The position numbers were made by a program, and so were the translations under genes. 64,000 bases of DNA from Polytrichum commune. Its lineage: Eukaryota; Streptophyta; Polytrichopsida; Polytrichales; Polytrichaceae. Below the pieces are notes generated by a model that was not told the origin of the DNA, did no database searches, and saw nothing but the letters and a program-made list of their open reading frames with translations. How positions within the stretch are numbered: position 1 is the first letter of the stretch; each line of letters starts with the position of its first letter. The stretch lies in assembly GCA_950295325.1 (NCBI GenBank), contig OX485809.1, forward strand, positions 35,841,081 through 35,905,080, given 5' to 3'. Shown piece after piece: positions 1 through 64,000 of this stretch.

Positions 1-168
1 AATTTTCCAAACAAGTTGAAGTCATTGGTTTCTTGTTTGTTTGAGCACGTTAGAAAAAAAATACAATTACGTGACATTTAACGATGTAATCATTGACATT
101 TAGACTTTACCATTGATGCCAACAACTCACACAGTATGCAATGAATAAAAAAGACAATCCCCACCCGG
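1..168. repeat. End of a dispersed repeat (inverted copy at 51.6-51.8 kb)
   Basis: The first ~168 bases match the reverse complement of about 51642-51798 at high identity, including the AATTTTCCAAACAAGTTGAA start and the block ending near CAATCCCCACC. Homology stops where the MULE copy 1 terminus begins, so the MULE probably inserted in or next to this repeat. No coding sequence is visible. The repeat class is unknown; a non-autonomous DNA element is possible. Confidence 0.6.
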
Positions 169-617
169 ACGAAGCTATTTTGCGAGTGGTGAGCGGTAAC
201 TTCCGAGATATTTTGATTAAAATGTTATTTTAATCAGTAAGTTTACGGTATTTTTGGACTAAATATATTTTTGGTAATTTTTTTTCTAAACTTAGTGAAC
301 AGTGGGACCTATGACCGTGGACAATGAAGGGCTCTGATACAGGAAAAAATGTTATTGTATCAGTGAAAAAATATGGATTAGGGTGTTAAATTGAACATTT
401 GGAACTAATATCAGTAATAAATATGGATTTAGGTCAAGTCAAACACGTACTGTTTCAGTATAATGAGAATTAGTGGTACTCCAAAAGGGTCACGCAACTT
501 TGGAAAAGAGAAATACATGTGGTGCGTCAAATGTCTTGTAGTGGCCCTTGTAGTCTCACTACATCATGATTATAAAAAATCTTGCATACATATGTTTCTT
601 TAAAGAAACAGAAAATT
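169..617 (-). mobile_element. 3' terminal region of MULE copy 1
   Basis: The motif GCTATTTTGCGAG followed by GTGAGC at about 175-193 recurs at about 9053-9080 in the same position and orientation relative to MULE copy 2. It therefore marks the 3'-side terminus of both copies. Further in, both share a block around 'acctatg[ac]ccgtgga' and a short stem motif (GTAGTGGCCCTT...TCTCACTAC, 538-562 here). No matching inverted terminus was found on the 5' side of either copy. Confidence 0.5.
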
Positions 618-3600
618 CTAAGAGTCAAGGTACTTCAATAAACCGGCCTCCAAAACTCGCTTCACTTCGTTGAAGCTAAAACTTGCTGCATGAATGAACG
701 TGTCTGAATTTGAGTCCAAACCACACACTACTGTAAACAAATAGTACAAATGCTTACAGTTGGCCCATTGACCCCTTTTTCCAATTGCTTTAGTCGCCAT
801 CTCCTTGAAGTTAGGACAAGTGCATGCTGGCAGCTGCGAAATCGTCAAGTAGTATTGCTGAACCTTTGGGGGCGTGCCGGAATCCAACGAGACGATGCAT
901 CCTAAGGCAGGGGCTGGAAGCATGCACAATTTGTGCACTTTGGCTTTCAGTGATAGGGCTGAGGCACAATTATTGGCGTGTTTTGTTGACGGGGCCTTCT
1001 TGTTGCGCCTAATCAACTTCCCTGAACGCCAGGTGGGAAACTCATCGGGATATGCAGGTGTCGTGTAGCTTGCCAAGTCCAAAGGTAACGGATGGTCCTG
1101 AAAAATTCTGGAAGGTGTCATTTCCTTCCGCTGGGGCAGTCTAAAGCCTGCGTTTTCTAAAGAGAGGATCTCTTTGCAGGTTAAGTTGGTCCCCAACTTA
1201 ACCGGCCATACCTCCGGAACGTTCGGTACTGAGACCACCCATCTCCTTTTTGTCCCCTTAACGCATCTCTCAATGTCGTCATTGCAGAAAAAGAAGTCTT
1301 GAGGGTCCAATCTCTTCTTCCGAAAGTTATCCATGAGGCCTGAGTATGTAGGTGCAGAGGTGTTTTTCCCGTCTTGTACAATCCGAGCGACGCACTTCTT
1401 CTTGGTGATTGCTTGTAGAGCAAAGCAAGCCTTCGCAGATGTCTTAGGCAGCCGTGCGATGTGCCACTGGGCAGGGTTGCATAATGTCTCCTCAATCGCG
1501 GTGACGTGGTACCGATCCACCTGCTGCGGAGCATCGTGGGTTGAAAGTTGCGGTTGCTCTTCATCTGCAGTTGTGGGAGAATCTGGAGTTGTGGGAGAAT
1601 CTGGAATTGTCACAGGAGGTGGAGAAACGTCAAGTCGGGCAGATCTGGTTTGGACGCGAGGTCGGGATATACTGATTTTGTCTGGCCTGTGAGATTCACG
1701 TTCGTCACCGAAAGTAGTGTCTGGTTTACGCTTCAGAGAAACAAATACCTCTTCCCCTTCGAGGTGGGGAATCCTGGTGCACCACTCGTCACCGCCAGGC
1801 ATCTTCAAGATGGCCTCATGCAGCGGTTTCGATATTCCTGTTTTTGCGGCAGGCCTTTGAGCACGCCTCAGCTTCAATTCCTCCTTCGACGGTCCAGTTC
1901 CAGGGTTGTCTCCCTTCAAGAACTGGGAATATGCTGAGCACTGCATGAAAGCACGCATGAAATCATCGACTGTTGCCACATAAAGGTCGCTGCCTCGATC
2001 GCCGGATTGTTGTTTCCACTTGTTATGGATAGATTCAGCAAGGTTACATGATGGCATTTCCGCTAGTTCAGCTTCACTTAGATCCTGCAATGCCCATAGA
2101 GTCCAAATTAGAACAATGGCGAATCAGTGTAGTTGAACTATAAAGAATGAACTATACAGGAAAGGGTTTGGGAAATATGGACTTACCAACTCCGTAAATC
2201 CACCCCATTGGCGGTAACGGAAATGCCAGAAGGCCAGCCAGAGCTCCAGTCGAGGTAGAGCTTGTTCAGTTGCTGCACCGGATGACATCCACCATGCCCG
2301 AATTGCCAGAAACTTTGTTTCGGCCTCCGCCATCGATTTCGCATTCTTGTATTGCTGGCATAGTATTCGATGTTGATATTGCAGGTCTTGACGGATATCG
2401 GCCTTGGTATGTTTCTCCAAGGACTGCGTCCAATGGAAAAGACAAGTCCTCTCTCTGTCCACCATCTTCTCAGACGCATCTCCACTTCCGTATATGATTC
2501 GAACAGCATTCCAGTTCGCTTGGACACTGTCGGCCATGAAACCTTTAAAATTGACTTTGTCCACTCCATGTTGAGCCATGAGAGCGTTCAGGTTCTTCCA
2601 TACGACTGACTGGGCTGCAACATCTTCAGACTGCATGTCGCATACTGCGATGGTCATGACACGGCAATATGTGGAATCGTACACATGGCAAGCCATTGTC
2701 GTCCACGACCTGACCCGTTTGACATGGTCAAACATTATCCAGGAGTTCTCCAGATCACCACCGGATTGCATTCGTTTGACCAGGTCGACTCCGCTGCCCG
2801 GTCCAACTTCAGACATCTTGAAGACAAAGACCTTGTCCATGTCTGCTCCTTGCCCTGGAAACTTATTCTGCTGCACGAACCTCCAATTGCTAGCACCGCG
2901 TAACTTGGTAATACTGTCCATGACTCCAAAGCGACGCATAGTCCTGAACGTGGTGACTGCGTTACGAATGTTGGGCGAGGTGAGGTGCTTACACCGATCA
3001 AAAATAACTTGCAGCTCGTCCAGCTCCAAGATCTTCTGTGGTTCACCTTCTTTAGCAAGGAGGAGTGGGCCTAGTACTTCCTTTGCAGTTTCAAGCACAA
3101 TAGCAGATCGAGTGGCTGATGGGGTGCGTTGGACTTGCTCCCCAATCAAGCTGTCTGTCAAATCGATGAAATCCCAATGATCATCTGACTTGACGGGATG
3201 GTCGTGAGATCCCAAATGCACACAAGCCCTCGTCATGTGAGGTGTCGCAGTAACATAGTAAATCTTGGCAGGGCAGACAGCAACACAAGTGGGAGGGACG
3301 TTACACGATTTGCAAACAACGGTTGAACCAGTGGGAGGCTTGGACCCCACATCAAACATTTTCTCAGATAATCCTTCCCACTCTATTTCATTCACTTTGG
3401 AAGTCCTGTGGTCTCGCTGAACATACTCACAAGCATGATTGTCGCAACGGAGGTGGCCCAAACAAGAAGATGTACGAAATAAAAGCTTGAGATCATTCTG
3501 AATATTGGATGTAATCGTGTGAGACCAAGCATGGCCATCGTACCTTCTATCCATTCCATGAAGCTACTTGGCCTTGGTATTCTGGCCATGGTCACCTAAA

Positions 3601-4370
3601 GGTGGAAATTCGAAGATAACGTCCCCATCGTAACGAGGGGGAAGGTAATCAAACTGCTGGAGTCTAATTGCATCAAAGTTAATTCGAGACAACACACTTT
3701 TGGACCGCTTACGAGCTCCAAGGCGCATCAATGAATGAATGATACTTACAACAGGACTTGACACAACCTTGGACTGACCAGGATTACGAGACGGACTAAC
3801 AGGAGGAGTTGTTTCCTTGCGAACTACTTGTGGAGACAGCGAAGCTTGGACTTTACTCTCTGATCTTAGAACTTCAACATCGCCGTCGGAATCATCACTC
3901 AACTCATAAATTGTTTTTAGACCGGGCTCAATTTTGACCCTAGACAACACCGGTCTCTCAATGCTAACAGTGGACGACTCCTTAGGTGTTAGAAGTTCAG
4001 TGGAACACTCTAACATAGACTCTGAGACTCCATATACACGATATTTTCCAGGCTTCAGCAACCAGAACGAACCGACGTCATTCTCTCCTCTAGTCTGACG
4101 AACTGCATGTGAAACTAGACCGGTTTGATCATCAAAAACTTCTTCTTCGACAAAGATAGTGACATCACGATACTGAAACCTCAAACTTAATGTTGTACAA
4201 GTGACTATAGCATGACCGTCTTCACCTAATGGAAAGAGGACCGGAACATAATGATGTTCAGCACGAAGCAGGGCCATAGTATACCACAGAAAGTTGAACA
4301 AAACAAGTACTCTGAACATTGAAATGGCATGAATATATAACAAGTAAAAAATTACAGTGCAAACTGCCAA
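618..4370 (-). pseudogene. MULE (Mutator-like) transposase gene, copy 1, one in-frame stop
   Basis: Two main exons on the minus strand: about 4370-2087, then 2084-618, across a short GT-AG intron at the same place in copy 2. The product (~760 residues) has an N-terminal region with VKIEPGLKTIYELSDDSD, a Cys/His GCM/WRKY-like finger (GHAW...CLGHLRCDN..C), a MULE-type RNase H-like core (MTIAVCDMQSED; FKGFMADSAQANWNAVR; RTCLFHWTQSLEKH) and a C-terminal SWIM zinc finger (ACTC...ANCKHLYY). The frame is open except for a TAG at 3564-3566 where copy 2 has CAA (Gln). It would cut and paste its own element in the nucleus if read through. The start codon and any upstream exons are not resolved. The family call is firm; activity is doubtful because of the stop. 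Confidence 0.85.
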
Positions 4371-4665
4371 TTTATGTCACAGTAAGCGGAATGTCAGAAG
4401 TTAATAGAGAGACATGGAGAGTAAGCTGAAAGACGGCTGAAAAACCAATTTTAGCTGTAGGTCCGAGATATGAAAGAAACCGATATCTATTTTAAACATA
4501 GTAGTCCAATATAAATAAAGCTATAGATGTGGTCGTATCATATACACTCAGAAGTTGTTATGTTTAACTGTTTTCAAATAGTAGAATCCAAAAACATGAA
4601 AACATTCTAAACATGATAGTAGCTATGGAATAAAGAATTCCAAACATTAGAATGCTACATTGTGA

Positions 4666-5157
4666 TTAACGACGAAGACGCTTATGGGGTCCTTTGCCAT
4701 TATTGTCACCATCATTGTTATGAAAATGGTCCAACCCTAAACTATGAACTGCAGTGCATCCTGCTAAACCAAGTTTCTGTCCTTTGGGACGTGGGGCACT
4801 CCTTAATAGAGATCTAGAGTACGTGCCCGATTTAATAACCCCTACTCTAGAATAGGCATGAGTCTGTAAAGTAGACTTGTCCTTTATCAGCGTTGCATCA
4901 TTCGCCTGCAAAGATGGAGGCCGTGTATGTGGAGTGTGAACCACGACCGCCGGCGTAACTGAGCAACCAGGTGGGTTGGCAATGTTCATGCTCTTGACGT
5001 TTGCAAAACCATCGATGGACAATGTGGTGTGAATTTGAGATGAACTAGGAGAACCTAAAGCAGCAAGGCTTGGAAGACTTGAGTCAGTACCCATTGGAGA
5101 AGAATATGATGGGATGACATGAAGGAATGGGTACAAGTAATCGGGCATTATATACAC
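4666..5157 (-). CDS. Candidate ORF upstream of MULE copy 1 (unknown)
   Basis: A 163-codon open frame lying just upstream of, and in the same direction as, the MULE 1 transposase. It is rich in Ser, Pro and Thr, ends in a basic tail (KGPHKRLRR), and has no domain I recognise. It could be a 5' exon or accessory ORF of the MULE, or chance. No counterpart is evident upstream of MULE copy 2. Confidence 0.25.
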   Translation of the reverse strand: MYIMPDYLYPFLHVIPSYSSPMGTDSSLPSLAALGSPSSSQIHTTLSIDGFANVKSMNIANPPGCSVTPAVVVHTPHTRPPSLQANDATLIKDKSTLQTHAYSRVGVIKSGTYSRSLLRSAPRPKGQKLGLAGCTAVHSLGLDHFHNNDGDNNGKGPHKRLRR

Positions 5158-5493
5158 CTAGGATAGACACCAATGCGAGAATAGTTGAGACATTGTTAGA
5201 TCAATTAAAAGTCAAAATTTATTTATGTAAATTCTGGACAACCTGTTTCATATAGGATTAGAATGTACTACAATAATAGTCATTACTTTATCACCACCAA
5301 ATATCTGACATGGCAGGATACGATTATGTAGATTAGGTGTTAGTACCGCCTTTTGTAGTGTATTATTGCAGTGTGGAATAACCGAGGAATAATTTAAGAA
5401 ACTGCAGATTAATTATCTAAATGCAAGAAAATTTTAACATAATGATGGCGCATAGATGTTACTTATGACAGACTTGACAATGATATATAAGAT

Positions 5494-5868
5494 GTGTTTG
5501 CTTCAGTATTGTTAGAGATGATCACTAGGTCGAGAGCGAGAGCAGATCGAGAAGTTAGGAGGACTATAGAAAAACAGAGGCGTATTGAGAGAAGGCAAAG
5601 GTTAGAATCAAGAGAGAGCTTTTGGACACCGTACAATTTGCGGACAACAATGGGTAGACGAGGGGTTAATTTTGATAGGGGCACAAGCAGAGGTTCCAAA
5701 GGGGAAAAAACGTTTGATGTTTCAGCGGTAGCTCCAATCGTTTTATTTCCTGTATCGGAGGAAGACAACCCAGTTGACAAAGGGGGCACTGAGGTGTTGT
5801 TTATCTGCAATCCTAATGATATTCTTTTATGTGCAATCATAATGTTAATAACTATCACGCATAGTTAG
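5494..5868 (+). CDS. Candidate Arg-rich small ORF (unknown)
   Basis: A 124-codon plus-strand frame. The N-terminal half is strongly basic and helical-looking (RSRARADREVRRTIEKQRR...), and the last ~20 residues are hydrophobic. An overlapping antisense frame is also open (5463-5858), so openness is weak evidence. No family is recognised. It lies between MULE 1 and the satellite. Confidence 0.2.
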   Translation: MFASVLLEMITRSRARADREVRRTIEKQRRIERRQRLESRESFWTPYNLRTTMGRRGVNFDRGTSRGSKGEKTFDVSAVAPIVLFPVSEEDNPVDKGGTEVLFICNPNDILLCAIIMLITITHS

Positions 5869-5869
5869 A

Positions 5870-6589
5870 ACAGTTGAGACACATTAACTTGCATCGGCTC
5901 CATTATGTTGTATTTTATCTTTGGTGTGGGATTGTGAATTGGGTTTGAGTTGGGCATCTGGAATAGGGAGTGACGCAGACACAACTCGAACGTGGGGCAG
6001 CCTCCAGTGCCTCAACATCAGATGAGAGTGAGGAGCAGGTTTGTAAAGATGGTTTCCAATTGGTAATTTTTAGGGGTTTGGGTTTAGGGTAAGGTTTCAT
6101 TCCTATGCTAGCACAGTCTTAGGCCAACTTCATAGCTAATGAGCACAGGACATATACACTTAACAGAACCTAGGAGAAATCGATCGCGGCACTGATATGG
6201 GAGATCTTCGCGAAGCCAGCATGGAAAATGAAGAGCAGCACTTCGGGGAAATAGTTGGTTGTCCAACCCATAAATAAATGAATGTGATTTATTTGATTAG
6301 TCTTCGAAGAGCCAAGGCTGTGAACTAAAATATTCTGGATTCTAGGTATCGGCCCCGAGAGAGACTTTCCAAGGCTCACTTGGCGATACCCATCGGTGTC
6401 GCGCCTCACATTTCAGGTGAGGGTGAGGGTTGAGGGTGAGGGTGATTTATGGAGGGGTGCTTGTATAAGGGTCTTAGAGATTGCGCAGCAAGGAACGGCA
6501 TTTCACAATCTGGGGATCGAGACAAAGGACCGGTATTGTCACTTCTAATGTATATTTGTCTTGTTTCAATTGAGATTTCAGGGATGTTT
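5870..6589. other. Non-coding spacer with G-rich runs
   Basis: No convincing gene. It has plant-telomere-like GGGTTTAGGG patches near 6070-6090 and a GGTGAGGGT tandem run at about 6415-6450. It leads directly into the satellite. Confidence 0.4.
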
Positions 6590-9046
6590 GATGTAGGGTT
6601 TACGGTTTAGGTTGAGTATGCATTGGATTGCATCATGCACTATATTTGTATTAAGTGGGTTTTACTAAGTAGTTCAGAGTGTAGTTTTTATTTGTGAATT
6701 AGACTGTCTCGGGACCGAGACAGTCTTGAGGGTTATACAAATTCTTTGAGCTTGAATTTGAACTGATATCCCACTCTGATCTGAACTGTAATACCTGGGC
6801 TCATATAACAGCTGAGGTTTATTTGATGGGTTTTGTTAAGAGGTTAATATGATATATGAGCTCTACTAGGGTAGTTTCCACTTTGCATTACAAGGTCAGA
6901 GTTTAGTTTTTATTTGTGAATTACACTGTCTCGGCACCGAGACAGTCTTCGGGGTTATACAAATACTTTGAGCATGAATTTGAAATGATATCCCACTCTG
7001 ATCTGAAATGAGAAACCTGGGCTCATATAACAGGTGAGGTTTATTTCATGGGTTTGGATAAGGGATTAATCTGATATATGAGCTATACCAGGGTAGTTTC
7101 CACTTTGCATAACTAGGTCAGAGTTTAGTTTTTATTTGTGAATTACACTGTCTCGGGACCAAGACAGTCTTCGGGGTTATACAAATTCCAAGAGGTTGAA
7201 TTTGAACTGATATCCCACTCTGATCTGAACTGAGAATACAAGGCTCATATAACAGCTGAGGTTTATTTGATGGGTTTTGTTAAGAGGTTAATATGATATA
7301 TGAGCTCTGCCAGGGTAGTTTCCACTTTGCATTACAAGGTCAGAGTTTAGTTTTTATTTGTGAATTACATTGTCTCGGGACCGAGACAGTCTTCGGGGTT
7401 ATACAAATTCCAAGAGCTTGAATTTGAACTGATATCCCACTCTGATCTAAACTGGAAAAACCTGGGCTCATATAACAGGTGAGGTTTATTTCATGGGTTT
7501 GGATAAGGGATTAATCTGATATATGAGCTCTACCTGGTTAGTTTCCACTTTGAATTACTAAGTCAAAGTTTAGTTTCTATTTGTGAATCACACTGTCTCG
7601 GGACCGAGACAGTCTTGAGGGTTATACAAATTCCAAGAGGTTGAATTTGAACTGATATCCCACTCTGATCTGAACTGAGAATACTGGGCGCATATAACAG
7701 GTGAGGTTTATTTCATGGGTTTGGTTAAGAGGTTAATCTAATATATGAGCTCTACCAGGGTAGTTTCCACTTTCAATTACTACGTCAGAGTTTAGTTTTC
7801 ATTTGTGAATTACACTGTCTCGGGACCGAGACAGTCTTCGGGGTTATACAAATTCCAAAAGCTTGAATTTGAACTGATTTCCCACTCTGATCTGAACTGA
7901 GAATATTGGGCTCATATAACAGCTGAGGTTTATTTCATGGGTTTGGATAAGGGGTTAATCTGATATATGAGCGCTGCCAGGGTAGTTTCCACTTTGAATT
8001 ACTAGGTCAGACTTTGGCTTTTATTTGTGAATTACACTGTCTCGGGACCGAGACAGTCTTGAAGGTTATACAAATTTCAAGAGCTTGAATTCAAACTGAT
8101 ATCCCACTCTGATCTGAACAGAGAATACTGGGCTCATATAACAGCTGAGGTTTATTTCATGGGTTTGGATAAGGGGTTAATCTGATATATGAGCTCTGAT
8201 AGGGTAGTTTCCACTTTGAATTACTAGGTCAGACTTTGGCTTTTATTTGTGAATTACACTGTCTCGGGACCGAGACAGTCTTCAGGGTTATACAAATACT
8301 TTGAGCATGAATTTGAAATGATATCCCACTCTGATCTGAAATGAGAAACCTGGGCTCATATAACAGGTGAGGTTTATTTCATGGGTTTGGATAAGGGATT
8401 AATCTGATATATGAGCTATACCAGGGTAGTTTCCACTTTGCATAACTAGGTCAGAGTTTAGTTTTTATTTGTGAATTACACTGTCTCGGGACCAAGACAG
8501 TCTTCGGGGTTATACAAATTCCAAGAGGTTGAATTTGAACTGATATCCCACTCTGATCTGAAATTAGAAATCTGGGCTTATATAACAGCTGAGGTTTATT
8601 TGATGGGTTTTGTTAAGAGGTTAATATGATACATGAGCTCTGCCAGGGTAGTTTCCACTTTGAATTACTACGTCAAAGTTTAGTTTCTATTTGTGAATTA
8701 GACTGTCTCGGGACCGAGACAGTCTTCGGGGTTATACAAATTCCAAGAGCTTGAATTTGAACTGATATCCCACTCTGATCTGAACTGAGAATATTGGGCT
8801 CATATAACAGCTGAGGTTTATTTCATGGGTTTGGATAAGGGGTTAATCTGATATATGAGCTCTGCCAGGGTAGTTTCCACTTTGAATTACTAGGTCAGAC
8901 TTTGGCTTTTATTTGTGAATTACACTGTCTCGGGACCGAGACAGTCTTCGGGGTTATACAAATACTTTGAGCATGAATTTGAAATGATATCCCACTCTGA
9001 TCTGAAATGAGAAACCTGGGCTTATATTACAGGTGAGGTTTATTTC
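6590..9046. repeat. 222-bp tandem satellite, 11 palindrome-bearing units
   Basis: The palindrome CTGTCTCGGGACCGAGACAG (a few variants) starts at 6704, 6926, 7148, 7370, 7593, 7815, 8037, 8259, 8481, 8703 and 8925, a spacing of 222-223 bp throughout. The rest of each unit is conserved (TTTATTTGTGAATTACA..., GATATCCCACTCTGATCTGAA, CATATAACAG.TGAGGTTTATT). Units 2-3-4 share diagnostic variants with units 8-9-10, giving a six-unit higher-order period. The array breaks inside a unit at about 9045, where the MULE 2 terminus begins. Confidence 0.95.
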
Positions 9047-9715
9047 AGAGCGACGCTATTTTGCGAGCAGTGAGCAGTGAGCGATAAGTTTTTCTTTTTT
9101 TAGTTAAAATAATAGTTTAATGTGCAGGGTATATTAAAAAAATCAATGTTTTGCAAATATATTTCCAATTATAGTAAATTTTAGAACCTATGCCCGTGGA
9201 AAATTCCTCCACAGTGATCGTTGCAAAGTTGTTTTTGGGATGTTTTTAGGGTTTAGGGAGTCGAAATCAATATTGACAAACATTGTGGAGTATTTCTATG
9301 CAGCAAAATTAAATTACATTGGCATCTTTTGAGATCCGCGAGATTGAAGATGAATTCAAGAAAAGTGGAGATATCAGACACCTAAGGTTTCTAGACTATC
9401 AGAAAGAAAATTAAATGAAGCTTCGAGGTCAACAAAAACGTTGATACATCAAATACCTCGAAGTGGCCCTTTTAATCTCACTAGTTCATGATTAAAATAG
9501 AGGTTGCATACATACATTTCTCTGAGAAGACAATGAACTCAACATCTTTACAAAAGATTTTGTGTAATGAAGGAAACAGTAATTGATGAGTGTTAAAACT
9601 AAACCATTCAAATTCAATACTGTAGCGCTTTTAAAGAGTGACGGTATAAAAATAATGCACTTGGTAGTGGCCCTTTCCGTCTCACTACCTCAATTTCATT
9701 GTGATTGAAATGAAA
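9047..9715 (-). mobile_element. 3' terminal region of MULE copy 2
   Basis: Starts with the MULE terminus motif (GCTATTTTGCGAG.. GTGAGC, cf. 169) directly against a truncated satellite unit. It carries two copies of the GTAGTGGCCCTT/TCTCACTAC stem motif (about 9460 and 9665). The junction indicates insertion of MULE 2 into the satellite, but the satellite does not resume on the other side within the window. Confidence 0.55.
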
Positions 9716-12700
9716 TTACAAGAGTACTTCATCCAAAGCCTGAGAGGTTGTCTGGGTCAACAATCCACTCTGAAGGATTTGCTTGACCTCATTAAAGCTA
9801 AAACTAGCAGCATGAATAAAAGTATCAGAATCAGGATCAAGTCCACAAATTATCGTAAACACATAGTATAGGTGCTTACAATTGGCCCACTGACCGCGCT
9901 TTCCAAGTGCCTTGGTTGCCATTTCCTTGAAATTGTGACAAGTGCACGCCGGAAGCTGAGAAATAGTCAAGTGGTACTGGTGGATATTGGGAGGAGAACC
10001 AGAATCCAAGGTAACAATACAACCAAGAGCTGGGGCAGGGACCATGCTAATGTTGCGAATGCAAGCTTTTAACGTGAGAGCAGAGGCGCAATTGTTGGCG
10101 TGACGTGTGGAAGGGGCCTTACTCATGCGACGGATATTCTTCCCGGACCTGCGCTTGGGGAACTCATCCGGAGATGCCGGAGTAATATACGAAGTCAAGT
10201 CCACGTGGGAGAGGTTGTCTTGGAACAATCGTCTTGGAGAGATTTCTTGTCGTTGAGGAAGGCGAAATCCAGCAGTCTCCAATTGGAGGATCTCCTTGCG
10301 GGAAAGGTTTGTCCCCATCTTGACAGGCCAAGTCTCAGGGACTTCAGGCCTTGATATAACCCACTTCCTGCGAGTTCCTTTAACACACCTTTCAATATCA
10401 TCGTTACAAAAGAAGAATTGCAAGAGTTCTTGCTTATTCTTTCGGTAATTGGTCATCATCCCGGTGTACGTTGGTGCAATGGTACTCTTCCCGTCTTGAA
10501 CAATACGGGCCACACACTTCTTCTTTGTCATTGCTTGTATAGCAAAGCAAGCCTTTGCAGACGTCTTAGGAAGACGTGCGATGTGCCACTTACTTTCGTC
10601 ACAAGCGGATTCTTGAACTACTGTAATATGCTGCAAAGGAGAAAGTGGGGTGACATCACTTACTCGAGTATTGCCGTTCGATTGCTGCGGCGCAATTGGA
10701 GTTGCAAACGTTTCAGGAGATTCTGAATCAGCGGTTGGTGAGGCCGTTTGAGAGTTTTTGATGGAAGACCGTGTTTGCACTCGGGGACGAGAGATGGAGA
10801 TCTTGTCAGGTCGGTGAGAGTCAAGTTCCGAACCTGGAGGAAGGTCAGCCTTCCGTTTCAAGGATAGGAAGACTTCTTCACCTTCTAAGTGTGGCGTGCG
10901 GATGCAAAACTCTTGCGCTCCGGGCATTCTAGTCATTGCTTCGTGAAGGGACTTGGTGTTGCCGGTAATCTCCGAAGAACGTTGTGCGGCACGTAACTTC
11001 AGCTCTTCCTTGGACGGGCTAGTACCAGCACGATCTCCTTTTAAGTACTGGTAGTACGAGACACATTGCATAAATGCGCGCACGTAGTCATCAACTGTTG
11101 CAATGTATAGATCCTTACCATGGTGGCCGGATTGTTGGAGCCACTTATTGTGCACGGTCTCGGCCAAATTGCACGAAGGCATTTCAACCAACTCAACTTC
11201 GTTCAAGTCCTATGGAGAAGGAGTTTAGAAATAATCGATTAGGAAACATGTAGGAGACGATTGACGATTGCTTTATCAATGGATGGGTACACGTTCAATG
11301 AGCGAAGAACTTACCAATTGCATGAAGCCACCCCATTGGCGGTAGCGGAAATGCCAAAAAGCAAGCCAGAGGTCGAGTCGGGATATGGCATCCTCAGATG
11401 CGGCACCGGACGAAAGCCACCACGCGCGAATGGCAAGGTAGCGCATTTCAGCTTCAGAAATGGTCTTGGCGTTCTTGTATTGCTTGCAAAGCAATCGGTG
11501 CTGATCTTGAAGGTCGAGTCTAATGTAGGCCTTTGTGTGCTTCTCGAGGGACTGAGTCCAGTGAAAGAGGCACGTTCTCTCCTTGTTTTCCATGGGCATA
11601 GATGCATCTCCGTTTCCGTAGACAATACGGATAGCATTCCAATTGGCTTGAGCGCTATCTGCCATAAACCCTTTGAAGTTTGGTTGAGAAACGTTGTGGC
11701 GAGCCATAACATCGTTGAGGTTTTTCCAAACCACAATTTGAGCAGCGGTATCCTCGGACTGCATGTCGCAGACGGCAATGGTCATTACTCGACAAAAGGT
11801 GGCATCATAAACATGGCACGCCATTGTAGTCCAACTTTGCACACGCTTAACATGGTCAAACATGAGCCAGGCGTTTTCGAGGTCTCCACCAGCTTGCATC
11901 CGTTTCACGAGGTCGACTCCACTACCCGGTCCTACCTCAGACATTTTGAACACAAAGACCTTGTCAGTTTCCGCTCCTTGGCCTGGAAACTTGTTCTCCT
12001 GGACATAAGGCCAGTTGCTTGACCCACGAAGTTTGGTGATGCTATCCATAACCCCAAATCTACGGATGTATTTGAAACCCGATACAGTATTACGGATGCT
12101 AGGCGAAGTAAGGTGCTTACAACGATCAAACAAAGGCAGGAGGTCATCTACAGAGAGGGGTTTTGGTTGTGAACCCTCAGGCGCTAGGAGCATGTCTCCA
12201 ACTAAGTCTTTGCTAGCTTCCAAAACTAAAGCAGAGTTGGTAGCTGTAGGAGTGCTTTGAATTTGTTCACTCAGGAAGCTGGTAGTATGCTCAATGGAGT
12301 CGCGATAATCACCAGTTTTGACCGGATGGGCATGGATTCCGAAGTGAATACAAGCCCGAGACATAGATTCTGATCCAACTACATAATAAATCCTAGCCGG
12401 ACACAAGGCAACACAACTCGGCGAAACCTTACAAATGGAACAGACGATGGTTGAATCCTTGGGAGGCACGGTACCACACTCAAAGGGCAAAGATGAGTTG
12501 CCCTCCCACTCCGTTTCATTAATAGGTGTGGTGCGGTGTACTCGAGTAAGGAACTCACAGTCAACATTATCGCACCGCAAATGACCTAAACAAGAAGAGG
12601 TTCGAAAAGTGAGACCAAAATCGTTAGAGATGTTGGACGTGATAGTTCGGGTCCAGGCGTGGCCATCGAAACGTTTGTCCATACCACGAAGTTGTTTCGC

Positions 12701-13648
12701 TACAGTCTGCCTAGCGTGACACCCGAGTGGCGTAAATTCAAAAATGATATCTCCGTCAAATGTAGGCGGGAGGTACTCAACCCTCTCTATTGTAATTGTC
12801 GCGCACCTCTCCATAAGGAGTGCCCGAAACACCATGGGCACAAGGGGGACCCCGGAGTGACACCCGGGACTTGTGGCGCCATTGGTGAGAGGGCCCAAGT
12901 GATCCTAGTGTGGGTGAGGGCCCCGGGCGTTGGGAACGCCTCCCACCCACTGAGACTAGGAAGCATGAGGGTAAGGCCATGAGCTATGCGTAGCTCATAG
13001 CGTGGTGATTCTAGAATGCTCAAGAACACCTCAATCGGAGGTGTGAGCTAGGAGTTATGGCCATTTGAGTGGGGCGCTGTCCCGGGACAGCGCCCTGGTG
13101 CAGCAGTGCCTGGGAGTGACTCCCGGGACTGCCAAGGTTCAAAGAGGCATAACGTCCTCATAACTTGCCCAAATGGGGCAAATGAGGAGTCCATCAGCAT
13201 CTACGTGAAACGTAGATGAAGATGGAGTGGTTGGTTGTTATGATCAGACATCATACAAGGAAGTTATGATGGTCTGAAGCTGCTGGGGGGTTCTAGGCCC
13301 AGCAGCTAAAGGAAAATGTCCACTTGGCCCCAACTCTTGGTAGAGAGACAAGAGGTTGGTTGACGGTGGGGTAGGGGCCCCGCGTGAAGTCCTAGAGGCT
13401 TATATGGGTGAGGTGGTGTGGCCTCACCCACCCGAGGCCGAACGGCACGGCCTCCATGGGCATTGGTCCAATGTGAGGCCATAGTTGCCTAGTATGGTTC
13501 GGGTTGTTGTAGTGTTGCTCCGGCAACGCGATGATCAACATAGGATTGGACTTCCATGGATGGAAGTCCACATTGGGGAAATGGGTTACCGATTAAGGGG
13601 TGAGTCCCGAAAGCAAAGTAGGAGGGTTGGTTCCCTCCTATGAACTAC

Positions 13649-14617
13649 CGTACGTTAAGGGCAGCTTCGGCACAAAATAATTCTAAAAATAGACGCCGAA
13701 AATTTTGGAAAATTATTGACATTTTTTGCCGAATATAAAATTAATTAATTTTCAAAATTGCCGAAAAGTAAGAAATTTTAACTTCTCACTAGAATTTTAC
13801 TTACACTGGAAGCATATATGAATTCTAAAGGAGAGAAGGTGCTCCTTTTGTAATCAAGCTCACTTACATTAGTCCACAAAGAATATGGGTTAAGAAGTAG
13901 CAAGACTCTAAGTGAGGCTTTTCAAATGTGTTGTACACAATTTTTTGGAGTCCAATTGAGCATAGAAGATGAAGTTTTATAGAATTTTGTCCAACTAACA
14001 AAAGTTGAGAAATCAAGTAATCTTCCACCTCCAACAAGTTTTGTGTCAAAATAAGTCTTTATGCGAAAGATATGGACAAAACATTGCAGCCGTGTAAAGA
14101 TCAAAAAATTAAAATGCGTTCATAACAGTTTTTCGGAGCTCATTTGTGCATAGAAGATCAACTTTTTTGGAATTTTGTTGCTCTAAGAAAAGTTTAGAAA
14201 TCAAGTAATCTTTCACCTCCAACAAATTTTATGTCATTTGAAGACTCTATGCAAAAGTTATGCGTGTTATAAAAATGAAGTCTAACTAGGTGCTTCACCT
14301 CAAACTTTACATATCCCATATGCATTGTTGAACACAACTCCACTCTACTTGTATAAAGCACAGAGCATTCTCAACTCTTCACAAAATCGTGAAAGATTTA
14401 TATCTTTTGTAAAACTCTTCACACAAATTGTGAAATCGTGAATGAACATCCTTGTTTACTGTTAGATAATAACTTCTTGGATGTATGCCGAAATTGCATT
14501 ATTAAACTATTTAAAATGCCGAAATTTTTAGTAATTTTTTTTTTGCCGCCGAACACTGTTTTTTTACTTTTAATAATTATTCGGCAAGAGAGCGCCGAAG
14601 CTGCTCTTAACGTACGG
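13649..14617. mobile_element. 969-bp MITE nested in the solo LTR
   Basis: Terminal inverted repeats CCGTACGTTAAGRGCAGCTT at both ends, continuing a few bases further, flanked by TA on both sides (13647-13648 and 14618-14619). This fits a TA-target, Tc1/mariner-like non-autonomous element, though a Harbinger-type 3-bp target is not excluded. The interior is AT-rich and non-coding with a diverged duplication (13925-14095 versus 14105-14270). Confidence 0.8.
13925..14270. repeat. Diverged two-copy repeat inside the MITE
   Basis: Two successive ~170-bp segments share an ordered series of blocks (GCATAGAAGAT, TTTTGT, AGAAATCAAGTAATCTT, CACCTCCAACAA, TATGC). This is an old internal duplication. 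Confidence 0.6.
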
Positions 14618-15589
14618 TATTGGTCCGGGGTAAGAGGAGCTATCTATTAGCATGGCGGAATGCGAAGGGTTAGCGCTCGTAACCTTTGCTAGAAACGAAA
14701 ATTGGCAAGATTATTAAGGGACCTAGCAAGGGTTGCGACAGTAATGGTATCATAATCGATTTTGGAAAGAACGTTTTTTGACCTCTTTCTGGATGCAAGT
14801 TGTTTCAGTGAATCTATGACACTATTAGACTTGCTAGTAGAGTTGCCAGTAGAATTGCTAGTAGGTTGTGAATCGGGGGCTTTGGGTAGATATTTTGTGC
14901 TACATTTCTCAAACATGTGGCTGACATCGACATTTGGAAGAGGGCAAGAGTCTCTCAATTCATAGATAGTACGGAGTCCAGGCTCAATCTTCACTTTTCT
15001 AAGAGATGGTGTCTGAACGGATGACATGGACGACTCTCTTGAAGTAAGTAACTCGGTAGATGCATCCATGAGAGAAATAGAGATTCCGTAGGCCCGAAGT
15101 GAGGCTTCAAGAACCAAACCTTCCCGTCATCATTCCTGAAAGAGAGTTGTCCAATACTTTGACTAGCTTGAGGGGATTTGAATTCAAAAATTTCTTCCTC
15201 GATGTGGACAGACTCCTTTTTGAACAGAAATTGGAGAGCAAGACTTCGCTCACTGACGGTGGCATAACCAGCAGGACCAACTGGAAAAGTGACTGGCACA
15301 GGATGATCATCAGCACGAATGAATGCTAAAGCGGAGGGCTGCACAGGGGTACTCGTCTCAAACAAATTTGAGTCTGAAACAAGGACGTCATATGTGAACC
15401 CTTTGAGTGGTCCACCACTCTGCGGGATCACTTTTAGTTAGAATGTTAGCATTAAAAGTTAGAATTGATAGGGAATTTAGGAAAAATTAGTTCATTTAGC
15501 ATTTAGCCTAGAAGAAAGAAGGTCAAAATGAAACTAAGTAGTGCTAGAAGATAGCAAAGTAGAAAAAATATGCTAGCTAGTAAAAACAA

Positions 15590-15690
15590 CTAGCTAAGCA
15601 AATATTAGTAGATGCTAGTTATTAAGCAAATATTAGTAGATGCTAGTTATTAAGCAAATGTTAGTAGATGCTAGCTAAGCAAGTGTTAGT
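15590..15690. repeat. ~30-bp tandem repeat, three units
   Basis: The unit TTAGTAGATGCTAGTTATTA / AAGCAAATAT repeats three times with small changes, within an AT-rich stretch upstream of MULE 2. Confidence 0.7.
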
Positions 15691-15699
15691 TTATTAGTT

Positions 15700-18470
15700 A
15701 GTGTGAGGCACACAAGACTATTGGAGGTGTTTTACGTAAGAAGATAAAATCGGCGTGAAGAATTTTGAAGACAAAAAAAGAAAGAGAGCAAGGGGGATAC
15801 TTGCCCACTTGCCCCCTTGCCAACTCGATGGCGGAAAAATTAGAAAGATTTCTAAAGGTTTTTTGTCGGAGCCACCTCGGCGAGAGGGTGGCAACCTCAA
15901 CCGGGAAAACCCCTGAGCCAAAATTTCGGGAAAGGGTTTGAAAAAATGGATCCGGTGGAGGAGGGGTCCAACCCTTTTGTGAGAGGGTTTAAAAACCCCT
16001 CCTTCCACCTTGTAGCTCTCTCTCTTTCTCTAGTTTTTGGGCGAAGCCCTGCTTCAATGTAGTTAGGAAAAAATCCTTTAGCATGTATTCTCAATGGTCT
16101 AAAAGAAAGGCTTGAGAACCTCCTCTACTCTCTCTCTCCTAGTTAGGTTGTGTGTTTATTAACACACCAACAAAATTATTCCTTCTTTTGTAGAGGTAGG
16201 TTGGATGGTAGAATTTTGAGTAGAGGCATTATAGACCTCATCTGCCAATGCCCTGAAGGCTTAGTTCAAAAGCTAGAACAAGATACTTATCATTTTTCTC
16301 TTAGAGAGATTTCATATAGCTATCCATAGCCGTTTCCCATTTGTGATTTGGTTGAGATGACAATTAGTTATGGATTTTCAAAGATGGAGTAGAAAAACTG
16401 GGTGGTCTTGTGGGTAGCGGCTGCTGGATCAGACCTGCGAGCCCAATAGGAATTTTAATTCCAAGAAATTATATTTTTCCCAAGTAGAACTTTTGTGTAG
16501 CTTTCCAAAATGGCTTAGAACATTTGATTTGAGCATGATTTGAATTAGATATGAATTGTGCAAGATGGGACACATAGTTTGAGAACTTTTGGTTGACTGC
16601 TGCATTACAGAGGACCTGCTGGGTTCACTTCGGCTTACCTTTCTAATCACATATTTTTATCAAATACATCTTTTTAATATCTCTCCAGGGTCATATAGAA
16701 CGTTTGATTTGACTAAGATTTGAATTAGATATGAATTGTTGAAGGCGAGATACATAGTTTAAGCCTTCTTGATTGACTGCTGTGTTACAAGGAGTCCGCT
16801 GAATTTCTATTAGCTTAACCTGCTGATGTCATAATTTTTCTAGTTAGAGCTTGTTCATAGCTTTCCAATGGTATAAGGAAAGCCTAGATCCAAGTAGTAA
16901 GGAATGTGCTATGAATTTTTGAAGTTAGAAGGTAGATAGGTGGGTTGGAAGGGTCGGTTGAATCGACCTCACACTTCCAACCCTCATAACTTTTGCATTT
17001 CTTATCCGATTAGAGTGATTTTTAGATCATTGGAAAGATAATTTGGTGCACTAAGTATAAATATTATGCTTAGGATTAAATTACAGGGCAAAATAACACT
17101 TTATATTTTAATTGTTAACTAAGGTACGCTTACTACCAAACTAGTTACAAAGAAGGAGGCAAGGTCGACGCTCGGAAAGTGGAGCAAGGAAGGAGGTAGC
17201 GGCTCGGCCTACATCAAGCCCAAATCAACCGAGGAAAATTGAGGTAAATTAACTAACCTTAAGCCTTCCATTTAGGATTGGAGGGAGCACGGCTAAGGTA
17301 CGCATCTCTAAACCCACTCACCTATCTCGTAAGGTCAAGTGGCTTGACCACTTGACCGCCAAGGGAGTACCCAATTCCATTGTTTTTGGGGCCCTTGGTA
17401 TGTTTTGTGGTAGTAGCTTCATTTATTAGCAAGTTTCGTGTGTGGTAAGTCGGATTAATCACCGACACGACCACTCTGAATGTTGTTGGTGGAAAGGTGG
17501 GGTTAATGACCCGCGAATCCACTATTATGTTGTTGGCCCCATAGATTGGGAGTAATGGCCCCAATTTATGAAGATTGCGCAACAGGTTGAACCTACAGGT
17601 CGCCCGTCACCCTGGTCCCATTGAGTTGCATTTCGTGGTCTATCCAGTGTAAACACATTTAACAATCAAAACATACAAAATAAATCGTAAATCCTTGTTG
17701 GCAAGAGACCCGAGGTAAGGGGTGATGCCTAATATGTTAATGTAGTGAGTTAGGACGTGCAAACAAAAGTAAGTAATTAAGAAGGAATTTGTGTGAAGGG
17801 TGGGACTTAGGCCAAGTTCCTCCGCTTAGAAAACTAAATAGAACTAAATAAAGAAATAGGAAGAATTGAATGGTCCATCAAATTGTCGTTATTCCGTTCG
17901 TTGAGTTGGGTGGTATGAGTCACACCCGGTTGGGTGTATCAGAACCATCCCAATTCACAAATTAGGATTGCCTTGGTTTCAAGGCTGGTGCGTCTGCGCG
18001 TAGAATAGGTTGTAGGTTAAGGTTAGAACTAGATATGAAATTGGTTAGTGAAGTTTAAAGCCACACTAGTAAAAAACTAAGGCCTAACCTCCGGAGGTAC
18101 TACAACGCATATTTAATCTCCCTTAAAAATCTAACTACTCACGTTATACACCTATCATCCGGGTTCGGCTTGGGCGCCTGCAAATGCAGGCCACCTTCAC
18201 CGAAGGGCTTGTGTGATACTTTTAGGCTCCCTCGAAAGGGAGTGGCCCAAAAGTACCACAACGGCCGAAAATTGAAATAATGAAGGCATTGAAACATCGG
18301 TCACACCAATGGAAGGGGAGCTGGGGCCCGGCTGAGATGTAGACATGCCATGTCCGAGACTTTGGGATGCTTGGTGAGGCAACTAAGGCACAAAACTACA
18401 TTTACAAAATAAGGAGAGAAATGTTAGATATAAACATGGAGAGTCCAAGTACGGAGCCAAAAAATATCAA
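15700..18470. other. Repeat-derived, mostly non-coding region
   Basis: No open frame with recognisable homology. Low-complexity CT/GA patches lie at 15.78-16.15 kb. Paired blocks 'catttgatttgagcatgatttgaattagatatgaattg' and 'cgtttgatttgactaagatttgaattagatatgaattg' at about 16.52 and 16.70 kb, with nearby 'gattgactgctg', show internal duplication of the kind seen in LTR or leader regions. A strong hairpin GGCTCCCTCGAAAGGGAGTG lies near 18.22 kb. It probably contains LTR-retrotransposon remnants and the eroded left end of element 1; no boundary could be fixed. Confidence 0.35.
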
Positions 18471-18475
18471 AGTTC

Positions 18476-19243
18476 TCATACCAATTTATTGAGTTCAGCA
18501 AAGCCGTACAACCTCCTAAATTCTGTATCTCTTGGGCCTAGAGGTCTATTGCCAATACGATTTGAGAGGACAAAATCCGGGACACTTCCGGAGTGATGGG
18601 CAAGCCTTCTAATGTAGGGTCCTAATTCTAACTCTAGGAAGTTGTCGTTTCTATCGCCCTCCCAAGGGTTCGGGAAAATGCAGTTGCCCGGGGGGTTGAG
18701 AACGCTCTTCACCGGGCTGTCGTCAATGAGGAGCGTGTTCTCCGGAGTGGGCCAATAACCTTGGGGGACCCCCTCCAACATTGGGACGCCCACCCAGAGG
18801 TTCTTCCTCAGCACCTTAAGGAATTGAGGTCCGCGGCCTCCTCCGACCTTGGGTACAATGTTGCCGCTACGGTCATAAAGGTCATCGCAGTGTTCTTGAC
18901 CGAGAAGCAAGCACGGCATTGCGAGTTCTCGGAAAAGGAAACTGACGACGGCCTTCGTGTTGTCCATCAGCATGGAGCTCCAGATGATGACATGGGCCAA
19001 GCCGAGGACCTCACGAAGGAAGCACCTCAAGCCGGGCCGGACGCGCACAACCTTCTTGTTAATTAGTGTATCGAAGCGCCCGCCGTAATCCATGTCTTGT
19101 GGAGTACGGTAGGGACCCTTGGACGCACTATTGGAGATATGTGTGGATTGACAAAGCACGCCATTGAGGTCAAATATTATGAAGTTTTTCCTCATAATAT
19201 GGCTTGGTCTTTCGGCGGGGTGGCGACATATCTCCGACGGACC
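18476..19243 (-). CDS. Element 1 gene A, exon 4: FCP1/NIF-like HAD phosphatase domain
   Basis: 256 codons including the TGA stop. The exon begins after an AG acceptor (ATCACAG|GGT) in phase 0. It has an HAD fold of the FCP1/NIF type: motif I FIIFDLNGVLC, motif II VIIWSSM, motif IV NTLLIDDSPVK. The second motif-I Asp (the general acid in DxDx) is Asn, as it is in element 2 (VLDLNGVLV), so catalysis may be altered or lost and phosphoprotein binding is an alternative. The C-terminus (...LNKLV) aligns with element 2 (...YNKLI). Nuclear action on transcription or phospho-proteins is inferred from family only. Confidence 0.8.
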   Translation of the reverse strand, partial: GPSEICRHPAERPSHIMRKNFIIFDLNGVLCQSTHISNSASKGPYRTPQDMDYGGRFDTLINKKVVRVRPGLRCFLREVLGLAHVIIWSSMLMDNTKAVVSFLFRELAMPCLLLGQEHCDDLYDRSGNIVPKVGGGRGPQFLKVLRKNLWVGVPMLEGVPQGYWPTPENTLLIDDSPVKSVLNPPGNCIFPNPWEGDRNDNFLELELGPYIRRLAHHSGSVPDFVLSNRIGNRPLGPRDTEFRRLYGFAELNKLV

Positions 19244-19534
19244 CTGTGATGGCACATACTACCTAGGTGAATGGCACTACCCAGGAAAACCAAATGACAA
19301 GCATGCAAAAACGCAACAAAGAAATGCGAGGCAACAAGTATCCGAAGAACTATGCAATTCAAAAAATTGTATTAATGTGTTTGGTGATATACATTTCGCG
19401 AATAATTTACATTGTCACTAAAGGTCTCTCCTAAGATTAATTGAGCCTACACTAGCAAAATTGGATCCGCCGCCGCGGGCGAAGTCGAGATTCGAACTCG
19501 AAAATATGCACACGCCACGAAAGCTGGCTGACTG

Positions 19535-19680
19535 GGAACTTACGGACGCGCGTCCGTAAAGAGGGAGGCATGCTCAAAGGTTGATTACCTCTTCAGCGGT
19601 GAGTTCCTCGCCGGCAGTGCCTCCCTCACCAGGCCCAGTTGTGGGGCCAGGTTCCGGACGCGCGTCCGTAAATTCGCCAT
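19535..19680. repeat. Element 1 palindromes in intron 3 and exon 3 of gene A
   Basis: CTTACGGACGCGCGTCCGTA at about 19540 lies in intron 3, and a second copy (CCGGACGCGCGTCCGTAAA) at about 19653 is inside the coding end of exon 3. It is the only copy in this element that falls in coding sequence. Confidence 0.9.
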
Positions 19681-20977
19681 GCGTGTCTTCCACCACCAAC
19701 AAATCGGCTCCACCTGCTTGCGACGCTTGCGTGCCGACGAAAGGTTGATCCTCATGCGAGGAGTCTTGGCCCCCCCGCATATGTACATCTTCATCGGCGA
19801 GGGGGGCGTCGCCCATGTTGACATCTTCATCGTCTCCTATGGCGGGAGGGGAGGGCTCTGGAGCGGCAGCAACCTGGGGAGGGGGCGGGACAACCAACGC
19901 GGGGGCCGTATAGGTGTGCTCCGGTATGTACACCGTGTGGCTGCTAGAAGGAGTGCGCACCAGAACGGGGGGCACGGACATGGCGGGCTCGGGCGCTGCA
20001 TACACCACCTGGGGTCTTGCCTGCAAGCTTGCCATCATGCTCATGAATTGTTGGCTTTGAGCCAAGAATTGTTGATTTTGAGCCATGAGGTCGGCGTGCC
20101 TCCGAGCAGACTCCAACCTAGCTTGCTCCATCTCAGCTTGGATGGCGGCCATCTTCCTGGCGTGCTCTTCGTTGGCCTCCCGGAGCCGCATGTCAAGCTC
20201 TTCCTTCATCCTCTTCTCCATCTTCTCGTCCAGCTCGGAGACGGACATGGGCTCTCTCTTCACCTTGCCTGGCTCAGAAGGCAAGGCGGAGATGGAAGCG
20301 TACAGCCTCACCTCATCCTCGTCTTCATCTGAGAGTTCCAAGACGGCGCCTTCGGGGTATTCGTTGTAAGGCGTCTTGTTCCTCTGCCGCCGGCTTGCAC
20401 GGTAGGAGTCGATATCGGGCCTCGATATCAACTCTAGCATATCTCTACCTTCCATGGGCGGGAGCGCCGCCTGCTCACTGGGCTCTCCCCCACCAGAGGA
20501 CGCCGTGCATCCGGTTTCTGCAGCAAGGTCCGCATCCCTCTCCGCCATAAGCCTTGCAGCACGAGATGGCCCCGCAGTGGAAGGAAGCCCAACTCGAGAA
20601 GTGGGAGTCCCAAAGGGTGATAGACTAGGCGTATTATGAGGCACCCGAATTGGAGTGACGTTGGGCTGCGCCTCCTCTGCATCCATGTCGTCTTCACCCA
20701 GGAGATACGCCACGCGATACACTGGATGACGAGCAAGACCGCGCAAGTCTTCCTGCCTGGAGGGCTGTCCCCTTGGAGACATTGGATCATCGTCTCCATC
20801 GCTGCCCCACCCGCCTGCATGAGAAGGCTCTTCTCTAGAGGCAAGAGGAACAACAGGATGTGGGGTAATGATATCCAAGAAGTCATTGAGATCCATTTTC
20901 TCTGCAAGCTTCCTGTGATCTTTGCACTCATCCATGTCGCCAACCCCCACAAACGAGTTAACCTGCAACCCAAGCAT
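19589..20977 (-). CDS. Element 1 gene A, exon 3: acidic and coiled-coil region
   Basis: 463 codons, both ends phase 0 (acceptor GTGCAG|ATG, donor GAAGAG|GTAATC). It begins MLGLQVNSF, matching MLGLNIYSY in element 2. Features in order: acidic LELSDEDEDEVRLY (SUMO-interaction-like), VKREP (fits the psi-K-x-E sumoylation consensus), a heptad-rich helix from DEKMEKRMKEEL to HADLMAQNQQFL, a Pro-rich stretch, and an acidic tail. One copy of the element palindrome is translated near the C-terminus as FTDARP (about 19653-19672). Role unknown; multimerisation or scaffolding is likely from the coiled coil. Confidence 0.75.
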
Positions 20978-21054
20978 CTGCACCAAATTAAAAAAGTTAG
21001 TGGATTGTTGGTATCAAGATTGAATTGACGAGGAAGATGGACATACAAACATGA

Positions 21055-21215
21055 TGCAGTGTGCATTTTACGGACGTGCGTCCGTAAAATGCACACTGGG
21101 TTAGGTTTGATAACTTTACGGCCGCGCGGCCGTAAATATGCACTGCAGCGCGGCCGCAAAGTTGAAATGAACTAGGTGGTTAAACTTTACGGTCGCGCGG
21201 CCATAAAGTTGCATC
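21055..21215. repeat. Element 1 palindromes in intron 2 of gene A
   Basis: Intron 2 (20978-21249) carries a 34-bp palindrome at 21061-21094 built on the standard core, then core variants TTTACGGCCGCGCGGCCGTA (about 21114), a half copy near 21145 and TTTACGGTCGCGCGGCCATA (about 21183). Paired substitutions in the two arms (GACGC/GCGTC to GCCGC/GCGGC) keep the symmetry. Confidence 0.9.
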
Positions 21216-21249
21216 AGGTGGAGGCATGAAAGTTTTTTTAAGTACTTAC

Positions 21250-22569
21250 CAATGCCGCATAAACAAATTTGGTCCCCCCGAAGACGTTGTACACTGTCTC
21301 ACTCATCACAGTCACAGCCTTCAATACTCCTATGTAAAAGTCCATTCGGAGCTCGGTTGCCGAGCAGATTGTGAACATCGCCTCGTCCATTAGCTCCTTG
21401 GGGTGTGGAGGCGGCAACTGGTAAATTTTCTTGAACACGCTCTTCGCCTTTACAGGCAAACGCCCACTTGGCGAAGACTTCCGTGTCAAGAAATAGAGAC
21501 ATATAGCGCCGACCTGCTTTACCCCCCTTGCTTCTTCGATGACGGCGATGCCTTCCGTCTTCGCGGGGACGTATGTGCTGTGGAAGATATTGTATTCGAG
21601 ATCCATCGTCGAGTTGTATAGGTCGACGACCGCTGCGGATCTCTCTTGGTCCACAATCCACAGCCACACGTTTGGCTCCAGAAGTGCAGGGGACCGAAAG
21701 CTCTTGAAAGATTTCAGGAAGCTGTCGTAGAAAGGGGTCCCCGGAGGAGGTTGTTTCCAAGAATTTGGAAATGCACGGAAATCAAAGATAGCAAAAGGAC
21801 AACCCCGGGGGTCATCTCTCACAGTGGCCCGCGAAGCATGGGTGTCCCACTTGCTGAACTTGAATTGTGATGTCACAGCGCAAAACCTCGCGACACCCTC
21901 GAATTTGGCATTCTTTTTTCTATCGAGGAAGTGTTTATATAAAGTTGTCTCCCTTTCGTCGATAGAACCTTTCTTCTCGTTCTTCCTTGAGCGCTGGGCC
22001 AAGAACGGAGATGCTGCTCTTATCAATGCCTTCATTGAGACGCCATTGATGTGGTATGCTATTTTCAATCCCCTCCAGTTGTCCCACACAATGTCACCAT
22101 CTGCATCTGTAAGGTTGTAGGCGGGTACCAATTTGCCTATCTCCCTCATAGCCAATGTCTTCTTCTTCCTGTATTCGCACCATTCCTTAATATGGTACGT
22201 TGAAGGCTTCATAAACCTTGGTCGTTTGAGGAAGATTTTTGGATACGGCGCTGTCCTTCTCGGAGTCTCCTTAAGAAGGTGTTCTGCCGCCTTGTAAAGC
22301 TCGGCATCGAGCAACCCTTGGAGGGGACGGAAGAACTCTCTGAGGATTGGAGGCACCTTAATCTTCAGGTCCTCTTTGTACTTCTTCTCCGTCTCAAGGT
22401 TGATGAGTTCTCCGTTGCTGTGTGCATGGAAGACGCGCATCCAGATAGCCCAGGTCCTACCCGACGAAGTGATGAGCTTCAGTTCGCCCTTTAGATCTTG
22501 CACTGTCTTCATGCCGCTTTGCTTCATGTCAATGCTTGAGAACTTCGTCACAATCGCACTGCTGAATGC
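21250..22569 (-). CDS. Element 1 gene A, exon 2: conserved domain of unknown function
   Basis: 440 codons, fully open, phase 0 at both ends (acceptor TTGCAG|GCA, donor GCATTG|GTAAGT). Conserved with 54961-56292 along its whole length: KFSSID, ELKLITSSGRTWAIWMRVF, VPPILREFFRPLQGL, FLKRPRFMKPS, WCEYRKKKT, VWLWIVDQERSAAVVDLYN, LRMDFYIGVLKAVT, NVFGGTK. I do not recognise the family. The conserved W/LWIVD and RMDFY blocks suggest a folded globular domain, possibly a partner of the ParB-like domain encoded just upstream. Confidence 0.75.
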
Positions 22570-22629
22570 CTGCAAGTAGAGAAACAAATGAGTTGTTGAA
22601 ATGAGATCAAAAAATGGAATGAGAACCGT

Positions 22630-22735
22630 CTAGTTTACGGACGCGCGTCCGTAAACTTGGAGCACACAAAGAATAAAGGGAAAGTTTACAGAAAGAGTGA
22701 AGGAGAATTTACGGACGCGCGTCTGTAAATTCATT
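22630..22735. repeat. Element 1 palindromes in intron 1 of gene A
   Basis: Two core copies (about 22634 and 22709) inside the 178-bp intron 22570-22747. Confidence 0.9.
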
Positions 22736-22747
22736 TGGGAATATTAC

Positions 22748-24037
22748 CTGCCATTTGGGATTCTTGACGACTGCGTTGTCCCTCTCTTTTGGTGGACAGC
22801 CGTGCTCCTCCCACAAGGTCCTACCAGCCACGATGTTGGCTGCCCATGACGCCTCAAACGCTTTGATTTTGTTTGTCTGGTTGAGGAAGGCAGATATGGC
22901 GATGAGCTGATTGGAGTCCTCTGAATGCACGAGAAGTGCCTTCCAATATCGGATTGTGGGTTTCAGAGGGCTCTTCCAATTATCGTCTGCGAGGAGAGCT
23001 TTTGCCACTTCCACGCTATGCTGGCCGTCCACGATGTAGAATTCCCCTTGCTTAATAATTGGCCAATGTTCTGGTGTGACCTCCACGATTGGATCCTTTG
23101 GGGTCACACATATGGTCTGCCGGTCAGCTTTCGGGTTGTTCATGATGTTGTTCATCTGCCACCAGACCCCGCTCTCTTCTTGCACCCGAGTATTCATACT
23201 CTCGGTGCCCTGGTGGCATTTATAAACATCCACGTCAAATGTGAAATACCTGCCCATTGGCCAGCAGGCTTTCGTTTTTTCGTCGAACTCTTGTTGAATT
23301 TTTGTTGATAGATCAGAGTTCGGCCGTTCTCCTTTCTTCAGAAGTGGTGCGACAGTAAGGGTGGAGCAGACATCTGGACCTTCGGTAAGTCCAGATGACT
23401 CCATCTGTGAATGGGAGCGTTTACTGGATGGTCTGCTCCCTCTCGATGCTCCACTTTGGGACGGTTTTGGTCCTTCCGGGACTGTCTGTGGAACACGCGG
23501 TTGTCGTTCAGAAACGACTTTCTTCTTCCTTTTCCCCTTTCTGGACTCCAGGACTGCCCCATTCATTCTCGTGACATTGTTGAGGAGTCTTCCAAGCCGC
23601 TTACCCGTCCAAGGTGCATTGCATGCATAGTCTTGGAATTCAGTTGCAAGATTGAAGCAACCCGCATCCGGGCTGCCATTTTCGCATTCAGCCTTGTGGA
23701 ATGGATGTCTGTGCTCATGAAGAAGAATTGTGACTCTGTCATCTTATTTTTCAAGATCTATGACGACATAGTCACCTTGGGCCACTGCACACTCTACTGA
23801 CCAATTTTTAACTCTAACCCATTTATCTACGTCTATATCTTTGGTATTCATTTGATACCCAAATCTAAGTACGAATGTGTCATTCTCAAGTTTCTCTACG
23901 TAAACTGTCCAGTTGTCTACTGTGTCTTCGACTAGCTTGTAGTGATCGTTGTGGCTTATATCTTTGATGGCGGGTGGAAGTGGAGGCGGAAGAAACTCAA
24001 ATGCCTGGTCAATTGCAGGTCTTTTTGTAGATGCCAT
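22748..24037 (-). CDS. Element 1 gene A, exon 1: N-terminal domain plus ParB/Srx-like domain
   Basis: 430 codons from ATG (MASTKRP..., immediately after a CAG acceptor, as in element 2) to the donor CAG|GTAATA, phase 0. Residues 1-97 form a small domain (VEDTVDNWTVYVEKL...WVRVKNW...GDYVVIDLEK). A basic/Ser-Pro linker (SRKGKRKKKVV) follows, then a ParB/sulfiredoxin-superfamily domain: PMGRYFTFDVDV, DRQTICVTP, FYIVDGQHSVEVAKALL, LIAISAFLNQTNKIKAFEASWAANI. The usual DGQHR Arg is Ser here and in element 2. An in-frame TAA (23744-23746) interrupts the frame after DLEK; the frame stays open and homologous to element 2 beyond it. The lesion may be real decay, or a small intron may remove it. Confidence 0.75.
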
Positions 24038-24074
24038 CTGCAAATGCAAAAAACAATGCTTAGCATCATGATCA

Positions 24075-24720
24075 ATGTCAAGTTTACGGACGCACGTCCG
24101 TAAACTTTCCACAGGTTGTTTTGAATTATAATGTCAGAATGAACTATCCGAAAAGATTTTGCATATGTCAATATGAAATTTCACATGTAGTTTATGGACG
24201 CGCATCCGTAAACTATCAACGGGTAGTTGGGGATGAGAATCTCAACTATGAACAAAGATAAGATTTAATAAGATAGTTCTAGTTTACGAACGCACGTCCT
24301 TAAACTAGTAGTTGGGTTTACGGGGTTAGCACTAATTTACGGACGTGCGTCCGGAAACTAGGAATGGGGTTTACTTGGATGTCACTAGTTTACGGACGCG
24401 CGTCCATAAACTAGGAATGGGGTTTACTCGGATGTCACTAGTTTACGGACGCGCGTCCGTAAACTACGAATTTGGTTTCCTCGGATGTCACTAGTTTACG
24501 GACGCGTGTCCGTAAACTAGGAGTGGGGTTTACTTGGATGTCACTAGTTTACGGACGCGCGCCCGTAAATTAGGAAAATATACTGTCCATTAGTAATAAT
24601 ATTGTTTTTTAAATATATCCAGAACTTACGGACGCGCATCCGTAAGTTCTGGATATATGTTGCATGCTTCACCCACCTGGTGCGTCAAAGTTTACGGACG
24701 CGCGTCCGTAAACTTCAAGC
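24075..24720. repeat. Element 1 palindrome cluster in the 5' leader intron of gene A
   Basis: About ten core copies between 24083 and 24712, directly upstream of the AG acceptor that precedes the gene A start codon. Several sit in a ~54-bp tandem unit (GGGTTTACTCGGATGTCACTA plus palindrome) between 24.3 and 24.58 kb. One copy at 24613-24658 extends to a near-perfect 46-bp palindrome. Confidence 0.92.
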
Positions 24721-24739
24721 CCTACATTGGTTAATCTGG

Positions 24740-25740
24740 TCCTTGTTGAGAGGGTTCCGGATTTTCAGGAAGGTGGTTTTGTATATGATGCAAAATACAA
24801 GCAAACCAGCAAAGAACAAAAAAAACCAAGCAATCAAACAATCAAACCAGCAAGTAAAAAAACAAGAAATAAACTAAAACACAATCAAACAAGCAATCTA
24901 TGTACTTATGCAAGAGGCCAGCAAGTAAACAAACAACCACGCCAGCAAGCAAAGCAAAGCCAAGCAGCAAGCACAAGCAAATCAAACAACTGTAAGCAAG
25001 CAAGCACACAAGCAAAAGAGAGAAAAAACAATCACAAGCGAGCACATAAACAAAAGATTAAAAAACAATCACAAGTAAGCACAAGCAAGCACAACCAGCT
25101 AGCAAGCACAAACAATGACACAAGCAGCAGGCAATCAAACAATTAAACAAGCAAGTCAAAGCAAGAAATTAACTAAAACACAATCAAACAAACAACCTAT
25201 GTCATTATGCAAGAGGCCAACAATCAAACAAGCAACCAAGCTAGCACAACAAAACACAAGCAAGCACAACCAGCAAGCACAAGCAATGCAAAGCAAAGCA
25301 AAGCAAATCAGCAAAGCAAAGCAAAGCAAAGTAAAGCACAAGCCAAGAAAGCACAAGCAAAGCAAAAGCAAAGCAAAGCACAAGCACAAAGCAAAGCAAA
25401 GCAAACCAGCAAGCACAAGAACAAACACAAACACAAACAACAAACAACCTTGTGAGGTGACCAGGAGCGCCAACAGCAAGAGGAGCAACGCCACCAGCAA
25501 GAGGAGCGCGGAGAGGAGAGGAACGCCAACAGCAAGAGGAGAGGAGCGCGGAGAGAAGCGCCAACAACAAGAGGAACGCGGGGAGGAGAGGGTTTAGGGT
25601 GACAACAACAAACCCTAGAGAAGCAAGAGAGGAGCGTGAGAAGAATGTGAGGAAGGAGAGCGAGAGAGGGGAGGCGGAGAAATGAGAGGGTGAAAATGGG
25701 CAAATAAAACCCTAAAACCCTTAAGTACTCAAGAGGAGCC
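24740..25740 (-). promoter_or_regulatory. Probable promoter and leader of element 1 gene A (low-complexity)
   Basis: A long CA/AAGCAAGCA low-complexity tract (24.78-25.45 kb) followed by GAGGAG/GCGCGGAGAG repeats (25.45-25.7 kb). Read on the minus strand the latter is a CT-rich stretch typical of plant 5' leaders. Open frames here are repeat artefacts. Position between gene A and the divergent gene B suggests a transcription start near 25.7 kb; no clear TATA box was fixed. Confidence 0.4.
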
Positions 25741-25794
25741 CCCCATCGCCACGTGGCTGAACCCTATAGGTTCATATTGGAGAGGTATGTGGCA

Positions 25795-27480
25795 CACCTC
25801 TCCCTCTTTAGTAAGACACGTTTGGAAATCACAAAAAATGTCGTATTATCGACATGTTGTCTTCTCGTTAATATGACAAACGCTGTAAAATTGTCGTACT
25901 ATTGAGCGAATAAAAAAACAAAAGAAATATGAGCTTCAAAACACACACAACGGATGTAAGAAATTATTATATATATTGTATGAAATAATAACGTATAACT
26001 TCAAACAAATACAAGCGTTCTCAATAATTATTGAAATAAGAGTCCAGTGATCTGAGTCTAGTGTTGCCTACCTAAGTGAAACAAGTTGTCTAATAAAAAA
26101 TTAGACAACAATGATGCATAACGTTGACGCTTTAATATTGTACGTGAAAAAACATCATCCAAATGAACCAAATGCAAATTAACATTAAAATCAAAGCCTT
26201 CTGCATTATTGATTCCCAAAACGGCATCCACCAACTCAACAACCATTATACACACTTCTTGCTCAATATCATATGCATATAAGTATTAGTTGACATGTCA
26301 CCATCATCCAGTCGCAACATCCAATTACACTAAATATCACTAAGCCTATGAAAGTAAGGTACTTTTAACTGTGAACTCAAACACTAAATTTCAACTATTA
26401 ATGGTAATAAGTGGAAGTGACATATAATGTGTACCATTAATTATATGATTAAAATTTAACAATGACAAAAGGAGAAGGGACATGGTAGTAACATAGCATG
26501 TAAGATACAAATTGTAAAAACATAGCACCAGTGACAATTGGGTTCTGCACCTTGTACTCGAATATAGTCTTTGTTTAAAATAATCTCTTGAAACCCTTAT
26601 TTTCATTAAATAGTGGCAGGCTCTTGGTCTGAAACCTAAATATCACCCTTATTTCATTTTTTCCATGTCGACATAAATATTTATATATTTCACATTTTCA
26701 TTCGTAGGTTTATTTGGGAATTGTTGTTCTGCCAACCGACTATGGTGCTAACCCAACTCACACCATATTACTTCATAACTCCACATGATAGATTGTTTGA
26801 TATTAGTCCTTCAATGTAGCATCATATTTATGAAAAAGCCCAACTAACATAAGGTGAAGATGCATGACCTGGAGTCATATTAGTCACCTTTCATTTATTA
26901 ATACCCTAACCAAACCCATTCTACAATACAAATCCTAATGTTTATTAAGTTCACAATGATAAGCCTAGGGAAGTTTTCGGTATTGAAACTATAGGACAAT
27001 ATGAGGTTGAGTAACTCAAGTGTAACATTTTTTTGTGGAGTTGTTACAATATGAAGGTAAGTGGACTTTAAATGACTAGTACACTAACTATCGCTTATTA
27101 TTACGAATTACGATATGCTACAACTATTTATTGTATGATAGTATATCATTGTCCACAATTAAATTACATCAATAAAAAAAATTTAAAGATTAAGCATTTT
27201 GTAAATACAAACATCGACATATGCCACTCTTTGGACTCCTCTATCAAGAGTCTTTGAAAATATTTGTATTTGTTTGGAGTTATTAGCTCTTATTTCATAT
27301 CATCTATATTGCCTATTAAACTTGTTGTATATATATCTTTGCGCTCATTTTTATTATGATAATTTCGTATTCCCTCAATAATATGACAACTTTACGCCAC
27401 TTGTCATATGAATGAGAAGACGACACCTAGATAACATGACATTTTTGTGTTTCTCACACTTGTCATACTAAAGAGGGTGA
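25795..27480. mobile_element. ~1.7-kb nested element with ~115-bp diverged inverted termini
   Basis: About 25795-25920 (CCTCTTTAGTAAGACA...TTGTCGTACTATTGAGCGAATA) matches the reverse complement of about 27350-27478 (CCTCTTTAGTATGACA...TTGTCATATTATTGAGGGAATA) over ~115 bp with mismatches. The interior is AT-rich with no convincing gene. A non-autonomous DNA transposon inserted between the two genes of element 1. Exact ends and target duplication are not resolved. Confidence 0.65.
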
Positions 27481-27905
27481 ACAATAATGACATTCATGTT
27501 CGGTTTGGATGAATTTGCATGTTAATCTCTTTAATTCTTGGAGGACATAACTCTCGTCCGTCACTTGAGGTCATCCTAAGCCGGTATCAATAACACAACC
27601 TCGAAGTGCGAGGCTTGGAAGAAATTTCACCATATTTTGAGAAGAACGACATAATACTATGGGTTGAGGGTTTAGGGTTTAAGGGGTTTAGCATGAATGC
27701 AAGTCTAGAACCTAGGGTGAGCATTCAACTACCCTACTTCTTGTAATCATGAGGCCAAATTGCTTGCCTCTCATTTGAGAGTTTTAATGATAAAATGAGG
27801 TAGTGGGGATGTCAATCCAACTACACTCTTTGGAATCTTGTGTCAAGAGTTCTTGAAAATGTTTGTATTTGTTTGGAGTTATAAGCTCTTATTCATACCA
27901 TCTAA
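27230..27905. repeat. ~80-bp direct repeat pair
   Basis: About 27230-27308 and 27826-27905 share 'tcaagagt.cttgaaaat.tttgtatttgtttggagttat.agctcttatt.cata.catct'. One copy lies inside the nested inverted-terminus element and the other outside it. Confidence 0.7.
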
Positions 27906-29200
27906 TAGGGTTGAAGTCATATGCCTATGATATTATCTTGCACAATATTACGAATTAATTCAATCCCTTTGAACATAGGTCTAGTAAGCTTGTATTAAAA
28001 GTGCACGCAAGGGTATGTATTGAATTTACATCCCTCTTGTACATTAAACAACCATCGGGATTCATTGAATCCTTCCACGAGCTTGTATATCACCTACATC
28101 AAGTAGTAGCAAACTGTTTTTTATTCTAGAATTTTGTTTCCATGGTGACATGGATTGATGTGTTAAGTACTCCATTAAAGAATACCAATTAATATATAAG
28201 ATCTTCAAAACCTTTCATCAAAAGTATATGTTAAAAGCAAATGGCTAAAGCCGGCTTGGAACATAAATATTATAATGATCTTCAATGTTTTGAAGCCTTA
28301 ATTGTTTCCATATTTGTATCCCTTCATTTCATTTTAAACTTGGGGTCACATCAAAGGATAACAAGTCCCGGCTAAATCTTCTACTTGCATGTAAGGGGTA
28401 CATTTCACCCAAAAAAATAAGATTCAAAAAAATGAAAGTTAGGGTTACATAACCCAAGTTTTATGGCTCTCATTAAAGGATACCAAATGAAGATTTTGTA
28501 CATGGCAATTAGAATTGTTATTGACAGTTTCATGAATATTTGTTCAATGTCATATACTTTTTCACCACTTACTCCATCTTGCAAAATAATTGGTGTTGTT
28601 CAATAACTAAGAATGCTTGCAACCAAACCCTAAACCCTAAACCCACCAAACCCTAAATCCTACCTAGGTCCATAGATGTTCTACTTTCATGGCCTCACGG
28701 AAATCAAAGTTTCTGTATGTATTAATAATTTTTTGTGTAGGTGGGGAAATTAAAAGGGTTGGATGGTAGGGTGGTGGCCGATTGTATTACAATATTAAAT
28801 GCAAGATGAGAGGAGAGAACATGATATTCTAATATCATAAGATTGTATGCAAAACAATTAAATAGTTGCTAGATTATTTCCGAAGCACATATATTTTTAT
28901 AGTCCATGGACTACAAATGTTGTTGTGGTGGTTGATTTTTTATACGATTCTATAATTTTTTGTCCACAAATTCTACAATGAACTCTTAATATTGGGTACT
29001 CCATTAATATAAACCCCCCCTCAACAATGTTTATTGCTCATATAATATTAACCAACTTGCTTTGTTGTACACCATAAATATATAGATGCCTTTTGCTTTG
29101 TCATTATGTGGAGTCATGGTCAAATGCATGTTGGCCGCCATGAATACACATTCCATTGCAAGGCTGGCATTCTCCATGTTGGAATATTAGATTTTTGTTT
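27481..29200. other. AT-rich non-coding intergenic DNA of element 1
   Basis: No supported gene on either strand. Contains AAACCCTAAACCC telomere-like motifs at about 28623-28660 and a GGGTTTAGGGTTTAAGG motif at 27667-27690. Confidence 0.45.
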
Positions 29201-29475
29201 TTATGAAAGAGTTGGCAGCTAGTATCCTATGCTGAAGAAAGGATCCAAGGGAAGACGACGAGTACTTAAGGGAAATCCCCCCACTAAGGGACTCTTTTTG
29301 CATCTCAGATGTGGGTTGCGCTCTTGAGACCCTTGTAGTGTGGTGGATACTTGTTTCGCGCAGGTATAGATCCTATTGCAATGAACCTATTATACCCTAA
29401 ACCCATATTCGATTTGCACTATCTGGATCTCTGAATGCGATGGATTCTATTTCTGACAGGTATTGTTCACGCTTC
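29200..29475 (+). promoter_or_regulatory. Probable 5' leader of element 1 gene B
   Basis: GC-richer stretch with possible donors at about 29364 (GCGCAG|GTATAG) and 29459 (TGACAG|GTATTG). A matching acceptor CTCTTGTAG lies at about 30293, just before the gene B start codon. The palindrome cluster 29.5-30.25 kb would then lie in a leader intron. Inferred from splice-like motifs only. Confidence 0.35.
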
Positions 29476-29504
29476 AAGTGTCCTATTATGACGCCGCAAA
29501 TTAC

Positions 29505-30250
29505 GGAACTTTACGGACGCGCGTCCGTAAACATTACATCTCTTGACTTATTTGCTTATTGAATATCTCATATCTTATTGAATCTCTCAGTGGCTCGTTG
29601 CATCATTGAGTATCTCAATCTATTTTCATTGGCTCATTGAGCATTTACAAGTAGGTTTACGGACGCGCGTCCGTAAACATGCATCCTTTTGGTGTCACAT
29701 GGTGGTATGTCATCTACAATGTGGGCTGTGAATTATTATCTGTTTTGATAGTATGCATATTTGTTCTGATGAATATTTACGGACGCGCGTCCGTAAATCT
29801 TGAACCTTTTGCATCTGTTCTAGTAATGAGATAAAGGTAGATTTTCGGACGAGCGTCCGTAAACATACAAACCTCTTGCATCTGTTCTAGTAATGAGGTA
29901 AAGGTAGGTTTACGGACGCGCGTTCGTAAACATACAAACCTCTTACATCTGTTTAGTAATGGGGTAAAGGTATGTTTACGGACGCGCGTCCGTAAACAGA
30001 CAAACCGTTGGTATACATTCAAATACATTACTGGTAAGGCCAGGAGGTAAAATTTAGTGTAAATGTAAATGGGGCTGGGACTTCTTGGTTCCTTGCAACC
30101 CTATTTGTTTTGGACACAATTATCATTTGACATAGGGATGTTTACGGACGGGCGTCCGTAAACATACATTGTTTAATTTGCCAAGACGTTTGCGCCTAAC
30201 CCTGACATCTCTTATCAGATAATGATTTGCGGACGGGCGTCCGTAAACAT
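29505..30250. repeat. Element 1 palindrome cluster upstream of gene B
   Basis: Eight copies at about 29512, 29656, 29776, 29843, 29912, 29977, 30141 and 30227, mostly perfect. The 29.77-30.0 kb copies sit in a ~66-bp tandem unit (AACCTCTTGCATCTGTTCTAG...). Confidence 0.92.
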
Positions 30251-30300
30251 ACACTGCTTATATTTTATCTCATTCTTCATTTGGCTCTCTTGTAGTGGCC

Positions 30301-33300
30301 ATGGATTCCGACGTCGGTGAAAGTGCGTCCGATTTCTCCTCGGAACCGTCAAGCTATGCTAGCGAGTTTGAAGATGTCGTGGAACAGGAAGCTACAAATG
30401 GTGTGGCCGATGCAGATGATGAAATCATACCACCATGTGAGGGTTATTCGCGGGAGCAGTGGGTTGATCTTGATGTTGTACTACTCAATGCATGTGCCGT
30501 TCCCGTGGCCAACGGTGTTTGTAGGAACTCGAATTCAACGGATTGTATTGATGCAAAACCCCTCGGGGAGGACGATGTTGGGGTGTGCATATTGAACTCC
30601 TTACTTCCATCGGAAGTGCCTCTTGGTTGGAGGTTCTCTCTCCGTCGATGGCCTTTGCGAAGTGTTCATCACGATGGTGTGAGCTTGTGGGATCAATCCC
30701 GCCGATTTGAGCAACTGCAACAGTCTTTGTTCGCCACAATGCGTCCCAGACAAGGTCGTCGTAAATATGATTCCGTTCGTGTGCCTCGTGAACCCACGCA
30801 GCGTCGTCGAGATCATACATTGGGAGACACATCTATTAGGTCCGTAGCCACAAAGGATTGTTGTGCGAAGAAGTGCTGCCAACTATTTCCCCGTGGCAAA
30901 ATCAAATCTTTGAGGCAAGAGATGTGGCTTGCCGACTTTCGTATGCGGTCTGCCAAGAAACTTGAAGTACATCGCAACATGCACTTGGATGCCGGAGGTT
31001 GTAAGGTTGTGACCTTGGAAAATATAGAAGTTTGTTGCCGGGCATGGTACATTATTCATGCTGTTTCAAAGGCAGATTTTTATAGGTTCCGGAACTACTC
31101 GCTGCAAGGAAGGCGTTCTCGGTTTCATGGCAACTCAGGTACAAAGAAGCCCAGGGAGGCAACACTCCAAGCGGCTGCAACTCTGTCAACCATCATTATG
31201 CCATTAGCGGATGCGATGCCACACAAGACACGCACTTTGCCGTCGGGGGAAAAGGTTGTTCAGATGGTTTTACCCACAGGGACAAAATGGAAGAACATAC
31301 TCGTGGATGTTAATGAAGTTGGTGAAAATGTTGGATGTGGGCCGATTTCGTTGTCAAAATTGAGTGTGATCAAGAATCAACAGTTCGCTGAATACATTAC
31401 GAAGAGACCCGGGGATAAGTTTGCTAGGTGTTCTACTTGTGAAAAATATAAAGGCCTTCGAGACGCACATCCAATAGGGACCGAGTCGCACACCAGACAT
31501 CAACAGAAATACATTGAGCATGTCAACAACCAGGAGGCACACCGTCAAGACTACTACAAGAATCGCGCCTTATCGATAATGAGGCCGAACGAGGTGTTGA
31601 CAATCATTCATGACAAAATGGACCATGCGAAGACCGCTTGCCCTTGTTATGCGCGGAAAATAAAGGCCACAGATGGATATTTCAAGTTGCCAATATCTGT
31701 CACAGGTTCGTTGGTTTTCATTTTTTTGGCGTGCCCACATACTCATTTTTAAGAGTTACGGATGCGCATCCGTAACTCGTCTGTGCATGGTTGTTCCTTA
31801 CTTGCGGCAATATCATATTTCCTTCATATATATGATATTGGAATGTACTTCTCATTTGTATGTCTTAATTCAGGTATGATTGCACATGGCCATGTGGACG
31901 TCAAGTATGCACATTATGGCTTGGATTTCTATCCAGGCGACGCCAATCATACCGTAGGGTCTTTTGCAAAACTTCTACGAGATTTTGAGAGTCCGCCAAC
32001 ATCATCCTCGCGTGCTCTTTTTGTTGGATGTGGAACAACTCTGATTTATGAGGCTGTGCTAGAGGGGAAGGAAGTTTGTCTATCTTCACTTCAAGAACCG
32101 CCTGAACAACCTGTTCTTGCTAAACCTTTGCCTCGAACTCTACACGTGCAACTTGATAATTGTGCCAAAGATAACAAATGTCGATACGTGTTTTGTTTCT
32201 GGTCATTGCTGGTAGCAAAGGGCATTTTCAAAGAAGTGTTTGTGTCTTTTTTAATGGTTGGCCATACGCACGATGACATCGACGCTTCATTTGGACGTTG
32301 GATTATGAAGTTGCACGAGGAGGATTTTCCGACAATTCCTCTTCTCATGAAATCATATATGGATTTGGACAATGTGCCAGTCATTCCACATTTGATTGAA
32401 GAAGTGCCCGATTTCAAACGGTTTATAAAACCATTCATTCTTAAGGGGTCTGACCGACTAGTGGGCCACACCAAGGCTCAACAATTCCGATTTTATATGC
32501 GTGACGATGGTCTGCCCGCCATGCAATTCAAAGTTTTGTGCACTTCCCCGAATTGGGGTCCGGAGGAAGGGATACTCATTTGGCGCAAAAACGAAGATGG
32601 CAAATGTGTGCTACCTGATGGTGAGCCGAAGCCTTGCACACCCAACCCCATGAGGAATGGGCCAGAAATCATCAAAGGTATATCTGGATTCATTGAGTAT
32701 TGGAAAGAATTGTGCGAGGAAGACATCACAAGACGTGTTAGGGATACCCACGAACCATTGATTGCGTATTGGGATCGCATTCGCACGGCATTGATAGCAC
32801 CCGATGTTGATACACATTCATGTTTGACACAAGGGTTTTGGCCACAAAATCGAGTGACAGTCGTGGAATCTGAGGCCATGTTGTTCAACAATGGGGACGT
32901 TCATGAAGAGTTCGATGCGGACGATCATTATGTTGGCCCTGCTCGCAATCGACCGGAGCCGTCGTTTCGTGTTGGGGTTGATTGCCACGAAGGTTATTTG
33001 CTGCTCGTACGTGCTGGGGATGAGGAGCATCCCAAGCCAATTTGGTTGGTGAAAGCATTGTCATCACCAAACTTTGTTTCAACTAGTCCAAATTTTCGCC
33101 AAATTGAGGTGGAATATTGCCGTCCAAGCACCAAAGATCAAAATGTGCTCCGGACATATTTAGGGTGGGACACCAAAAAAGGTTTCAAATGGACAATGGA
33201 CTCATCATACGAACCGGTTTGGATAAACACAGATACCATACTTTGTGCTTGGAAACCACGCAAAGATTCGAAATCAGAGACAATGACCATCCCGCAAAAA

Positions 33301-33402
33301 CATATAGATTTTGCCAAAGACAACTTGGCACGTATCGCAGCTGCGGAAAACGATCTTGAAAATGGAAATGAAGTTGAAGATGAAGATGAAGAGAGGGAAT
33401 GA
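30301..33402 (+). CDS. Element 1 gene B: DUF7869-type RNase H-like transposase
   Basis: Two exons, 30301-31705 and 31874-33402 (GT-AG, phase 1, ACAG|GT...CAG|GT), 977 codons with no visible lesion. The start is ATGGATTCC, directly after a TGTAG acceptor. The N-terminal half is Cys/His-rich (RSVATKDCCAKKCCQLFPRGK; CSTCEKYKGLRDAH; HQQKYIEH). The core has candidate acidic residues in IIHDKMDHAK, VQLDNCAKDNKCRYVF and VGHTHDDIDASFGRW, a pattern I associate with the DUF7869 RNase H-like transposases. The C-terminal ~250 residues (VWINTDTILCAWKPR) may be a chromatin-reader-like fold (unverified) and end in an acidic tail. Expected to catalyse excision and insertion of the element. The best candidate for an active transposase here. 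Confidence 0.8.
31748..31778. repeat. Element 1 palindrome in the gene B intron
   Basis: AGTTACGGATGCGCATCCGT followed by AACT, a perfect palindrome variant inside the 168-bp intron 31706-31873. Confidence 0.9.
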
Positions 33403-34010
33403 TATTGACGTACGTCGGGACCAAAGTTAGTTGAAATGTGTATTTGTTTGTCATTAATATATGACATTGGGGTTGAATATTATATTAGACACATTTTATA
33501 GATTACAACTAGTATAATATCATTGCATGACTGTATTGATTTACGGATGTGGAATCACCCTTCCCATGCGCTATCAAATATTTTCTAGTATATGTTTATA
33601 TTTACAGATGTGGAATCCAAACTATTTAATATTGCATATTATGTTAATTTGTAAATTCCAATTAACATTGTCAATTTATTTTAAGTATTGTTGCAGTTGG
33701 GATGTGCCATTCAATTCAACCACAATAGGCCAAGAGCTTTATGTTTCGGATGCGATTCCAAGAGTCAATACATATAAAATTAGATGGCTATTTATGGATT
33801 CATTACTTTTGTTCAACACAATCCCAAAAAAACAAATAATCGTGTAATTGTGTGATTTGATTCTCATCCCCATACTTACTATATTTAGTAATATATATAG
33901 TTCCATCGCATATGGATTTCTAAAACATTATGATGTAATTGTTCCCGATGTTCCCGATGTTCCCTACGTTCACAATATTCGCATCCGAAACTATGGGTCC
34001 AATTTATTTT
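33403..34010. other. 3' flank and subterminal region of element 1
   Basis: AT-rich, non-coding. Contains a twice-repeated TTAC[AG]GATGTGGAATC (about 33540 and 33604) and a short CCCGATGTT repeat at about 33945. Confidence 0.4.
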
Positions 34011-34048
34011 GAGACTTTCCAAAGTCTTCAAATAACGAATATAGTGTT
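34011..34048. repeat. Right terminal inverted repeat of element 1
   Basis: In reverse complement it reads AACACTATATTCGTTATTTG, then AAGACTTTGGAAAGTCTC. It shares AACACTATATTCGTTA with element 2 and has the same internal stem design. The 4 bp outside are ATCT (34049-34052), the expected duplication, but no partner end was found. Confidence 0.8.
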
Positions 34049-34052
34049 ATCT

Positions 34053-35770
34053 TACAGAATTCTTCTTCTATTCCTACGCCTGATGTATGATATGTTGTCT
34101 ACATGTATTGCCATATCTACGCTCTATCAATATACTACATGAACAACCAAGATAGATCTACTTCATGTTCATCGCCTTATAAACCTCAACTCTCCTTCGT
34201 CCATTTCTAGAATGTTCTTCTTCACCGAAGGTTTCAGAAGTAGCCTCACAGAAGTCGTTGGAACTGGATGAACGTACGAATACATCCATTAGGCTTCTTC
34301 GTTTAAGTTGCCCGGGCTCACGCCGAGAGCCAGATAAAATCTGCCTCTTCGGTTTATTTCATTGAATGTGACTCCCTCCCTCTAGTGCACGTGTTCCGTC
34401 GAGGGTGTTATTGGACCCGAATTTTGTGTCTGCAGTGAACTTTCTGTTGTTACAGATATCCTCGTCATTACAACCTGTTACTGCAGATATCCCCTTCATA
34501 ATGAAGGTTATTACATTTGGTAACTTGCACCCCACATAAATTTGGGGTCAAAATTACCAAATGTTGGAGGCACATCACTAGATAAGGGTCTTCGCAAGCA
34601 TGGAGACGAGGCCAAATTAAATTGTACACCACAGAGTCGCACAATCCAGGAAGAAGCACGTCACGACCACAATCTACGACGAAGTTGCCAGCACCAACCT
34701 TGACCAAGAATGCGAGAAGACCATTGGCCTCCAGCCAAAGGATAACACAATCACAACAAAGACGAAGAAGAGTAGCACATAGCCAAAGACATAAGATAGT
34801 AGCATCAACCTGCAAGACAGAAAAGAAGGTCAAATCTAAAGGCATTATGAGAGAAATAAAGGCATTAAAACTTGGCATGAAATTCTTTTTTTATATGTCA
34901 TTAAAGTCCCTTTGATATTTCATCTTCAGCGTGGTCACCTAAACATCCCAAACAACATCCAGATGCTCATATGTTATGTACAGTTCACAATCTGTATTCG
35001 AAACCTTGAAGCTTGGTTATAAGGGTATGTAAGGGCCCTCAAAATAATCCCCGTAAATCATGGACAGGTTCCAAAAAACTGGTAGTAGAGACATGCTCAT
35101 GCTTATGTCAATGCAAGCAAGCAAATAGTAATTACAAGGATGCATTCACCTGACCTCTCCTTTCACAGCAGAAACGTGACGCAATTCAACAGAGTCCTAT
35201 CAATCCTCCTCTCTTGATCTTCTTCCAGAACTTCCAAGCTGCTACGCCCAATATCGCTAGCGAATTAAGTTCAACATCGTGAAGCTCAAACATTGCTAGT
35301 CGTGATGAATTAATCTGGTCCATCGACGTAAAATGCCCAGATGAAATCATGTTGCATTGTAGACTAGTCGCAGCTGTTTAAACATGTCATCAATGCCTCT
35401 GAAGAAAAGATTTTACAGTTTCGGTGATCAATCTCAAGAGGGACTCACAACATAATCACATGCACAGAAATGTGTGCAAATTTGCAAAAAGGCCCGAATT
35501 TGGTTTACCAACATACAGTAATTGGTTAAATTCCACCAAGCACAAAAATGCACACATGGAATCATGTTTGCATTGTAAACAAGTCCCGACTCCCAGCTGT
35601 TCTTTACATGCGCTCAATGTGAGAAGAAAAGATTAATCCCCATGTCGAGTGATGAATCTCAGGAATCTCAATGACTAATTTCAAGCTCACAACATGCACA
35701 GAAATATGTACTAATTTACAAGGACGCCAGCATTAAGGAGTGATTATTTATGTCTCAATATGGAACATTG
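34053..35770. other. Non-coding DNA between element 1 and the CACTA element
   Basis: No supported gene. Diverged direct repeats at about 35338-35470 and 35550-35710 share 'catgttgcattgta..ctagtc', 'cacaacat..tgcacagaaat' and the AGAAAAGATT block. An antisense 136-codon frame at 34468-34878 has odd Cys/Leu composition and no recognisable domain. Confidence 0.4.
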
Positions 35771-35830
35771 CACTACTGGAAACTAAGTAGTGACGCCAGC
35801 ATTAGCATAGTGACCAGAAATATCGTTCCT
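35771..35830. repeat. CACTA left terminus
   Basis: CACTACTGGAAACTAAGTAG at 35771 matches the CACTA-superfamily terminal consensus (CACTAC followed by an A-rich run), upstream of a tnp2 transposase in the expected orientation. No matching ...CCAGTAGTG end was found between 42.3 and 44.6 kb or at the right of the window. Confidence 0.65.
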
Positions 35831-36249
35831 TGTCATCGTTGCCAAAAGTGTCAGATAAAAAACTGTGTATACTATGTCCGATGGGCCGGAAAAAATTGCC
35901 TGTGACATTCGACAGCACATAAATTGATAAACAAGGTACTGAAAAAACACGAACAATTCATACACGAGGTGATGAATTTTTCTGTATGTCAGCCACCACG
36001 GAAGATGGGCTCTACACACATTTATTGATATGAGTGGGTTTTACACATGCGCAACACAATGGGTTGCATCAACTCACTCATCCCTTAATTGTGCTTCAGA
36101 GCCCTAATTCATCGATCATGACATTCAGCATGACCGAAACATTCCTAATGACTTCGATCACATTCACAAGCACGACTCGCTCATGCAGTTCCTCCACGAT
36201 CGAAAGGCAGATGATCTAGCCCAGATGCTGTGCATCGATGATGAACTTA

Positions 36250-36597
36250 TCAGCGCCCGAAGCAGGAGACCTTAGCGGATTTGAGGCCCATGGGCTCGCG
36301 GAAGATCTCGTCGTAAGTGAACGTCATGCCTTGACCGGCCTCCATGGAGCGCCCATCGTTGGCGAGGCATGTGCCTGCGTTCACATCCAGCCGCCGGAAC
36401 ACATTGGGGTTCACGAAGTTGGCCGACGAAAAGCACCCGCAGTTCACCACAATGTTCGAAATGGTGCACAGATGGTCCATGCACGTATTGGTAATCTGCA
36501 CTTCGAAGCGTGGAATTTTGTCGCCGGAGATCTGGCCCTGCGCGATACTGATGTCGCTCACCCGGCAGCCCTGGAACGCACCCAATCTGCGGTGCAC
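36250..36597 (-). CDS. TPD1-like (TAPETUM DETERMINANT 1-like) domain, exon or captured fragment
   Basis: An open frame of ~115 residues whose body matches the TPD1 family of plant secreted signalling proteins: start at GCRVSDISIAQG, then VQITNTCMDHLCTISNIVVNCGCFSSA, FVNPNVFRRLD, CLANDGR, and the typical end KVSCFGR and stop. The Cys pattern of the mature domain is complete. The frame opens after a CCAG acceptor-like site (TTCCAG|GGC). No signal-peptide exon was found upstream on the minus strand (36.6-38.1 kb). It lies inside the presumed CACTA element and antisense to its transposase, so it is probably a captured host-gene fragment; an intact but partial host gene is the alternative. Confidence 0.7.
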   Translation of the reverse strand: MHRRLGAFQGCRVSDISIAQGQISGDKIPRFEVQITNTCMDHLCTISNIVVNCGCFSSANFVNPNVFRRLDVNAGTCLANDGRSMEAGQGMTFTYDEIFREPMGLKSAKVSCFGR

Positions 36598-36609
36598 TCA
36601 CTAGTACCT

Positions 36610-38149
36610 AGAGCCCCAGTTAGCAACGCTTTTATACTTGGACGTTTTCGGCTTGCAAACTAGTTTACAGTTTTGCAACGGTTTTGCAACACTCATATAT
36701 GATGTGTTTTGAATGTGACAAGACACTTGAATTTGGGTGTATATAAGGTTTAACAACTTCATATTCTATGATAAACCACATATGGCTCTCTATTTTGATA
36801 GAAAAAAAATTTACAATGTCCTTGAATTCCGATACTTGGCCACCCTTCACTACTTAAGACTATGTGAATCCCTTGTGGATACCACATTTTGGGGTTAGTA
36901 TAGATGCTAACTTCATCAAATTTAAAGATATTAAAATGTTTTATATTGAATGATTTAATCTCATTGTATGCCCCTGAATATTAAATATTACAACGTATTA
37001 CAGTAATGTAATGTAGACTCATGATAGATTAGACATATAGTACATGCATATTTTATTGTATAACTTGTAGTTTATAGATTGTAAACAATATTGGTGAAAA
37101 CTTAGAAAACTAAATGAGTTTAGGGTTGTCTTTATGTAATGAGGATATACTTACTTGCCTTTTACTTTTAGCACTATGTTTGTTAATTTGGGACTTTTTT
37201 GTCATTTTGAGATAGTTCTAAAATTAAATACATGGATAAACAACACAAATATTGGTGTTCATATCAGGAACCCAATTAAGAACTCTTATCAAAATGGTTT
37301 AGGTGGGACAACCCCAACATTAGGCGATGTTGTTGGGGTCCATATATTAATTTGAGACAAGACAATGTCTTAAATTATCGAATATTCGTTGTCTTTGGTT
37401 AACTATTGTTGTACTTTATCTTTAGTATAAATATTTATCTTTTTTTACTCATTTTAGAATAACTCTATCTAGTATATTATAACCAAACTAAACTAGATTG
37501 ATACCTCAAATTATAGAATGATATGTGTGCAGGAACGTATACTATTGGTTTCTATACATTGATATTTCAAATAAAACAAACAAACTTCGGGATTTGGTAA
37601 ATTATCACTTTATGTATTGTATTTTTTGATTCTTTATTTATGAGGTATCTAGTCATGTTTTAATACACTGAACATGTAATACACGTCAATCAATTCTTTG
37701 ATGGTCTTTAACAATCAATTTAATCATACCCATGTTTTAAAACCGGTATGTAGATTTATATTTACGACTTTCTCTCTTGTAAGTAGTGTTTCAACATGTA
37801 CTCGTTGTCTTGGTTTGTAATTTGGTTAAAAAGTAAGTTATCAAAAACACGATTTTTATTAATTATTAATATTCTTTTTGCTAATTGGAAATCTAATTGA
37901 ATTCCTTCCCCATAATTGTATCACACATGTGTTATCAATACCTATCCCTTCAAGAATGAAAATGTATACCTTATAGATAAATGTGCTTAAATAACAATAC
38001 AATTTTCAACTAAAGACTTTAAAATTGTTTATATTCTTATAACATAAAAAATGAATCTCATAATGGAAAATTTTAAGCATTACTTATAAAATTGTTGATA
38101 ATATTTTATTTTTTTTCCTCATTTTTTTAAAAATGCAGGTTAAACTCTT
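36610..38149. other. AT-rich non-coding stretch inside the CACTA element
   Basis: No gene seen. One clear hairpin, GACAACCCCAACATTAGGCG followed by ATGTTGTTGGGGTC, at about 37305-37340. Confidence 0.45.
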
Positions 38150-38831
38150 ATGACGCCAAATGCAATGGAAAGGGGTGAAGGATCAGGAACATGTAAAAGA
38201 CGCATGTGTTATTGTAAACGGTGCAGGGGACAACATTTTCGGCTGTGCCATGTTTGTGATAAACATGAAATGCGATACGGCCTTCATATTGAGGCATCTA
38301 GCTCCTCAGATTCGCGAGATGCTTCATCCTCATCTCCAACACATTCATCACAAGTACGAGAATTGTTCTGATATATTTGGTTTGTTAAAAATTTTAAATA
38401 AATAATAAATAATATCTAAACTATGATACTTAATAAATTAAATAGAATGTGTAATATATACTTATATATAATATAAAACATTAATATGTAAATGTATTTG
38501 TTTACATGATATTTGTTTCAGGGATTTTCACAAGGCTTTGCATATGAGCATACATTTGAAGACCATGTTGCCTTGCAATCACAAGAAGAAAATCTATCAA
38601 TGTCTTTGGAAAATGAGGTGTTGGAGACTGAGTTTGTTCGATCTACTCCAACATCTGCACCGACTACTATGGAGTCTTTGTTGCAGCGCCCTCTGTACAA
38701 AGATTGTCAATTGTCAGCATTACAGTCTAATGTATTGCTGTTGAATTTGCAAACATTGCACCAATGGTCCAACGAGAGTATGGATGATTTATTCAGGTAA
38801 TTATTGTATTTGTTTATTTATTTGTTATGAT

Positions 38832-38869
<38 letters not shown>

Positions 38870-41800
38870 TTATGATATTATTTGTGGCCATCATTTGTGA
38901 TAGGTTGTTGCATCAAAAAATTCTTCCATCTGACAACCATTGTCCCTCAACACATAGAGAGGCCATCAATGCACTGCATCATACCAAACTTCCTGTGCAT
39001 GTTATTCATGCATGTAAAAAAGATTGCATTCTTTACTGGAAAGAATTTGCAAATTTGGAAGTGTGTCCGAAATGTGGCACCTCTCGATATCGTCGCAGTC
39101 AAAGCAAAACTCGTGTACCACACAAGGTATAATTTTAATATTTTGATTGGTATTTAGACTGCATTGTGATTCTCATAAACGTTATCATTGTTAAAGCATA
39201 ATTTTTTTCTTTTTTTAAAAGTTATGAAAGGTATTTATTTTTATCAAAATAATATTTTTAATTTTAATATGTGCAATATCATATTCATAATAAACATAAA
39301 CATCGTTTTTTTAGGATACTAATTAGGTGTATAAACATTGTATATGCAGGTATTACGATATATGCCTATTGCTCCAAGAATCAAACAAATGTTCTTGGTT
39401 TCATCTAAAGCAAAACTTTTGGATGCCCACGTTCAATGCCGAAGTAATGGTGAAATCCTAAATGGAATTTTTGATGGTGAGGCAATTAAACAATTTGAGT
39501 CTCTGCCGTATCATGATTTTGCAACTGAACCTCGAAATATGAAGTTCATGCTAGCTAGTGATGGTATTCAACCATTTTCTCAAAGATCCACAAACAATAG
39601 TGTTTGGCCTGTGACTTTGATAAATTGTAATCTTCCTCCACATTTGGCCATCAAGAGTGCATTCATGATCACTTGTTTGATTATTCCTGGTAAAAAACAA
39701 GTGAAAAATTTTGATGTATATTTGAGGCCATTGTTGGATGAATTCAAATTATTATGGTCGGAAGGTATCATGGTGAATGATGCTTCTAGACCAAATGAAG
39801 GTGAATTTCGATTGCGAGCTATGCTGTTCTCCACGTTGCACGATTATCCCGGACTTTCAGTTGTTTCAAGTATATGTTTTAGATTCAAGATTATGTTTAT
39901 ATATATATTATATGTTTATAGTGAGTATGATATTGGATTTTATACATTTGGATTTTTTTAATTTCAATAAATATTTAATACATTTATTTATTTAGACTTC
40001 ATTTTAAATTTAGTTGACTCATTGACAATATAAGATATAATATTCACATACACATGTTTCAATATATGACAGGTTTAAAAACAAAAGGAAAGAGCGGATG
40101 TATCTTGTGTCGAGAGTTGGTGAAATGGAGGTACTCTAATCCTTTGAAAAAATATGTTTATGATGAATTTCGTCAGTTCTTGCCCATCGACCATCCTTTT
40201 CGTATGGAGCTTGCACATTATTTTAATGGTGTGCATGAAACGAGTCCTCCTCCACCTCGTGCAACTGCCAAAGACTGGTTGAATACTTGGAATGCTGCAA
40301 GAGGGCCCGAAATACCAACAACGTCTCGGGGCCGATCACTACCTCCAGGCATGAATCGATTGTCTGCTTTTCATGAGCTTCAATATTGGTCAGATTTACT
40401 TGTCCCTCATTGCCTTGATCCAATGCACATTTTCAAGAATGTGTCAAAATCTCTTCTTTCTCATCTTCTTGGAGAAAAAGACAATGTCGCTGCAAGATTT
40501 GATTTGCAGCTTTCCAATACAAAACAAGATTTATGGGTGCAAGATCAAGCTACTTCCATAGAGTCTTCTTTAGCGCCGTATAAGTTGGAAAATAAAGACC
40601 AAGTAAAAGAGTTTTTTCGTCGGGTCAAAAAAATTAAAACTCCCACTGGTTTTGGAGCGCATCTTGACAATGCATTCACAGAGAAAGACACCTATAAGGG
40701 ATTGAAGTCACATGATTTCTACAATATTCTCCGATTCCACATACCTGTTGCTATTCAAGGTATGTTTGATTCAAATTTCTCGGAGACTATTTGTAGACTA
40801 TCTAGACTTATTAGGTGGTTGTCCCAAAAATGCATTCACAAAGAAGAAATTGAGAGCATGAAACAAGAGTCATTCGTGGTTATGGCTTTGTTACAAATGC
40901 AAATGCCCACATCATTTTTTGATGGCCAAGTGCACCTTTTGGTTCATTTGGTTGAAGACCTATCTCTCTTGGGTCCCGTTCCATATCGGTGGATGTTTTT
41001 TGTTGAAAGATATATGAAAACTCTTAAAGGTTTTGTGCGTCAACGAGCAAAACCAGAAGGAAGTATGTCGGAGGAATATCTCTTACAAGAAGCCATGGGA
41101 ATGCTCCACGACAAAATTGCTCAATTTGACGATTTTGCACCAAGAGTTTGGAAGGAAGAAGATGACGAACGTGTCACAGGCATGTGTTTTTATTAAAATA
41201 TGATATATTTTTATTTATATATTTTATTCAAAAAAATCTGCATTTTATCATATTCAATGTATTCTTTTTTGATAAAATGTGTTTTGAAATAGGTGTAGTC
41301 CTTGAAGGGAAAGGACGCTCAAAAAAATTCTTGGGACATGAAGATATGATTCGCTGTCAATTAAATATATTTATTTTTCAAAGGTTATCATTGGTTCACG
41401 ATTATTACTTGATTTATATGCATGAAGATGATATTGCTAAGGCAGCTTTGAACTCATGGAGAAACCTACCACGAAGAACTCGTGGTGCACGTCCTCAACA
41501 AATTCAACCATTAGATTTATGGATGAGGGCTTACATCCAAGGTGCTAAAGACAATGGAGATGACATTGCAGAAGAATTGTTTGATATATCTTTTGGAGTT
41601 CAAGAGGAATATATCAGCTATCAATCCATGTATGCCTATGGACGTCATTTTCGCAGGGAGGATGTTGATATCAATTGTTTGACCAACGATTGTACGATTG
41701 GTGCACGATTTGAGGTTGGAGATGGAGTTACCAAGGATTTTATTGGCATAATTGAAGACATCATGGAAGTGCACCTTGGAAGTATGAGACAAAATGTTTT

Positions 41801-42272
41801 GAAGATTCGATGGTTTGACAATAATACCAAACAAAATCCCAATTATTTTTATTCCATAGATACTTCTAAGGTTACCGATTGTAACCTTATTACTAGCCAA
41901 CCGTTTATTTACGTGGATGATGTGGAGCAAATTTTCTTTGCTGATGTTGAATCAGACACAAATTGGAAATATGTCCTTCAAAGTCATGCTAGAAAGTATA
42001 TGATATTTGATAATATGGATGTGCCAATATTGGATGATGGACGACATATTACTGGTTTGATTGCTGGTGAAAACACACCACATGAGAGTGTTGAAGAAGA
42101 AGATATCGATGAGGACAATGATGATGCTCAAGACACCTCCGATTCTTCAGATGGTGAAGCTGATTATGCAGACACAACAATACTTGCAACGGCAAATAAT
42201 GAATTGGAATCCGAGTCTGATTCTGAACGTAGTAATCAAAGGATGAGGTACATATTATATTCATTTGCCTAA
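38150..42272 (+). CDS. CACTA (En/Spm) tnp2-type transposase
   Basis: Probable exons: 38150-38353 (Cys/His finger MCYCKRCRGQHFRLCHVCDKH), 38522-38796, 38904-39126 (HACKKDCILYWKEF...CPKCGTSRY), 39350-39869, 40073-41179 and 41293 to about 42272. The fifth intron appears to use a GC donor (ACAG|GCATGT). tnp2 (Transposase_21) hallmarks: FMLASDGIQPF (first Asp), LPPHLAIKSAFMITCLIIPGKKQ, CLDPMHIFKNV (second Asp), then a DUF4218-like block (DGQVHLLVHLVEDLSLLGPV..RWMFFVERYMKTLKGFV) and a DUF4216-like C-terminus (QSMYAYGRHFR...FGVQEEY). Full-length for the family, with no internal stop in the exons. It would mobilise the CACTA element starting at 35771. Confidence 0.85.
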
Positions 42273-42988
42273 TGTGTGATTTTTGGTTCATAGAATATAT
42301 ACTTAAAAATAAGAATAGCTATTTCTAAGCCATGTTGCCTTCTTCCCATTAATTATGTTTCTAACAAATTTATTTTGTCACTCATAAGTTAAATGTATGT
42401 GCAGACATTTAACAACTTTTTATTAAAAAGTTGCAGTGTCGCTAATGTGACCTAGCTCAATGTATGGGGACAACCGGTGTTTAGTGTAATGGCGGCCGGT
42501 TTATTTTGTGAAAAGTTCAAATGAATTGGGAAAGTGGAGGATGTGAAGCAGTGCTTGAAAAAATAAAACGGATTTAAACCTGCAACCATTTTCAGGAGGA
42601 GACTTTTTACCCGGTTGAATTACCCCAGATGGTTGGGTTTGGGTTAGGGCCTATAGGCCTTGCTCTGGCTCTCACGGCTCCTTTTGCACTCGGCCTGACC
42701 TAATTCCCAAAGACGCTTCTTGTCTGCACGCTCAAGGTAAGCATCACGCTTGAAGAGTTGGCGTCAGGGTTTCGCGAGGGTTTTGGGTTAATGAACACTT
42801 AACATCTTGTAGGTTCCTCTGGATGAGGTCTTGGGCGATTTGTAACTCTGGAGCACAAGGATACTGGTTCTGGACCTCAGTCTGTGTTTTTTAGAGAAAT
42901 CCAGTGCGTTGGCGTTCACCCTGTGTCACATTGACTACTTTGTGTATCACTTGATTGGATTGACAATGAAGTCCCTGTGACTGGACAG
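42273..42988 (+). other. Possible leader of the Bet1-like exon
   Basis: After the transposase the sequence becomes GC-richer. A CTCAAG|GTAAGC donor at about 42735 and a TTGTAG acceptor at about 42812 suggest spliced leader exons before 42989. The true start codon was not fixed; GGATGAG|GTCTTG near 42822 could supply Met-Arg, but the donor is weak. Confidence 0.3.
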
Positions 42989-43142
42989 GGATTACAGAGC
43001 GACCCGAGGACAGTTGTTCGATTCTTTAGAAGAGGGAGGCCTCCGTTCGTCAGCTGCATACGTCTCCAGTACTGAGATTGCTGAGCAGGAGTATGAGCGA
43101 GGCTTGGATGGGCTCCACGATCGCGTCAGTGCTCTCAAAAGG
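42989..43142 (+). CDS. BET1: Bet1-like SNARE, N-terminal coding exon (partial)
   Basis: The exon runs from an ACAG acceptor to AAAAGG|GTATGG and encodes RDYRATRGQLFDSLEEGGLR followed by SSAAYVSSTEIAEQEYERGLDGL and HDRVSALKR. This is the N-terminus of plant Bet1/BS14-type Qc-SNAREs (ER-Golgi vesicle fusion), whose first SNARE-helix exon typically ends at this LKR. The remaining SNARE helix and membrane anchor were not found downstream to 64 kb. Either a host gene with a very large intron now holding element 2, or a fragment captured by the CACTA element. No lesion in the exon itself. Confidence 0.7.
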
Positions 43143-43499
43143 GTATGGAGTTCACATATTTGATCAAATTTTAGGGTTGTGGTTTTGTCTTGTACTTGAT
43201 GATGTTGAGGAACATTACATATCATATTAGACAAAATCTACACAATTTATGACTATCAAGTTCGGTTTGGTGAATTTAAGCTCCTGTGTGTCATTTGCAG
43301 AGTGCTTGTTAATTCTTAAGAGTAGCCTGTTACCTATATACTAACCATAGCATATTGTCATACTTAGTATGAGCAGCTGCAAAATAAGAATTTTTGGGTA
43401 GGAATTGTGCTCAGAAGTGTGCTTGGATGTTAAACTGTAGTCAGAGTAAGAGTTTGTGTCATAGTTGGCTGGTTTAAGTTCTTCAAAGTAAGGTTTAAA

Positions 43500-44577
43500 G
43501 GTTTAAAGGTGATATGAACACCCACTGTCTCAAAATCTAGCGCTACAGACACAATTAGGTGTGTGAATTATTGTGAGGAAAATTATGGCTAGGTGGATGG
43601 ATCCTTGATGAACGCCAAAAATCCGAGGTACGTGCTTTTACAGAGAGATTTGTGAGTTTTAAGTGTAAGAAGTATGCAACAGGATTAAACGCAGGTTCAG
43701 AGAATTTCATCGAAACTAATCGCTTTGGTCATGGGATATGAATGATGGCCAAGGCTCCGAAATGCCTAGAGTTTGTGCTTTGGAAACTCAAATTTGTTGT
43801 GCTTCATTCATAACTCTGTCAAGTCGAAAAACCCTAATTCCTTATAAAGCCTTAAGGAGCACTCATGGTCAAGGAAATTGGTGATGATTTCTCATACAGG
43901 TAGCTGATGAAGTGTTCAGGGGAAGCAGTTCTCGAGTGTTGAACTTCAAACAATTTGTGGTTGGGTTCTTCATGAACGCAAAGATTTGAGGTAAGAGACG
44001 CCGTGCACACCGATGAGCAGTGATTTACAGAGATTCTTTTGGGTAGAGACAAGAATCTCGAAGCAAGAATGAAGAGTCATACAAATTTAGTTAATTTATT
44101 TTTGTTAAGTCATGATGGGACATGCCCAAGGCTCTGTTCAATTAAAGTCCTAGAGTTTGTGCTTTGGAAACTCGAATTCTGGTTTTCAGTAGATAAAAAC
44201 CCTAATCCTTGACAAGCCTAAAGGGACACTCATGCTCATGCTCAAGCAAATCGGTGATGATTTTCTCTTCTGAATGGGATTGCTGTTTGGGGCTCGAAAA
44301 GTTAAACATATTGAATTTTTTATGTATCTTTGTAATTTAGTGTTGTCATTGTTGGAAACAATTTGTTGGGATTGAGATGTTGCTGAACTCACAATCATGA
44401 CCTATTTTCACAGTGAACTGGAACCTTAGTGATGGAAGTTTCACACAGGCTCTACTTCTAGAGACTTTGTGCTTTTGGAAAGTCAAATTCTGGGCTTCAG
44501 TCAAAAACCTCAAGTCCAAAACCCCTAATTCTTGAAATGCCTGAAGGAACACCACTCATGCTCAAGCAAATTGGTAA
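43500..44577. repeat. Degenerate tandem repeat that received element 2
   Basis: At least three diverged ~350-bp copies share 'ctagag..tttgtgcttt.ggaaa.tcaaattctgg', 'aaccctaat.ctt....gcct.aagg', 'cactcatg.tcaag.aaat.ggtgatgatttctc' (about 43725-43890, 44107-44270, 44431-44577). The third is cut at 44577 by element 2 and resumes at 60597. The motif CTGTCTCAAAATCTAGCGCT occurs both at about 43530 and 60997. Confidence 0.8.
44574..44577. other. Left target-site duplication (GTAA)
   Basis: GTAA directly before the left inverted repeat; identical to 60597-60600. Confidence 0.85.
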
Positions 44578-44634
44578 AACACTATATTCGTTAAATTGAG
44601 ACTTTCTCTAGTCTCAAATTAATATATGGATCAA
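44578..44634. repeat. Left terminal inverted repeat and stem of element 2
   Basis: The first 28 bp are the exact inverse of 60569-60596. Within it TTGAGACTTTCTCTAGTCTC, then AA, can fold on itself. The next ~30 bp are repeated at 50160-50190. Confidence 0.93.
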
Positions 44635-45109
44635 ACAACATTCCGTGTTCCGAAACTATATTGAGAACGATCTCAAATATATTATATGTTCTAATATCCC
44701 AAATCTATTATGTGTGGACATAAGCACATGTGGTAGAGCACTCAACACCAACTTCATCTACAAAAACACTTTGGGTAGAGCACTCCAAACTAGTTTCACC
44801 CAAGAAACATATAAAATAATTTCTATTATTAGCATGGTCAATAAAATATAGACATTGCAACATACAAAGTGCATGCAATAAATGCATTTTTCTTCAATGG
44901 AAAATTTAGTCCCAAACTTAATAAAAAAAATGAACTTCACAACTGTATTGAAATATAGTAAATGGATATTCATCCAACCCCAAACAATATAGCATTCGCA
45001 AGTTCTACCCAAACTTTGCCCCAAGTTTGAGGAGCACATATATGAGTAATATATATTCGTCGAATTACAGTTTACACTATAATCATGCTAACACAATCCT
45101 ACCAACTTC
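44635..45109. other. Left subterminal, non-coding
   Basis: AT-rich. A duplicated 'GTAGAGCACTC.A' block at about 44733 and 44776 and its partial inverse near 45010 suggest subterminal repeats. It also contains the 3' flank of gene B. Confidence 0.45.
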
Positions 45110-48100
45110 TCATTCAACGTGGGTTGCTTCTTCTGCGATCCGAGCAAGGTTGTCTTTTGCAAAAGTTATGTACTTTTGAGGGATGGACACTGATCCACTA
45201 TGATTTTTCCGTGGTTTCCATGCTATGAATATGGAATCTGTATCTACCCAAGATGGACCATGCTCAGAATCCACCTTCCACCGAAAGTTAGGGTTTGTAT
45301 CCCAGCCTGTATAATGCCGAACAACATCTTCATTCCGTGCTGTCGGTCGGTAGTACTCTACTTGTATTTGTCGAAAATGAGGGCTGGAAGTTACAAAATT
45401 TGGTTTGGACAAAGCTCTTGCCACCCACACTGGCTTTGCATATGTCTCATCTCCAGGGCGCAAAATGAGCATATAACCTTCATGACAATCCACTGCAATG
45501 CGGAAAGATGGTGGCGGACGACTACTAGCAGGCCCCACGTAATGGTCGTCCACATCAAACTCCTCTCGAACCTCTCCATTTCCCAAAAGACTAGCCTCCG
45601 AAGCTTGTACATTGACACGTGTTTGTGGCCAAAACCCATGCCTTAAAGTAAGGGGTGTATCTTCATGAAGGTTTGCCAAAGCGCCACGAACATGTGTCCA
45701 ATATTATATCCAACTTCCGTAACGAAGCCAACACGATCCACCAACATCCGCTACCCTCAAACTCTCCCAATATTGTATGAAGCCTGATATGCCTTTACAA
45801 ATGTCCTCCAAATTCTTCATGGGTATTGATTTGCAAGGCTTAGGCTCTCCGTCAGGCAACATCGTCCTTCCTTCTCCATCAACACGCCATACAAGGAGAC
45901 CCTCCGGCGGGCTCCAGTCTTGTGATGTGCACAACAACTTGTATTGCATGGCGGGGACACCATCGTCACGCACGTAGAACCGAAATTGTTGTGCCTTCGT
46001 ATGCCCGATCAATCGGTGAGCTCCGCTTCGAATATACGGTTCTATAAATGCCTTGAAGTCTGGAACCTCCTCGATCATATGGGGGATGACGGGAATGTTC
46101 TCCAAATCCATGTACGACTTCATCAACAATGGGATTGTTGGAAAATCCTCCTCGCGCAACTTCATGCTCCACCGCCCAAAGGACGCATCAATATCATCGT
46201 GCGTATGGCCTACCAATAGAAAGGACACAAAAACCTCCTTGAAAATGCCTTTCGCAACCAACAACGACCAATATGCAAAAACATATCTACTTTTATTGTC
46301 CTTCGCACAATTGTCCAATTGGACACGCAGAGTTGGGGGCAACTTCTTGGCAATCACATCTTCACTTGGTGGCTCCGGCAATGAGTGCACGCATACATCT
46401 CTTCCATCTAAGACCGCTTCATATAGAGGTGTTGATCCCGAGTTTTCAAATAACAATCTTGATGAATAGGACGGCGGTTTCTCCAAATCACGTAAAAGCT
46501 TTGCAAATGACCCTATCGTGTGGTTTGAATCCGCCGGATACAAATCAAGAGCATAATGAGCATATTTGACATCACCATGCCCATGTGCAATCATTCCTGC
46601 AAAGGCAACCCAATGGTTTAATATTCAACTATAACACCAAAAAATTCACATGGTGTACATGTATGGCCCCAAGTACAAACCTAAACGCACAAATTTGTGT
46701 TTAGGTAATGCAATGCAATTGTTATCAAAATCACCTGTAACCGAAACAGGAAGCTTAAAAAGGCCGTCCGTGGCTTTGATTCGATTTGCAAAACATGGTG
46801 AGGCTGTTTTGGCATGGTCCATCTTGTCATGGATGATTGTAAGGACTTCCAAAGGCCTGGAGATGGACAAAGCTCTATTTGTGTAGTAATCATTACGGTG
46901 TGCCTCTTGCATGTTCACATGCTTGAAATAGTTCATTTGATGTGCGGCATAGGACTCTGTCCCCATCGTGTGTGCATCTCGAAGGCGTTTCAACTTCTCG
47001 CATTTGGAACAACGGGCAAATTTGTCGCCTCGTCTTTTTGTGATGTATTCGCTAAAGTGAGATTTTTTTATAGCACTCAGTTTCGACAACGAAATTGGGT
47101 CCAACCCGGCCTTCTCGCCAACTGCGTTTACGTCCAACAATATGTCTTTCCATTTCGTGCCTGTAGGAAGAACCTTCTCCACAACCTTTTCACCGGTTGC
47201 GAGTGTGCGTGTTTTGTGCGGCATTGCATCGGCAAGGGGGACAATGATGGTTGCCAAAGTGGCTGTTGCTTGTCTCGTTGCTTCTCTTGGTTTCTTTAAG
47301 CCCATGTTCCCATGGTGACGGGCACGGCGGCCTTCATTGGCATACGCGGCTTGTCTATAAAATTCCGCTTTCGACACACCATGAATGGTGTACCATGCCG
47401 TACAACACACGTCTATGCTCTCAAGGGTGATGACCTTGCGACCCGCTCTGTTCACATGTATCGCCCTATGGACATCAAGTTTTTTGGTGGATCTTAGACG
47501 GAAATCTCCAAGCCACATTTCTTCACGGATGGCCTTCAATTTATCTCTTGGGAACAATTGGCAACAACGATGTACACAACAATCCTTCGTAGCAACTTCT
47601 CTAATAGACTCCTCACAGAGCAACCTTTGACGTTTACACTTATTTGCAGACGGAGTAGGACGTGTCAATGTTTCATACTTCCGAAGGCCTTTGCGTGGCC
47701 GAATGTTTGCTTGGAGCTCCTGTTGGATTTGGACGTGTCGTCGCTCATGGTCGCGCAAGCTAACCCCCTCAATTGTCACATTCCTCAACGGCCACCTTTG
47801 CAACGAGAACCTATGAGTTGGATTGACTTCCGAATGTACGAGTGATTCTAATATAACAACTCCAACGTCCTCGGTGCCAAGGGGGTGTTCATCAATGCAA
47901 TCTTGTGGATGTGTGTTACGACAAATACCCTCCGCCACAGCAACTCCACTGTCATTAACAAGTACCACATCCAAATTCACCCATGAAGCTCGTGAAAGCC
48001 CCGCACATTCCACAATGGGGCAAAAAGGGTCAGATGGCGAAGGACTCCCCAAATGACCTTCATCTGCACTGTCATCAAAACTATCCTCCCCGACAATGTC

Positions 48101-48178
48101 TAGCTCATCCCCAGACAGAGATTGGGTGCTGCCCATGTCTTCAGAGAAGGAATCCCCTCTTCCACCAACTCCCTCCAT
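45110..48178 (-). pseudogene. Element 2 gene B: DUF7869-type transposase, frameshifted
   Basis: Minus strand. Exon 1 is 48178-46735 and exon 2 is 46596-45110, with the intron in the same place and phase as in element 1. Start MEGVGGRG follows a TGTAG acceptor. The core is conserved: IIHDKMDHAK, VQLDNCAKDNKSRYVFAYWS, VGHTHDDIDASFGRWSMKL. A +1/-1 shift at about 45700-45716 moves the frame from ...ESLRVADVGGSCW to ...LRHGFWPQTRV; homology to element 1 continues in the new frame to the end (...LARIAEEATHVE). The lesion removes the C-terminal ~200 residues but leaves the catalytic core. Could be real decay or a base-call error. Confidence 0.8.
46660..46720. repeat. Unrelated palindrome in the gene B intron of element 2
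   Basis: The intron 46595-46734 lacks the GGGTCG palindrome but holds a different near-perfect inverted repeat, ACCTAAACGCACAAATTTGT followed by GTTTAGGT (about 46679-46706). Confidence 0.65.
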
Positions 48179-48369
48179 TACGCCTACACACATGCACATG
48201 AAATCTCAACAAACATGGACACAACGTAAGGGTCCAAAAGAATCAAATATTGGAAAATGCAAAACATCACGATGAATGGGGACACTGAGGATCAAGACAT
48301 TTGCAACACAAATGCAATGTGAGCTCCCAATACTATGCGCCAGTCCACAAAATGTTCCACAAAATATTT

Positions 48370-49410
48370 TGGGTGGGAGTTTGGGTCAGCCGACCTAAAC
48401 CCTATGGCACCAGGGATTGAGGGCCATCCCCACCTTGCCCGTGGGATAGGGTCGGGTTCCGGTCGACCGACTCAAACCTTGTACAATGATGGGTTGAGGG
48501 CCATTTAGAATTCCATCACACTGTGGGGAAAACTTTGGGTCGACCGACCCAATCCTTGTCATGGTCAACTACAACCGCCGAAACTGGGGAAGGGGTTTGG
48601 GTCGACCGACCCAAACTTTCACAGGGTAAACCCACCCACACTCAGAAAGGGTTTGGGTCGGTCGACCCAAACTTTCACAGGGTAAGTCCACCCACACCGG
48701 GAAAGGGTTTGGGTCGGTCGACCCAAACTTTCACAGTGTAAATCCACCCACACTGGGATGAGGTTTGGGTCGCTCGACCCAAACATTACATATGATGGGA
48801 TAAGGTTCCTACTATGTCCGTCCAAACCTTCTGAGTACCTTGGGTAAGGGCCATTAACAATTCGTTCACGATGTGCGAAAAAGTTTGGGTCGACCGACCC
48901 AAACCTTCTAAAAGGTTTTACGATAAACGCCCACAGTGGGGTAGGGGTTTGGGTCGACCGACCCAAACCTCACAAGGGTCAGAGTAGACCCCCCCCCAAC
49001 ACTAGTGAAGGGGTTTGGGTCGACCGACCCAAACCTCACAAGGGTCAGAGTAGCCCCCCCCCCAACACTAGTGAAGGGGTTTGGGTCGACCGACCCAAAC
49101 CTCACAAGGGTCAGAGTAGACCCCCCCCAACACTAGTGAAGGGGTTTGGGTCGACCGACCCAAACATCACAAGGGTCAGAGTAGACCCCCCCCCAACACT
49201 AGTGAAGGGGTTTGGGTCGACCGACCCAAACCTCACAAGGGTCAGAGTAGACTCCCCCCAACACTAGTGAAGGGGTTTGGGTCGACCGACCCAAACCTCA
49301 CAAGGGTCAGAGTAGGCCCCCCCCCAACACTAGTGAAGGGGTTTGGGTCGACCGACCCAAACCTCACAAGGGTCAGACTGGAACCCGCCAACACTAGTGT
49401 CGACCGACGT
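48370..49410. repeat. Element 2 palindrome array upstream of gene B
   Basis: About sixteen copies of TTTGGGTCGACCGACCCAAA and variants (centres AC, GT, CT, or broken arms near 48390 and 48460). From about 48905 to 49395 they sit in a ~66-bp tandem unit with AAGGGTCAGAGTAGACCCCC and AACACTAGTGAAGGGG, C-run lengths varying. The array would lie in a leader intron of gene B (acceptor at about 48184). Confidence 0.93.
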
Positions 49411-49419
49411 ATAATACAA

Positions 49420-49475
49420 CGTATAATGCGGCGTATAATGCGGCATATAATGCAGCGGATATTGAGAGGTGTGTG
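49420..49475. repeat. CGTATAATGCGG short tandem repeat
   Basis: ACGTATAATGCGGCGTATAA and variants, four to five units of ~12 bp, at the end of the palindrome array. Confidence 0.75.
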
Positions 49476-49599
49476 GAATTTCAGCTCATTGCAAAGTTCA
49501 CTGCGGACTTGCATGCTGTGGATAGGTCTTCATGAACAGCAGCGTGAACGAACCTCGAAGTACAGCTCCGACTAAGAGTTCTCTCTACGAATTCAGGAG

Positions 49600-49665
49600 T
49601 GGGAGAAGAGCAAAAAGAAACCAACTTTTGGGGGGTGCGCCCCTTTATACTATCCACCTCCACTT
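49600..49665 (-). promoter_or_regulatory. Probable promoter of element 2 gene B
   Basis: On the minus strand, GGTGGATAGTATAAAGGGGC gives a TATA-like box at about 49647-49655, with a leader-like region (49.4-49.6 kb) before the palindrome array. Distance and orientation suit gene B. Confidence 0.4.
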
Positions 49666-50130
49666 GCCCGACTTCCTCATTGGATGCCTTTCCCGCCTTA
49701 TTATTTCAAACCTCCTGACAGAATTCCCCGTTTTCTGTTTATTGTAGAAAATGCGCATCTTTCAATGCCCCTCTCATACCCCAGCCGTCATATGATTTAG
49801 TCTATGATATTTAATGTTTTTTTGGTTTTGTGTGTATATGACATACGACATTGGGAGGAAGGGTGGCGGCCACATTAATTTTTTCAAGTGTCACAACGGT
49901 ATATTTTAACCAATATGTATACCCAACCACAACTCCATTCAATGCTTTCAAGTGCAAACCTATTTCGGTGGGGTTGGGGCCATTTGGAGGCTGCAATTAT
50001 GAGAGAGTTTCCAAGGCTTGAGGCCATTGTCATGATGAATAAAATTATTTATTTGTCTCCCCTAAACCCTAAACCCTAGAACATTGCTCTATTATCTCGC
50101 ATGGAAGTGTGGCAATGATAAACGTATGTA

Positions 50131-50190
50131 GCACTATATTCGTTAAATTCAGACTTTCTCTAGTCTCAAATTAATATATGGATCAAACAA
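50131..50190. repeat. Internal copy of the element 2 terminus
   Basis: CACTATATTCGTTAAATTCA and the following ~40 bp match the left terminus 44580-44635 with one visible change (GAG to CAG). No paired right end was found nearby. A remnant of a second, related element or an internal duplication. Confidence 0.8.
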
Positions 50191-51641
50191 AAACTTCTAC
50201 AATGTCACCCTAATGCATCATATACATATTAAATGATGATATTGATCTACTTTAATTCAAACATTACGGTATGGCATTAACCAATATGTAGACAAAAGAA
50301 GTCTAAACATTGTGTAACGCCTTATGGTAAGAGTCACTAAATACAATAGTTAAAGTGGTTATGAAGATCCTCGCAAGGGGAATTATTAATTTTGAAATCA
50401 AATTATGTCATGACAAAGTTCATTTATTGTTCCAAATCTGAATTTGCAACAATGCAAGTGACAAGAGCTTTTATATATAATATGTTGTCATCCCTAAACC
50501 CTAAACCCTACAATATTGTCCTCTTCTCTCGCATGCAAGTGTGGCAATGACGAATGTATGTGGACGTCGATAAGGGGATACTAACTACCAATGTCGCTTT
50601 TTAGTTCAATATTTCCATGCTAATTGAATCCATCCTCAAGTTCACTTCAAGCTTACTAATGTGTGTGAACAAAACATCCAAAGTTGAACCCTAAACCCTT
50701 ATAACATCCACAACATGAAATTATACGTATTGACTAAACCATACACCAATTAGTATATCATGTTTAGACGTTCCAAATAACATATTCACATGATCAAGAT
50801 TGTGGTCACTATAACCTTCCTATTAGACTCTTCTTAATATATAAACAACATTTCTTATATCTTTCTCCATTATCTAATATACGTGGAGGGAACAATGAAC
50901 AACAACACGATTGCTTGCATGGCTTCATTTGATGTTGTGCTTAACCGATTTACGTTTATATCACATTCCATATATTAAATACATCACGAACCATAGTTTA
51001 TTGGCGACTATGTGATTCATCAAAGGGAGCAAAACATCCAAAGTTAGACCCCTAAGTCCTAATAACATCCACAACATGAAATGCTATTTGAATAAACACA
51101 AGACCAATTAGTATATCACGTTTAAACGTCCCAAATAACAACTTAACATACTCAACATCATCTTTACTATAACCTTCCTATAAGACTCTTCTCACCAGTA
51201 AGTCAATGTTGTACGTTAATATTGGATAGATTAATATGTTATAACCATGACTCCTAAACCCTAAAGTTACCCTAAACCCCAAATCTTGTAGTTGTTCAGT
51301 GCTACCTCCATATACAAACAACATCAAGTTTGTCTTGCGCCATTATCTAATATACTTGGAGCGAACCTTCAATAACAACATGATTGCTTGAAGGGCTTCA
51401 TATGATGTTGTGGTTCTCCGATTTGCTTTTATATCACATTCCAAGTACATATATCACGATCCATGATTTATTGGCGACTATGTGATTCATCAAAGTGAAT
51501 ATCTAGGGGATACCCTATAAAACTTGAGCATGTTAGCATTTTGAAATAAAGATCATGCAATTCCAAACCCTCACAATATGCACTTGGGGAAGGTATTCAT
51601 TTAGGCTCCACATTCAAATATCCTCAATTTCCGAATTTCAT

Positions 51642-51798
51642 GTTGGGGGGTGGGGATTGTCTTTTTTATTCATTGCATATTGTGTGAGTTGTTGGCATCA
51701 ATGGTAAAGTCTATTGTATTTGGCACGTAATTGTATTTTTTTTATAACGTGCTCAAACAAACGAGAAACCAATGACTTCAACTTGTTTGGAAAATTTA
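51642..51798. repeat. Inverted copy of the window-start repeat
   Basis: Reverse complement of 1-168; ends near CAACTTGTTTGGAAAATTT at about 51798. Confidence 0.75.
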
Positions 51799-51934
51799 GT
51801 TAATGGTGTCATGTAAGTAGGAATTAAGTATTAGTGTTAGCATAAAGTTGCGTTGTAAAGATGTATTAGTTGTATAAATGGTTTAGTTTTTTAGAATACC
51901 TCATTTGATGTATACCTTAGGCTACTCCAAAGTC

Positions 51935-52820
51935 TATTCAAAATTGTACTACCCGCTAAGGGTTTACTCCTTAGAGGGATGGGAGTTAGGGTTCCCCGTA
52001 ACCCTATTCCCGTTGCTGCCCTAATCACGTTGGCACCCTATTCGCGCGGTTGGGGGCCAATTCCCGAGGGTAACAAAACCCCAGCCGCCAAGCATTCTCC
52101 TCCTTTCTCTCTCTCTCTCCCGCCAACCTTTCGCTCCGCGCCTCTTGTGGAAGCGCCGCCTCTCCTGAAGCGCCGTGGCAATTCAGGGTGGCGCTTTTCT
52201 TTACATTCCTTCTCCACCCTTTTTTCTTCTCCTTCCCTCCCTTCTCTTGCTGTAGCGGGAGATTGCACTAGTGTTGCAATATATAGCATTGTTGAAGTGT
52301 TTTCCAGATTGTTGAAGGGTTTTCCAACATTCTGTGTGAGCTTTAGGCAGTGCTTGCGAGAGTTCGAAGTGCGGATGAGTGCATGTGAGTGCTTGTGAGT
52401 GCATGTGAGTGCTTGTGAGTGCATGTGAGGGCTTGTGAGTGCATATGAGTGCTTATGAGTGCATGTGAGTGCTTGTGAGTGGTTGTCAGATTAGGAAGTT
52501 CTATAAGAGATACAAAAGTGATACAAAAGTGCTTTCAGAGATTTAGTTATTGTTTTGAGAGATTCAGTTGTTGTTTTAACAGACTCAGTTGTTGTTTGAG
52601 AGTTACAATTGTTGTTTGAGTGATTCTGAAGAGACTCAGGAGTTGTGTGAGAGATTGTGGGTTTATTGAGAGATTCAAGAAAGGTTTGAAATCTTTGGTA
52701 GTTGTTTGTGAGTTTTAGCGTGTCTGCGAATAGGAATTCACTGATTCTGTCTTAGTCGAAGAAGAGCACTTGTTCAAAAGCAACCATCTGCAACGACTAC
52801 AACAGAAACCCTCAACAAAG
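51935..52820 (+). promoter_or_regulatory. Probable leader of element 2 gene A
   Basis: CT-rich stretch (CTCCTTTCTCTCTCTCTCTC at about 52100) and TTTTTTCTTCTCCTTCCCTC typical of plant 5' leaders, a TGAGTGCATGTGAGTGCT tandem repeat (52375-52480), then a possible donor AAAG|GTATTG at about 52820. The region mirrors the CT-rich leader of element 1 gene A. Confidence 0.4.
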
Positions 52821-52934
52821 GTATTGTTTTTCAAGGGGTTCCAATATGTGTTTCTTAATTGACAGTGTTGTAGCATACACAATGCATAAGCATTGTATAT
52901 GCTACATGCCAAGTTTAAAAAACTATATTAAAAT

Positions 52935-53300
52935 AGAACAGTTTGGGGAGACGACCCAAACACAGCCTATAGTTTGGGTCGATCGACCCAAACAGCACGA
53001 TGTGCTTTGGGTCCCTAAACCCTAAACACAGCCTATAGTTTGGGTCGATCGACCCAAAGCACATCCTGCTGTTTGGGTCGGTCGACCCAAACGCAACCTC
53101 TACAGTATAAACTTTTCAAGAAATCCTTGATGACAATATAAAACGCAAATCCACCCAAGATAACGAAATACCATATAAACATATAAATGAAGTTCTAAAA
53201 TAACAAGACACAATCCAAAAATAAATGCGTTGATGCATTACATTTCCCTTCCATCACGTGACATCTAATCTATTGTGAAGAAGTTTGGGTCGAACGACCG
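52935..53300. repeat. Element 2 palindromes in the leader intron of gene A
   Basis: TTTGGGTCGATCGACCCAAA at about 52973 and 53039, TTTGGGTCGGTCGACCCAAA at about 53070, and a degraded copy at 53283 just before the TTTGCAG acceptor at 53330. Confidence 0.92.
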
Positions 53301-53330
53301 AAACTAACATCCTTGCTTCTTTCTTTGCAG

Positions 53331-54656
53331 ATGGCCCCAAAGAAAAGACCAGGAGAAAGGTGGTTCATGCTTGCGCCAGACGTGTTATGGCAGGAGCACG
53401 AAACACCTCAGGATGACTCATATGTCCCTAAGGACGGGCTTGTCCTCGCCTGGTCAATTCAAGTAGTAAAAACCTCCATTTACAAACTGATATTCGTTGT
53501 CAAAGTAGGGACCGTGGAAAAACATACCTGGGCGACTCTTACAGGATGGGAGGTGGCGTCGGTCCAGTCTTTTGGAGACTACGCAGACGTCATCCTTGAG
53601 AACAACGCTGTGCAGAATGCTCATATGTTTCTGTACTAGTTCGTCGAACCCTTTGACGCTACATATGCAAGGGAGTCATGTGTCGAACCTGATGTAATCA
53701 AACCCAAGACAATTTTCATCGATGCCAGTACATCGAACACAAAGGTCTCGAGCCGGTTTACGAAACTAAAGCATGCAATCAGCGTGCTCAACAAAGCCCT
53801 GCAGAGCAAAACGAAGTCTCAGCAAGCCGTCAGGCGGAAGGTACCCACTGAGGAAGGTGCAGGGTCGTCAAGGCCTCAATCAGTGAGGATGCCGCAACCA
53901 GTCCCGGCTAGCTCAAGACGAACCACTCCATCGGAGACACCGGCGGATAGCCAGACTCCTACGCCTTCTGGCAGCCGCCAAACAACTCCCTCCAAGAGGG
54001 CGAGAGAGTCATCTGTGATGACTGACGAGCCAGTCTCTCCAGAATTGCGCATGCCGAAGCCAGGGCAGGAAGTGGATGCAGGGGAGATCCAAAAAATCGT
54101 GAACAATTTCACGACCAAGTGCTCCCATTGCTTTTTCATGGGCAGGGATTTCAAATTCGACGTGAACATCAGTCAGTGTCATCTCGCGCCACCAGAAAAA
54201 TGTGTCCGAGCAAAAGAAGACGCCTACGTCGATTGGATAATCGCGCAGATCGTTAGCGAACAATTCAAAGACGACAGGCAAACCATTGTAGTGATGCCCC
54301 AGGGACTGAAGAAAATGCCTACCCCTCAAATGTGGGCGACAATTCAGAAAGGCGATTTTTGGCTCATAGACGGCCAACACAGCGTTGAGGCTTCCAAGAA
54401 AATCCAACTGATGACTGAATGGGACGATCCCAACCATCAGAATGAGAAATTGAAGGTGTGGAAGGCACTGGTGGTGTGGTCTGACGATGAGACCCGACTG
54501 AGCGACATCTCCCGTTACTTTAACATGGGGAATAAGAAAAGGGCCTACCAAGCTTCCTGGATAAGGAATATCATGGCCTCGCGGGAGGTGTGGGAGTTCT
54601 ATGGTAGGCCTCCCAAGGAGAGGGAGAATGCAAAGGACAAGAATCCCAAGTGGGAG
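53331..54656 (+). pseudogene. Element 2 gene A, exon 1: N-terminal domain plus ParB/Srx-like domain (in-frame TAG)
   Basis: 442 codons in one frame from ATG (MAPKKRPGERW, after a TTTGCAG acceptor) to TGGGAG|GTGAGT, phase 0. It has a small N-terminal domain (LAWSIQVVKTSIYKLIFVVK...GDYADVILEN), a basic Ser/Thr/Pro linker, then the ParB/sulfiredoxin-type domain: FFMGRDFKFDVNISQCH, DRQTIVVMPQG, FWLIDGQHSVEASKKI, RLSDISRYFNMGNKKRAYQASWIRNI. TAG at 53637-53639 interrupts the frame between the two domains; the frame downstream is open and homologous to element 1. The family match rests on the DGQHS box and surrounding pattern; DNA binding and nuclease activity are possibilities, not shown. Confidence 0.75.
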
Positions 54657-54960
54657 GTGAGTATTGTTTGGGTCGATCGACCCAAACTCCTTTTGCAGCT
54701 TTATTTGTGTATTTTGGGTCGCTCGACCCAAACTCTTGTTGCAGTCATGTTTTTTAGTTTGGGTCGCTCGACCCAAACTCTTGTTGCAGTCATGTTTTTT
54801 TTAGTTTGGGTCGATCGACCCAAACTCTTGTTGCAGTCATGTTTTTTTAGTTTGGGTCGATCGACCCAAACTCTTGGTGCAGACACTGGTCATGATATGT
54901 TTTGGAAATCACATGTTCATATCTAACATGCATTCAAATGATTGTTTTGATCACATGCAG
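54657..54960. repeat. Element 2 gene A intron 1 with five palindromes
   Basis: Palindromes at about 54668, 54713, 54757, 54803 and 54851, centres AT or CT; four share a ~46-bp unit (ACTCTTGTTGCAGTCATGTT). The intron is GT-AG. Confidence 0.93.
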
Positions 54961-56292
54961 GACTTCAAATACCAAATGATAAATAAATTCTCCTCCATTG
55001 ATAATGCTAGTCACAAACAGAAGAAATACAACGAGCTTAGAGGGGAGATTTATTTAATAACAGCATCCGACTCCGTTTGGATGAAGTGGAAGAGTGTATT
55101 TGAGAAGCATGAGACGGGTGAGCTCATCGACCCGGACACAGGAATTTTCTTCAACCAAACCACGCGCTTCAAACAAATGAAGCCTCTCGTGAGAGAGTTC
55201 TTTAGAACTCTTCAAGGCCTTTCCGAGACGGAGATGGAGAAGGCGGCGGCGCACATCCTGCATTTCACGCCCACGGCGAAAAGGTGCTGGGTGCACCCGA
55301 AGATTGTCTTCTTAAAGCCCAAATCCTTCGTCCCTTCATGCTACACCATGAAGGAATGGACTGAGAATAGGAAAAAAAAGACAACTATAGTGCAGGAGCT
55401 GCATAAATTGGTGCCGGAGAGGAATATTATCGTGGACGGCGAGGTTCATGAGGCTAACTGGAGAGCATTCAAAGCTGAATATAAGTTCACCAGTGCCTCC
55501 ATGGCGGCTCTAATAAGGGAAGCGGGGGATGACTTCTTGCGGGCCAAGATGGTGAAGGGTGGGAAGAACCGGGCGCTTCCGGATCACACAGCGCGTGCGT
55601 TCTCGAACTTCATCAAATAGAAGAAGATTGTCCAGTTTGAAGGGGACGCTTACTTCAACCTTGTCACCTTCGAGCCTTTGAAAATTCAGGGCTGGCCAGG
55701 TCAAGACGCCAGAATGGCGATAAGGACGAAAGCAGGGGGGCGTTTCCCATTCGGAATGATAGATTTCAGGAACATTCCTGGAAGCTCATTTGAGGGTACG
55801 ATGAGCACACTGTTTTACGACCCCTTCCTATCTAAGTTCGTCGATTATGCGAGTCCTAAGTTCAGGGAGGTTGATGTCTGGCTATGGATAGTCGAGGATA
55901 GGAGGGCGGAGCAAGTGTACGACCTTGTCCGGAAATTGCAGCCGGAGTATGCAGTCTCCAAGTCTCACTACATCGCCGCACCGGCGGAGGGGGCCTACAC
56001 GTCGTTGAAGGACAAGAAGACCAAGGTCGTCAACGTCCTGTGTTTGTACTTCGTGTACAAAGCGGAGTTGTTGAAGGTGCCGAACCACCCTATATCCCGG
56101 ATGGACAAGCTCTTCCAAGTTCCAGATGGGTTAGGTTCCAGCAAATGCCTATACGACGAGGCCAAATACGCAAACTATCCTGCAGATGAGCTGCGGATGG
56201 AATTCTACATGCGGATGCTGAGGACGCTGACTAGGAGAGGGGACTGTATCTTCAACGTGTTCGGGGGCTCGAAACCCCTCTATGCTGCCATG
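54961..56292 (+). pseudogene. Element 2 gene A, exon 2: conserved domain of unknown function (in-frame TAG)
   Basis: 444 codons, phase 0 at both ends (ATGCAG|GAC; GCCATG|GTAAGT). Same blocks as element 1 exon 2: INKFSSIDN, GEIYLITASDSVWMKWKSVF, FFRTLQGL, FLKPKSFVPSCYTMKEWTENRKKKT, VWLWIVEDRRAEQVYDLV, LRMEFYMRMLRTLTRRGDCIFNVFGGSK. TAG at 55618-55620 lies where element 1 reads D-R in FLDRKKNAKFEG (here FIK-stop-KKIVQFEG). I do not recognise the domain. Confidence 0.75.
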
Positions 56293-56410
56293 GTAAGTTA
56301 CATTCTTTAGCTCTTGCGCAGTTTGGGTCGGTCGACCCAAACTAAATATTGTTTTTGGTCTTGTTTTTTGTCTTGCAAATTCTAATTTCTATATAACTTG
56401 GATTGTGTAG
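56293..56410. repeat. Element 2 gene A intron 2 with one palindrome
   Basis: TTTGGGTCGGTCGACCCAAA at about 56322 in a 118-bp GT-AG intron. Confidence 0.92.
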
Positions 56411-57895
56411 ATGTTGGGGTTGAACATCTACTCGTACATAGAGGATAGCGATCTGCAATTTTACAGGACGCAGAAATCGCTGGCAAAGAAGATGGATATC
56501 CTCGATTGGATCCCGGGAAGCTACGTGGACGAGGTTGTTGAGGGGGGTGAGAACCCTCTTGATAGGGCGAGGCGGATCAACCCGGAAGAAATTGCGATAA
56601 GGGCAACAACCCAATTACCCGAACCTCTAGTCGGGTTGCATCCGGGCAATCCGTCCCGTACAGGAGGTGGAGAGGTGGAAGAGGAGGAGGAAGAAGAAGA
56701 ACACGGAGAGGAGGAAAAGGAGGGGGATGTGGAGGAAGGGGCAACGGGATTCACGCAAGAATCTGAAGCCCCTCAGAGGAAGAAGGCTATGCGTGTGGCA
56801 ACCCCGCAGAGTAAGATGATGCCCGTCCTTACGGTGGACGATGCGAGGGACATGTACTCCAGGGACGCGACTGCCACGTTCCGGGAGAGGAGGAAGTTAA
56901 AGGGAAAGAAGCTCTATGGCGATTACGCATTGGAGGAGACCATTGCCATTAGCAGCGAGGACGACGACGACATTGAGCTCGCCAAACGGCTCAGATCGGA
57001 TCCCCCCTCCCCGACAGCGTTCGCAGGCATGGTTAGGGTGAAACCTGAAGTCCTCACTGTGGAGGAAGCCAACGAGAAGATGCGTAGAGACGAGGAGCAG
57101 CGCGTCCGCCTGCAGAGGGCTGCCGCGGAAGAACCCTCCGTGCGGAACGAGGTTGCAGAGCTGAGGGCTCTCCTCTTGGAACAAGAAAGACTAAGGGCGA
57201 TGGCCCAACCTCCATCCAGCGCCGACTTGATATCGCAAGTCATACAAGGGATGTGGGCGCAAGGATTGGTGGTGGCTCCATCCAGCTCGTTTCCGCACTT
57301 GCCCCCCGGTTTCCCAGCGCAGAGCATCCCTCAGCACCCAGTGTCGCAAGGGTCATTCAGCTTCCAGCACATGATGCGGCCGCCCCATGTTCCGTACGCG
57401 CCGGTCCAACAAGTGGACGATCCCAACATCTGGCGCGTATCTGGAGCCTCCTCCCCGTTGGGCCCTCCACCACTACGACCCCCCATAGTGATGGCGCCCC
57501 CTCACCAGCCGGACGATCCCAGGATGTTTGGGTCGACCGACCCAAACCCACCCTCGACTGTAGTGCCCCAAGGCGCCTCCCCCGATGTAGGACAGTTTGG
57601 GTCGCCCGACCCAAACCCCGGAGCAGCTTAGTCCTCCCTTGACGAACTTGTGTCTCAAAGAGACACAACCATGTTAGATGTTGAAGGCCTCCAAGGGCCT
57701 GGTGATACCTCTAATCCTAACCAAATCGATGAACCCATGCATGATGCATATGCGGAGATTGGTTTAGGACAAGGGCCTGATGCTCAACCTTTGCAGGACA
57801 AGGTCCCTGACGTAGGCGGAGAAGGCGGTGGCGAGAGAGGTGGGGCACCAGGGACGGTGGAGGCATCCACATCGTCGAGACATGACCAGGGCGAG
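56411..57895 (+). pseudogene. Element 2 gene A, exon 3: acidic/coiled-coil region (in-frame TAG)
   Basis: 495 codons in one frame, phase 0 (TGTGTAG|ATG; GGCGAG|GTAACA). Starts MLGLNIYSYIEDSDLQFYRT, then Glu-rich low complexity (VEEEEEEEEHGEEEKEGDVEE, about residues 90-110), ETIAISSEDDDDIELAKRL (SUMO-interaction-like), VRVKPE (psi-K-x-E), a heptad helix (VEEANEKMRRDEEQRVRLQR), and a Pro-rich tail. Two palindromes are translated as FGSTDPN (57527) and FGSPDPN (57596). TAG at 57629-57631 precedes ~88 further open codons up to a donor matching element 1's. Confidence 0.7.
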
Positions 57896-58353
57896 GTAAC
57901 ACACTGAGCCCTCCCAGTTTGGGTCGACCGACCCAAACCTCCTTGGTCATTGTCTTGTTGGCGTGGTCTTGTCCCCCCTAGCTATGAGGAACTACACCCC
58001 CCCGACGCACCCAACAACGTGCTCCCCCCGCGATCCCCTTCGTCTCACCTCACTCGACTACGCTCAACCTTGGCGGCGCGCAACCAATTTTGTAGATGTA
58101 CAATTAGGATAGTGTGAATGCCCTCGTTCACCGCCCCCCCCCTCAAATTGTACATAGAGATTTGTAACAATAAAATTATTATTTTTGGCGCCCATATGTT
58201 AGCATCCGTGTCCCAATGTATGTTGTTCCCCTTGTATGTTTTTGTTGCCACCAATGGTCCAATTCTTCTTGTGTTTGCACAAAATTTCCGTTCTGCTTGA
58301 ATTAAACATAGCATAACATAGTCCTCGCCGCCTTCTCTCGCTCGTCGCCGCAG
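57896..58353. repeat. Element 2 gene A intron 3 with one palindrome
   Basis: TTTGGGTCGACCGACCCAAA at about 57914, just after the donor. The acceptor is GTCGCCGCAG at 58353. The rest is non-coding with C-runs. Confidence 0.9.
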
Positions 58354-59166
58354 GGATCGGAGCATAGCGTCGTGGCTCCCCACCGGTCCTCCCCGAGGAG
58401 CGTGGAGGACAGCGCGGTGGTCCCCCCGATTTTGCCCTCCCCGTCTCCGCCGCCCAAGACACGGTTCCTGGTGCTAGACCTCAACGGGGTCCTCGTCCAG
58501 TGCGTGCACTGTCCCAAGGTCCCCACGGTGCCTTTCTGCAAGCCCGAGGACGGGAACTACGATGGTCCCCCCGCGTACATCAAAAGCAAGCTAGTGTACC
58601 TCCGCCCGTGGCTTCGGCGCTTCCTGCAGGTCGCCCTATCCAAATGGTGGGTGATCGTGTGGAGCTCCATGAAGTCCGAGAACACCCAGGCCGTCGTGGA
58701 GTTCATCTTCAAGGGACTCCAACCCCCGTGCTTGGTCCTAGGACAGGATTCTTGTAAAACATTGTACACCCCCGAGGGCAGGGTTGTGAAAAAGCCCAAC
58801 AACCCCGCCGTAAACCAATTTCTTAAGGTCTTGAAGCCAGTCGTATGGGACCAGCGTCCGACCATGGTCGGCTGTCCCTACGACGTTCGCCCCACCCGTG
58901 ACAACACGTTGATGGTGGACGACAGCGCTTCCAAGAACATTTTGAACCCGACCTCGAACTTCATAGTTTGCCCCACGTGGACGGTCGAGAAGGTCCGAGA
59001 CCGCTTTTTGTTAGACCTACTTAAGTACATTCAAACGCTCGTGGGGAGCGGACTACCCGTGCCCCGGTTCCTTAGTTGTAATCCGATAGGCGAAAGATAC
59101 ATGGATCCGAAGGACTATATGTACAGAGAGTTGTACGCTCACGCGAAATATAATAAACTCATTTGA
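58354..59166 (+). CDS. Element 2 gene A, exon 4: FCP1/NIF-like HAD phosphatase domain
   Basis: 271 codons including TGA, open throughout, phase-0 acceptor. A basic Ser/Pro-rich start (HRSSPRSVEDS), then motif I FLVLDLNGVLV, YLRPWLRRFL, motif II VIVWSSMKSENT, LVLGQDSC, motif IV NTLMVDDSASKNILNP, ending YNKLI. The domain follows the FCP1-homology/NIF layout and length (~190 residues). Asn replaces the second motif-I Asp as in element 1. Likely C-terminus of the gene A protein in both elements. Confidence 0.8.
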   Translation, partial: GSEHSVVAPHRSSPRSVEDSAVVPPILPSPSPPPKTRFLVLDLNGVLVQCVHCPKVPTVPFCKPEDGNYDGPPAYIKSKLVYLRPWLRRFLQVALSKWWVIVWSSMKSENTQAVVEFIFKGLQPPCLVLGQDSCKTLYTPEGRVVKKPNNPAVNQFLKVLKPVVWDQRPTMVGCPYDVRPTRDNTLMVDDSASKNILNPTSNFIVCPTWTVEKVRDRFLLDLLKYIQTLVGSGLPVPRFLSCNPIGERYMDPKDYMYRELYAHAKYNKLI

Positions 59167-59285
59167 GATACTACATGGTGTGCCATTGTGTGTGATATAG
59201 TATGCCTCAATTGTATATCGATTTTCTCATGCTCCCCCCCTGCCCCCCTCCCCTTGGGTTTTGTTTGTTTTAATTTTCCCATCAG

Positions 59286-60088
59286 CGTTTGGAGCCCTCG
59301 ATTGACATCGTCAGCGAATCAAACTTGGGGAGCTTCTTCTACGAGACCGTCTACGATGCCGCGTCCACCATCGACTACTCCAAGGAGCCTATTGACGCCG
59401 GCGTCGTCGATAGCCCCCCACCCAAGCAAATCTTCCGGCCATCTCCGTCCCCGTCGCCGCTCAAGGGCATAAATCGCAAATGCGTCCGGACGTCCCCGTC
59501 TCGGCCCGGCGGCAGTAGTACACCTCAACGGCGGCTGCGGATGGACGCTCGGCCTACGAAGAGTGGCACCCTTCCTATTCCTTTGCGGGACGCATTGCCC
59601 CTCCTCGCCGACTCCGACGGGAACGCCCCCGGTGACAAGGTGAACCCCCCCCCCCCCAAACATGGTTAACCGCGCATTACAATCATCCGGCACTTAAAAA
59701 ATGAACGTGTGACACGTTTGGGTCTTCCTCCCTAAACTAACACGTGTGTTCTTGCATTCACGCGTTGCAGGTTGCTCCCACCCGTAGACCTATGCGGGCT
59801 AGTGCGTCCGTCGAGTTGGAGCGTTTCTACTCCATGACCAGAAATGCAAGACAGTCCACTTCATCGTATTCGAATTCTTCGTCGTATAATTCGGGCGGCC
59901 GACGGAATCCAAAATGTGTTATTGATGGCGGTCACCCCAAGAATGGCTATAGTCGCGGGGCGGAGATTTTCAGGAATGTTGAAGCAATGCGAGCAAAAGA
60001 AGCCGCAGCAAAAGAAAAAGAGGCAAAAGAAAAAAAAGCAAAAGAAAATGAAGCAAAAGAAAAAGAGGTAGTCTCCGAGGCTAGATAG
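59286..60088 (+). CDS. Two further coding-like exons of element 2 (unknown)
   Basis: 59286-59639 (after CCATCAG; ends GACAAG|GTGAAC) and 59771-60088 (after GTTGCAG; ends TAG) join in phase 0 to ~224 codons. First exon: EPSIDIVSESNLGSFFYETV, then Pro/Arg/Ser-rich. Second: basic, ending in an Ala-Lys-Glu helix repeat (KEKEAKEKKAKENEAKEKE). They could be a separate gene or an alternative end of gene A, since the HAD exon has its own stop just upstream. No counterpart is visible left of 18476 in element 1. Confidence 0.45.
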
Positions 60089-60194
60089 GCCATAGTAGGC
60101 GTAGGTCGCACTATCCAATGGATGTGTGGTGTTAGCATGCTATGCATTTTACATGCCATAATTTGTATGTTTTTTTTGCAATAATATAAGTGTC

Positions 60195-60450
60195 ACATGA
60201 TTTCCCCTTCAATATGGTCTAAGGTTTGGATTGCCCTACCTAAACCATCACAAATATGAGTTTGGAATATTTTGTATGTTATATTATATTGGTTCACATA
60301 TTTCCCCTTCAATATGATCTATGGTTTGGATTGCGCTACCTAAACCATATTCATACAAGTTTTTGTGCGATAATATAAATGTTTTAAGATTTCCCCTTCA
60401 ACTTGGCCTAAGGTTTGGATTGCCCACCCTAAACAATCCCAAATATGAGT
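60195..60450. repeat. Right subterminal direct repeats of element 2
   Basis: Three ~100-bp units with ATTTCCCCTTCAA..TGG.CT and TAAGGTTTGGATTGCCCTAC, then CTAAACC (about 60199, 60302, 60390). Each contains a GGTTTGG...CCTAAACC inverted pair, distantly like the element palindrome arms. Confidence 0.75.
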
Positions 60451-60568
60451 TATTAATGGGGTTCTTGTTCTAAACACCCGCTTCAAAGTGTTCGCATCTT
60501 ACAACTTTCTCCAATATGTGTTCCATTTATCCTTGTTCTTATTTATGTGATTATCTCAAAATGCCCAA

Positions 60569-60596
60569 AAAGTCTCAATTTAACGAATATAGTGTT
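60569..60596. repeat. Right terminal inverted repeat of element 2
   Basis: Exact inverse of 44578-44605. Further inside it diverges (CAAAATGCCC), with a TTGAGA/TCTCAA stem again possible. Confidence 0.93.
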
Positions 60597-60600
60597 GTAA
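60597..60600. other. Right target-site duplication (GTAA)
   Basis: GTAA, matching 44574-44577. Confidence 0.85.
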
Positions 60601-62436
60601 TAATTTTCTCTTATCAGTGGGATTGTTGTTTGGAGCTCGAAATTTGAACACATCAAAGTTTATGTATCCTTGCAATTCAGTGTTGTCATGGTTGGTAACA
60701 ACTGATTGGGATTGACTTGTTGAACTCACAATCACGATCTATTGTCGTAGTGAATTGAAACCCTAGTCATGGGATTTTCACAAAGGCTCAAACTCTAGAG
60801 ACTATCTGTAAGCATATGTAGGTCGATTTTTATTGAATTGTTAGAATTGATGCTATCCTACAGCATAGAACATCAGGATGATGTGTTTTACAGAGTCCCT
60901 CATATTCTCTTTTTGGTGCTTGGAATAACATAGGGGTTGTGTTTGGAAACTTCCAAGATTTCTGTGGCATAACAATCACTACTTTAGTACATCATTACTG
61001 TCTCAAAATCTAGCGCTACAGACACAAGTAGGTGTGTGAATGTCGTTGATTAACATTTGTGTTCCCTGTCTGTTACCATTCTCCTTTGGTAAGAAACTTG
61101 GAATGAGAAAGGCTAATATCTGCTCATATTTACAAACAATCCCTGATGAAGTAGATCAAATAGCATTTCAAGTCGAATGCCCCAGAGCCATGGAATTGTA
61201 ATCTGTACTTGTTGGAAGGAGATTGAGGTCTTAAACCCCCCCCCCTTTTCAATAGTGAATGTGGAATTCTGAACAAGTTCCGTTGGTTTTATTGCAAAGT
61301 TGTTGGGGAAGGTCAAAAAAATAGCGATTGTTCCCTTCACCTTGAGGTTTTGTTAATCAGCGACAAATTCTTCAGGAAATGAGCAGGATGAGGTGGAGTC
61401 ATAACCACTTGCAAGGCAACTATTAGTTCATATGGCTTGAGTATATGTCGGTACTCTTTGTTGGATGGAAAATGAAATCTATAAATTACTCTTTCTCAAT
61501 ACTGAATGTGTAAACGGGCCAATCCTCAAATTAGACGCCCCTGCTCATGCTTGGGAAACAGTGCAGGAGGTTATTTTGGAGAGGCACAATTGAAACTGTT
61601 CGTGCTCATGTGGATGTAGCGGCTTCACAGGTTAGGTTTTCACACCGTCTATCTTTCAATGCCTTCAAGCCTCATGTGCTCAAAGTCCTGGTTTTGTCTT
61701 GAAATCTAGAGGGTGATGGTGATACTGGATGCAAATTCGAAATGTTGACTGACTTCTCTGTACACCATTGCAGGAGGAATTCGATGCTATCTTCGTTAAT
61801 GTGACCTTATCCGGTATTCAACAACATACCCTTGAGGTAAGGACGTAAGGCCCATGGTTTAGAGTGAAATAATTAATTGATACGCACTAGTTCAACAAAT
61901 TTCGATTGTTTTTACATGGATTTATTTTGATGGTAAGAATATTATAGAAGCTTTCAGTGCTCTACGTCTCACTCACTTCACTTAACCTTGACCTATGAGT
62001 GTCCTATGTGACTAGATTTGATTGTAGAAATGACTTTCAGACATTAGGGACGGATTTTAGAGTACAGAGTAGACAGCATCTAGACCATGTCTTTAATTTT
62101 GTTGCTGATAATAGGCACAACGGTGCGGCTTAGGATAAAATAGACCCTTTTGGGTTACAGTTGTTTGTGATCAAAAAAGTGGACGTGTAGTGCTGAAGTT
62201 GTTGATGATTATGATTTGCAAGATCAACCAGGTTAGGAAATGTAGGTTGTTATTGCACAGTACCATTATTGCTTTATAATTCTGTTGTTTCTGACAAAAA
62301 ATTCCAGGGTTAGTATACGATCTGAGTAGCTTGTAGATAGATGCAACCACAATTGTCATAACCTAGCTATAATATTTTGGGATGTTGTTTATTTTTATTG
62401 GATAGCATACCGTTTTCTGATTACTTCGTTTACAGT
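60601..62436. other. Non-coding right flank of element 2
   Basis: Starts with the continuation of the interrupted repeat (TAATTTTCTCTTATCAGTGG), then unique sequence. Two exon-like stretches bounded by AG/GT lie at about 61571-61631 and 61774-61836 (GGAGGAATTCGATGCTATCT..., ending CTTGAG|GTAAGG). I cannot assign them to a gene. Confidence 0.4.
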
Positions 62437-63597
62437 ATGGCAGGTCATAAGAGAACACGCGGAAGTCAGGATATCAGTGGCAGGGGTGTACCACTATCTA
62501 TTCCGGTAATAGGTACACCTATACGACCTCCGTTGAGTAATTTGAATCCCAACACACCAGTTCTAAGACAAACCTCAAATCATTTGCCCTCAGGGGTACC
62601 TACTCGGGTTAGCAGCGATGCTACTACCCGAGTAGATACTTCGGAACAGTCTGAAGAGGAAAATAATGATTATGTGCAGAGCGGGCCTAGCGCTCTGCCA
62701 AATACGATGTATACAGAGATGTCTCCTGAGTATTTCCGTAGTAGAGAGGACGAGACACTTAACAAAGGCATTTCACAACCAAGATCGAATTCGAAACCGT
62801 ATAGAAGAAACAAACAAAACATAGATAGTTTTGGATTTCCGGCCGGCGAAAGCAGTAAAGCGTTTTGTTCACGAGTGAAGACTTTAGTACATCATTACTT
62901 GAGAGATGTACATGTCAAATGGATTATTATAAAAAAAAGTTCAGCTTGTTCTAACATTATGGGAAAAATGAGGAAGCAATTTCCTGGACAATGGAACGAC
63001 GCTTGTGTATATGCTATGATAAGCAGCCTACTTCGTCAAAAAGTGTGCAAGTTGAGAAAGCTCGCCATCAGTGGAGGTAAGTTTTTGACATATCATTATG
63101 ATATTTGCTCTTTTTATTTTTTTATTATTGCTTAAGCAATGTTTATATTCTAATGATATGGTTTTTTATATAGGTGAAAGGCCACCTAATTGTACCGCAG
63201 GAAGTTGGACTTTTTTTGTTCGAGAGGCTAGAGAACACGTTCGAAATCCATCTTGGAATCAACAGCAACGGAAAGCCTCTCAAACTCATCTAGGTTGTCG
63301 GTCCAAATTCGGAAGCGGCGGTGCAAGATCATTTGCTCAAAAATTTGTAAGTTTATGAAATCCTACAATTATTTTTTACAGTTTTTGAAAAATATGCTAA
63401 TTATCATAACTAATTTGAATATCTTTGTTTCTTATCAGGAAGAGACGTTTGGGGTACAACCGACTACTGGGCAAATTAACAAAGCCAAATCGGTTGGCTT
63501 GAAGGAGTTTTTTAATACATTTGATATTAGTGAATTAGTGTATGAAGAAGCAGATGAAACTCTTGAAAATGTAAATTCCGATTCAGGAAGTTGGTAA
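62437..63597 (+). CDS. TnpA / Transposase_24-like protein
   Basis: Three exons, 62437-63076, 63174-63346 and 63439-63597, GT-AG, giving ~323 codons. The N-terminus is Ser/Pro/Thr-rich. The middle (HHYLRDVHVKWIIIKKSSAC...MGKMRKQFPGQWNDACVYAMISSLLRQKVCKLRKL) and the block PPNCTAGSWTFFVREAREHV...NQQQRKASQTHLGCRSKFGSGGARSFAQKF resemble the plant Ptta/En-Spm transposase family (Transposase_24), where a W-x-x-F/L-V segment, repeated Asn/Arg and a G-S-[RK]-SFA motif recur. It would bind CACTA subterminal repeats. Same strand as the tnp2 gene, so it may be the second gene of the same, now interrupted, CACTA element. No lesion seen. Confidence 0.55.
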
Positions 63598-64000
63598 TGA
63601 GTATTTGTTTTGGGGGTTATCTTGCAAGAGTGCGATACATGGAGGATTCAGGCAGACTCAATGTTTTGAGCACTCAGTATGAATGATAATGATATCAAAA
63701 TTTGAAGGTTTTGGTTTGCTGGTGCAAGTTTGTGTACAAGTTCTGTCATGTTGAAACTGCTGCAAGTCTTGTTCGTGTGGAATGGAGGTCTCGAGATATT
63801 ATCACCCCCGAGAGAGGAAGGTATTGTGCCTGTGAGTGCTAGAATCAAGTTGCCAGCATTGAAGAACTTGCACACAGTAACTGGAAGACCATGGTATCTA
63901 AACAGCTACTACTGTCTCTCTAGATATGTTGTCTTTGATTAGCTTGGTCCGACGACAATGCATCCGGGAACACACATTCCATGGTGGTGGACCTATAAAT
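63598..64000. other. Non-coding end of window
   Basis: No convincing gene. A 70-codon plus-strand frame (63730-63942) has no recognisable domain. No CACTA right terminus appears before the window ends. Confidence 0.4.

Follow-up and report, generated by a model that had tools for sequence, protein, structure and literature searches.

What use could a transposon have for tens of copies of a private palindrome, placed almost wholly in the introns and leaders of its own two genes? The question is raised by a 64,000-nucleotide stretch of the Polytrichum commune genome (the window) that holds two elements, E1 and E2, each with a gene A and, on the opposite strand, a gene B for a DUF7869 protein, presumed to be the transposase. 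We argue that the gene A protein encoded by each element most likely recognises the palindromes as a parS-like address, for VANC-like anti-silencing or for control of the element's own genes.

Results

Private palindrome arrays in the two elements

E1 contains 26 copies of TTTACGGACG-NN-CGTCCGTAAA (counted at up to 4 mismatches to TTTACGGACGNNCGTCCGTAAA, the whole set falling at 19539-31776) and E2 contains 28 copies of GTTTGGGTCG-NN-CGACCCAAAC (up to 3 mismatches to TTTGGGTCGNNCGACCCAAA; 48380-57937). The E1 motif is absent from E2 and the E2 motif from E1. With 22 bp the E2 site is as long as that of E1, once its flanking G/C (present in 93% and 96% of copies) is counted. These counts agree with the initial annotation, which had given each element about 25 copies of its own palindrome, nearly all intronic, with one coding copy in E1 and two in E2. 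Likewise, every place that it had named for E1 (the leader and introns 1-3 of gene A, the leader and intron of gene B) holds copies, and E2 has them at the corresponding places except the coding intron of gene B, where there are none (Table 1). Predicted coding sequence makes up 52% (E1) and 56% (E2) of the span and holds 1 of 26 and 2 of 28 copies (binomial p 2e-7 and 6e-8, calculated with exon limits that deviate by a few bases and as if the copies were independent, though several are tandem duplicates). The three coding copies immediately precede the predicted donor of intron 3, and they too could be intronic were splicing to use a donor farther upstream; the leader introns are predicted from splice-site consensus alone, and the E1 gene A leader is without a fixed donor.

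Perfect palindromes of the form 9+2+9 number 59 in the window, 37 of them of E1 or E2 type, and each of 20 first-order Markov simulations of the window yielded 0 or 1. The exact E1 and E2 motifs found no match in the viral contig collection, the exact E2 motif had a single match in prokaryote genome contigs, and Rfam at gathering thresholds matched nowhere in the window. Outside the palindromes, the noncoding CpG observed/expected ratio is 0.50 and 0.55 in the elements, below the 0.67 in the rest of the window, and their noncoding DNA has an excess of TpG/CpA; this modestly fits a methylated element.

Table 1. Features of E1 and E2, in window positions
Feature	Position	Strand	Description
E1 gene A	18476..24037	-	4 coding exons, 1588 codons, one in-frame stop at codon 98
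E1 gene A exons	24037-22748, 22569-21250, 20977-19589, 19243-18476	-	GT/AG sites
E1 gene A exon 1	22748..24037	-	N-terminal domain (perhaps PH-like) and ParB/Srx-fold domain, predicted
E1 gene A exon 2	21250..22569	-	Helical part and degenerate beta-class N6/N4 DNA methyltransferase fold, predicted
E1 gene A exon 4	18476..19243	-	NIF/CTD phosphatase-like domain, PF03031, E 2.4e-13
E1 gene A leader array	24083..24712	-	10 palindromes, partly in 53-bp tandem unit
E1 gene A intron 1 (22747-22570) palindromes	22634..22729	-	2 copies
E1 gene A intron 2 (21249-20978) palindromes	21067..21207	-	3 copies, two of GGCCG/GGTCG type
E1 palindromes, exon 3 end and intron 3	19539..19672	-	1 copy coding in model (19651), 1 in intron 3 (19539)
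E1 gene B leader array	29510..30247	+	8 palindromes, partly in 67-bp tandem unit
E1 gene B, presumed DDE transposase	30301..33402	+	DUF7869, PF25273 E 2.2e-38; 977 codons
E1 gene B intron	31706-31873	+	Reading frame open across it; 1 copy, symmetric variant GTTACGGATG-CG-CATCCGTAAC at 31755
E1 right terminal inverted repeat	34021..34048	-	
E2 whole element	44578..60596	.	Terminal repeats AACACTATATTCGTTAAATTGAGACTTT, candidate 4-bp target duplication GTAA
E2 gene B	45114..48178	-	DUF7869, PF25273 E 1.1e-42; in-frame stop near 45704
E2 gene B leader array	48380..49361	-	15 palindromes, some within tandem units of 56 and 66 bp
E2 gene A leader intron (consensus-based limits 52821-53330)	52973..53303	+	4 palindromes
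E2 gene A	53331..59166	+	In-frame stops at codons 103, 662, 1293
E2 gene A exons	53331-54656, 54961-56292, 56411-57895, 58354-59166	+	
E2 gene A exon 4	58354-59166	+	PF03031, E 1.2e-13
E2 gene A intron 1 palindromes	54667..54870	+	5 copies, 46-bp tandem unit; first one 10 nt into intron
E2 gene A intron 2 palindrome	56322..56341	+	1 copy
E2 exon 3 end palindromes	57527..57615	+	2 copies (57527, 57596), coding in model
E2 gene A intron 3 palindrome	57918..57937	+	1 copy

Predicted architecture of the gene A protein

In E1, the limits of gene A exons 1 and 2 were set by GT/AG sites and the point where similarity to homologs ends; homologous ORFs are open at the place of the codon 98 stop. A search for the left end of E1 did not find it. 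Over the aligned part of exon 1 the gene A products of E1 and E2 are 34% identical. The protein is predicted to join ParB/Noc-like, degenerate DNA-methyltransferase-like, probably disordered and CTD-phosphatase-like parts, and the splicing of its exons into a single mRNA is likewise a prediction. Specifically, the structures nearest to the predicted fold of exon 1 are those of Noc/ParB (model mean pLDDT 70), which would give the protein a ParB-type N-terminal fold, and exon 2 is predicted to fold as a DNA methyltransferase. The tie to ParB rests on fold, as gene A matched no ParB profile or chain at sequence level; a weak profile match to DUF6551 was obtained for 10 of 32 gene A members (best E 0.012), and sequence-profile searches gave no methyltransferase match.

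Bacterial ParB has an arginine signature for CTP binding. At the presumed place of this motif in an alignment of homologs, gene A reads DGQHS, and such a replacement would make CTP loading by the gene A protein doubtful. Similarly, N6/N4 methyltransferases are expected to have a DPPY/W catalytic motif and a GxG motif, where exon 2 reads DFRxIP and FGGTK; the methyltransferase looks degenerate, seemingly without the usual catalytic motif. Phosphatases of the type suggested by exon 4 have the motif DxDx; the E2 phosphatase-like exon has DLNG and matched no solved structure by sequence at E 0.01.

Palindromes in the introns of gene A relatives

Because gene A matched nothing in viral contigs or prokaryote genome contigs, conservation was read from 153 database relatives, whose ORFs often continue past splice sites into introns, revealing only those sites that precede the first in-frame stop, in that frame. 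A palindrome of the same scaffold is spelled in 77 of 128 read-through pieces, in all three frames, against 0.09 in shuffles; the other 51 contain no strict site. Among the 128 pieces, 7 or more are in fact coding sequence wrongly taken for read-through, the strict search misses one-change variants, and one match (P0138), five residues at an ORF end, is doubtful. The sole "core" with palindrome matches, P0081, proved to be read-through of intron 1 that had been left uncut. The scaffold searched had CG fixed at the arm end; with the arm-end bases left open, CG was allowed in 89 of 91 sites (107 tails) and was the only option in 40 of these, and 2 sites read TG.

When the relatives are assigned to clades by BLAST, palindromes are seen in intron 1 of all three protein clades, read in three different frames, which argues that nucleic acid rather than peptide is conserved; in intron 2 they occur in clades I and II, the clades in which that intron was searched. 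The first visible intron 1 site lies 5-7, 9-10 or 17-20 nt inside the intron, depending on the clade; of the proteins that show a site, 10 of 11, 11 of 13 and 17 of 23 keep the clade-typical distance. Peptide identity between intron start and site is 7% in clade I, compared with 72% in the adjoining exon. Among 17 sites in LRTxVR read-throughs of clade II, the spacer residue varies between 10 values and the half-sites are constant, as expected of a two-fold site; in clade I the spacer residue has mostly a single value (R in 6 of 9). The proposal that selection acts on position and symmetry is therefore well supported by the relatives' intron sites in three frames and by the near-constant distances within clades.

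Half-site type and the protein tree

Seven half-site types were seen, and half-site type tracks the gene A protein clade: on the tree of 42 labelled proteins the types need 7 changes, where the minimum is 6 and the shuffled mean 22.9. One half-site is kept throughout whole clades, and three close sister pairs (P0119/P0120, P0113/P0114 and P0096/P0106) have differing half-sites, a judgement based on just one or two visible sites in each protein. Turnover is thus occasional, the half-site being stable within clades and changed now and then. The initial annotation had described the sequence as not conserved and its turnover as rapid. Both descriptions call for qualification: E1 and E2 are distant from each other, their half-sites agree at 6 of 10 positions, and a half-site persists throughout whole clades; "rapid" is overstated, given that 7 changes suffice. 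It is also worth considering that the match between half-site and protein may be mere co-inheritance within one element.

Discussion

Noc/ParB proteins load on palindromes, and in the ParB-parS and Noc-NBS systems the palindromic sites are carried by the DNA that is marked. Several observations suggest that the gene A protein binds the palindromes: the private arrays, the same-scaffold sites in relatives, the tie between half-site and tree, and the predicted Noc/ParB and methyltransferase folds. Dimers of the gene A protein would recognise two half-sites around a free 2-bp spacer, and the intron and leader arrays of the two genes would serve to load the protein, which may dimerise or spread, across the transcribed DNA of the element. 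The loaded protein might then bring about sequence-specific anti-silencing of the element's own copies, as VANC does, with unrelated proteins. We put at about even the chance that the palindromes are a lineage-specific address read by the gene A protein, with anti-silencing of own copies as its most likely effect; the latter is suggested by the noncoding placement, tandem amplification and subfamily-specific motifs, which resemble VANC targets as described in PMC5735166.

Specifically, the VANDAL transposons of Arabidopsis, which are MULE-type (called MuDR in the relevant part of PMC12730594), encode VANC anti-silencing proteins (PMC5735166, PMC10398659); the passages on them in PMC5735166 give a 9-bp motif, YAGTATTAY, and DUF1985/DUF287 in VANC. 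In both cases, as far as those passages go, short motifs are enriched in the non-coding parts of their own subfamily, including introns, and spread by tandem repeats, the protein is encoded by the transposon, and related subfamilies use different motifs; within the window, too, the arrays are subfamily-specific, noncoding and amplified as tandem repeats. In contrast to VANDAL, the present element is of DUF7869 type with a ParB-like/methyltransferase-like protein (predicted) and has two-fold palindromes of 22 bp whose distance from the splice donor is fixed, and the exon ORFs scanned contain no MULE transposase, DUF1985 or DUF287 (Pfam, E up to 0.1). A second parallel is Sola1-1_Ec32 of Ectocarpus, for which the pertinent section of PMC12477816 describes an accessory gene that joins ParB-like and N4/N6 methyltransferase domains on the strand opposite the transposase. 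The moss elements share, here by predicted fold, this joining of domains in an accessory gene opposite the transposase of a large eukaryotic DNA transposon. They differ from the algal elements, as characterised in that section, in a seemingly degenerate methyltransferase, a joined phosphatase-like exon and DUF7869 as presumed transposase, and in having a candidate cognate palindrome, where that section names no target site. Fungal transposons with TET/JBP dioxygenases are thought to counter DNA methylation, but theirs is an enzyme, the proteins are unrelated, and the relevant part of PMC12730594 names no target motif. For DUF7869, and for ParB-like transposon proteins of mosses, we found no papers in the open-licence library searched; for eukaryotic transposons with ParB and N6-adenine methyltransferase the one paper listed there concerns BREX, and in PMC4469406 and PMC9210286 the letters ParB have another meaning.

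A closer analogy to ParB-parS, in which a ParB-fold protein loads beside splice donors, spreads, marks the DNA as self, excludes silencing and changes together with its palindrome, appears rather unlikely. Like ParB-parS and Noc-NBS it would pair a predicted ParB-type N-domain fold with short palindromes on the DNA to be marked; here, however, the palindrome is 22 bp with a free 2-bp centre, in tens of intronic copies, in a eukaryote, with no sequence-level relation detected and the CTP signature seemingly not kept. A role in splicing or elongation would explain the clade-fixed distance from the 5′ splice site at least as well as anti-silencing does. The sites might be operators at which bound gene A protein controls elongation or splicing of both genes and so sets copy number, with RNA polymerase II as the target of its CTD-phosphatase-like domain. 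The presence of sites in introns of both genes that are predicted to be transcribed, the clade-typical spacing of the first intron 1 site and the NIF/CTD-phosphatase domain itself favour this possible but doubtful reading, yet 15 copies in one leader are above the usual need of an operator, and the DLNG motif and missing structure match of the E2 exon also speak against it.

It is improbable that the palindromes act as RNA hairpins governing splicing or RNA fate, with no DNA-binding protein. Nearly all copies are intronic in the models, the first copy in relatives is near the 5′ splice site, and 4 E1 pairs have changed on both sides and are still complementary; however, it is the sequence itself that is held (238 of 260 pairs unchanged in E1, 245 of 252 in E2), one-sided changes number 17 in E1 (5 G-U capable) and 7 in E2 (2 G-U capable), and 1 E1 pair has changed on both sides without pairing. 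Furthermore, a 2-nt spacer makes a poor loop, three copies are apparently coding, and half-site type follows protein clade. CACTA (EnSpm) elements have CACTA ends, a 3-bp target duplication and subterminal repeats that serve as accessory sites pairing the ends. The present elements resemble them in their CACTA-containing terminal repeats, whose ends read AACACTA, and in their many copies of a short repeat. A similar role in transposition is nonetheless very improbable, as the palindromes are internal (some 3.8 kb and 2.7 kb separate the nearest ones from the ends of E2) and a 0.2-kb stretch (37170-37385) that has family-like end sequence at either side contains no copy. The candidate duplication is GTAA (one complete copy, E2), and the CACTA tnp2-type Transposase_21 is not in gene B, which has PF25273 (DUF7869) instead; it occurs in a separate stretch at 40 kb. 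Finally, several arrays are tandem duplications, as functionless products of passive repeat growth would be, but relatives of three clades have single, non-tandem copies at matching positions, and the clade I sequence from donor to site is not conserved, so that this explanation is hardly credible.

If the gene A protein does bind these sites, it would join VANC as another, unrelated example of transposons labelling their own copies through a private sequence. Binding would also give transposon-borne ParB/methyltransferase proteins a defined target, none being named in the portions of the literature considered here, and the seven half-site types would form a natural series of protein and palindrome for working out recognition rules. 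The clade-fixed donor distance, in turn, points to a possible link, open to testing, of self-marking by transposons with transcription or splicing.

Results

E1 and E2, the two related, large DNA transposons in the window, lie in a eukaryotic genome of plant-like character; each has its own palindrome and two main genes in divergent orientation. The initial annotation put the number of palindrome copies at about 25 per element, and our count agrees, with 26 in E1 and 28 in E2. In both elements two 10-bp arms flank a spacer of 2 bp, giving a site of 22 bp (arm plus spacer TTTACGGACG-NN in E1 and GTTTGGGTCG-NN in E2), and arm positions 2, 3, 6, 7, 9 and 10 are identical between the two. Perfect 9+2+9 palindromes number 59 in the window, compared with 0 or 1 per window in simulated sequence (20 runs); 37 are of the E1 or E2 type, and the remaining 22 comprise 8 from another array, 12 within an AT run and 2 single occurrences. 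By eye, the 46-bp array units in E2 intron 1 also hold TTGCAG-like acceptors, and the repeat therefore copies a potential 3′ splice site along with the palindrome.

Gene B, whose product matches DUF7869 (E 2.2e-38 in E1, 1.1e-42 in E2), is presumably the transposase; its frame is open over 977 codons in E1 and contains a stop in E2. For gene A four coding exons are predicted (1588 codons in E1, 1651 in E2), interrupted by one in-frame stop in E1 and three in E2, and because of these stops both copies in the window are probably decayed; the E1 exon 1 stop is read through by homologous ORFs. Similarity between the elements in blastn is confined to the gene B exons (67% identity), the ends (78–80%) and the 50 bp closing gene A exon 1. 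No left end of E1 was found in the window.

Other features of the window
Feature	Position	Remarks
Two related reverse-strand ORF groups	618-4376; 9716-12904	MULE/SWIM-like by eye; no Pfam match
222-bp tandem array, 10.7 copies	6670-9047	Between the two ORF groups; carries CTGTCTCGG-NN-CCGAGACAG, 8 perfect 9+2+9 copies; may represent a third family of elements with a tag of its own
CCCTAAA (plant-type telomere-like) repeats	27667-28650 (E1); 50060-51280 (E2)	Scattered, intergenic; by eye
E1 right-hand repeat	34021-34048	Common to E2
Stretch of ~0.2 kb	37170-37385	Flanked on either side by E2-like end sequence, the two in opposite orientation; no palindrome; looks like a miniature derivative
CACTA-type stretch	39335-42272	Transposase_21 and DUF4218; separate, between E1 and E2
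E2 bounds	44578; 60596	Inverted repeats; candidate GTAA duplication
Further copy of E2 left-end sequence	50129-50190	Same orientation; E2 intergenic region
46-bp array	54666-54882	E2 intron 1
Candidate third gene of E2	59290-60090	Downstream of gene A; by eye

Database relatives of gene A extend these observations. The 153 proteins (39 matches to E1 exon 1, 52 to E1 exon 2 and 62 to part of E2 exon 1) have as listed sources ena, jgi, lgn and ncbi, with two marked 'src', and many of their ORFs continue from exon into intron. When the ORFs were split at splice sites and the intron part was tested for an encodable palindrome with the scaffold TTACGxyCG or TTTxGGyCG, 77 of 128 intron pieces, at least 7 of which are coding sequence cut wrongly, could encode one; the average over 200 shuffled sets is 0.09. 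Only one of the 153 coding parts could do so, and that one (P0081) is an intron piece left uncut. The scan held the CG at the arm end fixed; with the arm end left open, CG is possible in 89 of 91 sites, and in 40 of these only CG is. Because the same DNA sequence is read in all three frames (FTDARP, LRTRVRK and YGRASV), the constraint evidently acts on the nucleic acid.

The half-site, or single palindrome arm, differs among the three protein clades of gene A relatives: TTACGGACG, in some TTACGGCCG, in clade I (E1-like); TTACGAACG in clade II, although the LRTxVR reading frame cannot separate this type from that of clade I; and mostly TTTGGGTCG in clade III (E2-like), with a few TTTCGGTCG, TTTCGGGCG and TTTGGGCCG. 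When the seven types are mapped onto a tree of 57 exon 1 proteins (42 labelled, one-change variants allowed), 7 changes are required (minimum 6); shuffled labels average 22.9 and need as few in 0 of 200 trials.

Distance of the first visible palindrome from the start of the intron, counted among tails with a site
Intron	Clade	Tails	Without strict site	Distance (nt)	Tails in range
1	I	18	7	17-20	10 of 11
1	II	14	1	5-7	11 of 13
1	III	36	13	9-10	17 of 23
2	I	17	7	34-47	10 of 10
2	II	23	8	16-22	14 of 15

Sites are visible only ahead of the first stop, which biases these distances towards short values; this bias does not account for their tight, clade-specific spread. The peptide from donor to site has a mean identity of 7% in clade I, versus 72% in the last 30 exon residues; in clade III it is two residues in most proteins, 34% identical versus 87% in the exon.

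Discussion

The palindrome system is genuine and unusual, with good support at the level of sequence, and its most likely function is as a set of sites bound by the gene A protein. The symmetry of the sites, their free spacer, the tie between half-site and protein clade and the predicted DNA-handling folds all point to such binding; the spacer residue takes 10 values in 17 sites of clade II and varies less in clade I. A role of such binding in elongation or splicing is a live option, in keeping with the phosphatase-like domain of the gene A protein and with the fixed distance of the first palindrome from splice donors. It is less likely that the palindromes act as RNA hairpins, or that they are transposition sites.

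If the gene A protein does bind the palindromes, a close functional parallel exists in Arabidopsis, although the component parts are unrelated: VANC proteins are described as binding motifs that are specific to their VANDAL subfamily and lie in non-coding DNA of their own elements, introns included (PMC5735166), and as lifting the silencing of those elements (PMC5735166, PMC10398659). Noncoding CpG observed/expected is 0.50 and 0.55 in the two elements, compared with 0.67 in the window outside them and 0.81–0.82 in element coding DNA, a modest contrast; together with raised noncoding TpG/CpA (1.29 and 1.26), this low CpG suggests that E1 and E2 have been methylated. The ParB/methyltransferase type of protein is not wholly new, and the portions of the searched literature consulted name no target site for it. 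Taken together, the system would represent transposon self-recognition of a VANC-like kind, working through an algal-type ParB/methyltransferase protein.
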